Assembly (NCBI GenBank): GCA_961205875.1
Contig: OY540816.1
Span: 12,410,701 to 12,474,700 of the forward strand
Direction of reading: 5' to 3'
DNA: 64,000 nt
Source: Sialis fuliginosa
Taxonomy: Eukaryota; Arthropoda; Insecta; Megaloptera; Sialidae
Both the position numbers and the translations under genes were made by a program. The notes beneath the pieces are model-generated. The model saw nothing but the letters and a program-made list of their open reading frames with translations. It was not told the origin of the DNA and did not search any database. Shown here piece after piece: positions 1 to 64,000 of the stretch; within the stretch, counting starts at the first letter, position 1, and each line of letters begins with the position of its first letter.

Positions 1-1542
1 GACATTCATTTCCATTGTTTGTGATTCACAGTTGGTCGTGGAATTTGGGGGGTGTTTTTGTTTTAGTAATAATAAACTTGATAATCGATTTTTTAATAAT
101 AATATTTTTATTTATAATTTTATTAAAATCGTAAGTAAAACAATTAAATTAGTTTGCATTTTATTCATATTTATTTTGTTTTATTGCGCATTAAATTTTA
201 AACAAACCGTGTATTAATTAAAGTACAAAACATAGAAAAATCAACGTTATTTCGTATATACACAAATATTTTCTCTTCTACAGCAAAATCGTTAATACAC
301 TAACAACAAAGTTAATATCACTTTATAATTAAGCCATAAAAAGTACTATATTTAAATACTGTATTAAAATTTATACTCATTCTGTAATTTTTTAATTATT
401 TGTTAGTATTTTGGTCAAATTCGAGAAAGCTTTACATTTTCAAGAAAAATGTTTTTACAATTTTGCTATGGTATAAAAAAAGATCAAATATTTATATGTA
501 TCTGATATAATATTTATTTCCCTATGCTCCATAGTTAAATTCAACATCTTCATATATTATATACATGTAATAACTACTTTCAATTATAATAAAATATACA
601 GTTTATATTTAACAATAAAGTAGCATCTTGAGATACAAGATATTACTTTATATTATACTAGAAGAATGCACTGTGTCTACATAATTTTTATATTAATATA
701 CATATGTATATATTATATTAAACAATAAGAATCGTTTATAATTTTTATAAAAATTAATTAATTACATATGTGTATTGTATATCTTCAGTTACAAGTATAT
801 AATAATTATTATAAGACGATATATAGATACAATGGAATTACAATTACATAAAATCATTAATACACAAAAATATAGTAACTGATAACAATAAAATAATATA
901 TCTACGTAAGTTCCTTGCTCTCTCTTTTTATTATTACATTGAGGTTCACATACTTGTCCTGATATCAAAACGATTTTAATTTTTTTTTACATTTGTCTTT
1001 ACAGATAATCGTCTAACATTTCATTATTTCGTATCTGTGTCTCTAGTTTGAAGCTAATCCGCGTTTGGAGTACAATTGTTTGTTTATTTAACCGGTTGTG
1101 TGGTTACTGTCCGGTTTTTAAATTGTGTACGTTTAGTTTGTTGGTGAAATGTTACATAAAAGGATACCGGAGTTTAAACAGCATGACTACGGTCCAGAAA
1201 TATACGGTGAATATTATTTATTGTATTTTATATCCAGCACATTTTAAATTAAGTTGTAAATAACGTGCTAACTAGGCGTTACTGAAGGGGGTAGCAAACG
1301 GGGTGGTCGCTTTAGGCGTTATATGGTGGAGGCGCTGTCATCTTCTGTTCTATCTGTTTTGGGTTATCAATTTATATTAAATTCATTCAATATAAATATA
1401 AATAGAGCAATGGGAGAGAGCGCTAATTTGAAGCTTTCCTGGGCGCTGACCACCAAAATTATTATTAAATTATAGTGATTATAATTATTACACTTTTCAG
1501 GAAAAAGTTAGATATTGCTAATTAAGTAAATTAATGATGCAT

Positions 1543-1916
1543 GCCGAGACGAGATTGACTTAATTCGAACGAGACAAAACCGAGATACGATATTGCTTGA
1601 ATATTAACGAGACGGGATCATCTGAAATTTTGAAGAGACGAAACTGAGTCGACATTAACTTTTAAATGCGTCGAGGATCTCGTCGAAAAAAAAAATTATT
1701 TTGAGCGTACAATTAGAGCTATATTATGTTGCTTTCTGTAATATAATTAAATTAAATGTAAATTGATTTGTAACTGTAACATAATATAAAGTGTACTATT
1801 TGATATTAATATTTATAACAATAATTATATAGTATAATGTAATATATAAGATTCGTTATATTTCTAAATTTTGTTTATTACATAAGAATAAATAAAACAC
1901 ATTTTTTGCAGTCCTG
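1543..1916 (+). repeat. GAGACGAAAC-rich dispersed repeat, copy 1
   Basis: The left 150 bp are dense in variants of GAGACGAAACCGAG and GTCGAGGATCTCGTC. This is followed by an AT-rich core with CATAAGAATAAAT and an end at GCAGTCCTGG. The same layout recurs at 28461-28856 (ending GCAGTCCTAG) and 42728-43080. It has no coding potential. The family is unnamed to me. The right boundary is inferred from the shared GCAGTCCT end. Confidence 0.6.
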
Positions 1917-1975
1917 GTCGATCAGCGAAAAAATATTTGAGATGTGAAAGAAAACACCTGTTTAATAGTATAATA

Positions 1976-2007
1976 TATAATTACTCCATATAGATGGAGT
2001 AATTATA
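1976..2007. repeat. Perfect 14-bp inverted repeat (hairpin)
   Basis: TATAATTACTCCAT and its exact reverse complement flank a 4-base ATAG loop. No poly-T run or gene end nearby suggests a role. In AT-rich DNA this may be chance or the core of an old transposon. Confidence 0.6.
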
Positions 2008-3289
2008 ATTCTACACCCACGTTATTATTTAATTAATTGTACGACTTGTTTTATTTTTTGTATATTGTATTGTATTCGTTACAAGTAGCATGACTTAAGT
2101 CCATTTGTATATGTAGTGTTATATAGAGATGTTTTGTAAAAAGATAACAATTACGTGTATACTATACATACCTAGATAAAACATGTGAAAAACAATCACT
2201 GCACCTGCACTGAATTAATTAAGACATTAATTAATTGTGAAATTAATTAAAAGTGAAATTATAAAGATACGTCAATTCATGTTCTATAATGTATTTAAAA
2301 TAACAAAAATTTTACAAAATTAACAATACTACTATAAATTTCTCATGGTTTTCTGTATATTATCACTTTGAAAGATAATATATCAATACATTTTTATATA
2401 CTCTAAGTCCGTCTTTTAATCTATGTATATATGAATATTCAATCACATTTATTTTATATTTGAACGCTATATCTTTGATCAAATGGGAGTGTATTTTTTT
2501 AAATACAATGTTTAGTATATGTATGTATGTATATCTATTACTTACCTACTACCTACATACGTATATTAAAATATAATTTCCCCGTGGCTTCATTCGCGTA
2601 TTTAGAAAACCTTTAATGCCCACGCGAGTGACTCTTCTTTTTTCGTTTTCTTGTGGTTAAGGTATATATTTCAGTTTAAGTGATTAAGAAGTCACAGTTT
2701 CTTCGATTTCCTGTAGGATTATTATTATGTTGATTATTTGTAAGCGTTGATATCTTTTTTAATATCCTGACTGTTTACAAAGTAGCATAAAATTAAAGTT
2801 CCTATTAATATTTTAGCAAAATATTTAAAAAATAAAAATGTCAATATTTTTGATTAAAACCGTTGTTTTACTCTTATTTAACCCTTATATTTTACCTTTA
2901 AAATTTAAAAATAAGTGTTTTTTTTAAATAACCCCGTACTCAGGGTTACTTTCACACCATTTACTATATAAATTGGGAGCGAGTTGTCAGGACTTGAATT
3001 ACTGATAAATTTGATAGCCAAGTAACCTATTGTTCTATTATTGGGATAAAAAGAATTAAAAAAAAGTGTATTCCGAAAAAAAACTCTCAAAATGTGTCAA
3101 AGTAACCCCGGTTTACGGTATTTATTACAAACTTATTAGAGCAGATCAATTGTCAATTTTTGTTTAATCACAATAACTTTTTAATTTAATTTTTATTTTA
3201 ATATATTTTTTATTAGAAAATATCAATTGCAAATTTCATTAATACAGATCTGCCAAAATAAATTAATATAGGTGTAGTATAAACTAATT

Positions 3290-3370
3290 CTAGTGTTTTC
3301 TCTCATTAAAATCAATGCAGTAGTTTTCATGCTAGGTCGGAACATACAAACAGACAGACAAACATTTAAA
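3290..3370 (+). repeat. LINE/SINE-type 3' tail
   Basis: The text resembling 'atcaatgcagtagttttcat', followed by a run of ACAAACAGACAGACAAAC, is the usual 3' end of many arthropod non-LTR elements and their SINEs. No reading frame remains. Confidence 0.45.
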
Positions 3371-3812
3371 AATATTTACAATGTACCGATAAAGTCTATA
3401 AAAATACTAATAAGTATATATTAGTAATGATAATGTAGCTTTTAAAATACATTTAGTAATGTACTTACAAAGTGTTACTTAAATCACTTATCTTTATTCA
3501 TATGTTTAGTATGTGTGTATTAATTATGCAGATATTTTATTTTGTAAATGGGGTTGAACGGTCGTTGGCTTAATAAAATTTAACAGCATAAACATCGCGC
3601 TAAATAAACTAGTACAACATTTCATTAAATTTGCATGTAGTAACTTTATCTACGCTATCGAAAATCCAATTTACTAATGTTCTTTTTGTAAAAATGAGAG
3701 GTCAAAAGTACATTGTCCTTAAGGCATTTTTGGGGTTATTTATAATATTCTAATACGTATATGAATGAAAAAAATAAAAAAATAAATTCACGTTATACTT
3801 ACAATTAGTGAT

Positions 3813-3865
3813 ATCTTCGTGGCTTTTTGAAATGTGCACAAGTCACTTTTCAAAACCTCGAAGAT
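3813..3865. ncRNA. Pre-miRNA-like hairpin (candidate)
   Basis: ATCTTCGTGGCTTTTTGAAA and the facing arm ending AACCTCGAAGAT form a stem of about 22 bp with one or two mismatches, a one-base bulge and a 6-7 base loop. The flanks do not extend the pairing. Size and shape fit a short pre-miRNA, but I recognise no known mature sequence. A decayed small MITE is an equal alternative. Confidence 0.2.
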
Positions 3866-4151
3866 GAACATGTTAATCGAATTGATACCTGAAAGTTAAA
3901 ATTTACCTTGAGTTTTTACAGTTTAATACATTTTTATAAATAATACCCACATTTATAACATTTATTTCCGCGACAATCAGTTGCTGATTTGAGAATAATG
4001 ATGATGCATTTTTTGCTATGTTTAGTTTAAATTAAATTATTAAAATATTAATTTACAAATGAATAATTTTTCATATCAAAACGTAATTATTTTCCTTGAA
4101 ATAGCAAGCTTAAAATATATTTTTTACAATATTATTTTTTCTATTTCAGCC

Positions 4152-4209
4152 ATGTCTACAGAATCAGGAGATTACAATGAAATTATCGAAAGTTTACTAA
4201 ATAACACCG
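4152..4209 (+). CDS. First coding exon of an unrecognised gene (start codon, 5' splice donor)
   Basis: A strong acceptor (pyrimidine tract ending CTATTTCAG at 4149) is followed by CC and an ATG at 4152. The frame reads MSTESGDYNEIIESLLNNT and stops after one base of the next codon at a canonical donor, GGTAAGTTT (GT at 4210). The exon itself starts at 4150, so two bases of 5' UTR are joined to an upstream non-coding exon not identified with confidence. The peptide is acidic (four D/E in the first 13 residues) with a short ESLL amphipathic stretch, and has no signal peptide or recognisable domain. The phase-1 end matches the phase of the exon at 18736. I do not recognise the protein. The exon call rests on both splice sites and on the phase agreement with the next two exons. 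A fortuitous ORF is possible but unlikely given all three. Confidence 0.7.
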
Positions 4210-4402
4210 GTAAGTTTTTATTTCTATAAGTATTTAGCTGTCAAAATATAAAATTTCCAATTCAAGTAATCCACGCTTCGAGCAAGCTTATTGGATATTA
4301 TTTGAGACGCTTAAATGGTGGTAGAGAATGTAACTGTCATATACATATATGCAAAAACATAATAACTAACAAATAAAAAAGTAATGTTGATTTGTCATGC
4401 AT

Positions 4403-4563
4403 GGGGTCGTATTTATTTTTGTTTATCGTTTAGGAATCTTTTTTAGTTAGAAGCAAAAATCAAAAAATACCCAAACACAAAAGTTTTAGCAAAAACTTGC
4501 ACGTGTCTTAACTATTCTCAAAAATATAAGTATATAAAAATGCCTTGATTCGTTTTTCTAGCT
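4403..4563 (+). repeat. Dispersed repeat, inverted partner at 46783-46944
   Basis: The block begins GGGGTCGTATTTATTTTTG and ends AATGCCTTGATTCG. It reappears on the opposite strand at 46783-46944 with scattered substitutions. There is no coding potential and no resolved termini. It is probably part of a longer transposon. Confidence 0.65.
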
Positions 4564-4582
4564 GTTCAATATTTGTATATTA

Positions 4583-4759
4583 AGGGTCGATCCTGGTCCG
4601 GTCTCGATCCAATCAAATATAAATAAACAATAAACAATGAAAGCATCCACACTATAGGTATCGTGCCGGTCTCGCTCCAGTCACACTCCAATACAGTATA
4701 CTGAATATTTGACTGGAGCGAGATCGGACCGGGATCGACACGATAGTTTGAATCGGCCC
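4583..4759. mobile_element. Short foldback element with GGTCCGGTCTCG arms
   Basis: The left end, AGGGTCGATCCTGGTCCGG, is mirrored on the right by GATCGGACCGGGATCGAC and a terminal ATCGGCCCT. A third, internal GTGCCGGTCTCGCTCCAGTC repeats the arm. No target duplication is clear. It is non-coding and has the character of a MITE. Confidence 0.55.
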
Positions 4760-5389
4760 TAGCTGTCAGTAGTGATAGATTAAGTAGAAAAAATCAAAAT
4801 ATTTTAAAATAAATGTAGGGGAAAGGTTTTTAAGATGGACACCCTTCGCTTTTTTGCTCATAACTTGTCTGTAAATTTATTTTTCGCGAATGTAAATCTA
4901 CCATTCGAAAGAGGAACTTAATAACTATAACTTTGCTGGAGAAACTTATTGAATACTGCGATAAGATTAAAAAATATAACTAAAAAATCAGAAAAGCTTG
5001 AGTTAAACTGCCTGATTTACGATCTGTTATAGATTTTTCATTTACTGTGTTAGTTTTATATTATACGCCGCGCCGTGGCAGTCGCTTTCGCGGATTTTGT
5101 GTGGATTAAACCCGCTATAAAAGAGACCATTTTTAGTTATTATCTATAACTTTTGCTTAGCCCAGTAAAATAGTACAAATTTTTCTAGCAGGATGCATTT
5201 AATAATATAAAGAACTATTAATTGAAATATGTAGGAAATATATTACAAAAAGTTTGAACAGCACTGTTTAACTCAAACAGCGACACCTATTAAATTATTT
5301 CAACAATAGTCTTAGCGAAGACACGAACCTTATTCTCCAGTTAAACAATAGCTTCCAGCGGCATAACTCTCATACAGTTCGCATTGATA

Positions 5390-5402
5390 CCGCTAGATGG
5401 CC
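5390..5402 (+). promoter_or_regulatory. CTCF-like motif (candidate)
   Basis: CCGCTAGATGGCC matches the insect CTCF core pattern at every core position, and lies in a GC-richer patch (5270-5460). A motif this short occurs by chance and inside some LINE tails, so this is a candidate only. Confidence 0.25.
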
Positions 5403-6372
5403 TAGTCTCACACAGGTGTTACAGGTGTGTTGTAATGTGACATTGACACTTAAATTTATAACTGACTGACGTGTTTTTGTATTACTATAATTTATTATCT
5501 TTTCATATCGTACTCTGTACATAGAGGGCAGCATACGAGTACATTGTGGGTATTTAAAATAATCTAAAATAAGTTAAGTTTAATGTTTGTTTTTACTGTT
5601 TTAAATATCAATCACTATTATAAATTATGTTTGAATATGTTTCATTGCAGTAAGGGCAATTGTTTGACCTTATTGTTTGTGAAATGGTGTCAATATACAT
5701 TAACTGTATAACATTTAAATGTTTATAATTACGATTAATAATAAATAGCAATAAATACTTTGAAATTCAAAATGTAAATAATAAAATGTATCTTATATAA
5801 TAGCTAACAGCCAACATATGTACATGATATTGGTCGTGAATATTCATAATTGAAACTATTTCATAAAATAAATACTCATATATGGAACATGAAATAAATT
5901 TTTAATTCGTATTTTTTTCAGTAGGTTTATATTTTATTTATTTTTATGATTCAGTGGAAATAACATAGATGTAATCTTTGCGAAGGTGTTATTATTTCTG
6001 AACTATTTAACTCACCCGTGTCACAATAAATTTTCACTGCTTCTCATTAATTATTTTTTAAATTATTGCCAGTAGCGGGGAAACGGGTTATAATATTATA
6101 TTAAAAATTTTAAATTACGAAACAATTAATTTTTTTTAATCATCAAGTTACCCTCCCTCTTAGATTTTTTTTGGGGGTGGTGGGGGTAAAAGTAAATATT
6201 TTTTCCTTTTAGTTGAAAAATAATGTTTTTTTTCAAATGACTGACACTTCACAATTTTCAATATTTTAAAAATTTCGAAGTTTTAAGATTACTTTTTTCA
6301 TATTAAAAAAACAACTGGATACCGTTTATAAATGTCCCTCCACATTTACAAACAAAATTGTTCATCCATATA

Positions 6373-6746
6373 AGATACTGGCACCAGTTATGGCCGCTAT
6401 AAGAACAAGGTTTACTGTTTTTGTGATTGACAGGCTTCTTTTTTCTAATTCTCATGTACTCATGTTACTAATAAAACAAGTAAATCTTTATTTAATCAAT
6501 TTAATTACCAAAGTCCGCAAAAATAGCCTTTTATTTTTATTTTTTTTCTCCAGTAATGGATAAAGTAAAACTAGTAATGAGCACGCAATGATGGACACTT
6601 GCTAATGATTACAAAATGATAAGTACTACGACACAAAAGATATAAAATAAAGAATCGTCAAATGTAATAAATTAAAGTAGTTGCTATGATAATATAATTA
6701 TTAATAAATAAATTATATTAATTATTATAATCACGTACCAGTACCT
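6373..6746 (-). mobile_element. TA-target MITE family, copy A (internally deleted)
   Basis: The ends are AGATACTGGCACCAGT and its counterpart ACGTACCAGTACCT, flanked by TA on both sides. This is the usual target of the Tc1/mariner superfamily. The interior matches copies at 26415 and 57196, but the roughly 160 bp next to the TCTTGGATATG end is missing. The element is non-coding and non-autonomous. The strand is set relative to the copy at 57196. Confidence 0.75.
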
Positions 6747-7450
6747 TATATACTATATACTATTTACAACTGCCCCTCTGTTTTTTTATGATATACCTAC
6801 ATATGTTCTATTTTGTTGTTTTATCTTTTTTAGGGAGTCATTTTGAAATAACGTAATACATATTATTCTTACTATATTTACAAAAAACGGCCCATCACTT
6901 TTACATTTTGAATTTCATAATTCAGTGCATTGAACAGATAGTATTTACCTTATACATAGGTACTACATGTCTGAATCCGTCACTTCTTGCAAACGCAAAG
7001 ACAATAAAAACTTTGGCGCCAAGTCGGGTAGAATTAAATTACTTACACAAAGAATGTATTGACAGTGATCGATAAAAAACAAGAGCAGTACGGAGATTAC
7101 AGAAACCCTAAACCGGTGTTTGCGTGTAGGTTGATGCCCTGTTGAAGGTTGTATGTACCCGGGGACTCTTAAGGTCACAGGGTCTATAATTATCAGCGGA
7201 TGCAATTATTGTCCATGTGCATGTTGTCCATTGTTTGATTTTTTATATTTAATCTAAAGATTTTATATCTTACTAACGTACATTAGTACTGTAGGTATAA
7301 TTTAATTAAAATACAATTAAACTGCTCCAAATTACCAGCTACAAAAAAATGTCAAGTACGAGTCGAGCTTCGTGTACTAGTGTCCCGTACCATATTGTTT
7401 TTCAATTTATTCGATTACGTTAATTTAATTCAATTTTAGCAAGTAAAAGA

Positions 7451-7759
7451 ATTACTACACGGGAAAAAAATTTTGATCTGAAGTGATCAAATCATTATTG
7501 TTCATTGTTTTTTGATCTGTGAAGACCTGCAAAGATCTACAACGATCTACAAAGATCTCTGAAGATCGTTGTAACATCAATGAAGTTTCAACATTTGAAT
7601 CTCTATCATGCTATAAAACGATCTTTAGAGATCTGTTGTAGATCTTTGCAGGTCTCCACAGATCAAAAAACAGTGAAAAATATGATTTTATCTCAAAATG
7701 CAGATCTATCCTAGATCTGATTTGATCACTTCAGATTTAATTTTTTTCCCGTTAGTAAT
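7451..7759. mobile_element. Long-arm foldback element rich in GATCT motifs
   Basis: The ends ATTACTACACGGGAAAAAAA and AATTTTTTTCCCGTTAGTAAT are inverted. Inside them, arms of roughly 120 bp pair, including CTGAAGTGATCAAATC, GACCTGCAAAGATCTACAA and their complements. The motif ARGATCT is reiterated many times. No coding sequence is present. A single-stranded or RNA copy would form a long hairpin. Confidence 0.75.
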
Positions 7760-8880
7760 AAAACTTCGTCTATTAAGAAATTGAAGGCTTCAAATGTTCT
7801 GTAATTAAATAATTTTCTTTTAATATCGGCATCATTATACATTTCCCCATTTTCTTCTGATTTTTCTCATTATTTTTTCAATTTTTTTTTTAATTTGTGA
7901 GATGAAGATTTTAAAATAAAACGTTTGCATTTAAAAAATCCTTTAATTTCCAGCTTTCTTAAAAAAATGCCATAAACTTAAAATTATATTTTTGTAACAC
8001 ATGTCAGTTATTGGTAATATATACTTCATTATTTAATTTAAGATATTCGTTGTGAACTTTGACATCAATGGTGTAATCTGTCTCTAAAGACAAAACATCA
8101 TCGCAGTAGCAAAAGTGTGGGTGTACAGGCACGTGACTTTACTCGAGTAATACGAGAATGGCACACCGCCAACCGATCCTCAGATAAAAATGATATTTCC
8201 TATTTACTATTGTTTATATTATTTACAACGTAGAATTAAATAAACATGTAAATATGAAGAATGGTGTACAGAGTTAACTTTAACAAATGTTTCTGAATAG
8301 ATACTAATCATATTCTTAAAGTTTTTGATACTAATAAACCTAGAAAATTCAGTGTCAAAATAAAAATTAAACATTTAAGGGTATACAGAGTATAAAGTGT
8401 AAATATATTTATATTATTATTTTTATATCAACTTTTTTGTATTTATATCCATAGAATGTATGTATAGTAATGTATACAATTCGTGTTTAGTAGGTATAAA
8501 ATTGTAGAGTATTTTTTTAATATTGATATTTATCGTGAATATTTTATTCTATTTTGTGTATATAAGATTTTATTTATTTTAGTATTTGTTTATAAGATCT
8601 ATAAAAAATAAACGTATTCACATATACCTATAATATAGAATCAATTTAAATACAATACAAAATTTAAAAACCAACTGCGAGGAAAAAAATAAAAACGCAA
8701 TTTATATAAAAGTATCTTATATTCATATATATCTATGGTGTTAGGTCATAAAAATATAAAAATGTGATTTCTCTAGAGAGCGTTTAGAAAATGTGATCTT
8801 ATTTTGTAATGAAATTATCATATATTTTTACGTATTTAACGAACGAATAATTCAAAGGAAAGAACATATACAAAACTAAT

Positions 8881-9210
8881 GTCGGGTATTATAAAGGACC
8901 TAGCAAATTTGTTAGCTAGCAAACACTTTCAAGTGAGATATCAAACTTATATGACAGTTCTTTTGGAGTTTGTTGAAGACTTTGACAAGTTTCGCGCACG
9001 CGTTGTAGGTAAATACCAACGATATTAAAACAGTGGTGATATTATGAAATTTATTTTGTATGGTGAAAGATACCAACCGTGTTACAATTAGTTGAAGTGT
9101 CACTGCTCTAAATTCCATAACTAATCCATAGATACTAGTTCAGAATTAATACCCCATTTGAAAGTAATTGCTAGCTAGCAAATTTTGTTAGTTCCTTTAT
9201 AATACCGGAC
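8881..9210. mobile_element. MITE with about 45-bp inverted ends
   Basis: GTCGGGTATTATAAAGGA followed by CTAGCAAATTTGTTAGCTAG is mirrored at the right by CTAGCTAGCAAATTTTGTTAG and TCCTTTATAATACCGGAC. A second, truncated copy lies at 47675-47758. The target site is unresolved. A short minus-strand ORF inside has no transposase features. Confidence 0.72.
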
Positions 9211-10149
9211 ATAACAATAAGTCGAAAAAGTGTTCATTGGAAAATGACCAAAATGTCAGATATCATGTTATGACTAAATACCACTGATATAAATAATATT
9301 GTATATAAGGTAACTGCCAGAATTTTTCAACAAAAATAGATTATTAATTCGTCACTAATAAATAAATCAATTTATCTAAAATCTGGAGTTAACAACTTTT
9401 AGTAGGTAACTACAGAAATAATGATTATTTCCCGAAAATTGTAAGGAGGTTCAAAATTTTAAAAATAATTTTCACTAATAAAACAAACATATATTTTTTA
9501 AATTATTTAGTTATAGTTTTGTATAAAAGTAGGTAAATATTGAACATAATTTTTTGTTTAGATTATATTCGAAAATTGATGACTCTTGATACATTTTTAA
9601 TATTCTTCGTGCTGGTACTGAAAATTGAAAAATAATAGGCTATATTCAATCGATACAAGTATTAAATCTTATCAAACAATAATTGTTTTCCATAAATTAT
9701 ATATAGGCATATGACCTCCCTCAATGCTATGATATTGAACCATTACAATTTATATTCACGGAAATTGTTTTCAAGTCTGCGTATACAAGATGCATGACTT
9801 GAATGTTCTAGAGGTACCCCGTGTGTATATTCGTTATTTATATAATTTATTCATCATGCGTTTTGGTCAAACACTAAAATAAGGTATGTTTATTTCTTAA
9901 TTAGTAGATATGAAAATATTGAATTTGATATTTATATTTTTATGACCAAATTAAAAGCAGTTCCTTGCAGTTTCACTGGCAATTTTTATTTAAAAATCAT
10001 TCATTTTTAGATATTTTATTAGAAACTGGTAATTAAATACATTTTTTTAGTACGTATCTGACTGAATTATTCAATATAAATTTTTAGTTTGATTACATCA
10101 ATATCATGATTATTTGTAATTTTATAATAATACAACAATTGTAATTTTT

Positions 10150-10305
10150 CCCTGATCCGGCCCTGTTCTACTTCAGTTATCATATAGCCTGAACTAATTT
10201 TAAGGACAAAGGCTTCAAATAGCGAAAGTCCCATCTAAATCGGTTCAGTAGTTGTAATATCAAGTCGAACAAAAAAAAAGACATTCATACAGACAAAAAT
10301 TTTAA
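10150..10305 (+). repeat. Non-LTR/SINE-type 3' end
   Basis: 'CCCATCTAAATCGGTTCAG' followed by 'tagttgtaatatcaagtcga' and 'acattcatacagacaaaaa' is the familiar tail of arthropod LINE/SINE copies. No reading frame survives. Confidence 0.5.
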
Positions 10306-12621
10306 AACTATATTAAAATAATATGGAATCAATAAATTGTACAGACAGAACCTACATTTTTATATATTTATTATATAAAGTTTTATGTATATTGTATACT
10401 TATATAGTCTTCTTATAGACTATTAATAAGGAACAATTACGTTAAAAGGTTTTTATTGTTTTATATATTTTTTATAATTTATGTGATTTCTCGCGAAATA
10501 AGTTTTTACCAAGTAATCACCTGCATGTGGGGTCAGAGAGGAATTAATCATTTTAATAGTTTTCATTGCATATTTATAGAATTAAGATTTGTACACTCCT
10601 ATGTGTTTTGGAATTTATAAATAATGTTTCTATTCATCTACGAGTACATTCATATTCCAAATTCATTTGAAAAATTTAGGGAAGCGGTGAGGATTCTTAT
10701 CTTTTTTATATTTTACTACTTTTTTAATATATATAATAAAGCAGAAGTTTTGATTTAATTATTGTTTTGAATTATAATATTGTACGCATAAAATTTTTAT
10801 ATGTATAAATAATCATTGTTTAAATAATAAACGTACAAGGCTTAATTTCAACCCTGACAAAACTGACACAATTTTAATAGAAAAAATTTACATTTACAAC
10901 ATATATAGTAAAATGGGCCAGTAGTTGGCAAAATACAGATAAAGCAGCAGTATTTCATTGTCACAATATTTTATAGCTTTGAACTAAATAAATACAGATG
11001 TATCACACCACCTAACTGTAAAAACATCTTATAAATATTTTGATGATATACAATTTTTACGACGATTTTAACGTTATTTTATCTCTTACTTATTTATCAT
11101 TACAGTATATCAGCAATAATAAATCACTATTTTTTTTTGTTAATATGAATGGATATAAAATCAAACGTAGGTAGTTGATATGTACAGTCAGGTATAGTGT
11201 ATAGTGTAGATGTACTATTCTGGAAGAAAATATTTCCTCACTATTCTAATGATTCAACCTCTAACATTTAAGTATATAGTTTGTATAACATTCGTTGTAT
11301 TAAAAAAAAAATTTCCGAGTAGCTCCGCGTTCTGTGTTGTTTTCTTGACGACGTTTCGGTCGAATCCTATCAAGTATGGTCAGAACTTAGTTCTTTGAAA
11401 TTCGCTTGACTAAGTAGTGACTGACTAGAATTTCAAAGTATCAATTGCCACCAAAATAAATTAGATCTGATATTCTTTTTCAAGAAATTCTGAAATCTAC
11501 TTTTTGCAGTCTCTCTGTTCTAATTAAAAAAGGCTTGACCGAATTCGATAAAATTTCATTCATATCATACTCACAGCAAGATACTTCGATTGACACCCCA
11601 ACGAAGGCAATAGCATTTTTTGTTTGCGAGATTTCATGTAGGAAAAAAATGAAACATAAAAATATGTTGAAATTTTTAATTTCGATTTTCGAACCGATTA
11701 CAATAACTTCCTAATGTGAAGTCACAAAGATTTTTTTAATGTAATTAGACACATATAATAGTGCATTGTACAATTAGTCACGTTGCACTTATGGCAGCTT
11801 TTTTTATTAATAATTGCGCAATTTTGTGATCATATCTATAGGTAATTCTCAGTTTTATTTATTTTAATTCAAGGCTTTAGAATTATTTGTGTTTACGGAA
11901 ATTAAAAACTTTGTTTCTAACAATATACAGAGCACATTGAAATAATTATATATTAATGATTATTTTCATCTAGGCACTTACTATAAATAGTTACTACATT
12001 AAACATCAGTAAAAACAAATATTGATACATTATAATCAAACAATATACTTGCATACAATATGAATAATAATAACACCATATACCTAATGAAATAAATAAA
12101 CAGCTCTAAAAAGACATTGATTAAAATATTAATTTATTACCTATTCTAAAGTTCACCTAAAAATAATATTTGTTTGAATGCACTTGAATTGAAGGTTTGA
12201 ATGACATTGAATGCATGCAAACCAATAAAAAACTCTAGTTAATATTTGATATGGAGTAGCAATTAGGATGGTCGTCAAGGACAGCACGCGAGCTTTACGG
12301 TTGACACAATCCTTGAACTTCATAAAGGATGCATGGATGGTGAATCGATTTGCCATTTGTATTATTGATATTCATTATTAATTATTACTATACTGCGCAT
12401 ATTGGATATTATTTAAATATGAACAAAACATTGCAGTTTTTAATATTCAAATAATAAAACTTTTTGTGTGGCTGGTATATATGACGAGTCGTCTGCAAAA
12501 GTTTTTCCAAGGGTGGGAGAGACTTGTAAAAAGAAAAAAAAATCCTTTTTTTTGCTCTCCAACTCCACAAATAAAATTTTTGTACAATGGTAAGATGAAA
12601 AAATCTTCATTATCACAAATT

Positions 12622-13116
12622 ACACAGCTACACAAAAAAAAGTGCGAAGCCAAAACAAGCGACCTATGTATATAATATTGTAATATTGGTCGAGCATAGT
12701 CGAAATCCAAATTTTTGGAATTTTCTGTTTACCCGCTTACCGTTATTTTTATTTGAGCTTGATTTTCGGGCTTAGGTTGAATATTTCTAAGTTGGCTAAA
12801 CCCAAAATTCAAGCTCGAATTAAAAAAAAAAACTGGTAAGCAGAAAAAATTGGATTTCGACTCAATACTACAATGATATTTAGGTCGCTTTTTTGAAATC
12901 ATACACTTTTTTTTAGAAAAATTCAATCTAAACCCAAAATTCAAGCTCAAATAAAAAAAACCGGTAAGCAGAAAATTCCAAAAATTTGGATTTCAACTAT
13001 GCTCGAGCAATACTACAATGCTATTTAGGTCGTTTTATGGTGTCGCACACTATTTTGGAATAAATTCAACATAAACCCAAAATTCATGCTCAAATAAAAA
13101 AAAACTGTAGCTGTGT
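12622..13116. mobile_element. Foldback MITE with CACAGCTAC ends
   Basis: The terminal ACACAGCTAC is mirrored by GTAGCTGTGT. The interior repeats the unit AAACCCAAAATTCAAGCTC followed by 'aataaaaaaaaccggtaag' three times, once inverted. It also holds inverted blocks around GCTCGAGCATAGTCGAAATC. A second copy starts at 63914 and runs off the right edge, confirming the left end. Non-coding. Confidence 0.65.
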
Positions 13117-14098
13117 TCTTAAACTAAATATTGCTTTCCCTTTCGATATACAACCCAGGGAAGAGGCAAACAACACGTTACTGTTGTGTTACCTTACGGT
13201 ACGTTATGTTAAGTCGTATTCTAGGGGGGAGTGTTCCATCCCTCCTGTTGTATTGTATATTCTTCGTTTTTAAATTTATCCATTCAGTTGTATGAAATTT
13301 TCTTTTCTTTGTATAAGAACTTGACAAAAAATATACTGGTTATAAATATGAGCTTTGTCTTCCATAAACAGGTACAAAACCATCACCTTGAATCCTAATT
13401 GTCTTCATAATATTTTTTACTGAATATATAAAACACATTTTTCTTTGTTTCACATTTAAAATTAAATTATTAAGAACCAATTTAGTTCTGTTTAAAATAA
13501 TTAAATTCTAATCTCATAATTATACTGCTTCATAATAAATTAATAAAATATTAGGGCATATTTTTTAATTTATGAATATTTTTAACATACATAACATTCT
13601 ACACTCAGCTAAATTATATTAATAATTATATATTTATTATTATATATTATATTTATTTTGATGAAAAATGTGACGTTTGGATATTTATTGCAATCAATTA
13701 TTATTATTATTAAAGAACATTAAAAACAGAGACATGTTTATTATTAAAATGACAGTGAATATAATTATAGATATACAATATAATTAGCTAATTTATCTAG
13801 TAAGCAAACCGCCTTTTTTATTCGACCTCGATTAAACATTATATTGGCAATGCCTTCAGAAACAATTATTTTGATTATAGAGTTTACTTACATACATTTA
13901 CGTCCTGATTTGTTGCACGATTTCATATATTTAATTGCTGAAACAAAAAACCGGAAGAATCTTCATCAATTTTAGTTTCTTTGTAATATTTATGAATTTT
14001 TTATAAACTTTTTATTTATTTTTAATTATAAAATATAGAAAGTCGAATTAAGAATCAACTATTATTAACTTACAATGTTTTAAAAGTAACAAATTATA

Positions 14099-14633
14099 AG
14101 GTACTGGCACCAGTCTTGAACAATACCCCACTGTTGAATATTTTTAAATTAAATGTACCGAATTAGAAATATTTATTGATAAGTGATTACTGCCATTACT
14201 GAAAATTCATCTATATACATTTAACTGTCTTACAGCGTGATTTGATGATAATTGATCATTTTATTTAAAAATAGTGGACGAAGAATTATCGTATGTATTT
14301 TCTTCTGTAAATGCTTTTCATTGTTTTAAATTGTATAACTTTTTATTTTATAAAGTTTGTGTAGTAGTATTATACTAATAATTTTGTAATCTTTAGCAAG
14401 TGTTTATTACTGGTTTTACGTTGTTCACTACTGGAGAAAAAACACATACAAAATAAAAGGCTATATTTAAAAAAACAAACTATGTTTGCAGATTTTGGTA
14501 ATTAAATTGATTTAATAAAGAGTTAGTTGTTTTATTAGTAACATGAGTTCATGAGAATTATAAAAATGTAGCCCATCAATCCCAAAAATAATATACTTTT
14601 CTCTTAAAACGTTCAAGACTGGTGCCAGTACCA
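14099..14633 (+). mobile_element. TA-target MITE family, copy B (near full length)
   Basis: It starts TA-AGGTACTGGCACCAGTCTTG and ends AAGACTGGTGCCAGTACCA-TA, so terminal inverted repeats of about 20 bp are intact. Its interior shares GTCTTACAGCGTGATTTGAT and GTAACATGAGTTCATGAGAA with the other copies. No ORF of transposase type is present. Confidence 0.8.
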
Positions 14634-14711
14634 TAAGTAAGCAAAGCCAAACAAAAATCTTTTTTAGGGGTACGGAATTGCTCTATGTTCTTTAACATAA
14701 GTTAAATTTAC

Positions 14712-14975
14712 TCTACTTAAGTCATAAAAAACTTCTCATAACAAGTGCTCTTGTGAAGTTGGTAAACCCTATTTGAGACAATTTAAAATGGGCACATTAT
14801 TTTTTTTGTTTGTGATTCAATTTATAACAATAACGATCAGTTACTGTACTTAAGTCATACCTTCTCATGAAAAGTGTTCTTATGAAGTTGGTAAACCCTA
14901 TTTGAGACAATTTAAAATGGGCACATTGTTTTTTTGTTTTTGATTCAATTTATAACAATAACGATCAGTTCTGAT
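14712..14975 (+). repeat. Tandem duplication of a 133-bp unit
   Basis: ACTTAAGTCAT at 14715 and again at 14848 open two copies that share GAAGTTGGTAAACCCTATTT, AATGGGCACATT and ATAACAATAACGATCAGTT. Few differences separate them, so the duplication is relatively young. The unit itself is not recognised. Confidence 0.8.
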
Positions 14976-15531
14976 GAAATCTTATTTCTTCTTTCATACA
15001 GGCAGTAACTGCTTTAAACTAGATTCGTTTAAGAATGATAAACATCAATAATGGTACTTCCATTACTAACAAGTTTTCTTATATTATTCAAGATAAATCC
15101 TGATAAGAAAACAGTCAAAATCAATCAATAAACATTTTCTATAATAGCTTCCTGATCGATGAAGAAGGTGATTAACTTTGTTATTGTGGAGCTTTCGGTA
15201 GCCTTGTCTGTTTTAATTTCTAATGTTTATTATTTTTTTATAGTAAAAACTTGTTTGTTTTATAAACATTGTATATATTATTAATTTCTTTGTAGTATAT
15301 AATTATCAATTATAAATGGTTTGTCGAAAGTAGTTGTTTTTTAAATTATTATTGTAAATCAAGAAATGTTTGTTATATATAAGTTGCTTCTTCATAAATA
15401 CAATTTATGTATTCATGAAAATGTATATATACAAGTAAACAGTAAAAAGTTTTTAAATGTTTTCTTTTTTATTCTGTATTATAATTTGTTCGATTGTAGA
15501 AGAAATGGTGAAAAATATTGTAGAAAAAACT

Positions 15532-15800
15532 TCTGCCAAGTAAATGCACAGTGCTTTCTCGTTCTAAATTGATTGACAAGGATTCAGGGGACAGACAGAC
15601 GGATACACGGACAGACACACGGACAGACGCACGGACACACGGACGGACAGACAGGCAGACACGGAACGAAAAGTGTTTGCCTTGACGTGAAACGGATAAA
15701 TCTTTAAAATTTTGAAATCGGAGAACATTTTTTTTGTCTCAATCTGAAACGATCACAAAGCTTCTCGTATCTTCGATTTTGCGTGGAAGCAAAATGTCTG
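15532..15800 (+). repeat. LINE/SINE-like repeat, copy 1, with ACGGACAGAC minisatellite
   Basis: It opens CTGCCAAGTAAATGCACAGT and closes GATCACAAAGCTTCTCGTAT, as does the copy at 40082-40660. The middle 300 bp of that copy are absent here, replaced by about 80 bp of imperfect 8-10 bp units of the type ACGGACAGAC. There is no coding frame. Confidence 0.68.
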
Positions 15801-16379
15801 CATTTATTTTTGCACAGACTCCCGCAAACCTTGGCTCAGATAGTGTTTTATTGTTTCCTTAGCAACGCTTTTATTAATAAAACACTATTTAAAAACATAA
15901 TGTGTTGAATAGTAAGGCGGTAAAAAATGTAGACAAAATCTTATTTATTGTATTAACATGTACTAATATCAATAAATTATAATATATCAAATCATATTAG
16001 GTAACGGACCACTGTGTGTAGGAAATGTACTCCACTGACAGATGTGAATTTAATAAAGATTTATTAATATATTGGCACGAATTTACATTCTGATTTAATT
16101 ACATTATGAATTAAATTACCTATATTAAATTACTTCAATGAAAATTTAAATTGAGCTCTTCTTCTAAAAAAATAATTATAACTTGGTATCTACCTAAAAA
16201 AAGAAAGGTTTCTTGTATTCATAACATGTATAATATTGGAATTGATAATATGATTATAAAATCAACTAATATATTCGTAGAAAATCAAATAAAAAAGTCT
16301 AACCAAGTAATACAAACTTTAAAAAAACATTCGTTTTATGTATATTTTGTATATAAAGTGAAGGAGCTATATTTACGTC

Positions 16380-16570
16380 TAGACTGTAGGTGTATAATAA
16401 ACGTCATTATTATAGATGGCATTGGGTTAGGCAAATTTTGGCATCACAGCGAATGAGATCATATACACACGAATATGAAACAGTGACGTTCCCCCTGAAA
16501 TGGGTTTTCCCGAATTTTCGCGAAGGAGAAACACGCACTTTGATGCAATTTATTTTGGCTACAGACAAAT
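16380..16570. other. GC-richer unique-looking patch inside intron 1
   Basis: GACGTTCCCCCTGAAATGGG and CGAATTTTCGCGAAGGAGAA stand out from the AT-rich surroundings. I see no repeat partner, splice-flanked ORF or RNA fold. It could be an old transposon fragment or a regulatory element. Confidence 0.25.
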
Positions 16571-17785
16571 AAAATTTTGCGTTGTTTATATTGAATATAT
16601 AGAACACTGAAAAAATCTACATTTTACTGGTTTGCGTTGTTTATTATTATAAGTATTGTTGTGTTCAGGGATGTATTTGTTTTCACTTTATTTTAGTTAT
16701 TTGTTGATAGAAAAAAATTAAAAAATACGGATATTAGGATTTATCGTATTAAATTTTATAAAAAAATCACTTATATATTCATGTATTTTTATATTTATTA
16801 GTTAGTTAGTTATTAATGTTATTATATTTATAAATATAAATATAAATGTATAACATAAAAAAATTATCAAGTGCGAGCCGTTTTTGAATTTATTCGTTTT
16901 TTTTTCATTTTGAATTGATAACACATAACTCGTACTTACATTTTATAATTTGTTTAACATCAGTTTAAAAAATTTAAAGAATTAAAAATTACAAAAAACA
17001 GATTTTTATAATTTCACGTCGCTTTAAACCTTCCCTAAAAATAGGATCCAAATTTTAAGAGGAAAAAAGTAGTCATTGCTCTTCCCCCCACTGAAATTTT
17101 TGGAGGGGCAATTGCCTCCCACCTCTGCCCTCTCAGCTTCGGCGCCACTGATCTTATGCTCAGCTCTTATGGAAAAAAATGTATCATTTTCCGCATTTAT
17201 ATGTAGCTATTTTTTATATATTCATATACCTACATATATGTGTCATTCAATCATTAAAATACTTATTTAAATTGATATCTAACGTAGATATTTCTGCCTG
17301 TGTTGCAACTGCTACAGTTAGTTGTTAATATATGTATTTATTTATACGTTGTATGTAACGCAATTCTTATTTATGTATTTCATTATGTAAGTATTACTAT
17401 ACGCTTGCTTCAATAATAACTAATGAACACCCCTGCTGTATTTAATCCCATTTTATTTGACCTTAGGACGATTGATTTTTATAGTAATTAACTTATATTG
17501 CGTCTTCATATTATATGTTTTCCAAATAGAGAGCACACATCAGCTGTAGGAAAACATGCGTATCTAACCTTTGGCAGAGGAAATTAATACTACGCTGTCT
17601 AATGGGCCAAAATAACTATGTCCAGTATACTCTTTATCAAGGATAACGGTGTTTGTAAACATTGTGTAGTACAAACGTTTGTTGATATAAAGGACATTTT
17701 TTTCATTAATACCGACTTCGTGAATGTATGAGTATCAGCTATATATATTATAAAACGAAACGTCTCTATGTCTGTCCGTTAGTGC

Positions 17786-17880
17786 GGGGGGGGGGGGGAG
17801 CGAACCAGGCAGATCGCCTGGGACATTAGGCCAGGTGGGGCGGCGTACATTAGGGCATAAGTGACTTTTTTGGTTCAAAT
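17786..17880 (+). repeat. G-tract repeat fragment, inverted partner at 27250-27330
   Basis: A run of 13 or more G is followed by GAGCGAACCAGGCAGATCGC, GGCCAGGTGGGGCGGCG and AAGTGACTTTTTTGG. The same order appears reverse-complemented at 27250-27330. It is probably the end of a decayed DNA transposon. Confidence 0.55.
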
Positions 17881-17920
17881 CAGTGAAAGCTGTAATTTTT
17901 GAGTAAACTTTTTTTTAATC

Positions 17921-18141
17921 TTTAATTTGTTAATAATAGGGGAAGGGGGTCTCAACGGTCTTAGGACATTTGATAGTGTTAAAGTTAATGATAGAGGCTA
18001 TATTTGAAAAAAAAGTTGGAGTCAAACCTAGATATTAACTATTCAACTTATTTGTTAATTTATCAATATTAATTTGTTAAAAATAGGGGACGGGGTTCTC
18101 GACGGTCTTAGGGCATTTGATAGACTTAAAGTTAATGACAC
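17921..18141 (+). repeat. Direct duplication of an 80-bp block, 147 bp apart
   Basis: AATTTGTTAA-(T/A)AATAGGGGA, then a G-rich stretch and CGGTCTTAGG-CATTTGATAG and AAAGTTAATGA, occurs at 17924 and 18071. It adjoins the G-tract fragment just upstream and probably belongs to the same element. Confidence 0.65.
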
Positions 18142-18735
18142 TTTGGATAACCACACATACCTCACAACATTTTTTGTAGTATAAAATTTCAACTAATGTA
18201 TTTTAAATATCGACTAAATTATCTGTAAATTCAATTTATATTATCATCTATCAATTTGAAAAATTATTTATAAATGCTTTGGGTTCTGTGTAACCTAAGT
18301 GTATTATTTGCGGGTGTAATTATAAAATAACTGAAATATTAACTGTTTTCGTGTTAGTAAGCACTTATTAAATAAATAATTGGGTTCAATTCTATAAAAT
18401 TTAGATAATTAAATAATAATAAAAACGATAGTTGCAAAAATATTATATTAAAAAATATTTTTGTTTACTTCCATACTAAATAAATAAACAGACGTTTCGT
18501 TACTAACCTAAATCAGTCCATAACAATTTTACAAATGAAAACACTAAATATTTGTGTATAATTCGAAGAATATAAATAAATACTATTTGTACATTTTGAA
18601 TTCATAAAAAAAACGTAATAGAATTTTTGTAAATATTTGTTTTCGTTATCTTTGATTTTATTTTTTAAATGTTTTGTTTGTATGTAAGTACCTATATGAT
18701 TTTAATTGAGATATTCATTTTTTTTTTAATTGCAG

Positions 18736-18765
18736 GTTCCGAACTCTCATCTCTGTCACATGTCG
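18736..18765 (+). CDS. 30-nt symmetrical microexon of the same gene
   Basis: A long T tract ending AATTGCAG (18735) precedes 30 nt, which are followed by the donor GGTAAGTGT (GT at 18766). With the G carried over from the exon at 4150, the frame reads GSELSSLSHV and again leaves one base, so phase is 1 in and 1 out. Because the length is a multiple of three and both phases are equal, inclusion or skipping preserves the frame. That is typical of alternatively spliced cassette microexons. The segment is serine-rich and could be a phosphorylated linker, which is inference. The exon lies 14.5 kb downstream of the start exon and 13.3 kb upstream of the next one. Confidence 0.62.
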
Positions 18766-19989
18766 GTAAGTGTAAAATCAACTGTAGTATGCAATTTTTA
18801 AAAACAATAATAATTTAATTAATTTTATTTGTGTATTTTGTTTGTATATTGTAATAATATAAATATTTGTACAGGTATTTGTTACGTCAAGTATTATGAT
18901 CAGAACAAATAATGTTATTGATTTTGCAATACAATTTGAACTCAAGTACAAAAATATTAACTATTATTTTTCATCAAAAGATACGAATATATTTTATTTC
19001 AACAATTATTGGATCTTGAACTGACTAAATATGTCAAAATAATATTATTTTTGTAGTAAGTTCAAGTGAGAATAATAAATAAATGTTGCGGTACTTAAAA
19101 TTTTATATATGAGGTACTATAGGTTTAGTTCTTATATTTTTGAAACTAGAAGTTTTTCTTCTTCTTTATTGGTTTATTTTCCATTTGGTATTTTCCTTTT
19201 ATGAAAACGTTTTTGTGTTATTTAATTAATATTTGTTATTATAAAGTCTTGGTCTAGATCAAAACTAAATCAAATTCTTTTTATGTGAGTTTGGTCTAGT
19301 TTTTAGAGCAGTGGTAATGACGTTATAATAATGTAAAGCTGATATTCTTTTTTTACTTAAGTTTGAGAGTGGGGTTCTACTAAGTTTTGACAGAAAAAAA
19401 TATGATAAAGTTCTAGATTTAAAGCTGTACTTTTATTACAAAAATCTATGATAATTTTTAAACTACAAGTTAAAATATAAATTTTAGAAAACATTACACT
19501 GCATTAACGAAATATTCAGTTTTGCGTAAATAACATAAATTATACTTAAGTAAATTAAGTTTTTCATTCTTGCTAAGAGCTTAAACGCATTTTAAAAAGA
19601 AAATGTCTAATTGAATAAATACATAGTAAATATTATTTTCTTTGTGATGTGGTATATATTTATATTTCACATAAATACGTACATAAATAAATTATCCTTT
19701 CTTTACATAACATTGACAATTTTATTATTTTTTGACGGCCGTCAGGCTGACGTTGATGTTTTTGCATCATAAGTTATATTAACAAACTAAAATTAAATAT
19801 ATATTCAGGTGATGTGCGATCGTTTGCCAAAAAATATTTAAAAAACTTGTTCTTAGAGGAATCCAGTTTTTGTCACAAATCTAATACAAATTATATACTA
19901 ATTACAATGATTAATTTACTAATAAGTGTATTCATTATAATTTAATTGAAATATAATTATTTTAATCCAATATAACTGTTAAAGAACTA

Positions 19990-20375
19990 AGGTACTGCCA
20001 CCAGTCTTGGATATGACCCCAGTAATGGTTATTTTTTAATTAAATGTACTGAATTAGAAATATTTGTTGATATTTAATTACTTCTATTTCTGAATATTAA
20101 TCTATATACATTTAACTGTCTTACAGCGTGATTTGATGACAATCGGCCAATAGGTATCAAAATGGTGTATATTTAAACTAATTATTGGTATCATTTATTT
20201 ATTAATTATTATATTAACATAGCAACTGCTTTAAATTATTTCAAATTTGACGAATCTTTCTTTTATATCTTTTGTACGAGTATCGTAGTACTTATCATTT
20301 TGTAATCATTAGCAAGTGTCCATCACCGCGTGCTCATTACTGGGTTTATAGTGGCTATAACTGATGGCAGTACCT
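19990..20375 (+). mobile_element. TA-target MITE family, copy C (internally deleted)
   Basis: TA-AGGTACTGCCACCAGTCTTGG begins it and GATGGCAGTACCT-TA ends it. It keeps the GTCTTACAGCGTGATTTGAT half. The half bearing ATGAGTTCATGAGAATTAC is lost, the reciprocal deletion to copy A. Confidence 0.75.
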
Positions 20376-21087
20376 TATATTATAATATCAGTGTATGAAT
20401 AATATAACTTACTTTTTTAATGTCTGATTTAAAAGAAAAGAGATACATTCGAAATTTTGTCCATGAAACCCAGAACACTCCCTCTTTTTGTGAGCATTTA
20501 AAAAAGATATCTTCACCATAAATTTTCTATAATTATAGAGTTACAATTTTAATTTTTTTATATATGAAGACAATACACGGAAGAAGAAAAAAAATAGTGT
20601 AATCAACTTTCACAAGTTTAATAAGAAGGTTAAACCCTCCGTTGTTCATAAATTTGTGCTCAATGGCAATTACTACACAATGTGTGATGTTTTACAAATT
20701 TGTTTGTTTTCGGAATATGAAATGTGAACATAAATATTTGGTAATTTTTTCAATATAACCCAGACACTGTTTATTTAACTAAAAAGTGTTGCATTACTGT
20801 TCATTCAAGTCAAACGCTTTTAACTGAACTTTGTTTATATTCACGTAAATATATATAGTACTTATTTATAGTTCGATTAAATGGATCTTCATTATTTTGA
20901 CCTGCTTTTTATTGTGTTCCCTACCGAAAACATTTTCTCCGAAATCCCGAGAACAAAACTTACAAAAATTTCATTTTATCAACTTCTTAAGGGACTTAAA
21001 TTTCTACTTACATATAATATAATTGTCAGATTAAGCTATTGTCTATTTCCCAAATTCGGAGTAATTTTTTTTATTAAATCATGTACA

Positions 21088-21175
21088 GTGAAACTTCGTT
21101 ATAACGCTCTTGGGCAGATCGGATCAAAAACGCGGTTTGGACGGGATAGCACAATAAGCGGGGAAAAAATTAGAA
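21088..21175 (+). mobile_element. Isolated pogo/Tigger-like end
   Basis: CAGTGAAACTTCGTTATAAC resembles the terminal repeat of pogo-type elements, which read CAGTNGAACCTCGNTATAAC in many arthropods. The following GC-rich bases also look element-derived. No matching right end is seen nearby, so the copy is truncated. Confidence 0.45.
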
Positions 21176-21659
21176 AATAAATATTTTTCTTAAAAATATG
21201 TTCAAATGTAGAATCATGATTTCATTATAATATAAAAGAAGAAATTATATACGTTATGTATAATAGTTTATGTACTTGAAGCAGTTTTTCTCGATTTATT
21301 GAGGATTAAAAAAATAGAACGGAGAGTTGAACCCGGAATTCCAAGACCCTAAACTAAATCTATTTCAACAAATAGTATATTATCTGCATTGTTATTTAAT
21401 TTTAAACCTATGTATATCAATTGAATTTTAATCTAGACAACCAGGAATCACCTTAAGAAATATATTTGTAATTATAATTTAAAAAAAAACTTGACACACA
21501 TTTGGGTCATTCAACTAAATTAATTAATTATTTCTTAACTTAAATGTTTAAAAATGTATTTTAAATTCAAGAACTAGACAAAACAATGACAGTGCAATTT
21601 TTTTTGCCATATTTAAACTATTTTCGGTGTCAAATTTATACGTTCAAATTACGTAATGA

Positions 21660-21862
21660 CAGGGCCGTAACTAAACGATCTGGAGCCCCGGGCCAGCAAG
21701 TGACCGAGGGGCTCTCACTGTATACAAAATATAAAAATTGAAGAATTTTTTTCGTTACTACCTCAATCCACAATTTTACGCTTGTTCCTCAATCTTTCCA
21801 ACCCCAATTTTTATGCTGCTGCGGGGGGCCCGGGGCACTACTTTGAAATAATTACGGCCCTG
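21660..21862. mobile_element. hAT-type MITE, copy 1
   Basis: Terminal CAGGGCCGTAACTAAACG is mirrored by AATTACGGCCCTG. The flanks are CGTAATGA on the left and AGTAATGA on the right, a 7-of-8 match. That fits the 8-bp target duplication of hAT transposons. The GC-rich interior (GGAGCCCCGGGCC and GGGGGGCCCGGGGC) is shared with the copy at 21903. Non-coding. Confidence 0.8.
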
Positions 21863-21902
21863 AGTAATGACATTTTTTCAAAAAAAAAACACGAAAAACC
21901 AT

Positions 21903-22204
21903 CAGGGCCGTAACTAGAGGTTCGGGGGGCCCGGGGCAGAAGGTAATCTAGGGGCCCTCATTATAAAATTTTTTTTGAACACTTTTGAAGTATAAAATAT
22001 AATATAATATAAATATGTAAGTGTCACAAGTTCCAAATCAAAACGGCTAAAAAACACATTTAAAAATAAAAATTGACTCATTGATATCTTGTGAGTAACA
22101 AATGGTAGAGGGACATTCTTTTTTTGTAATTTTTTTCGGGCCCTTCCTAAGCTCGGGGGCCCCGGGGCACAGCCCAGGTTGCCCCGGTGGTAGTTACGGC
22201 CCTG
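21903..22204. mobile_element. hAT-type MITE, copy 2, perfect 8-bp target duplication
   Basis: It begins CAGGGCCGTAACTAGAGG and ends GTAGTTACGGCCCTG. The octamer AAAACCAT stands directly on both sides. This is the clearest insertion footprint in the window. The 302-bp element contains no transposase. The minus-strand ORF across it is a by-product of the GC-rich ends. Confidence 0.88.
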
Positions 22205-22359
22205 AAAACCATTACCTATCTGTAAAATGAATATCAAATTTATTAATTTACTTATACAGCTCCACTTTTGCTTAATCACATGGTATTACGGTAATCGCTT
22301 ACAAATGTCTATATTTATAAGAGTTATTGAACTAGTGCTATAAATTTTAGCAGACAGTC

Positions 22360-22640
22360 GGTATGATCGTATGAAAACTAACGGTATTTTACGGTAACGT
22401 AAACCTTTTCCGTATGTTCGCATACACGTTACCTGCACACGCATTATCTCGATATTTTAAATTGATGCCAACGTCTGCAATGCGATATTTTATTTTTGCA
22501 AACTTAACAATAAATGGTATCAATGCACACACGTGCATTATAGCTGCAGTTATATTTACAGAATATAAGCAAGAGCGCTTGTCGTAAATGCGTGACGGTA
22601 ACAGAGATGTATGTAGGTGCGTTTTGAGATGAAATTATAA
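22360..22640. other. Higher-complexity, GC-richer stretch (possible regulatory DNA)
   Basis: The stretch includes GGTAACGTAAACC, CACGTTACCTGCACACGC, CACACACGTGCAT (a CACGTG E-box) and GCGCTTGTCGTAAATGCGTG. It has no repeat partner, ORF or splice pair. Composition unlike the surrounding intron makes it a candidate conserved non-coding element. Confidence 0.25.
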
Positions 22641-24806
22641 TTAACTTTGGGTTTACCTGTGCTGTTCCTTGATCGATACAACGTGTATTTCAACGTGACG
22701 GAAATCGAGACATTGTGTCTGATTCAACACCTGTAACGTGTTGAAAATTGTGAAATTAATAAAAATGGCGATACAATATCATTTGAGTTACATAAACTTA
22801 ATATATTTTTTATTGTTCTATAAGTCTTCGGTCAGAACTTTACTATAACTGTATTTGCCACAGCAAATTATCTCGTAAACTATTTAAGGTAGAAACTAGA
22901 AATGTTAACTAATATATAAAATTGTGACCATCAAATATAAATGTAAAATAGATTTTTTTTAAAGTTAGCCTATTTTTTATATTTAAGCATGTGGGGTATC
23001 AAAATGTAGATCTTAATCAGTAAAACTGCATTTTTTAACTCAAAAATGCCACCACCAAATGGCTCAAAATAGCATTCTAATAACAAATCAGCAGCACCCC
23101 CTTTTAAATTATATTAAATTAATCTGATAGTAATATTATTAAAGTCAAAATAATACAAAAATGCAACTTTCACCCTCATTAAATCGTAGAATACTATGTA
23201 GGTATTTAAAGTAATTACTTATATAGAAGACATGCAGTTCTTTAGAACTCCTCATAGATAAAACTACTCGATTGTTTTACTTATAAATATTGATTGAAGA
23301 CGGCCAAAGTTATAACTTTTAAATTGTCTTTGTTACAAAAACGCTGTTATAATACAAAAGCTAAGGTACAATATGATATAAAATATTATAAAACCTTAGA
23401 TTGAAAACATGTATTGTGATTTGATAAAAAAGATATAAAAAGTAGTTTACTTTTTGATAACATTTAAGACGCCTATATATTCAGCTACAGAACAGAACAA
23501 TACAACGTTTGGTACACCAAATGTCTTAGCAACAAGAAAGCGATATTCCCCTACGCGTTAATTTTTAATCATAAACATTGTATGTAATATTCGATTTGTT
23601 CTACACGTGCTGCATTTAATCTATTATTATTTTTTTAAATATTGCATATATATATTATTGTATATTATATTGAATACACAGTACATAATTATAATTAGGT
23701 AGGCCTTCAAATATATGAGTATAAATAAATGTGAAAAATATACTTCAAACAAAATTTCAAAAATCATTAACCATATGGTTTTATAGTTAGCAAACATTAT
23801 AAACTTTAAATAACATACTGGGATTACTAGTGGGATAGGAAGATATTCACAGGAGTGATCAGGTAAGGAGACACTCACAAGACCCAGTGTGTTGCGAGTA
23901 TTCAAAAGGGAAACAGCTGAGTAGCTATAGTGATATCTGTTTGTAAAAAAATTATTAAAAGTTAAAGCAAAAAAGAATAGCAATGTCATATTTAAAATAT
24001 GCGTCTAATAACAAAAATAACTGTTTTTTTATGGATAAAATTTCATGTAATGATATTCTTACAATTAGAGAAGTTAAATAAGTTTTGTTTAGATAAAAAT
24101 AATATGAAATGCGTCAAAACGGCCCCCACTACGGCTATTAGACAAAAATTTCTAAGTATAAGATAATTAATTGGAAAAGTATGTTCACACGTTTTATAAT
24201 ATAGGGGATACGGTATTATTCTGAATAATATTCTAACATATGGTGTCATGTATACTATATAGATAACTAACGACAATTCATTGACCATTTACAATTCGTA
24301 GAATAAAATAAATAACAATACCTAAAACCATTGATAGCATAAATGTATAAAACGTTTACAAATATATAATAATAAAAAAATATTCTGAATTTATTTTTTT
24401 AATTAGGGGGTTCTGTATTTTAGAAAAAATATGAAGAATATAATTGCCAAAAACTTCTAGAAAATATTTCTGAATTAGGTTTAGATTTTCTGCATTAATG
24501 CTTAAATGGATAGATGTATTATACTTACATTAATTATGGAAAGTACTTTTAAACATAATGTGTGACATTAAAAATATTTTTTTTGAACAATAACATTTTC
24601 TGTTTTGAACATTAAAATTTTGTTTTGCGCAATAATATTTGCATTCATTATTATTGTATAATTTAATTTGCTTTAATTTTATAACTTTAATTTTTTGATG
24701 TGTTAGAATAGACATAACCTAACGAAAACTAACCAACCCAAAACTAATCAACTCGATTTCGCTTCAATAGATTGCCCTAAGGACAGTTAACTTGTATTTT
24801 ATTTGA

Positions 24807-24901
24807 ACATCAACTTTGTAAATTCTATAATAGTTTATTAAGTGTTTATTTAATGTTCTTCACTATTTCTCATTTCATTTAAAATAGTGCGCATTTAATT
24901 T
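24807..24901 (+). repeat. Dispersed repeat, inverted partner at 30605-30707
   Basis: ACTATTTCTCATTTCATTT followed by AAAATAGTGCGCATTTAA, with TATAATAGTTTATTAAGTG upstream, appears reverse-complemented at 30605-30707 in the same order. The family is unknown and non-coding. Confidence 0.6.
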
Positions 24902-26089
24902 GTTCCCATTATACTATGATATTTAAAGGTCGTAGCTCATAATGAGATAATTTAACAGCAGAGAGAAAAAAGTTTTCTACTAGTTTTATTTTATCACTGT
25001 ATTTAGTTATATTCAGTAAAATCAGTAATTCAATTTCCAAAAAAGTATACACTTATTATAAATAATGAATTTCATAATTGTGTAATAACCCAGAATTACG
25101 TTTACTCCTATGTAAGTAATTTCAAAGTAGTTTTTACTTTTATCAATAATTTAGACCTCAGAATGGTTGATGATTTTTTGCCAGACTGAGTTTTAGACTA
25201 GAACATAATAATTCAATGAAAAGACAACATAATAATAATATTAAATTAGACAATAATGTTTTTATAAAACTCAGGCAGTCTTTACGCGAAAAATATTTAT
25301 ATAAAAAATATATAAAACGTTTTTGTTAGAGAATTTTATTATCTTTAATTTTATATATAACTGTTTTTGCCCAAATGGGACGTAAGAGTGTGAGTGAGAG
25401 AGCAATAAGAACGTGCAGAGTAGAAAAACTCGCTTGGTTGTTAATTAAAATAAAGGCATTTGCCGATAAAAATCTTGAAAATTATGTATATCATATTATT
25501 AACATCTATTTGAAGATTATACAAAAAATTATATAATATGAAAACCTAAATTTACGGTTTCATGAACTTTAAAAAAATTATAACAAATAAAGGAGTAGAG
25601 TTACATGTATGAGTGTAAGGACCTTTTTTATGTGAAAAGGTCTAAAAATAATACTAACAAGTTTTTGATTACAAAAAACATTTTTTTCTCTTTGTAAGGC
25701 CTTTTCGCGGTTTTAACAATATCCAACCTATAGGTATCAACTGGCACCTTACATTTTTATAATCAAGCCAACCTCCCCAATAAGATAAAAATAAAACATT
25801 CAATCGGAATAATTTTCCGAACGACCGCGCTACTATCTGGCCTATTTTTGAAGTATAAAAGGCAAAGCAATAATTAAAAAATTGTTTTTAATTTGTGGAT
25901 GTATGTATTAAATAATAGCAATAAATAAATAAATATATAGATAAATAATGTCACCTGTTTCATGCATATTTTTTGATTGTTAAAAAATTGATTACATGAA
26001 GTTTTAGAGTTTTTCATGATTACACGTGTGAATGTAGTGTGTAGTAGTATATGTATATTTTAATTAAAAGTTATAATACACAATAACCC

Positions 26090-26200
26090 TGCCAGTTCTG
26101 CGTACACGTGATGGATGTGACACTCGGGTTCTGGTGTAGATCACGTGTGCCGGGACATTGGGCCCACATTAATGCGCAGACGCATAAGGTCACGCATTTA
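26090..26200. other. GC-richer patch with CACGTG-type sites
   Basis: CTGCGTACACGTGATGG, GATCACGTGTGCCGGGAC and GCGCAGACGCATAAGGTCAC lie within 110 bp. There is no ORF or repeat partner. It is possibly a regulatory element, and the evidence is compositional only. Confidence 0.22.
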
Positions 26201-26414
26201 TATTCAATCATAGATGTTTATGCGTATAAATGACGTTATATAATTAAACGTTTTATGTTGAAAACCATATAAGTTAATTTCTTAATTTTGTCTGCTCTGA
26301 GATGATTGAATTTTTGTATTTGTAAAGATTTTCATGTTGAACTTTCGACGCATTTTGTTGATTCAATCAAACTATGTTTTAATTTTATTAATATATATGC
26401 ATGTATTGTATATA

Positions 26415-26978
26415 AAAAACTGGCACTAGTTATGGCCGCTATAACTGTTTTTGTGATTGACGGGCTTCTTTTTTGTAATTCTCATGAACTAATGTTATTA
26501 ATAAAACAAGTAACTCTTTATTTAATCAATTTAATTACCAAAGTCCGCCAATATAGTTTGGTTTTTAAATTATAGCTTTTTATTTTATTTATGTTTTTTC
26601 TCCAGTAATGGATAAAATAAAACTAGTAAAGAGCACGCAGTGATGGACACTTGCTAATGATTACAAACAAAATGATAAGTACTACGACACACAAGATATA
26701 AAAGAAAGAATCGTCAACTTTGAAACAATGTAAAGCAGTTGCTATGATAATATTAAAATTAATAAATAAATTATACTAATAATTAGTTAAAATGTCCACC
26801 ATTTTGACACCTATTGGCCGATTGTCATCAAATCACGTTGTAAATGTATATCAAATCAGTTAAATGTATATAGATTAATATTCAGAAATGGTAGTAATCA
26901 AATATAAAAAAAAATTCAGTACATTTAATTAAAAAATTGTCATTACTGTGGTCATATCCAAGACTGGGGCCAGTACCT
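26415..26978 (-). mobile_element. TA-target MITE family, copy D (full length, reverse orientation)
   Basis: The left end, ACTGGCACTAGTTATGGCC, and right end, CCAAGACTGGGGCCAGTACC, next to TTA match the family termini. The interior runs opposite to copies B, C and E. At about 564 bp it is the longest copy and a good reference for the family. The ORF starting upstream of it at 26306 is a chance frame through its left end. Confidence 0.8.
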
Positions 26979-27249
26979 TATTTTATTTTATATACATTTT
27001 GTAGGTAGTACAACTAGAATATAATCATGGAACATAAGGGATTCAATGTTACTTCAGACATACTCAAAGTTTGCTCTCCTGGTAATTATTATAACAGACT
27101 CTTAATTCTTTCAAATTATTATCAAATTGCAGACGAGTTGGATTGTTTTGATTCCATTTTTCTTGAACCAAAAATAATACGAATGGTAAATTTTTAATCT
27201 GTATTCAAGTTATTACAATTTTTTTTTAAAAACAATGAACTCGAAACAA

Positions 27250-27330
27250 AAAAAGTCACTTTTGAATCACTGTGCGCCACCCCTCCTGGTCTGGCGCCCC
27301 GGGCAGTCGGTCTAGTTCCCCCCCCCCCTT
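27250..27330 (-). repeat. C-tract repeat fragment, partner of 17786-17880
   Basis: Read on the minus strand, a G tract is followed by GCCCGGGGCGCCAGACCAGG and AAAAGTGACTTTTTTTG. This is in the same order as at 17786-17880. Confidence 0.5.
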
Positions 27331-27479
27331 ACCTTTAAATATTCAATATAAAATACAAGGATGTCTGTCATTGCACTTTTATATAATCTCTGGATTGCAC
27401 GCTTTTACAAACACATATAAGAATATGTATAATGTACATATACGCACACACAATGACAAACACATGTCTTTGAAAACCG

Positions 27480-27625
27480 ATCTGTAAGGTGACAAACGTC
27501 TGGAAACGTGGATCTTACATGCGCCAGCTCTCGTCTTACCGGTCTCGTGAAATAATTTCCAAACGTTCTGTGTGGGGTTGATCAGATGTTGGAATATGGT
27601 TTCAGAAACGTGACATGCTTTCAGT
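27480..27625. other. GC-richer, unique-looking stretch
   Basis: GTCTGGAAACGTGGATC, GCGCCAGCTCTCGTCTTACC and TTCCAAACGTTCTGTGTGG contrast with the AT-rich intron. I see no repeat, ORF or splice pair, and function is unknown. Confidence 0.22.
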
Positions 27626-27756
27626 TCAGATTTTATTTTTATCGCTATTATTTAATTCTGATTATATAAATAAGTAAATGTCAATGATATTGAATTCATG
27701 CTTGATTGGCAATATTAATTAATATGGATTGTTATTTTAAGGTTTTGTCATTTTTT

Positions 27757-28291
27757 AACCGACTTCGAAAAATGAGAAATTTCTCAATTCGTTTGTATAT
27801 ATTTTTTATATATAATCCGATATAACTCCAACAGAAATGCACTAATTTGGACAATTGTACTCCCGATTTAACTTCCATATATTTTTTTTCAAAATCACTT
27901 CAAAAAGGAGAGGATTTTGAATTTTGCTGTATATATATTTTGTATGTATTTTCGGGCATAACTCCGGCAAATATGCACCTATTCGGTAAAACTTTTTTAT
28001 TTGAAAGAGTATGCTCCCGAGGTAGTCCCGTATAAATTTTATCAGAATCTGGCCATGGACTTCTTAGCCACTCAAAAAGGGGAAAAAACTTAAAAAAATA
28101 AAATTAAACTGACTTTAAAAAAAAACGTATATAAAAGAAGGTACATATATTTTAATAATTAAATTTAAGTTTTTGAAGTAGGTGTCAATCCAATAAAAAA
28201 AAAACCTCAAAAACTGTTTTTAATGATTTTATTATTTTTTTAATATATTATTATTAACTTTTCAAAGTTTTTAATTTTTATTTTAAGTCGG
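27757..28291 (+). mobile_element. ACCGACTTC-type element remnant
   Basis: It starts TAACCGACTTCGAAAAATG with TCTCAATTCGTTTGTAT and ends near TTTTAAGTCGGCTG, an inverted echo of the start. I recall abundant insect repeats, especially in Lepidoptera, with the same opening. Inside, two blocks ('ataactcc-(a/g)-caaatatgcac' type) repeat. No intact frame is visible. The class is uncertain. Confidence 0.5.
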
Positions 28292-28460
28292 CTGTATTGT
28301 ATTAGTCCAAATTATTATTCTGAGTGGTAAGATTGATAAGTTTAAAAAAAAAGAGAATAAATATTCATTGTAGCCTTCTTAAATTACAAAAAAAACATCT
28401 ATGGGGGACATAAAAAGGCTAAATGCCGAAACGAAACTTTTTTTGTTTTTTTTTAAGTCG

Positions 28461-28856
28461 GACGATACGAGAGCAACTGAAATTTGGACGAAACGACTCG
28501 AGACTCTAGTAGCTTTATATAGGTATACATAAGTCTCGTCGAGAGTCTCGGTTTTAAAATATTATCAATAATTAGTAAAAACTATTTGATAACAATATTT
28601 AAATCAATCATTAAAGTAAATATAAGTAAGATTCATTACATTTTAAAATTTATTTCTTTATTCATAATTTTTTATTAAAAAAATCATACTGATTTTTTCT
28701 CACGATCTCAGTCACGTGTACGAGATGAAACCGAGATGAGGTAGCTTCAATTTTCAGACGAGACTTGTAAAATTCGAAACCGAGAAAATACTTTAGTTCG
28801 AAAAACCGAGACGAGGCGAAACTTACCTGACTTTTGTCTCGTGTGCAGTCCTAGAC
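28461..28856 (+). repeat. GAGACGAAAC-rich dispersed repeat, copy 2
   Basis: GACGAAACGACTCGAGACTC opens it and GAGACGAGGCGAAACTTACC closes it. The core TCTCGGTTTTAAAATATTAT plus CAATAATTAGTAAAA is almost the same as in the copy at 42728. It ends GTGCAGTCCTAGAC. Confidence 0.68.
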
Positions 28857-30604
28857 ATAAACTATTGATATTATTGATTAATATGTTAAAAAGGACTATT
28901 TTATATATCTCATAAATAATAATAATACATTCAAAACTACATCAAACATACTCATACAAAAAACTTACTTTTAATCGATAATAAAACTACCATAATCATT
29001 ATGCTTGTATATTAATTATTCAGATGTTTTTTTTATCTTTTATATTTTAATTTTTTGCTGTTTTACTTTTATTCTTCCATTTATACTATAAAATAGTATT
29101 TCATTGTCAGAGTCAAAAATTATAAGATTACATTCAAAATTAAAAAGCCATCATAATTATTTTATAAATATAAATCAGATAGTTGTTGACAAAATTTAAA
29201 CTTTGTAAAAAAATCATACATTTGTATCATAAATAAATAAGATATTAAAATTTTTTGTTGATTCAATTATGAAATATTTATCAAATTATTTAAAATGAAG
29301 ATTAGTGTTTATTTATGCATAATTTCTGAAAAATATTTTCCTATTTATGTACCTGAAAACAAACATATTATTATTTTTAAATGACATAAATATGTTATCT
29401 GTTATTTATTTTTAACAGTTTTTTAGATTTTAATTATTATTTTTAGACTTTTATGATAAATTGCGAAATACATTAACTAGCTTCTAATTATAATATTAAA
29501 ATAAATATTGATGTATGAGTATTTTATTATATTTCTTAACAATTAATACGTCAATAAATATAATCGAAAACTGCATATTTATTTGTTTTTTAAATATTGG
29601 ACTGTACCTACTTTAAAAATAATTATATAAAATAAGCTGAAAGATTAGTATATAATGTACAAAATATTTTTAAAGAAATTGAAATATGTACATATTTAGT
29701 AAAAGCATCGACCTTTTCCACGTGAAAATGACAATTCAATTTATTTAATTTCTTTTCAATACAATACAGTGACGCGTTGTCCTGTTCGATAATTAAAAAT
29801 GATTGGCTGGCATCATGTGGCGGACACGTGGAAAACAATGTGAAAATAATCGTTTCACTATAATAAAATGATTTCTTGCTACATCAAATACTATACACAC
29901 CAAAACATAAATGCTTATTCGACAATAATTGAATTGGTAACATTAACGACAAAAAAATTTAGTGGAAAATATTAGCATTTTTATGTGTTTTTTAGAATGT
30001 TTTGTAAAAAATATTTAACATATCAACATATAAAAAATGAAATATATATAGTTTATGTACATATATAAAGTATTCAGCGATAACAAACACGTGAAAAAAC
30101 TTAAGTTCAATATATAACTGCACGTTAAAAGTCTTACGTGAAACCCCAAAACATATTCAATGCAATATCTGACGGAATTTTGACTGAAATCACATTAGAA
30201 GAAGACTTGGCTGGTGCCGAAATAATTTGTGGTTATAAAAATATTTTTTGTATCAAAATTTTTAAAAGGCAATAATTATTTTCAAATCTATCGAAAAGAA
30301 ATTATTAAGAATAAAATAATTATTCGGTGTTAAGAACCACTGCTTCCTCCACATTCATATTCTAATACGCTATTACCATTTAAATGTAAACATGGTAGTT
30401 ATTTGAATTCTGATAAAATAACTACGTGAAAAATGCTTACATGACCCGCGAGCATGTGACAACAAATGTAAATAAAAAAGACGTACGGTCTAACTTTTTG
30501 TTAAAAATATTTGCCTTAGATGATTATTCAAACTAAAATTACACGTACACATTAATTAAAAATAAAACAGAATTCCCAAAAGAATAATATTAGAGAAAAA
30601 ATAA

Positions 30605-30707
30605 AATGCGCACTATTGTAAATAAAACAAGAAATAACGAAGAGCATTAAATAAACTATTCTAACACTTTATAAACTATTATAGCATTTGTAAATAATAT
30701 TGAACAG
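30605..30707 (-). repeat. Dispersed repeat, partner of 24807-24901
   Basis: AAATGCGCACTATTGTAAAT and GAGCATTAAATAAACTATTC, with TATAAACTATTATAGCATTT, are the reverse complement of the block at 24807-24901 with moderate divergence. Confidence 0.6.
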
Positions 30708-32040
30708 TATTTTTTGTGTTTTAGCAATACTTAATATAAACTAGCGTTAAGAAAATAAATAAATAATAAAATAAAATAAAAATTACTACTACCCATAATG
30801 TTATACTTATTTTATTTTATACAAACTTGTTCATAATATTATTAAATACCATCTTACAAATAGTAAATATGAAGCACTCTGTGTTATTTCTAATTGTTAG
30901 TTTCACTTAAATTAACATAATATTAAACTAATCAATACTATAATTGTAGTAGAGTAATTATTCTATCCAATGTTGTAATCACAGTTGTATATAAAAATAT
31001 TAGAGGGTAGACAAAATAACATATGTATATTGTATATTCTTACACTAGACATTATTTAAATATGTATTTATAAAGATACTACTCGTTCATGGTATAAATG
31101 GATGGTAAGATTTTATCGGTATTATAATTTTTAATAGCGTTTGTTATTTTACTTACAATTTTTTTGTATTTTAGGTTGCAATGTCATTAATTATGCTCTT
31201 TGTAAATTGATTTTGATGTCAAAAGATACACTGAATTTTAAAACGGCATTGCTGGATTTCTAAAAATAACTCCACTTGAGTAATTTTAAACAGGAGAAGT
31301 TTATTAATATACTTAAGTACATACAAATGTAAACGAATCCTTAAATAAATTACTATTTAGATTTAATATTTGATATACGTTTTCATTTTCATATATAAAT
31401 GCTATTTCCAGCGTCCTTGCATTTCAGTGGGCGGATGTGTACTGACGAAGAAATGTTATTTATATTTACACTTTTGATTAACACAAGTGGCGATGTTATT
31501 AAATAATTGACCAGCTAAATATACTCGATATCTATTTTTTTACAAAAATACCTAAATATAACTTTTAATTTGTTTAGTGTTCATATTATCTATTTTTGTT
31601 ATTACAGTTATTTTTGTGTGTATACGTACTGGGAAATCAGATTAATTATTTTTATTATTAAAGTTAATTACTTATTTTTAGAACAATTGAATATCTTCTG
31701 ATATTTTGTATATAAAAGTATAATATATATTACATTTTTTATTGTTTTAGATTATCATTTTTTATTTAAATACAGAAGAACCGATACTTCGATATTTAAC
31801 CAGAATAATTATCAAAATATTTTTATTGTTTTTTTTTTTAAATAAACCAAAATAACTTTCTAATCTTATTTTCCTTCTACTGAACTGTCTATGCTGTTTT
31901 GGTGTGTAAATATAGAAGAATAGGTACTTCGAATGTTTAGCCATAATATTTATCCTAATATGTTTATTGTGTTTTTAAAATAAACCAGAAACACATTTTT
32001 GACAATTTTGAATTAAAGTACTTTCCTTCATTTTCTACAG

Positions 32041-32063
32041 CATCTTTTTCAAGTGCTAATCAG
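32041..32063 (+). CDS. 23-nt microexon of the same gene
   Basis: The acceptor is CTTCCTTCATTTTCTACAG's terminal AG at 32040. Then come 23 nt and the donor CAGGTGAGAAA (GT at 32064). With the G carried over from 18765 the frame reads ASFSSANQ and ends exactly on a codon boundary (phase 0). Skipping the 30-nt exon would join 4209 to 32041 in the same frame. Only the next exon, outside this window or undetected within it, would show the protein family. Its small size makes chance splice-like signals a concern, but the acceptor is among the best in the window and the phase fits. Confidence 0.55.
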
Positions 32064-32765
32064 GTGAGAAAATCTTTAAACAATATAGTTAAATGTAAAT
32101 TTAATGCAATATATATCGTGTTTTTCAACAAAAGGGTTGATTGAAGTTTTCATAAAGTTTATAACAGTTATAACCTCATATGTCCCCTTTTTACATAATT
32201 GGTTGAAGACTATAATTTCCTGATTGCATTTTCTGGATCCACTTTTATCATAGACTTATACCTACAGTTTAGAGTTTGTTCCCTGTTCATATGGTATATT
32301 TTTTTGTATTTTTGTCCTTATTTTTTTTTTAACTTATATTGCAAATACGTCGATTACTATATGTTCTTTAGTCATTCCTATTTAAGAGTGGAGTAAAATT
32401 CAGAATATTTAAACTTCACTTCGCCAAATTTGTTTTTACACACATATTGCTGTATTACATACAAATAATACCGCATCTTATTAGATGGTCGATATGTATT
32501 TTAAAGATAACTATATAACCACTTTTATTTTCTACTGTTGACTAACAAAGAACTAACATTAATGAATAATTCATTTTAAAAATCCATTGGTATCTACTGT
32601 AGTATAAAAAAACGAAACAAGGAATTTGCAAAATGCCGATGGACTCGTCTCAAAGAACCTACCGAAGTTGGCAACGGCAAAGACAAATGTTAGTTAATCA
32701 GAACTCGCCCCGAAGCGAAAACTGACCGCAGACAAGGTAACTTGCCCTGGCTCGTCTCAACTAAG

Positions 32766-32840
32766 TATAAATTATAAATATCGTGCAAAACCCGTTGCAG
32801 TATACTGATTTATATTGGTTTCTGCTATCTCGGGTTACGT
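32766..32840 (+). promoter_or_regulatory. Possible internal promoter and short first exon
   Basis: TATAAAT at 32766 is followed 33 bases later by GCAGT (A at 32799), close to the arthropod initiator TCAGT. About 40 bases further on, GGGTTACGTAAGTA provides a strong donor (GT at 32839). The spacing TATA-initiator-donor is what a short non-coding first exon would show. GC-richer DNA (32630-32760) lies just upstream. An alternative promoter for the microexon gene or another gene is inference. Confidence 0.25.
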
Positions 32841-35171
32841 AAGTATTTATTATTTATACATGCTCACCGATATTATATTACCCTATATTGTTCAAATTCG
32901 TCTAGCCGATATTGTGTTCGTGTTTGTAAAGGTAATGTAGGATGTAGGTCTAGACACACATGTGGGAACTTGAACCACCACCTGCTGGATTTCTTTTTAG
33001 TTGAGGCAAAACGCTGCATCCCTTTTTGTGGATGATATGGATTTATTTTGGAACTGGAGTCATTGCTCTTACAAATAAATATATATTATTATTGTTCTCG
33101 ATTTCTGTTAACAAGTCTTCTTGATTTTGATTTCCGCAGTCAATGTTTTGTTAAACGTTGATTATATCTCGAAACTAATTATAGTGGAATTTCTCCAAAT
33201 CAACTAGCTTATTAAACATGAGTGTCGCATATAGCAATAGTTTCTTTTGCAGAAAATTATAAAAAACTTTTTTTGGGGAGAGGGTCAAGAAGTTTCACTG
33301 TATCTCCTAAATTTCAAAGTATCAGATTCTATAATGTATTATTCTATTTATCAAATAAAATTTAGATTTATAGACATAAGAACTGTGTTGACAGATGGGA
33401 AAAATGAATCTTTTTTGTGTTTCGAGTCACTTGAATTAATTTAGTACAAAAAAACATGTATTCTTATATATTTAATCATTCGGTGAGTTATTGAGAAAAA
33501 TGTTACAAATTCGTTTATTGAGAAAAATTGTATAACAATTTTAATGTCTTTTTCAAATGTATTTTTTAGATGTACATCTTTATGTGCTATAAAAATTTAT
33601 TGCATTACTGAAATTACATTTGAAGAAAGTGAACAAAATAACGAATCTGACTCGAGTTAATTCGTTCAGTGAAAAAGAGTATATAGAATTAAAAAATATA
33701 GCATACAGTTGAAAAAGTATATTTGTTGTTTTTAAAGGATAATACTTTCTAAGAATCTGCTTCTTTTATTTACTCATTTAAAGTTAAACCATTATACTTA
33801 AGTTAAATCTATTTGATTGATTATGTACGTCTAAACAAAAATACAAAAGAACAGATAGTTGTATTTATTTATTCAATGGTTCGAGTATATACAGATAGAT
33901 AAAAGCTACTGTAATTTTAGCCTTGTTAACGCCTACACTGACAGAACTTTTGATTATCAGTTGAGATTATACATATACTTGAGTTGTGACAAGTTGTAAT
34001 GTTATGAATAATGATTTTTCTAACTCGTGGGTAATTAGGATCTTTCAGTTTAGTTATAATCAAAGTATTATTTATTATTCAAGCAATTTGTTTTGACAAT
34101 ACTGCATTTTTTGTAAAGTAATAATAACAAAGACATAATTTACATTTAAAAATAGAGCAATTCTTAATCATGTAAAAGATTATTTAAATCGTATCTTAAA
34201 AATCTATTAAAATTTTGTATATAAATAAAAACTTTTAGCTTTTCGTGAAAATTTTGAAATTTTTTTACAAAGAATCTAAAGGAGTCTAAAGGACTTTTTT
34301 ATAAAAATATTTTAGTATGGTCAAATTTTGAAGTGGTTCGATAAAAATCAATAATTAATTAATACTGAAAACTTTACTGTTTGCCAATACTGCCCACTCA
34401 CCTGAAAGGTAAACAGTTATGTGAAATTTAAAAATAAATCATGTGAATAGAGATATGTAAATTTTTTTCAGTAACTTTTTTTTAATGAAGGTCGCGTGTA
34501 CGTAAATAAAAACTACAAACAAATTTTAAGTTCTTCGAAATCTACGACATAACTAATTTTATTTTAACGTTAATGTTTATCGTAAAAATAACATTACAAA
34601 CGACTGATACGATGGTAATAAAATAAAAAAATCTAGTTTTCATTATTTTTATTTATTATTATTAATCAGCACACGTTATCATTATTAATATAATTAAAAA
34701 ATATACATATTTTGATTTTAGATGTATTTCATGTTATTTACAAAGATACTAACATTTTAGTGTGTTTAATTTCTATTGCGTTTTATTTTATTGAAACTCT
34801 CAGAATTGGTTCAAATTCCATCAAATATAAATAATGCGTTGCACAAGATTTAGTGAAGTCTCATATTTAAAACTGATAGTTTAGTTTTGTCGTCTCTCGT
34901 GCGAATTTCCATATTTTTTTATAATTTTTTTTTATAAATTCAAACTTTGTTTTAATTAAATTTTTGATTATTTACATTGTATCTTAATAATGTTGAAAAA
35001 CTTATTATCGGCAATCCTTTGAAACTGAGATCCTCAACGATTCAAAAATAGAGTTAATATCGTCTCTTCAATTTTTAATTCGAACTCTCGTAAACGAAAA
35101 AGAAAGCTTTGTATAATCACCGCAGAAACAGCAGCGCGTAGCCGTTTGTTCGTTCTCTATCGGGGAAGGTA

Positions 35172-35751
35172 CACTTGGACTTCCCGATAACGAACGGCTC
35201 GGGAGCCGAGAACCCCCGTACTACGAACGCGAAAGTGGTATCCTACTTTTCTAAACGTTGCGTCGTAATGGCGGCCATCAGAGTTTTAATAAGTAGATAC
35301 GCATATATATGTACATATACATTATACAAACGTTTTTTTACATTATTTTTTGTTTTTTAATTGCATAAGAAATTTTAAGAAACAACAAATTCTGTGCGAA
35401 TGTCGATGAATCTCTGAGAGAACATGGAGATAATATAACAAAGAGTAAGTGAAGCAACCGAAAACGCTAACTGCGTCGGTAGAAAGAGAAAGAAAGGATG
35501 GTGCCCACGTTCCATCTTTGTTAAACACATGTTTAAAGTACATTACTCAAACATAAGCGCAATGTGTTCATAAGACAGAGACACAAGTACTCGAATATTT
35601 GCTTTCTTTTATTATTTATGAATGGCTTCCACTTACTCAGCGCAGAAGGGGGAGTTGAGGAGAACGCGTTTCGTTCGCTGTAGCGGGGCTACGAGCATTC
35701 GTTGTATGAGGGTTTCGTTATATGGGAGTTCGTTATCGGGAGATACCAGTG
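35172..35751. mobile_element. pogo-like MITE with TA target site
   Basis: TA-CACTTGGACTTCCCGATAAC starts it and TTATCGGGAGATACCAGTG-TA ends it. The inner arms pair through CGAACGGCTCGGG-type and ACTACGAACG-type blocks. The ends resemble the pogo-type CACTGGAACCTCGATAACG pattern. There is no DDE transposase. Upstream TTGTTCGTTCTCTATCGGGG looks like another element's end. The small ORFs inside both ends are chance frames. Confidence 0.7.
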
Positions 35752-36629
35752 TACTTGTAGTTGAAATCGATCTTAAATCAGGCTTAATAAACATATTATG
35801 GTTTTCATAAATAATACACAATTTCTAACGAAGTATTTTTTAGTATTATGTTTTTGCACAAACAAATAAACAATTGACGTTATTGACTGTTTATTACTGC
35901 ATATAATTCATGAATGCAGTTATTGTAAATATTTTATGTATATAAATATATTATGTTCTACGTAAAATGGTAATTAAATTTAGAATAACTTTAACAATGC
36001 ACGATACAATTACGTACATGAATTTTTAATATGAAACCAACCAAACACACGTTTTAATGAGATTGTCGTTAGCATAACAATGAATTCAAAATAGAACACC
36101 AGAAGCATTGTAGTATAGTAAGTCTATTTAAAAAATTGGCACGAGCCAAGGTTTTCTAGTCTCTTACCAATACATTTTTCATGTGACATGGTACAGTGAC
36201 GTATCACTTGTGACATTTCCACATTAACTGTAGGTATGTACAGTGTACAGTATACATATGCATACATAAAGTAGAATGGGGGGAGGGGGGTTATATAAAG
36301 GCTATTGATTTGTTTTAATGTTTTTCTCGTACACGATAAAATATCGGATAACTGAATAGCAGTAATAATTTTCGAATACGTCACTAATGTAGCATATTAA
36401 TAAATGTGTCGTAATTAATATTTGTGATGTCATGTGCCACCCGATTTTGATGACATGGGAATATTAGATTCGCGTGTTTTTTGTATCTAAAAATATAAAA
36501 ACATTATGTATGATCCTGGTCATAATTTATTTGTATAGAAGAGGGTTTTATTATTCAACTTTATTCATATTTATTAATATATTAAGATGATGGATCGCCT
36601 TATTATATTAAGTTATATTTAAAACTAAT

Positions 36630-37205
36630 GGACCCGTCTTGGCATCGCACGGGAGTTAATATTTCACCCCCTGTCACGTATGGAGGGTTGAAATTGTTGC
36701 AAACGTTGTTCTGCCCAAAATTAATTTGTTTAAAAATCAGACTATAACTACATATTTTATTATATCTCGACTTCAGTGCCACCTATCGGGCCCATTTTTT
36801 GTAAAAATATTTCTTTTTACGTAACTAACATATATTCGGAATACGAGCCAAATTGGACAATAAATAAACATTTTCGTACTTAACTCGACCCCAGTGCCAC
36901 CTACCAGGCCCAGAAAAAACGATAAACCTAACAAAGCACTAAACAAATTTATGATGTGAATATGGCTTCGATACGTTTAGGCCTGATGAGATCACATACA
37001 AATAACCAACGTTTTGATGTATTTTTTATATGGAATTTTTTTTTTTAAATATCTCGACCCAAGCGCCACCTACCGGAGCCAAAAATCTATAAACTTATTG
37101 GAACACCAAACGAACATATGGTGTGAATATGAATTCGATACGTCCAATGGTTTAGGCTTGATGAGAACACATACATACGCACAAACGTTTTTATATAATT
37201 TAAGA
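36630..37205 (+). repeat. Clustered LINE-like 3' segments, three units
   Basis: CTCGACCCCAGTGCCACCTA-type boxes occur at 36766, 36884 and 37053. The last two are followed by 'cgatacgtttaggcctgatg' and 'cgatacgtccaatggtttag' with GATGAGA-CACATACA, the usual tail of RTE-like elements. The cluster opens with GGACCCGTCTTGGCATCGCA. It seems to be one copy with partial tandem duplications, or nested insertions. No coding frame. Confidence 0.6.
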
Positions 37206-38859
37206 TAAAAAAAAATAGAGATACAATTTTAATTTTAAAAATATATACTTGTTTGTATTTATGATAATGTCATATTGCACATGTAATTTAGTACTTCAAG
37301 ATATGTCAACTTGACCGCCTTATGCTAATATACCCCTTCTCCCATCCCTTTATATAAGTGTTCTCAAACATTTTTTTATAAATGAATAGTGAGTAATAGA
37401 ATTAATGTACTGCCGCCCCAAAAAATCTACTACCCTATTCGTACTTGTGATGATATATAATCTAATTGTAAAATATTCTTTTAAAGCTGGCAAACGGAAA
37501 AAGGTATTTTTTATTAATTGATTTTATAGATACATACTGCTTCTTTATACAAATTTTTACTTTTATTGTATCTTTTTAATAATCTGCATGGTTCACTTTA
37601 CTCTTCAACTTTTGCTTAAATTTAATTTGTATTTTATTATTTCCACTAGACATAATTTTTTACTCGCACATGTTAAATACTATATACACATATTATAATC
37701 ACTACTCTTGTAGATTATTTTTAAATATAGACGCATATAGTTTCTTTATTACTTTTTACGCTTTACTATTTTATGCAGGAGCTTTTGTAATTAAACTATA
37801 TATAGAAAGAAAAATATATAACGAATATTTTATTCCGTATTTGCTCGGCACATGTATGTGATGCAATATTTTTTATAATATGCAATACGTCGAGTTATAA
37901 AAAAAAACAATTATTCATTGCTTGAATATAGTTTTTAAGTGTATTTTTTGATACATATGTTATTTTTATATTATATTTAGAGACGTTATAATTAATTTTA
38001 AATATTTATGCATGAAATAAATAAGATAAAGCATATTTTGTCATGATAATGTATGAAACACATTTTAAACATACAGCAGGTACTTTTTGTACTTATTGGT
38101 GTAATTATTTATGATTTGGTTTTACCACTAAAAGTGTTACATTACACCAAATATCTATAATAACTTGATTATTAACAATCATTTTAAATAAATATACCCT
38201 CTATTTTAAACACATTTTTACTTATTTTCTGAAAAATAAAAATGGAAATGTCACTTTTTGTTCGACTGCTCCTCATATTTAAGTAAGTAAGTACGCATTT
38301 ATAGCAGAAAACATTGATTTCGATATTATTACATATAATTATTGATTATTACATACATGCTATGTATTGCAAGTTGCAATGGTTGCAAATGTAACATTTT
38401 ATTAGAGAATCATTATACATGTGGCTGATCTTTGACAAATAAACTTGTACTCATTATTTTCAATTAAGTCTTTCCGGTTGCGAGTTGACAATTAATTAAC
38501 ATTAATATGTCACATCACTAGCGCGTTAAATGATGAGTTATTGTATATATTTACCTCTTTTTAATCGATTCTCTTTAATTGAATATTTATTTATGCTAGA
38601 CCAATCTGACAGTGGAATATTCAGTGGATTTATTTACCTAACGACCAAATGTTCAAAAACTAATTGGGGGATTTTATTAAATATTTGTTTTAAAATGTTT
38701 GTGAGCTTTTTAGACGGTATATATAAAGGAAAATTAAATTCTCTTTTAATGGCATAGGTATATATGATAAAAATGTAAAAGTAAATTAACGTAGATTAAA
38801 AAATAATTATAATAATTAAGAAACTTGCAGGTTAATAAACTTTCATAACATTCAAAAGA

Positions 38860-39080
38860 TTCATGCTTTTTGACGTGAATAACATCTAGAGTTTCAAGCC
38901 AGACGCTGGGTGAGCATGTATTTTAGAAACTTGTAACGCACAGAGATCAGTTTTGCGCGCTAGCGTAAATTTAAAATCAGCATATTTCGACATTCAGCGC
39001 AGCTACCATGCGGGGTTTGGTCTTAACTTCATGGAAAGTTGCATGCAGAAGTGGTCTTCCAGTTTTCATTCATATTCGCT
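38860..39080. other. GC-richer, unique-looking stretch (candidate regulatory DNA)
   Basis: It contains CAAGCCAGACGCTGGGTGAG, TTTTGCGCGCTAGCG, CAGCGCAGCTACCATGCGGG and GTTGCATGCAGAAGTGG. No repeat partner was seen. The plus-strand ORF across it (38953-39267) lacks a recognisable domain, and its second half is ordinary AT-rich sequence, so I do not call it a gene. Confidence 0.28.
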
Positions 39081-40081
39081 TATCACAAACTTAGTAGGCT
39101 CCTCCCATTTGATTAATATAATATTTAAATCATTTCTCCATATACCAAACAAAGACAGATATTTTGAAACTCATTTGTTAGATAAAGAAGTACTTTTCGT
39201 TTATAGTACTCATAATATATCTGTGCGATTAAATCTATACGTAAATTATGTGGCTATAAATATTTGATATTCCGAATTTTAGTATTTAAATATATTAAAC
39301 TTGATATAAAATTAATTCATGAAATGAATGTATACTTCTGTTTTTATTTAAAATGATATAACTATATAAGCTTCGCCCTAGAAAAATATAACCGATGAAG
39401 TTTGTCTTCCTATTTTGGAATCTGTTGTAAGCGATTCTGGCCTTTACAGTGGCAGATGACTTCTGAAGGCGGTAATACTTTTACTGACAATAAGTACTTG
39501 TGACTGACAGCTTTGATCTAACTATGTTTTTGGGTTGGTAAAAAGAAAATCAAACATCCCACACTCTCTTGGAGTTACTACTTCAGTAATATTACATGTA
39601 TCTCTATGGATGTGATTTATTCAACAACCTAACAATAAGAAGTAACGACGTTTACACCGAAACTTAAACATTTCAAGGATATTTTCATAATTATAATTAG
39701 ATCAATATTCAATATATGTATATAACATATTAAGTAGTCGCAAACTATAATTTATGACGCGTAATGTTTCAGCCTCTAACAGTTGTTTGTCGCAGTATGA
39801 CGTAATGTCGTTATTTAATTTAACTTTTTTTTCGTTCCTCGTGATCCTTCTTCCGTTCGTAAAGTATTTGTTCTATGATGTTATCTATGTAATTATGAGT
39901 ATTTTACAATGTGCATAATCATATGTAAATTTTCGTTTGGTTCTGAATAAATAAATGTATTTATTTATATATTTTTTCTTGACATTGACTTTTAAGAAAA
40001 AAGATACTTGTACCAGCATATTGCAGATATTTAAAATGAAAACTATTTTTAGAAAATAATCAGTTTATTATTTAAAAAACA

Positions 40082-40660
40082 TCTGCCAAGTAAATGCACA
40101 GTACTTCCTCGTACTAAATTCGCCAAAGGTAGTTAATTATTGAACAATTTAAATAAAAACCGATAATGTTCAGATCAATTATCTGGGATTGGTTAGTCAT
40201 TTAATTTTACTAAATAATATTCGAAGTTTTTCGTAAGACGCACCAGATTATTTTTTCGTATATTTTTAATTTTATTGTAGGAAATTGAATGCCCTACAAA
40301 AAAGATTCTATAAAATTTTCACGTAATATCTGTCGTTCTTGAGATATTTTGAAGAAATAAATATTTTGGTATATCACCCCTCCCCCTCACACAAGATTTG
40401 GATGATTTTGAAATGGAACCATCCTTATGTTAAACTCAACCAACCAACCAAGTTTCATTAATATCGGTTTAGTGGTTCATGAGTTATGCTTGTGGCAAGG
40501 ATTCAGAGGACAGACATACACGGAACAAAAAGTGTTTGTCTTGACCTGAAATGGAAAGATCAATTTAAAATTTTGAAATCAGGGAACAATTTTTTTGTTT
40601 CATTTTAAAATGATCACAAAGCTTCTTGTATCTTCGATATTGCTAGAAAGTAAAAATCAT
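40082..40660 (+). repeat. LINE/SINE-like repeat, copy 2 (longer form)
   Basis: It opens CTGCCAAGTAAATGCACAGT, carries 'aaccaaccaagtttcattaa' and 'atcggtttagtggttcatga', and ends GATCACAAAGCTTCTTGTAT. Only a short ACAGACATACACGG remnant occupies the minisatellite position seen in copy 1. Confidence 0.68.
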
Positions 40661-41409
40661 AATTAGCTTAACAGTATTTAATCAATGTAACCCTACCCAT
40701 TAAAATCTTATCATACTTTACCCATAAGCTCATCCTCTTACTATCGATAATCATACGTTTTAAAAAATGGAATATTATTAAAAATTTCCACTATATTATT
40801 TTATGTAATAAAATAATAATTACTTGATAAAGACACACAATAGTCATAAATAAATTAAAGTAATTCTAAAAATACATCAATGCTATATCGTTAATACTAC
40901 TAATAACTGATAACTTGAACAGAAATTACTATTTACTATAATATAGAGTGACATAATTTTCCATCCATTCAGTAAAAATTAATATAGTATATTGAAAAAC
41001 ATTTCGATTTGTTGTTGCTAAGACAACTAACAGAGACAATTTTATACGTCAGTTAAGAAAAAATACGGTAGGGGTCAATCTCTTATCAGCAAGTTCGCTC
41101 TAATTTCTTACACAAATTCACCGTTTCGCAAATGAATCTGTTTTACAAATATGTGACAAAACTGTTATCACTACTCAACTTTATTAATAGATAGGATATT
41201 GGATATAAAAATTCCATTGACTGGAAGAAAACGTACACATGTAATGACTAATTTTTTTTTGGATGTACTGAAATGACCTCTAAAATATGTTCTAAAATTT
41301 GTGTTCCTTTTATTTTGATAAAATATGTAATAGTTCATTATACAATTACTTAATTAATGTTATCTATGTTTTTATTGCACTATCAACCAAACTTATTATA
41401 ATTTTTTAA

Positions 41410-41480
41410 ATATCGAAGGTACAAGAAGCTTTGTGATCGTTTTAGAATGAGACAAAAAAATGTTTTCAAAATTTTTTTTT
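41410..41480 (-). repeat. Fragment of the same LINE/SINE-like repeat
   Basis: Read on the minus strand, GATCACAAAGCTTCTTGTAC and CTTCGATATT match the right end of the copies at 15532 and 40082. The rest is missing. Confidence 0.55.
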
Positions 41481-42727
41481 AATGAATCAATTAAATTTTT
41501 TTCAAATTTTTTTTTCTATGTATCAGATATTAGTTATATTCTCTATGCATTGCCCTATTAATTTGATACTCATTTTTTTTGTATTGTAAAAATTTCACAA
41601 ACATAATATAGGTATAGTTTTCACTGAAATTTAGAAGAATTAAAATGGAAAGTAATATTTTGTAAAAGTGAAACGAAATACAATTAAAATCAATTCTACA
41701 GATCAGTTAGTTTGCTAGTTATTGATTTCATATAGATACTTTCTACAAAAGGGTTTTTTATATAGAACAGTTCAATTATTATTATTTGAAAGTTAATAAA
41801 ATATCCAAAGATAGCAATTTCCAATAATATGTATTACGTATAACCAGATAATTATTTTATTAAATAATTCATTTGATATAAAAAAAATGTTATGTGTTCT
41901 ATTCGGCTAATCCCCAGCTTTCTTTTGAAAAGATGCTCAAAGTAAAGGGTAGTTTTGAGAACGCAAATATGATTTTTGAAATTTAAAAAAGTAGATATTA
42001 TTTTCTGGTTGTAATTAATTTATATACGTGATCTACTGAGCGTTATTTGATGTCTACTGTCTATATATAATTTAACAATCTGTATGTCTGTAGTAATAAA
42101 ATCAATAAGTACTTGATCTTTAATCTTGTAAAAAGACAAACATAATGTTTGCAAGTATTACAACTTCCTCATAGAAACTGTTTACCACTTCGCGAGCAAT
42201 GTCACTGCTTTATTTAATTGCCCAGTGTAAATAACTGATATTTATCCATCGTTCTTACTTGTCATCCTTCATATAACACTTTGTTCTACAGGGTGATTAA
42301 ATTTAATAATATTTTTTTACAGTTATCATTGTCCTTAGGCTTGTAATTAGTCTTATCAACCGGTAATGGGTGATTTAAAGCTTCCATAATAACCTTAGAA
42401 TATATTTATGAACTTTATATAAGACCATTGAGTTATTATATTTTATACAGTACTAAGAAACCATTCTTTTTCTTGAATTTTTGTATGAAAATATTCTAGT
42501 AACTGATTACCTAATAATTACTATGCCATAAATATGTAATATAATTCTTCTTAATGATGTGTGTATAAATTATAAAGGCTGTCTTTATTTTCTATTGTGT
42601 TTTTGAAAACCTTTTTTGAATTTCTAATGTCAAAATTAAAAAACATTTTTTTTTAAACATTAAAATAAAATCTGTCGGTAACTTTAGTCCTGACATGTTT
42701 TTGATAAAGTTTTTACGGCTACCGCCT

Positions 42728-43080
42728 AGATGAGATGAGATTGGTTTTTAATTTGGTCGAAATGAGACCGAAACTATACTACTTGAATTTGAACAAGACG
42801 AAAGTGAGGCGAAATCTAAAATCGTCAAGAATCTCGGTTTTAAATATTATCAATAACAAGTAAAACGAAATATTTGATATTACGTAATCTTTAAATCAAT
42901 AGATAAAGTAAAATATGTATATAATTAATAAATTTCAAAATTTTCTTGTTTATCACGTAAGAATAAATGGAAAAAATTCCCTCGACGACCAAAGCTGTTA
43001 TATTTTTTACGAGGCAAGAAAGCTTTAATTTCCACGAAACGAAATCTAGACGAGGTCAACAATTGTAAAAAACAAGGCCA
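42728..43080 (+). repeat. GAGACGAAAC-rich dispersed repeat, copy 3
   Basis: GAGATGAGATTGG and GAAATGAGACCGAAAC begin it. TCTCGGTTTTAAATATTATC with AATAACAAGTAAAAC forms the conserved core, and ACGTAAGAATAAATGG and TCTAGACGAGGTC follow. It is more diverged than copy 2. Confidence 0.62.
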
Positions 43081-45131
43081 AAATAAAATCACTTTATAGA
43101 AGCGTTGACAATGGCGTACGAATATACCAAAAAAAGCTCCTGAGTAATAAAAATAAGAAATAACAGGTGCTGATACAGGTCATTGCCGGGGGTACAAGGA
43201 ACCCTATAGCTAAGTTTCTGGACGTACAAAAAAGTAAAGTTATTGATAAAAAAAGCATAAACACTTTTTAAAATATTACCTGTTAGTTTATATATCAATA
43301 TAAAGTACAAACTTATAATAAGTAAAAAAATAAAATCAAAATATTTTTAAATTGTGTTACCAGGCAGCTTTTGCAAGCTATATATGTTCAAGAGTGAACA
43401 ACAAAATATTCCTTGAATCCCATAAATTGATATTCGATATTTCTGCACACATTGTTTCAAGTAAATATTTGTTTTTTTGTGGAAAACATATTTTTCCTGG
43501 AATAAAAATAACTTTTCTTTGAATCTGTGTTATGTACATATTATATTATATTTGTATTGCTGTAAATGTAATTTATGCAGTAGGAATCAATTTTAGTTTA
43601 TCTATTATTTTATGAAAAAAATTGTATGTCAGAATTTATTAAATCAGTTGTTAATAAGAATATACATATAATAAAAAAAACATATTAATGTAAACGAAAA
43701 TTCTGTGGTTTTGCAATTAGTCATATATTCCCTAATTACGAAAACAAATATAATAATGTTTGTATGAGAAATATTGTTATAGCTAAATGTTCAAAAAAAT
43801 GTAAACAAAATTTTTATTTCAGAAAATGTATTTTATAATTTATAACATAATATAATAAGTTATAAAAAAATAACGTTTACAAAAAACAATGTTATATGCC
43901 TTAAAATATGTTTACTATGCTAAAAACTGTTAATCGAAACAATTAAACAATATAAAATAAAAACAATCGATTAATGGTATTTACAATGAGTAAATTAAGA
44001 TTATTATTATGACTTTGACATTAGCGTATCGCAATCATAATTACTCTATGTATAACTTTTTGTTCTTCAATAATTGAGTCTCTTTATTCTCGATATCAAA
44101 AAGTAACCAACATAAAAAATAAATAAAATTAGAATAAGAATTTAGAACAGACGAGAGAGTTCATGGCCATGATTTTGATTCGTGTTGCTAAGCCAAGATG
44201 AAAGCAGCTGCAAAGGAACAAAGGTTTTCTAACTGCTCTTAGCAACTTGCAAAATGTTCTATGTAAATGAGAAATTACGTAAAAATATATTATTTTCTTT
44301 TAAGAATGAACAGTAATAATTTATATACCATATTATGTACTTTGAAAAGAATACAATGGTATTTACAAAAATGATTGGCATTTGTATTATAGTACAAAGG
44401 TTCATAAAATGTTTCATTCTTGGAAAATTGAAAAAGTATCGAAAAATTATTAAATATAAATATTACTGTACCGTTATACTTTTATTAGGCAACGACTTAT
44501 TATCTTATTAAAGATGGAAAATACTCTGTAACATTGTTTAAATTATTTTATTGAATAATAAGAGGGAAATCCCGTTAAAGATATAAGGAAGAAATAAATT
44601 ATCGAATTAGCTATAACATTTTATTGGTTGTTTTATTTTACTCAACTTCTTCATCAGAAAATTGGTTACAAAGTAGTGAGAATTATGTTTAGTCAACAAG
44701 AAATTAATCTCAGGGAGAAATATAATTTCCAATCTTTGAGAACTATGTACACTACACTAGGTAAAATTCTTTTTGTTTCTTATATTTTTGTAAATGAGCT
44801 ATATATTAAAAGCTACATACATTTATACCATAGTATGGATTGCTTGATATTTCATACATATACATATATATCTACAACATGGCTGCCGCCTGAAGCGGGT
44901 CGTCTCACTACAGATTAGGTAGTCCTAGGTCCCGCTCAAGCATTTAATTATCCCACTTAAATATTATTCGATACCGTAATGATTGGTAAGTTACCTGTAT
45001 ACAGAATTATTACTAAAAAAAGATTTTGAATTGTCAGAATCCAATAGAGACCATATATTATGAAATACCTTAAGAAAAATAATGGAAAACCAATTTCTTA
45101 CCCCCTCCCAACTGCAGACTTTCCAGTTTAT

Positions 45132-45641
45132 ACAGGGTGAGTAAAAAATATGGTATATTGTTCATATTTTCTAAAATATTCATTATTTAAAAAAAAGTTT
45201 TTAGAGAAATTATTTCCTATGTAGGTAATACTGATTCTTAAAAAAAATAGTGTTATCAGTTACGTTGCTATGACTTCCTACTCTGTTTTTTAAATGACAA
45301 CATATCTATTTTATAGATTCTGTGAATAGATATTAATTTTTTGCATAGAATCCTATAAAAATTTTAATGACTTGCGTACAACAAATTTTTACAAAAATTG
45401 ATTTTTATAATCCTAGATCATATTAACTGCAATTTAACCAAGCAAGCCTAGAAAAATGGCTGAAACTTGTAAAACACCAAAAAAAATCTAACGACCGAAT
45501 AAATTAATTTAAGAAATGTTCAAAATGATTGAAGATAAACATTACAAAGAAAATAATTTTTCTAAAAACTTTTACTTAAACATTTTTTTTTAAATAATGA
45601 ATATTTTAGAAAATATGATAAATATTCCATATTTTTTACTA
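45132..45641. mobile_element. MITE with about 85-bp inverted ends
   Basis: ACAGGGTGAGTAAAAAATAT and TTTTCTAAAATATTCATTAT with 'taaaaaaaagtttttagaga' are mirrored at the right, ending CATATTTTTTACT. The right terminal CCCTGT has decayed. A related start (ACAGGGTGATTAAATTTAAT) occurs alone at 42289. Non-coding. Confidence 0.68.
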
Positions 45642-46782
45642 AAGAATTTAAAAAAAGTCAATTTAAGCTTTATTTAAAAATAAATTATTAATTGTTTTGT
45701 AATTTTACCCTCACCCCCACTTGTCGACAATGTTCGGCCGGAGAAATTAAAAAATCTGGAAAACATGAATATAAAAATTCTCTAATGAAATCCAGTCAAT
45801 TATATTATTATTTAAAGATCATCGTAAGCGACTAAATACATAAAAGTTTTTGGTTTCTTACTATTCTCATTATAATATAATATTGATTTGATTTTATAAT
45901 TCCATAATAATGAAACCTCTGACGTCAAGGGGTAAAAGGAGGTCATCTTTAAAACCATTTTTGTTCTAGAAGACGCGTTTAACATAATATGAATATGGAT
46001 TTTGGTTTGATGGAACGTCTATTGTAGTTATAAGTTATCGTTTGGAAAATGCGCAGTTATTGCTTCACTATTTCTATTTCTAAATATAGTTTATTGATTG
46101 AATGTAACTATCAACACGTCAATTTTTTCGATGGTTTGATTATAAATGCAATAAATGTCAATATCAATTATAGGTAACTACTCGTAAAATTATAAGCGTA
46201 CACGTTCTACGGAGTATGTTTTCGTAATAAATAATTTACTATAACCTTTATTTTATTCCTAATATAACTTTATATCGTACACATAACGATATAACACGTG
46301 AGTAGTGTATATATTATATATTTATAATAATTATTTATTATATGTGCTGTTTTAAGAGGCAGTGTAGCACACCATTCTTTTTTTGAATTAGATGTATATA
46401 TGTTTTAATAATTCGAATATTTTCAAAATAACTATTATTATATATTCAAAGCAGGTATAGTTTTTTCAATCGGAAATAATGAAAAATTATTCCTTCGAAA
46501 GGGTATATCGTATTATTATTAATATATATTATAAAATATAATATATAATATAAAATGTGAAATCCTGGTAGATGTTTAAAAATATTTATAATGTAGATGG
46601 GTAGGCACATATCTTACTTTTAACGGCGGATTATGTATTATAATTTTGTGGGGCCAGTGGTCTTGTATTATATTAAATGTTGAAATGTTATTATTTCGTA
46701 GTTTTTCAACCCTTCAAAAAATAAACTTGAAAATTCATTTAAACTCTAAAGAATTAATATACAAATATAGAACAGATAGAAG

Positions 46783-46944
46783 AACGAATCAAGGCATTTT
46801 TATATATTTTTATTTTTGAGAATAGTGTAACAGTTACGACACGTGCAAGTTTTTGCAAAATTTTTTGTGTACGGGTATTTTTTGATTTTTATTTCTAACA
46901 AAAAAATAATTCCTAAACGCCAAACAAAAATAAATACGACCCCA
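46783..46944 (-). repeat. Dispersed repeat, partner of 4403-4563
   Basis: CGAATCAAGGCATTTTTATA through AAATACGACCCC is the reverse complement of 4403-4563, including GACACGTGCAAGTTTTTGC. Confidence 0.65.
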
Positions 46945-47674
46945 AAAAATCTAAAAAATTATAGAAATAAGTAATTCACAAACATCGTTATAAAGAAAAA
47001 ACGGTGAAGTTAAAAATATAATCTACACATCTAAAATCGTAAATTCTGTTATATCTGTATGAAAAAATGGCTGCACGCCAGTTTTTTTTTGTTTTTATTA
47101 CGTCTTAAAACGGATTCTCGGAAGTCGGAGTTCAAAATCCAACACAAAAGAAACGTAGTTTTGTGTGAATAGATATTTTGGCGGGAGTCTTCTCATACAT
47201 TCATAAGTTGTTTTGTACTATGCTATACATATTTCCGATATATGTATAGAATTAAGATTTCAGTCATAGTAAATTTTCATTAGGTGTTTACAAAAACATT
47301 ACTTTTGTTAAATAATAAATTATAGTTATGTATCAGGATATATGTATATTAGAGTGTCCGTAGAAACTGCAATATTAACGAGACACTTCCTCAACTGTTC
47401 TTTGTGATAAAAAAATAAGGCTATGCTCATGCATTTTAAATTTAACGTGTATTGTAAATAGCAATTTTCACGTTTTATAAAAATACTAATTTTTTCTCAA
47501 TCTTTCCTGTTTTTTCCTGTATATTATGACTTTTTCTGGTAGATAGTAAATTTTTAAAGCAGACTATAGTTTTTATTTATAAATATGAATATAAATTTCG
47601 TCTCTGTAGAAAATCAATTAAACATAAAAAATTTAATTTATAAAAAAAATTATAGTCATATCTTAAAAACTCAA

Positions 47675-47758
47675 AGGGAACTGTCATATAAGTTTGATAC
47701 CTAGTTTGAAAATGTTTGCAAGCTTGCAAATTTTGTGAGCTCCATTATAATACCGGAC
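47675..47758 (-). mobile_element. Truncated copy of the 8881 MITE
   Basis: AACTGTCATATAAGTTTGAT and the end CATTATAATACCGGAC match the left arm of the 8881 element reverse-complemented. The other half is missing. Confidence 0.6.
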
Positions 47759-48752
47759 ATAAGTAAACTTTTTTTATGAGTATAGTTATATTTTTAATTT
47801 TGAATAAAATTCGTTTCAAAGAATATAACTGTTTTTTACAAAATAAGCTCTATTTAACTGAATGTTAATAACATAAAGTATTTTTATACAAAAATGCATA
47901 CTATCAATACAATGGATAATGACATCCTAGATATACATCGTCATTTTGCATTATAGTCAATATCATTGTGTGAGTAGGTAATAATAAACAATAATCGTAA
48001 ATATAAATTAAAGTTAAATATCATTAGCTAGGTATGTAAATACAGTATGATTTATGTAAAGGTTATACCATTGAATTGTACACATGTACTAACAGTATCA
48101 TGAATGTATGTATATACAGGATATATAAAGAATTGTTAATATAGTGTTATGATTATAGGAAGTATACAGTAATGATAATTGGAGGTCAAAACTTCAATGA
48201 GATCAAACATCACAACGTTAAAAGTTGGCTAATGTGGCTATAAATTATAATTATTTAAAATAATTTAACGAGTTATTTTTATGGATATGGAAGTGAATGT
48301 TTTTTTGTTTTGTTTTTAAAGGGGAAGGATTTTAAATGTCAAAATTATTTTAGGCAAATGTGTACGTGTGTTTAAAAACATACACAATAATTTTAATTGG
48401 GGGGAAATGGGTGTGAGTGGTAATTGAGTGGTATTTTTTAAATTTTTCTATTTGCTTGATATGCACTTTAGAGTTGTAACAAATGCTTAAATGTATGTAT
48501 TTGTTCGTAAACTTTATGGCAAAAATATATTTACCGCTTTTATTGCGTCCAAAAAAGTTCAATAAATGAATCGTGTTTTTCACTTTGTCCGACTTTACAA
48601 TAATATTCCGCAAAAATAAAATGGGTTTGATTTTTCCAAATTAAGAAACATTTTATTATAATATACTTGTATGAAGCTATGTTATTACCTTTTACTTTTT
48701 TTTTACAAATATCGATGATGGCACGATGGAGTAGTGAGAGGTAGAAAATTTT

Positions 48753-49030
48753 ACCACCCAATTCCCCTACTATGGGAATTTGGGTAATAATTTTTAAATT
48801 CACAAGAACATGATAATATCTGAATGTATAAACATTCATTTAATTTCTCACACCCCTTTTTCAAAAAAGAAGCTTGTTTCCAGAAGTTAACTTTAAATGT
48901 GGTTTTTATCTGAAAAAAACTGTATGAATTGAATCCAGTGAAAAGATATATTTTAAAGTTTCTTTGGAACCCTTTTTCCCACTAAATTTAACATGTAATC
49001 TTTATGAGTTGGGGGAATTGGGTGGTAAAC
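48753..49030. repeat. Widely spaced inverted repeat (ACCACCCAATTCCCC)
   Basis: TTTACCACCCAATTCCCC near 48752 and GGGGAATTGGGTGGTAAAC near 49013 are exact complements over about 17 bp, separated by about 245 bp. Further 'ccc/ggg' blocks lie just inside and outside. They may be the ends of a short DNA element. The target site is not resolved. Confidence 0.45.
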
Positions 49031-50164
49031 TGTTTTTATTTAAATTTAAAAGTAAAAGTAAAAATTTAATATATCGTAACTAAAAAGCAAATTGGAATAC
49101 AGAAACAAGGAAGTACTAACTTTTCAATTTTTAAGAATATTTTAGCCTATAGGATTGGATTTCAAAAACATATCAGACATTTCCCCCACTTATCCTAAAA
49201 ATTTTATTAATATTGTTAGAAAATACTATAATAATTATATTATTATAATTATAAGTACCTAGTTTATTCTTACTCATAAAGTCTTATGGACATGTTCAGT
49301 TTAGAATTCACTAAATACATAAATTTTCCTAAATATTTATGTAAGAAATAAATTACAGTTTGAAGTGGACAAAAGAATAAATCTATTTTCAAAATACTGC
49401 GACTTCAGTCAATTCTTTCACTAAAAAGATTCATTCTAAAATTGGACATCTCAACTATCCATGCAATATTTGGGAATAAAACTTATTTATATTATATACC
49501 TAAGACTATACAATGTATAAAGAAACGTTTATATAAATGTCAAGATGTCAAGTATCAAGTCGGTGATAGTTATCAATTAAAAGTACTAAAACTTTTGATT
49601 ACATATGTACAGTGTTAAGCAATAAGATTATCAAAGGTTAAGTAAGGGTTAATAAGTATTTATCAAAGTAGTAACAGCAAATATATTAATTCTTGATTCA
49701 ATTAGAACACTTTTTTGTTACATCATTAATGGACACAAGCAGAGATTTATCTATAACGTCCTTGGTGTGATAAATCAATAATTTATAATAAATCACATGA
49801 TTCATATGTTATATTTATTAGGTACTTATGAAATACTATAATATAGATTGAATATAAGAAAATTAAAAAATATATTATCACGAATCGAAGATGCCTTGGT
49901 TAAAATATCACCGCAAAAATAAACTCAAGTCTCGAAATACAATTATTGACAGATATTTGAACACTAAAAATAACATTTTTGAATTATGAATACAAATTCA
50001 TTCGAATTAAAGTTTACAACATTACAGAAAATAGCTTATCGTTAAAAAAAATTATTTTAAACTATAAACTAAAGATTCTTCAGAGTATATTTAAAGATGT
50101 ATCTAATTAATCAAACAAATGCAAATTTTTTCCAATAAGTTTTGTGCGGTGTTCATTTATACTT

Positions 50165-50550
50165 ATACTAGCTGTTACCCGCGGCTTCGCTCTGGTGGAT
50201 TTCGAAACCTCCACACCTGTATTTTTTTCCCGTTAGATCAAATGAAATTTACTACAACCTTCTATACGTGGCGGTGGGTGGAATATTAAAAAAAATGGTT
50301 TTGCTTTTTATTCATTATACTTGCAACCCCTTAGAGGTTGAATTTTGGGAAATGCTGTAATAATTAAGTTTTATGTTTTGACCAAAAAGATATTTTTTAC
50401 CATACAAACCATAGAGGTTGAATTTCGAAAAACCCTTTCTTAGTGGGTGCTTCCGTCATAAAAGGAAGACACCACTGAAATTTCACTTTTCTAGGTCCAG
50501 GGATTTCGGCTCGGCAATGATGAATCAGTCAGTCAGTCAGGACATGTTAT
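50165..50550 (+). repeat. Arthropod LINE/SINE-type element with CAGTCAGTCAG tail
   Basis: It starts ACTAGCTGTTACCCGCGGCT and TCGCT. Then come AACCCCTTAGAGGTTGAATT, CCCTTTCTTAGTGGGTGCTT, CGTCATAA and AATTTCACTT, ending CAGTCAGTCAGTCAG. This order of boxes is familiar from many insect genomes. It is 385 bp and non-coding. Confidence 0.65.
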
Positions 50551-50839
50551 TATATGTGTTAATGAAAAACAAAGAGTATAATAGATCATTAATTTAATCT
50601 ATCCTTATTTTAATAAATATCATTTTAGAAATACTGCATCCTGTATTTAAGTTAGTCGTGGAACGGTAAATTGAGTAGTTACAATGCAATATTAATTTAC
50701 ATTTATTACATTTAATTTACCCTTGAATAGAAATGCACAATTCAAAATGCCGTCTAGGCAATCATCGTGTAAATTATTCTATAGTACATATTTTGTTTAC
50801 ATTGCATTTATGGTATTAATTTATCATACGTATTTTATA

Positions 50840-51075
50840 TGATCACTCCACGTTTACGCAATTGACACCTCCGTGTCCGTTTACTTATGCGACATTTGAA
50901 TAAAGAACCTAGACCAGGGACAAGAAAAATTACCGTCGAAGCACGCACAGTACACGCGCTGTGTCTAAGTCCAAACGGTCAGCAACCGAGATCATGTTTA
51001 AGCCAGCCCTATGTACTTGTGTATTATATAACAAGTGTCTTATTCATGGTTTCTAGGTGTCGCGTTGCATTCATA
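50840..51075. other. GC-richer, unique-looking stretch (candidate regulatory DNA)
   Basis: It includes CACGTTTACGCAATTGACAC, CACGCACAGTACACGCGC and CGGTCAGCAACCGAGATC. A 74-codon plus-strand frame crosses it but has no domain, no splice pair and no clear codon bias, so a gene is not called. Confidence 0.25.
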
Positions 51076-53269
51076 GGAAATATGGAGTTCCTTTTGATTA
51101 AAAAATTATAATGTCATTGTTTTTTAAATTGGAAACTTCTTTTAATTTAAGTGTCTTACTCCATCATTAATTGAAATATCACATTTATACTACTTTTGAT
51201 AAGTAACATGCGCCTTAAGTTTTAAAGTTCACCAACAAAAAATATCGATTGTCTATAAATTTCTTCATTTAATAATGTAATTGTTTTGACTTAAGACACA
51301 TCCCTATATAATGTTTACTTCAAGATCATGGCTGAAACCACAAACTTTGTAGGATTAATACATAGAAAATTGTAAAATCTTGCAACATGTAAAACATATT
51401 AGAATTTTCGATAATTATTAAACTAAATATTATTTCCATTTTGTTTAAATTAAAGAAAAACTTATCGAAATTCTACTATGTTAATATGAAAATCAAAAAT
51501 GATTAAAATTTTATTTGGTGCAGAATGATTTTTTTATTAATTAATTAATTTCGAGTATAAACTTCTTCAGATTTACCACTGTATTATTATGAAATAAAAA
51601 AAACTGTAATATGATACAGTTTTAGGATTATGCATTAGAACTACGATATTATTACCAACTAGATATTTACTCCATTAATATTTATAATATGTTTAGTTTC
51701 ATATAATATACAAATTCTATATTTTTTTATGTACATATATGTACTTGAATTCTACTTATTAAATATATACTACCTACTTGCATTTTTCCATTATTTTACT
51801 ATAAATTATTTGTGAGACATCAAAAGCATCAGATAATTATAAAATATTGATATTTTATAGTATATTAATTTTGTTGTATCTATTCCATTTTCATGAGTGT
51901 AAGTAAATAATTTAAGTATGTTTTTTGAGGAAGAAATTATAGCTATAAAATTGTCACAGTTTTTTTTATCTAAGCAAATAAATTCTGATTACACAAAAAT
52001 GAATTATCATCACGTACGTGTATTATTATTTTTTATCATAATACTAAAGATAAAATATGTAACGAAAAAAATATATTTGTAATTCGTGTTTGTTTTAGAC
52101 ATATTTAAACATATCATAACATAAAATATACTTTGAAAGGAGTACATTATTCAAATGAATACCTATGCATGTAATAAATTATTTTTCTTGAAAGTTATGT
52201 GAAATGCTAATTTTAAATGTTATTGTCGTCATATTGTCTATAAAGTAAATTTTGATAACTTAATTTGAAAACATGTAAAATTAGACTGCATTAAAACACC
52301 TTTTGTACTCAGTTTTAATTTATGAGTGTCATATTTTATTTAATAAATTATTTTCTGAAAATGTAATTTAAAGCTTTGATATTTTTTTCATTTTATCAAA
52401 ATAAAACAGTTGATATTAAAAATATATTATGAATCATTACTACAAAGGTTTGAAATTTTAATTATTCACTTTTTAATTAAAAAAACTTACTGTTCAAAAG
52501 AGAGGTGACAATAAGTACCTACACTGGCCCCCCATCACCTTTTTCGATTTTTTTTTCTGTCTCAATGCAATTTATTGAAAAATAAATCATTATCCTGCAA
52601 CAATGCAAATCGATTTTATTTTGGTCACGCATTGGTGTAAGTACCTATCTTAAAGATTTTCTTATATATGTAATTATAATGTATGGCTTAGAGCTCGTTC
52701 ACTCTCATATAAAATGCATTGCCACTGCTAGGCGCACAAGAAAAAGCCGTGCAAACGGACTCTAATTGTAAGTGTGTTGTAATATAATATAATGTAATAT
52801 ATTACTTTTTAACAAATTATTATCCATCTTGTGTTCTCGTGTACCTAGGCAATCACACACTAAAAAAACCCAACACCCATTTAAATAATACGAAGGAGCT
52901 GCCAGAAAAAGAGAAAATCCACTTGACATAAAACCCATGAAGAAGAAGAATAACAAATTATTACAACATGGCCAATGTAAAAAAGTATTCTAAATAAGTT
53001 AATTTTTAATAATTCAAGAAATTTAAAAATAGCACAAAAATAAAGACAATTCGTTTCGTTTTGGGACCGCTGTTTTGCGGATGATATGTTTTTAACCAGA
53101 AAACTGAAATCTGTAAAAAAAATTGCAAAATACAATAAACGAAATAAAAACTAAACCAAAAAAATAATGATTTTAAAAATTGTTTAGTCATTGGCAAAAC
53201 ATACATATTCATCAAAATTGACAAAAAAATAAAAAATATATGTAGGGGTATTCAATAACACTACATAAA

Positions 53270-53460
53270 CAAAACGTGCATAATGTGTCAAATATTTTAC
53301 AGAAAGCCTCGTGCTGTTAACAAACCGCGCTGATAAACCAACAACTGGTAACACGGAAACATTATGTTGTTGCATTTCTTGTCTTGTTGTTTCTCTGTAC
53401 ATGCTAATGTGTCGTTTGTCGGTGTCTGTGTTAACTCACGATATCACCATGACTTATTAA
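53270..53460. other. GC-richer, unclassified patch
   Basis: GCCTCGTGCTGTTAACAAAC, CGCGCTGATAAACC and GTCGGTGTCTGTGTTAACTC stand out against AT-rich DNA. GTTAAC occurs twice. No repeat partner or supported ORF was seen. Confidence 0.2.
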
Positions 53461-54795
53461 AACCAAACAACTTGTGGAAATTGTACTGCTCTACACGTGA
53501 ATCTTAAAAATATTAAACCCATATATCATTTTTAGTTTTTGTAAACCCTGACATGTAAATGAAGACCTCTTTTTTTTATTTTACTCTTTTTATTTTTATT
53601 TTCATAAAATGTATTACTCTAATCTGCACTTTTGCGCCCTCTGCTCTATTTTTGACGACATTTTTTTTTTTTAGTCGTCATCATTTTTTGCAAAACCGAA
53701 ACCCTAAGCCCGGAGATCCAGTATGCAAGCCCTGAGACTCCAGGTCAAAACCTGAGACCTGGTCACCCTATATGTGATACTTTGAAAAATATTAATATCA
53801 TTGCTGTTCATCTTTGTCTAGAGTAGTATATTACTATCCCAACCTTTATTTACTGTGAATTATCTAAATAATTTTGAATTTTATGTTTTAACCCTCAGAG
53901 TACACACCTATTTTTTCGACCATCGCATACAATCTGGGTAAATCTGACTCTGTTCTATTTTTGATCACCTATAATTCCTTCCTAAGATCCTTTTGACGTA
54001 TCAAAATTCAGAGGTATAGTTTGAACCATGTTAAATGAATATATATGTATGTATTACAAGTACCTTTGAAGTATTCAACATACATTTTTTTTTTAAATGT
54101 AATTTCATGAAAAAAATTGTAACTTTGTTGTACTGTGGTATCGCCCTTTTTGAAATACCTGATCGCTATTCTCGGTCAAAGTCGGTGTATGGATCAAATT
54201 AACCAATAGGAAGCTCTGAGGGTCTTCCACATAAAAATATACCACATTTTCATTATGGTTATGCAAAAAGTAAAAAGTCCCGTTATTTGAGTTGTACCGG
54301 TCTTCTTCTGAAGTAGTGGCCATTAGGGCTTATAGTATCATGTTGATAAATAGATGTCAATAGTGACCTAAATAATGTCATTCTAGAACACTTTTGTAAA
54401 AATAAATATATTTAAAATACACCCACCTCAATGGTATCAATCTTCAAATATGTAATACATACATAACTACTTTCTTAAAAGGCATTTATATAAACTTATC
54501 AATAATTAATACTATGTTTTATATATTTTTACATCATCACACGTGCTCTATATGTTATTATTTAGACGAAGTGTGAAGTTGTAATATTAATAACAGTTAA
54601 CACGTACTTATGTATGTATGTTTATGAGTATAGACATAACGTTTCTTTATAAAATAACTCAATTCAATCATAAAATACCATCTCACGTATAGAGATGTAC
54701 CAAATGCATACTCAGATGGGTCACAAAGCCTTTGTATTCATATTAAGTATTCTTATTACAGTACCTGTACACATGCATTAGGGCCGTCAATTATC

Positions 54796-55023
54796 TTTCT
54801 TTGGAAAGAGCAGCCCTGAAATCAATGTTCTATTGGAAATTTCACCAAATAAAAAATTTTATTTGAAACTATATAATAAAATAATGTAATGTCATTATTT
54901 ACAAGTATAAAATCCATCAACTGTATTTCTTTGGAAAGAAATAAATATTCTATTGGAAATTTCACCAAATAAAACTTTTTATATGAGACTATATAACAAA
55001 ATAATGTAATGTCATTATTTACC
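54796..55023 (+). repeat. Tandem duplication of a 130-bp unit
   Basis: TTTCTTTGGAAAGA at 54796 and 54926 open two copies that share TTCTATTGGAAATTTCACC, ACTATATAA-AAAATAATG and TAATGTCATTATTTAC. Low divergence suggests a recent event. Confidence 0.8.
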
Positions 55024-55119
55024 TACTAGCATAAAATAAAATAAAAAAACACAAGATTTTTCTTTGGTGTCGATCCAGTAAAATGTTAGATATAATATGT
55101 CGTAGTTGGCAACCCTAGT

Positions 55120-55375
55120 ACAAATACAATCAAATGTGTGCAAGCATGCGCGTGTGTATGTGTGTAGGGTAGACGCACTCGCGTGTGTAGAGTAGAGGAG
55201 TGTGTATTTAATCTGGGTACCACCATCACCTCACGAGGTGAATGTGTCCCGGCGAAGGCGTTGACTCTACACACTACCCAGATACAACAGTCTTGGTATT
55301 TTGGGTTGATTACCCGACACTTCACCAGCTGCTGCTGTGAGCTTAGAATTCATCATCAATTTCACGTGAATTTAT
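55120..55375. other. GT-rich and GC-richer patch, unclassified
   Basis: A GTGTGTATGTGTGTAG microsatellite-like start leads into ACCTCACGAGGTGAATGTG, CCCGGCGAAGGCG and CACCAGCTGCTGCTG. ACCTCACGAGGT is a perfect 12-base palindrome. Both strands have short ORFs that shadow each other. It is possibly SINE-derived or regulatory; I cannot decide. Confidence 0.25.
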
Positions 55376-56069
55376 AACTAACTAATTAAGTTTTATGTGT
55401 ATATTTTTTATGAAATGACAAACAAAAAATTTAAATGCCAGATTTGTTATCAATTAAAACTAGTCACTTATCAATGTTTTTAGTATAACTCGAAAAATAA
55501 GAAAAATTGGACAATTTTACAAGAATAATTTTTTATAGAAAATTGAATTTCCCATAAAAATGAAATATTACAAAAATTGATTAAGAAATTGGAATAATGT
55601 GTTTTTATATTAATAAAATTTTCGTTGCATAGCTGGCCAGTACCAAATTTACGTAATATAGCTCTGGCGTTAATTATTTTCGGTGTAAAGAGAGAGAGCG
55701 AAAATAAATAATCTCTAAATTTTTAAATCCAATTCGCCCCAGTTTCCTCTAATTCAATCAAATGAGTAATAACAAATACGTACTAAAAAATTCAAGCATT
55801 GCTGATATAATAGCATTTATACTAATTATAAAAGAACAAAATAAGTACAAAATTTTTGTTATCGTTGGTACTTATGATATTTTGATACATACATACATAT
55901 ATATTTCAACAAAATATATATTTTATAATTTAAACTAATTCAGTTTGAGCTTACATCATTGTTTAGAGTGTAAATTTAATTATTTATGTAAACGATCGCT
56001 TTTTTTGAAATTCTATTTCTATAGTAGGTATATATGTATGTAGATATATTTTTAGATATATATAAATAC

Positions 56070-56897
56070 TAGCTGGGCCCACGCGGCTTCGCTCGCGTAG
56101 ACTACGGAATTATTGTTTAGGATTTTTGAAAAATATAGTTTAATTAATTAAGTACAAACACGATTAGTTATTATTGTAATAATAATTTATCAATACCTAA
56201 ATTACCTAACAAAAACGAATCAGAAGAAAAAAGTACAAATAATTTGTGTTCTGTTTAAATTTAAATGTTAATTATTGAAAACAAAATAAACACAAACGAT
56301 CAGCCGAGGGACTCCGAATATCTACCGAGCGTACGCGAATCCAGTCTGATGTACTTGCTTCGATGCGGCACGACACCATACATTTAAGATATTATCTTTA
56401 TAAATATATTTTAAGATATTTTCTAAACTATACGACCAAATTGGATGCTGTAAATGGCAAACTATATCTACATTAAGTACTTATGACGATGAAATTATTT
56501 ATTTCGATAAGGATTAATGTTTTGCAGGTCATAAGTCCATGTAAACAAAACCCAAATATTTTATGTTTTCTTTGTAACATAAAAGCAGTCATTGTGGCTT
56601 AAATATAAAAGTTAGACATATCGTGTCGCTGACTTAATTGTAGAACTTTTGATTCTACACAATTCTTTAATACATTATTTTGTTCTATATTGAACGGTTT
56701 AGGCAGCGTATTACAAAACAGCGCGCCGACGGCAAAATTTTTTCCGACTTGATTTACTATTATCGTCACTGTTTTGTTGTTATGTTACCTAACGTAAAAA
56801 AATATAGCCTATAACCTGGCCAGAGAACGTACCTATGAATTAAAAAAAAAAACTCGTAAATCGGATAAGTGGTTCTCGAGTGATAAGGTAACTAACG

Positions 56898-56963
<66 letters not shown>

Positions 56964-56990
56964 GAGACGTTGAGCTTTATATATATTAAG
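56070..56990 (+). repeat. LINE/SINE-type element ending in a (GACA)n array
   Basis: It starts ACTAGCTGGGCCCACGCGGC and TTCGCTCGCG. Near the right end, GTGGTTCTCGAGTGATAAGG leads into 56898-56966, a run of about 17 near-perfect GACA units, then TTTATATATATTAAGGATA. This is the classical layout of such tails. The poly-(CLSV) minus-strand frame across the array is an artefact of the repeat. Confidence 0.65.
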
Positions 56991-57195
56991 GATAAATGCA
57001 TGTAATAAATGTATTGTTCTATGTACTCAATATACCTACATACATAATATATGCATTGATAGTACATACTATTATCACAATTGTTTATATTAGAGTCATT
57101 CTTTATTGTTAGTCACGTCACTTGCTCGAAGTTTCGACATATATTTAGAAAGAACAGAAGTGATAATCCTTTATTTATCATTGTTAGGATATCTA

Positions 57196-57709
57196 AGGTA
57201 ATGGCACCAGTCTTGGATATGACCGCAGTAATGGCAAATTTTTAATTAAATCTACTGAATTAGAAATATTAACTACCATTTCTGAATATTAATCTATATA
57301 CATTTAACTGTCTTACAGCGTGATTTGATGACCATCGGCCAATAGATGTTAAAATGATGGCCATTTAAACTAATTATTACTACCTATAATTTATTTATTA
57401 ATTATTATATTATCATAGCACCTGCTTTACATTGTTTCAAATTTGACGATTCTTTCTTTAATATCTTTTATGTCGTATTACTTATCATTTTGTAATCATT
57501 AGCAAAAAAAAAGGCTATAACAAAATAAAAGGCTATAATTAAAAAAAAAAAAACTATATTTGCAGACTTTGGTAATTAAATTGATTAAATAAAGAATTAC
57601 TTGTTTTATTAGTAACATGAGTTCATGAGAATTACAAAAAAGAAGCCCGTCAATCACAAAAACAGTAAACCTTGCTCTTTTATAACGGTCATAACTAGTG
57701 CCAGTGCCT
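57196..57709 (+). mobile_element. TA-target MITE family, copy E (near full length)
   Basis: TA-AGGTAATGGCACCAGTCTTGG starts it and ATAACTAGTGCCAGTGCCT-TA ends it. Both TA flanks are intact and both internal halves are kept. Non-coding. Confidence 0.8.
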
Positions 57710-58661
57710 TATATACAATTAAAAATTGCAGTATTTCAAAATCTGAACTTATTTCGTACAGTTGAGGATATAATAAGTACATATATGCCTATGTAAGTAA
57801 CTATACATACATACGAGTACATACTTCATGAATTGCATATACATACGTTTATTTTTAAACATTTTCTTTGTTTTTCTTTTCGTCTCTGCATCTCGTTTGT
57901 AATGTTACTTTGAAGTTTCTTTTATTTGACATTAATAATCACGAAGCTTTTGTACATTGTTAGAGATTCCATTAGAGTTTAAATTTACATTTACATATTC
58001 GTATCTTTGTACGCCGTATAATGAGATGTTCTTTATAATATTTAAAAAATAGGTTAAAAAGATAACCTTATTAATATAATAGTACATATGTATGTGAGTA
58101 CATACCTCCAAGGGGTCAATAACTGATGATTTGTGTGATTATTGATTAGTTATTTGTTTGATATCTGATGCAATATGTTATTGTTATTATCATCTTCAAT
58201 AATACTATTAATTTTGATGTATTGTAATATTATTATTCATATTTATAGTATCATAATTAAAACGTTGTTTTAGTTACTGAAAATACACAAAATCAAATAC
58301 AAAAAATTCTCTACAAATTTTATCCAAAATATTTTTTTCTAATTGGCTCCGTTTCAAAAATAATTTGAAAAATAATATATATAATAATTTGAAAGATCAT
58401 TTTCAAATGTAGGAGGTTTTCTTTCGAGACAAAAATTAAACCTAAATATAAAACTTGACCCTTCTGTGATTGTCGTACTTATTTGAGTTACAGAGTCTAC
58501 AAACTGACACACATACATCATGTTCATCACGGAATTTATCAGAATAGATCCAAGAAGGTCAAAATGTATAATTCCTTTAAAATATAGTATTCGAAAAAAA
58601 TTGTCTATGCAATACTTACATATGGGTATAAGAAACTAAAAATATCTATTCACATATAAAG

Positions 58662-58834
58662 TGCAGTTAAAGCGTCATTTAATGATCGTGCAGTTTGGCT
58701 AGGCAGCAATTTCAGGGTCAGCCCTGAGTTTTAGACTCATAGCTGACCACTGACCACCCTACGAAACCCCCTAAAAAAATTGCTGTCTACCCAAAATGTA
58801 CGGTTACCTTATTATTTACGACGCTTTGACTGCA
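58662..58834. mobile_element. Small MITE with about 55-bp imperfect inverted arms
   Basis: TGCAGTTAAAGCGTC is mirrored by GACGCTTTGACTGCA, and TTTGGCTAGGCAGCAATTT by AAATTGCTGTCTACCCAAA. The centre holds CAGGGTCAGCCCTGAG and GACCACTGACCACCC. The 173-bp unit is non-coding. The target site is unclear. Confidence 0.65.
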
Positions 58835-59924
58835 TTTATAATTGAATATTTATTTATTTGATAAAATATTGAAGAGTATACCGATGATTTGCAAAATAGA
58901 TAAGTAATATTGCAACCAGACAATAATATTTCATCATAAACGAGGTTGGAAATCTCATTTGACTGAACACAAACTCATATTGACAGAGTAAATTTCTCAT
59001 TAACTATTCATTATCTTCACAAATTTTTTCATGTAGAATTATCGACCATGAACTTGGAATTTGAACTCGAGAACTTTAATGCAACTCTGCGTGATTTAGG
59101 AAACTGAAATTATTTTCTTCAAATATCACGGAAAGTAATTAAGATTTATTTCTATTTTCTATCAAGGTTTATCATTTTTAATAACATAACTTAAGTTGAA
59201 ATATTAATCCTTTAGTATCCAAAGTTGATGAGTCATAATTTTCAAAATATACATTAAGTAAACTAATTAACTAACATAGAAAATTTTAGTGTAAAATATT
59301 TGTATTTATTTTCAAATATTTATAAAAATTACATTTGTAATATTTGTCTGATTGCCACATAAATTATGATTTTAAAACTCAGCCGTTTGTTCAGAATAAT
59401 TAAAGGTGATGCAAGTTAATTTACTTATAATCGTTGCCAAATCTCTGTTAAAGTACAAATGCAATTTATACTTATAGAAGGCATTCTATTCTAATGTTAA
59501 ATTGATGAACTGTAAATTACACAAAAACTTTACGTTTTTCTTTAATATGTATTGTATTAAAGATAATAATTAAAGGTCAAAAAAACGGCACATTTGTATA
59601 TAGTCTTTTATTTTTAATAATATACGATGATAAGATGCACAGTATTTTGAACTCATTATTGGAAGTTATCCCAAATTACTAAGGAATATAAAGATATATA
59701 TATTTTCTTAATTAGAATGCAATAAAATTTTAATCAAAATATGATAAATAAATTATCTTTTTGTACTTTTTAATTATCATAAATGAATATTGATATGAGG
59801 TTCTTGCATCCTGGTCTTTCACAATGATTATTTTATTTAAGATATTTCATAAATGTATCTATATATAAAATGAGAAATTCTGAATAAGTGACTTTTTAAT
59901 TAATTAATTATAATTATTATTAAC

Positions 59925-60165
59925 ACCCAGTCCAAACCCTGGACCCAGAAACGTGAAATTTAGAGGTGTATTTTATTTATGACGTTAGCACTCACTAATA
60001 AGGGATTTTTCAAAATTCAAAAATATTGTTTCAAACACTGACTCATCAACGCACAGCCAAAACCCCTGGACTTATAAATATGACATTTGTATGTTTTTTT
60101 CAAGTATTCTTCGCTAGCAATAAGACGGATTTTCCAACATTTCCCTCCTAAAATGTTACGTAAAT
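59925..60165 (-). repeat. Decayed copies of the CAGTCAGTCAG-type element, reverse orientation
   Basis: Two successive blocks share the order CCAAACCCTGGACCCAGAAA / AAAACCCCTGGACTTATAAA, 'gtgaaattt' / 'atgacattt', GACGTTAGCACTCACTAATA / GCTAGCAATAAGACGGAT and TTTTTCAAAATTCAA / TTTTCCAACATTTCC. These correspond to the 50165 element read backwards. Confidence 0.5.
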
Positions 60166-61037
60166 TTTTAGATAAAGATTTATAAAAATAATTTTATTAA
60201 TTATATTTATAAATGTTCGTGAATAAATATACAAGGATGGTTATATAAAAATAATTACTAACGAATTTTCAGTATAAAGTTAACTGTTTATTTTATTTAA
60301 AAATAATTGTTAGTTTCTATGTTCAGTTTTAGTTTTCCTCGATTTTCACAACGAGTTATAGTTTTCTCTTTATGGAATAATTAAACTCTAAACGTTCTCG
60401 ATCATTAGTATAATAATCTAATGATAAGTAATTATATTAAATGAACAGTTTACATTGTTTGCGCAAATATTGCATTTGCTTATTTATTATAAGCCGGTTC
60501 ATTCAAGTTTTTGAGATAAACATTTTACTATGGAAAATTTTATGGAACCTTTTTGAAAATATCCATTGTTATCCTGGAAAATAACAATCTTATATATTAT
60601 TATTTATGACGTGATTGCAATAAATTTGATACAACATTTATATAACCATACTTACATACTAGATATGTACAAAATACCTACGTTAAAAAAGTCTTCTAAA
60701 CTTATAAGTTTATATAACGCATTACATACTACATATATTTTAATAAATAAAATTGATAGGGTATTTTTTTATATCTATGTATCCAAGTTGACACGTGTTC
60801 TTCAATATACAGTATATATAAATTTTGAGTAAGTTTAAAAATTACGTCGTAAATTTTAAAAGAGAGAACATCCAGACATGTAAATTGTCTATTTTACCAT
60901 AGTGACACTGATAAATATTGTCTATTTCCACGTCTCATACGTTTATCTGCTCATTCAACTCGATGTGATAAAAGTAAATATTTTAGAATATTATTTTTCT
61001 AAAAAGCTCCTACAATAATCTTGTAATAAGCTTACAA

Positions 61038-61863
61038 CAAAACAATATTTGTAAGGTTAGGAACCATATATGACTTCCATGTTCTTTAATCTTTTTAAAT
61101 AATTTTTAATATATGAAAACTTTCAATGGGATTTGTCAGAAATAAAACTCACCTTTGTGTTATAAATATTAATTTTCTAATGTCCTAATGTCAAAAACAT
61201 AATACACATTCGTAGAATAACTCTATTTCATTTAAGAATGTAGTGGTTGCTGGGGTTTTGACGGTACGAACTACCGTAAAAATGCACCGATCTAAATTAT
61301 TTTTGGGGAAAATGTTTGTCTCAGTGAGTACTCCAGACCTATTGATTTTGGTGCTAATCGGATTAGGGGTTTTGGAAATATTCGAAATTTTGTAACTTTT
61401 TTCGTCTAAAAAGTGAATATTGCGAGTATTATCTCACTAATTTTGATAAGATTTGGTACATTTGCAGTTCAATTGAATCTAAGGGACATTTATTATTTGT
61501 ACGTGCCTAAACAGCCGTTAAAGGGGTGAAAAACACACTTAAAATTTGAATTTTAAATACTAATATATCATTAATTCATGTTGCCTTGGAAACAAATGCA
61601 ACTAAATTCAAATTGTCAAATTAGTTTTTCTACGAATGTGAATTATGTCTTTGACATTAGAAAACTAATATTTATGTACAAATGGCAAAAAGAGCTGTAA
61701 CCGTTGTAAGTATATATGTTTTTTTAATGTATTACGATATGTATATTCATAGTAGTAGGTTATATAAATAAAATATTTAAAAAAATGTATATTTAAAAAT
61801 TATTTAAAAAGATAGAAAGAACATGGAAGTCATGTATGGTTCTCCATACCGATATTTTGTTTA
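61038..61863. mobile_element. Nested long inverted repeat (about 825 bp)
   Basis: The outer arms, 61038-61113 and 61787-61863, pair through GGAACCATATATGACTTCCA and its complement. The inner arms, near 61155-61215 and 61625-61680, pair through AATATTAATTTTCTAATGTC and ACACATTCGTAGAA and their complements. The centre (61250-61560) is GC-richer and non-palindromic. The spacers between inner and outer arms differ in length on the two sides. No transposase frame was seen. It may be a foldback transposon or a MITE inserted in another. Confidence 0.68.
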
Positions 61864-62558
61864 TGAAACTGAAAAGACAAATACAGATTTTAATAATCCA
61901 CGTGCGTGTAGATTGAATTATACGTTTTGTTTTTGTTTATAAACAAACAGATAAATTAAATAGAACGAAGCAAAGAAACATGCACTTTAAACACTACACG
62001 TTGCAATGTGAGTTGGAAAGTGTAAATGATGATAAAAAGTAAATAATGGCAGTGATACAGCAGCCTAGAAGTTATCATTTTATAACAGTCACCTTGATTG
62101 TGGTATCTAATTCTCTCGAGTCTAGACTTTGGTGTATCAAGATGCACCTTGCAACCCTGCCGCTCATGTTTCAAGGTGCTAGGCGCCTCTCACATGCATT
62201 CACTTACATAATCAAAATAATCCATGTATATATGTATAATTCTTATTGTTTTTCTAGGAATCTTAACAAAGAAGATACCTCTATAATTTTTCAATGCCGT
62301 TTTTGTTGTGTATTTGTATCAGTATGCATTTATGTAGGTAGGTATGTATGCATGTAGGTTGATGTCGGGTTTTTGTGAAATTAATTTCTATAAAATTGAT
62401 AAGGGGAAGAACAAGTGTTCAGATTTTGATGTACTTACAGCACGTGAAAGTCTTCACTTGTACATCAATTTGGCGCAGCAATAGCGTAGTCTTCTCAACC
62501 ATTAAAACGCAAAAATAATATTTAGAATACATAAGTATACTATAACCGCTCCAAAATA

Positions 62559-62638
62559 AGGTACTGGTACCAGTTATAGGTTTTTTGTGATTGTCGGGTT
62601 TCTTTTTTGTAATTCTCATAAACTCATGTTATTAATAA
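62559..62638 (-). mobile_element. TA-target MITE family, copy F (truncated)
   Basis: TA-AGGTACTGGTACCAGTTATA with TGTGATTGTCGGGTTTCTTT and ATAAACTCATGTTATTAATA matches the start of copy D. Similarity stops at about 62638. Confidence 0.7.
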
Positions 62639-62639
62639 C

Positions 62640-62830
62640 GTGATTGATTTTTATTTAGGTTATGTGTAGTGCGTATATTTCGAGAGTATATGAGTGTTAG
62701 GGAGCACAGAGACACAAGATGGAATGGGAAGTTGCTGATGGGCCAATCATAGCAGGTTACAACGAACAGGGTGGCCGGGATTATAGGAATTATGTAAGGA
62801 GTCACTGAGGTTATTCACATAGAACATATG
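62640..62830. other. Unclassified, higher-complexity stretch between a MITE and a LINE remnant
   Basis: It includes GAGCACAGAGACACAAGATG, GATGGGCCAATCATAGCAGG and CAGGGTGGCCGGGATTATAG. CCAAT and G-rich blocks give it the look of a promoter or transposon untranslated region. It has no ORF and no partner in this window. Confidence 0.22.
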
Positions 62831-62900
62831 TTTTTATTTTGGAATTTCGTATAGAAATGTAATTGCGAGTATGTGAGAATAATGTGCTTTTTTCCAATAA

Positions 62901-63131
62901 TTATTTTGTTGTTTGTATCTTCCTTTGATATTTAGGACATTTCAATATAATCTGATTAAAGTCACATGTAGTACGGTTGTTGCAGTCGCACAAAGGATTA
63001 TCCAATGTTTTGATCTTGTAGAGATAGTGTGGAGTAATTTCATCGTCCACAATATTTATTTGCAAATTTAAATACATCCATTTTATACAGGGCTTTTTTG
63101 TAATGTAACGGGTGGAGCGGTGTTCAGACAC
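62901..63131 (-). pseudogene. Decayed LINE (non-LTR retrotransposon) ORF2 C-terminal fragment
   Basis: The minus-strand frame contains LYKIKTLDNPLCDC, then NNRTTCDFNQIILKCPKYQ. In many Jockey/I/CR1-like ORF2 proteins the end of the polyprotein reads 'L.r......SP.C.CG....d..H.l..CP.y', a short cysteine/histidine motif following the RNase H or RT region. Here the C-x-C and C-P-x-Y parts are visible, but the expected His is a Gln (FNQI). Only about 76 residues remain, upstream coding is absent, and a stop follows. This is a dead 5'-truncated copy rather than a host gene. I infer the class from the motif alone. Confidence 0.5.
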
Positions 63132-63913
63132 ATTTTTTTTCGTGGCATAAGAACAGCTGCTTTAAATTTAATTAAAATGATATTTGAATACAATTTTCTG
63201 TATTATATAATTATATCTAACAATTATTATTGAACCCTTTATATGTAGTAAGCTATCGCAGCTTGTTCCTCGGATATGGCTAAAAAGCGCACGCTACTGC
63301 TTCAGTAAATTAATGTTTGTGTGAGGATCTTCACGTGCTACCAGTATAAAAAATTATAAAAATCCGAATACCTGTACCTATACATATTAATTTAATTTTT
63401 GGGTTTTTATTTTTTGAAATCTTTAATTGGAAACTAAATGTCAGTTGGTCATATTCAATTCAAAGAAATTACTTACTTACATACTTTGTTTATTATTCTT
63501 CGAATAGAAATAGAAATCTTTCTGAAATAATAAAAGTCATTTACAAATGAATGCTTAACGTTTAATAATTCACTTTGTATTCATATAAATTCTATACTAA
63601 GAACTACAATCAGAAATAATTTAAATCAATTGGTATTGCAGTTACAATTTTTTATCAATTATACTTTTTTTTTATAAATTAAAATAATAAATAAAGATTG
63701 GTACGTGGAAAAAAATTAATTTAATTTTTATCTATAAAAATGTCTGAAAATTTTTTTATGCTGGACAACAATCGTAATTAAAATTTTACTTATTGTTAGC
63801 TACATTGTAAAAATTACTATACATATTTTCAAATTCAATTTTATTCAAATTTCAATGTACATTACAATTTTTCCCATAATACTGATTTGTCTTTCAATTA
63901 CCTTATAATAATT

Positions 63914-64000
63914 ACACAGCCACTCAAAAAAATGTGCGATACAAAATTTTTCTGCTTACATGTTTTTTTATTTGAGTTTGAATTTTGGGTTTAGTCAACT
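63914..64000 (-). mobile_element. Second copy of the CACAGCTAC foldback MITE, cut by the window edge
   Basis: ACACAGCCACTCAAAAAAAT, GTGCGATAC and then 'tttctgcttacatg' and GAATTTTGGGTTTAGTC match the ends and unit of the 12622-13116 element. Confidence 0.55.

Follow-up and report, generated by a model that had tools for sequence, protein, structure and literature searches.

Do three very short exon-like segments, set more than 13 kb apart on one strand of insect DNA, belong to a single gene, and if so, to which part of it? The window analysed here is the whole stretch of 64,000 nt, with a G+C content of 27.1% and a CpG observed/expected ratio of 1.08. An earlier sequence-only reading had proposed exons of 60, 30 and 23 nt whose phases run 1, 1, 0, and on re-reading the sequence we find these lengths, their splice sites and the phases to be as stated. 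The features on which the following argument turns are these:

Exon A, 4150..4209, plus strand: 60 nt, CC followed by ATG..., 3′ phase 1; probable first coding exon.
Intron A/B, 4210..18735, plus strand: 14,526 nt, GT-AG; contains repeat copies.
Exon B, 18736..18765, plus strand: 30 nt, symmetrical (phase 1-1); the weakest exon.
Intron B/C, 18766..32040, plus strand: 13,275 nt, GT-AG; contains repeat copies.
Exon C, 32041..32063, plus strand: 23 nt, phase 1-0.
Start of the presumed next intron, 32064..64000, plus strand: runs to the window end; no Pfam matches in the plus-strand frames.

Splice sites and the open frame

Donor and acceptor are consensus-like and of the U2 GT-AG type at three of three exons. 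With slashes marking the exon edges, the borders read ttctatttcag/CC...CCG/gtaagt for exon A, taattgcag/GTT...TCG/gtaagt for exon B and ttttctacag/CAT...CAG/gtgaga for exon C. The ATG lies 2 nt inside exon A, whose product is MSTESGDYNEIIESLLNNT plus the first base of a G codon; exon B finishes this codon and continues with SELSSLSHV, and exon C finishes an A codon, followed by SFSSANQ. Joined, the three exons amount to 113 nt, consisting of CC, the ATG and 36 more codons, free of stops and ending in phase 0, with one and three stops in the remaining two frames. The claim of a single 37-residue open frame, with phases chaining across all exons, is thereby reproduced. The peptide is also as acidic and serine-rich as had been described, containing 10 Ser, 4 Glu and 1 Asp and neither Lys nor Arg.

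How much can be read into such a frame? A join of this kind is open by chance in 13.6% of exon-body shuffles and in 6.3% of random triples drawn from the window, and with chance openness of 6–14%, an open frame by itself is weak evidence. For this reason, we consider it likely that the exons are coding, yet are less sure of this than of their being real. The frame also stays open when A is joined to C without exon B. As the length of exon B is divisible by three and both its ends are in phase 1, either inclusion or skipping of this exon in frame would be possible.

Pairing of splice sites compared with simulated sequence

Sites were scored on both strands with a generic insect splice matrix, untrained on the source species. 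On the plus strand, the acceptors of exons A, B and C come 5th, 11th and 7th among 2,620 and their donors 1st, 12th and 3rd among 3,357, the exon A donor being the strongest on that strand (score 8.5). A cut of 6.0 for donor and acceptor alike was fixed before we had looked at any score. On the plus strand, it leaves A and C alone, and on the minus strand no pair; exon B, at 5.7/5.8, falls below. When the cut is lowered to 5.5 and the length held to 9–90 nt (a choice made post hoc, just under exon B), the plus-strand pairs are exactly A, B and C, with one pair (45715-45755) on the minus strand. At still lower cuts of 5.0, 4.5 and 4.0, the plus strand holds 4, 6 and 11 pairs and the minus strand one each, with means of 0.27, 0.60 and 0.98 over 60 shuffles.

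For comparison, we simulated 450 windows (150 dinucleotide shuffles, 150 order-3 Markov and 150 order-5 Markov sequences). At the cut of 5.5, the mean number of pairs was 0.13, 0.23 and 0.25, respectively, and none of the 450 contained three, against three on the real plus strand. This excess of splice pairs over simulated sequence is not mirrored by single sites: those scoring at least 5 number 19 donors and 16 acceptors on the plus strand versus 22 and 21 on the minus strand, hence no plus-strand enrichment. It is pairing at short distance, and not single strong sites, that is the unusual feature here. Tests for transcription along the plus strand were weak or null, with (T-A)/(T+A) at 1.3% across the window (p=0.006; weak) and counts of 201 versus 218 for AATAAA and 33 versus 30 for GTRAGT. 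Together, paired site strength and phase favour the proposal of one gene with one frame, best for A and C and less so for B, and exons A, B and C are probably real and from one gene.

Neighbouring exons, gene family and repeats

Where might further exons lie? When pairs with an open frame are ranked by the sum of their two scores, the order is A (14.8), C (14.2), 45118-45136 (12.8), 5416-5424 (12.4) and B (11.7), so that two plus-strand pairs which fit the phase chain exceed exon B. Any exon next after C must begin in phase 0, and the 19-nt plus-strand pair 45118-45136 does fit in phase there. It is nevertheless probably no true fourth exon but a decoy contributed by the border of a transposon, because its donor reaches into one of the arms (64 nt, 92% complementary) of an inverted repeat, 45140-45203 / 45577-45640. 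The whole of 45140-45640 is likely a small inverted-repeat transposon. The second pair, 5416-5424 (plus strand, 9 nt), would fit between A and B and has a donor that also serves three other pairs; the longer 5341-5424 (84 nt) is open solely in frame 0, does not match the phase chain and was rejected. Upstream of exon A, the window holds a single donor scoring at least 2.5, at 1206 (score 2.9), and the window may not contain the true upstream exon.

Pfam and PDB searches with the 37-residue peptide yielded no family, in agreement with the claim that it cannot be assigned to one; an alpha-amylase match with an E value of 0.75 was taken as chance. Failure of this kind is expected for a disordered, serine-rich N-terminus. 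We find no support for calling the gene unrecognised, as the earlier reading did. Six fragments of the peptide were also searched for in published text, and none was found. A degenerate DNA pattern for GDYNEIIE matched three prokaryotic and two viral stretches, all of which we dismiss as chance. Two of the matched stretches (L004 and L005, identical in sequence) agree with the peptide at 2 of the 6 residues that follow and have a stop immediately before the match, and the remaining three (L001-L003) show no evident likeness beyond it.

Nor did searches of the wider window recover the remainder of a protein. On the plus strand, Pfam was run over the three frames with X at stops, covering practically the whole window save two bases (32062-32063) between stretches. 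Nothing reached a curated cut-off in these scans, the one weak match (E 0.069) having 13.4 bits where the cut-off is 27; they were run without a known-positive control, and domains split into tiny exons would escape them. The 138 minus-strand ORFs of 50 aa or longer hit 30 Pfam families at E<=1. The best E among the 25 of these families that are listed is 0.009 (Flocculin) and each comes from one ORF; weak scores spread over 138 scans lead us to reject them as real domains and ascribe them to chance. Rfam, at gathering scores, and ARAGORN returned no matches on the window. With no recognisable domain exon found in the window, 31,937 nt of which lie 3′ of exon C, the gene body is most likely past the right end, and the domain-bearing exons would then probably sit outside the window, more than 32 kb 3′ of exon C.

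Compared with itself, the window contains 5.4 kb of repeated segments (single-copy repeats being undetectable by this comparison), and none of the repeats within the window overlaps exons A, B or C or their splice sites. One dispersed family occupies 6368-6727, 14096-14630, 19987-20349, 26410-26983, 57193-57714 and 62582-62638, occurring in both orientations, with pieces about 71–94% identical and copies of at most about 570 nt. Local duplications at 54818-55022 and 14732-14970 have spacings of 120 and 128-129 nt, respectively, and copies 91–98% identical, and (GACA)n is repeated about 18 times at 56898-56968. An 86-aa ORF on the minus strand (62904-63161) resembles the C terminus of a non-LTR retrotransposon protein; the Pfam search returned nothing for this ORF.

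Weighing the readings of the locus

What, then, are these exons? The explanation that we favour, and consider probable, is that A, B and C form the 5′ part of an ordinary plus-strand gene, most likely encoding a serine-rich acidic N-terminal tail of at least 37 residues. The major spliceosome would join them in one mRNA across two introns of 13–15 kb, and translation would start at the ATG of exon A. In such a gene, the first coding exons would be short and the 5′ introns long; the product of these exons would be a flexible, presumably disordered tail, and the exons bearing the protein's domains would come over 32 kb further on from exon C, past the window.

The exons could also be real and joined, yet internal to a longer frame or used as alternative cassettes, with the true N-terminus upstream. 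Exon A carries an acceptor 2 nt before its ATG, which implies a preceding exon if A is spliced and would allow the frame to begin further upstream; the lengths of A and B, both divisible by three, and the 1-1 phase of B would likewise suit internal or cassette exons. Against this stands the upstream sequence itself, in which the sole donor scoring at least 2.5 is that at 1206 (2.9), and when this donor is joined in the frame of the adjoining ATG, exon A runs into a stop at the 17th codon (frame 0). This stop bears on the window only, leaving exons further upstream unaffected. We hold this reading to be unlikely, and the earlier designation of the peptide as an N-terminus stands as plausible, with the proviso that the acceptor of exon A would allow the frame to come from upstream. 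Quite unlikely, in our judgement, is that the exons are real and untranslated, as exons of a 5′ leader or of a long non-coding RNA, and that the open frame is coincidental. The rate at which random joins of this size are open would allow for it, as would the Pfam and PDB searches, which gave coding neither a family nor a relative; against it, the first ATG of exon A is the one that opens the frame, and all three exons agree in phase and frame.

Could all of this be chance, with splice-like sites arising in AT-rich intergenic or intronic DNA, either at all three exons or at exon B alone? Strong decoys do exist in the window, namely 45715-45755 (minus strand) and 45118-45136 with its donor at an inverted-repeat edge, and exon B lies under the cut of 6.0. 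Yet three strong pairs are found where 0.13–0.25 are expected, none of the 450 simulations yields three, and we regard a chance origin as very improbable. Little credence, finally, goes to a more specific idea, that of a lineage-restricted protein missing from present annotations in which exon B is a regulated in-frame cassette altering the acidic tail.

How do such exons compare with known microexons? Published upper limits vary from 51 nt (<=51 nt; PMC8831610) over 30 nt (<=30 nt; PMC7821500) to 27 nt (<=27 nt; PMC8378409). By size, exon B (30 nt) and exon C (23 nt) belong in the class found in microexon-containing genes, whereas exon A (60 nt) exceeds all three limits. For plants, frequent misannotation or omission of the smallest exons has been described (PMC8831610). 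A Drosophila study (PMC8797185) describes eMIC-dependent neuronal microexons with a median length of 31 nt and a UGC near the 3′ splice site; their flanking introns are short, their splice sites weak (the 3′ site extremely so) and their CUAAY branch points strong. On this description, exon B resembles them in size (30 nt against the median of 31), in a TGC at -5 to -3 of 18736 (ttGCAG) and in having a strong donor upstream, that of exon A; TGC is absent from the last 20 nt upstream of exons A and C. It departs from the same description in its introns, which are 14,526 and 13,275 nt long instead of short, and in its sites, which rank 11 of 2,620 (acceptor) and 12 of 3,357 (donor) by the generic matrix instead of being weak. 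It differs, moreover, in the last 60 nt upstream, where CTAAC/CTAAT does not occur and only TTAAT is found, at -10. The CTAAY branch-point motif is absent from the last 60 nt upstream of A and C as well. Because of the long introns, the strong sites and the lack of CTAAY, we keep exon B out of the Drosophila eMIC class.

Taken as the start of a gene, the three exons are credible but ordinary. If correct, this interpretation would settle where one gene model begins at its 5′ end and provide a useful example of small exons within very long introns, with no new mechanism implied.
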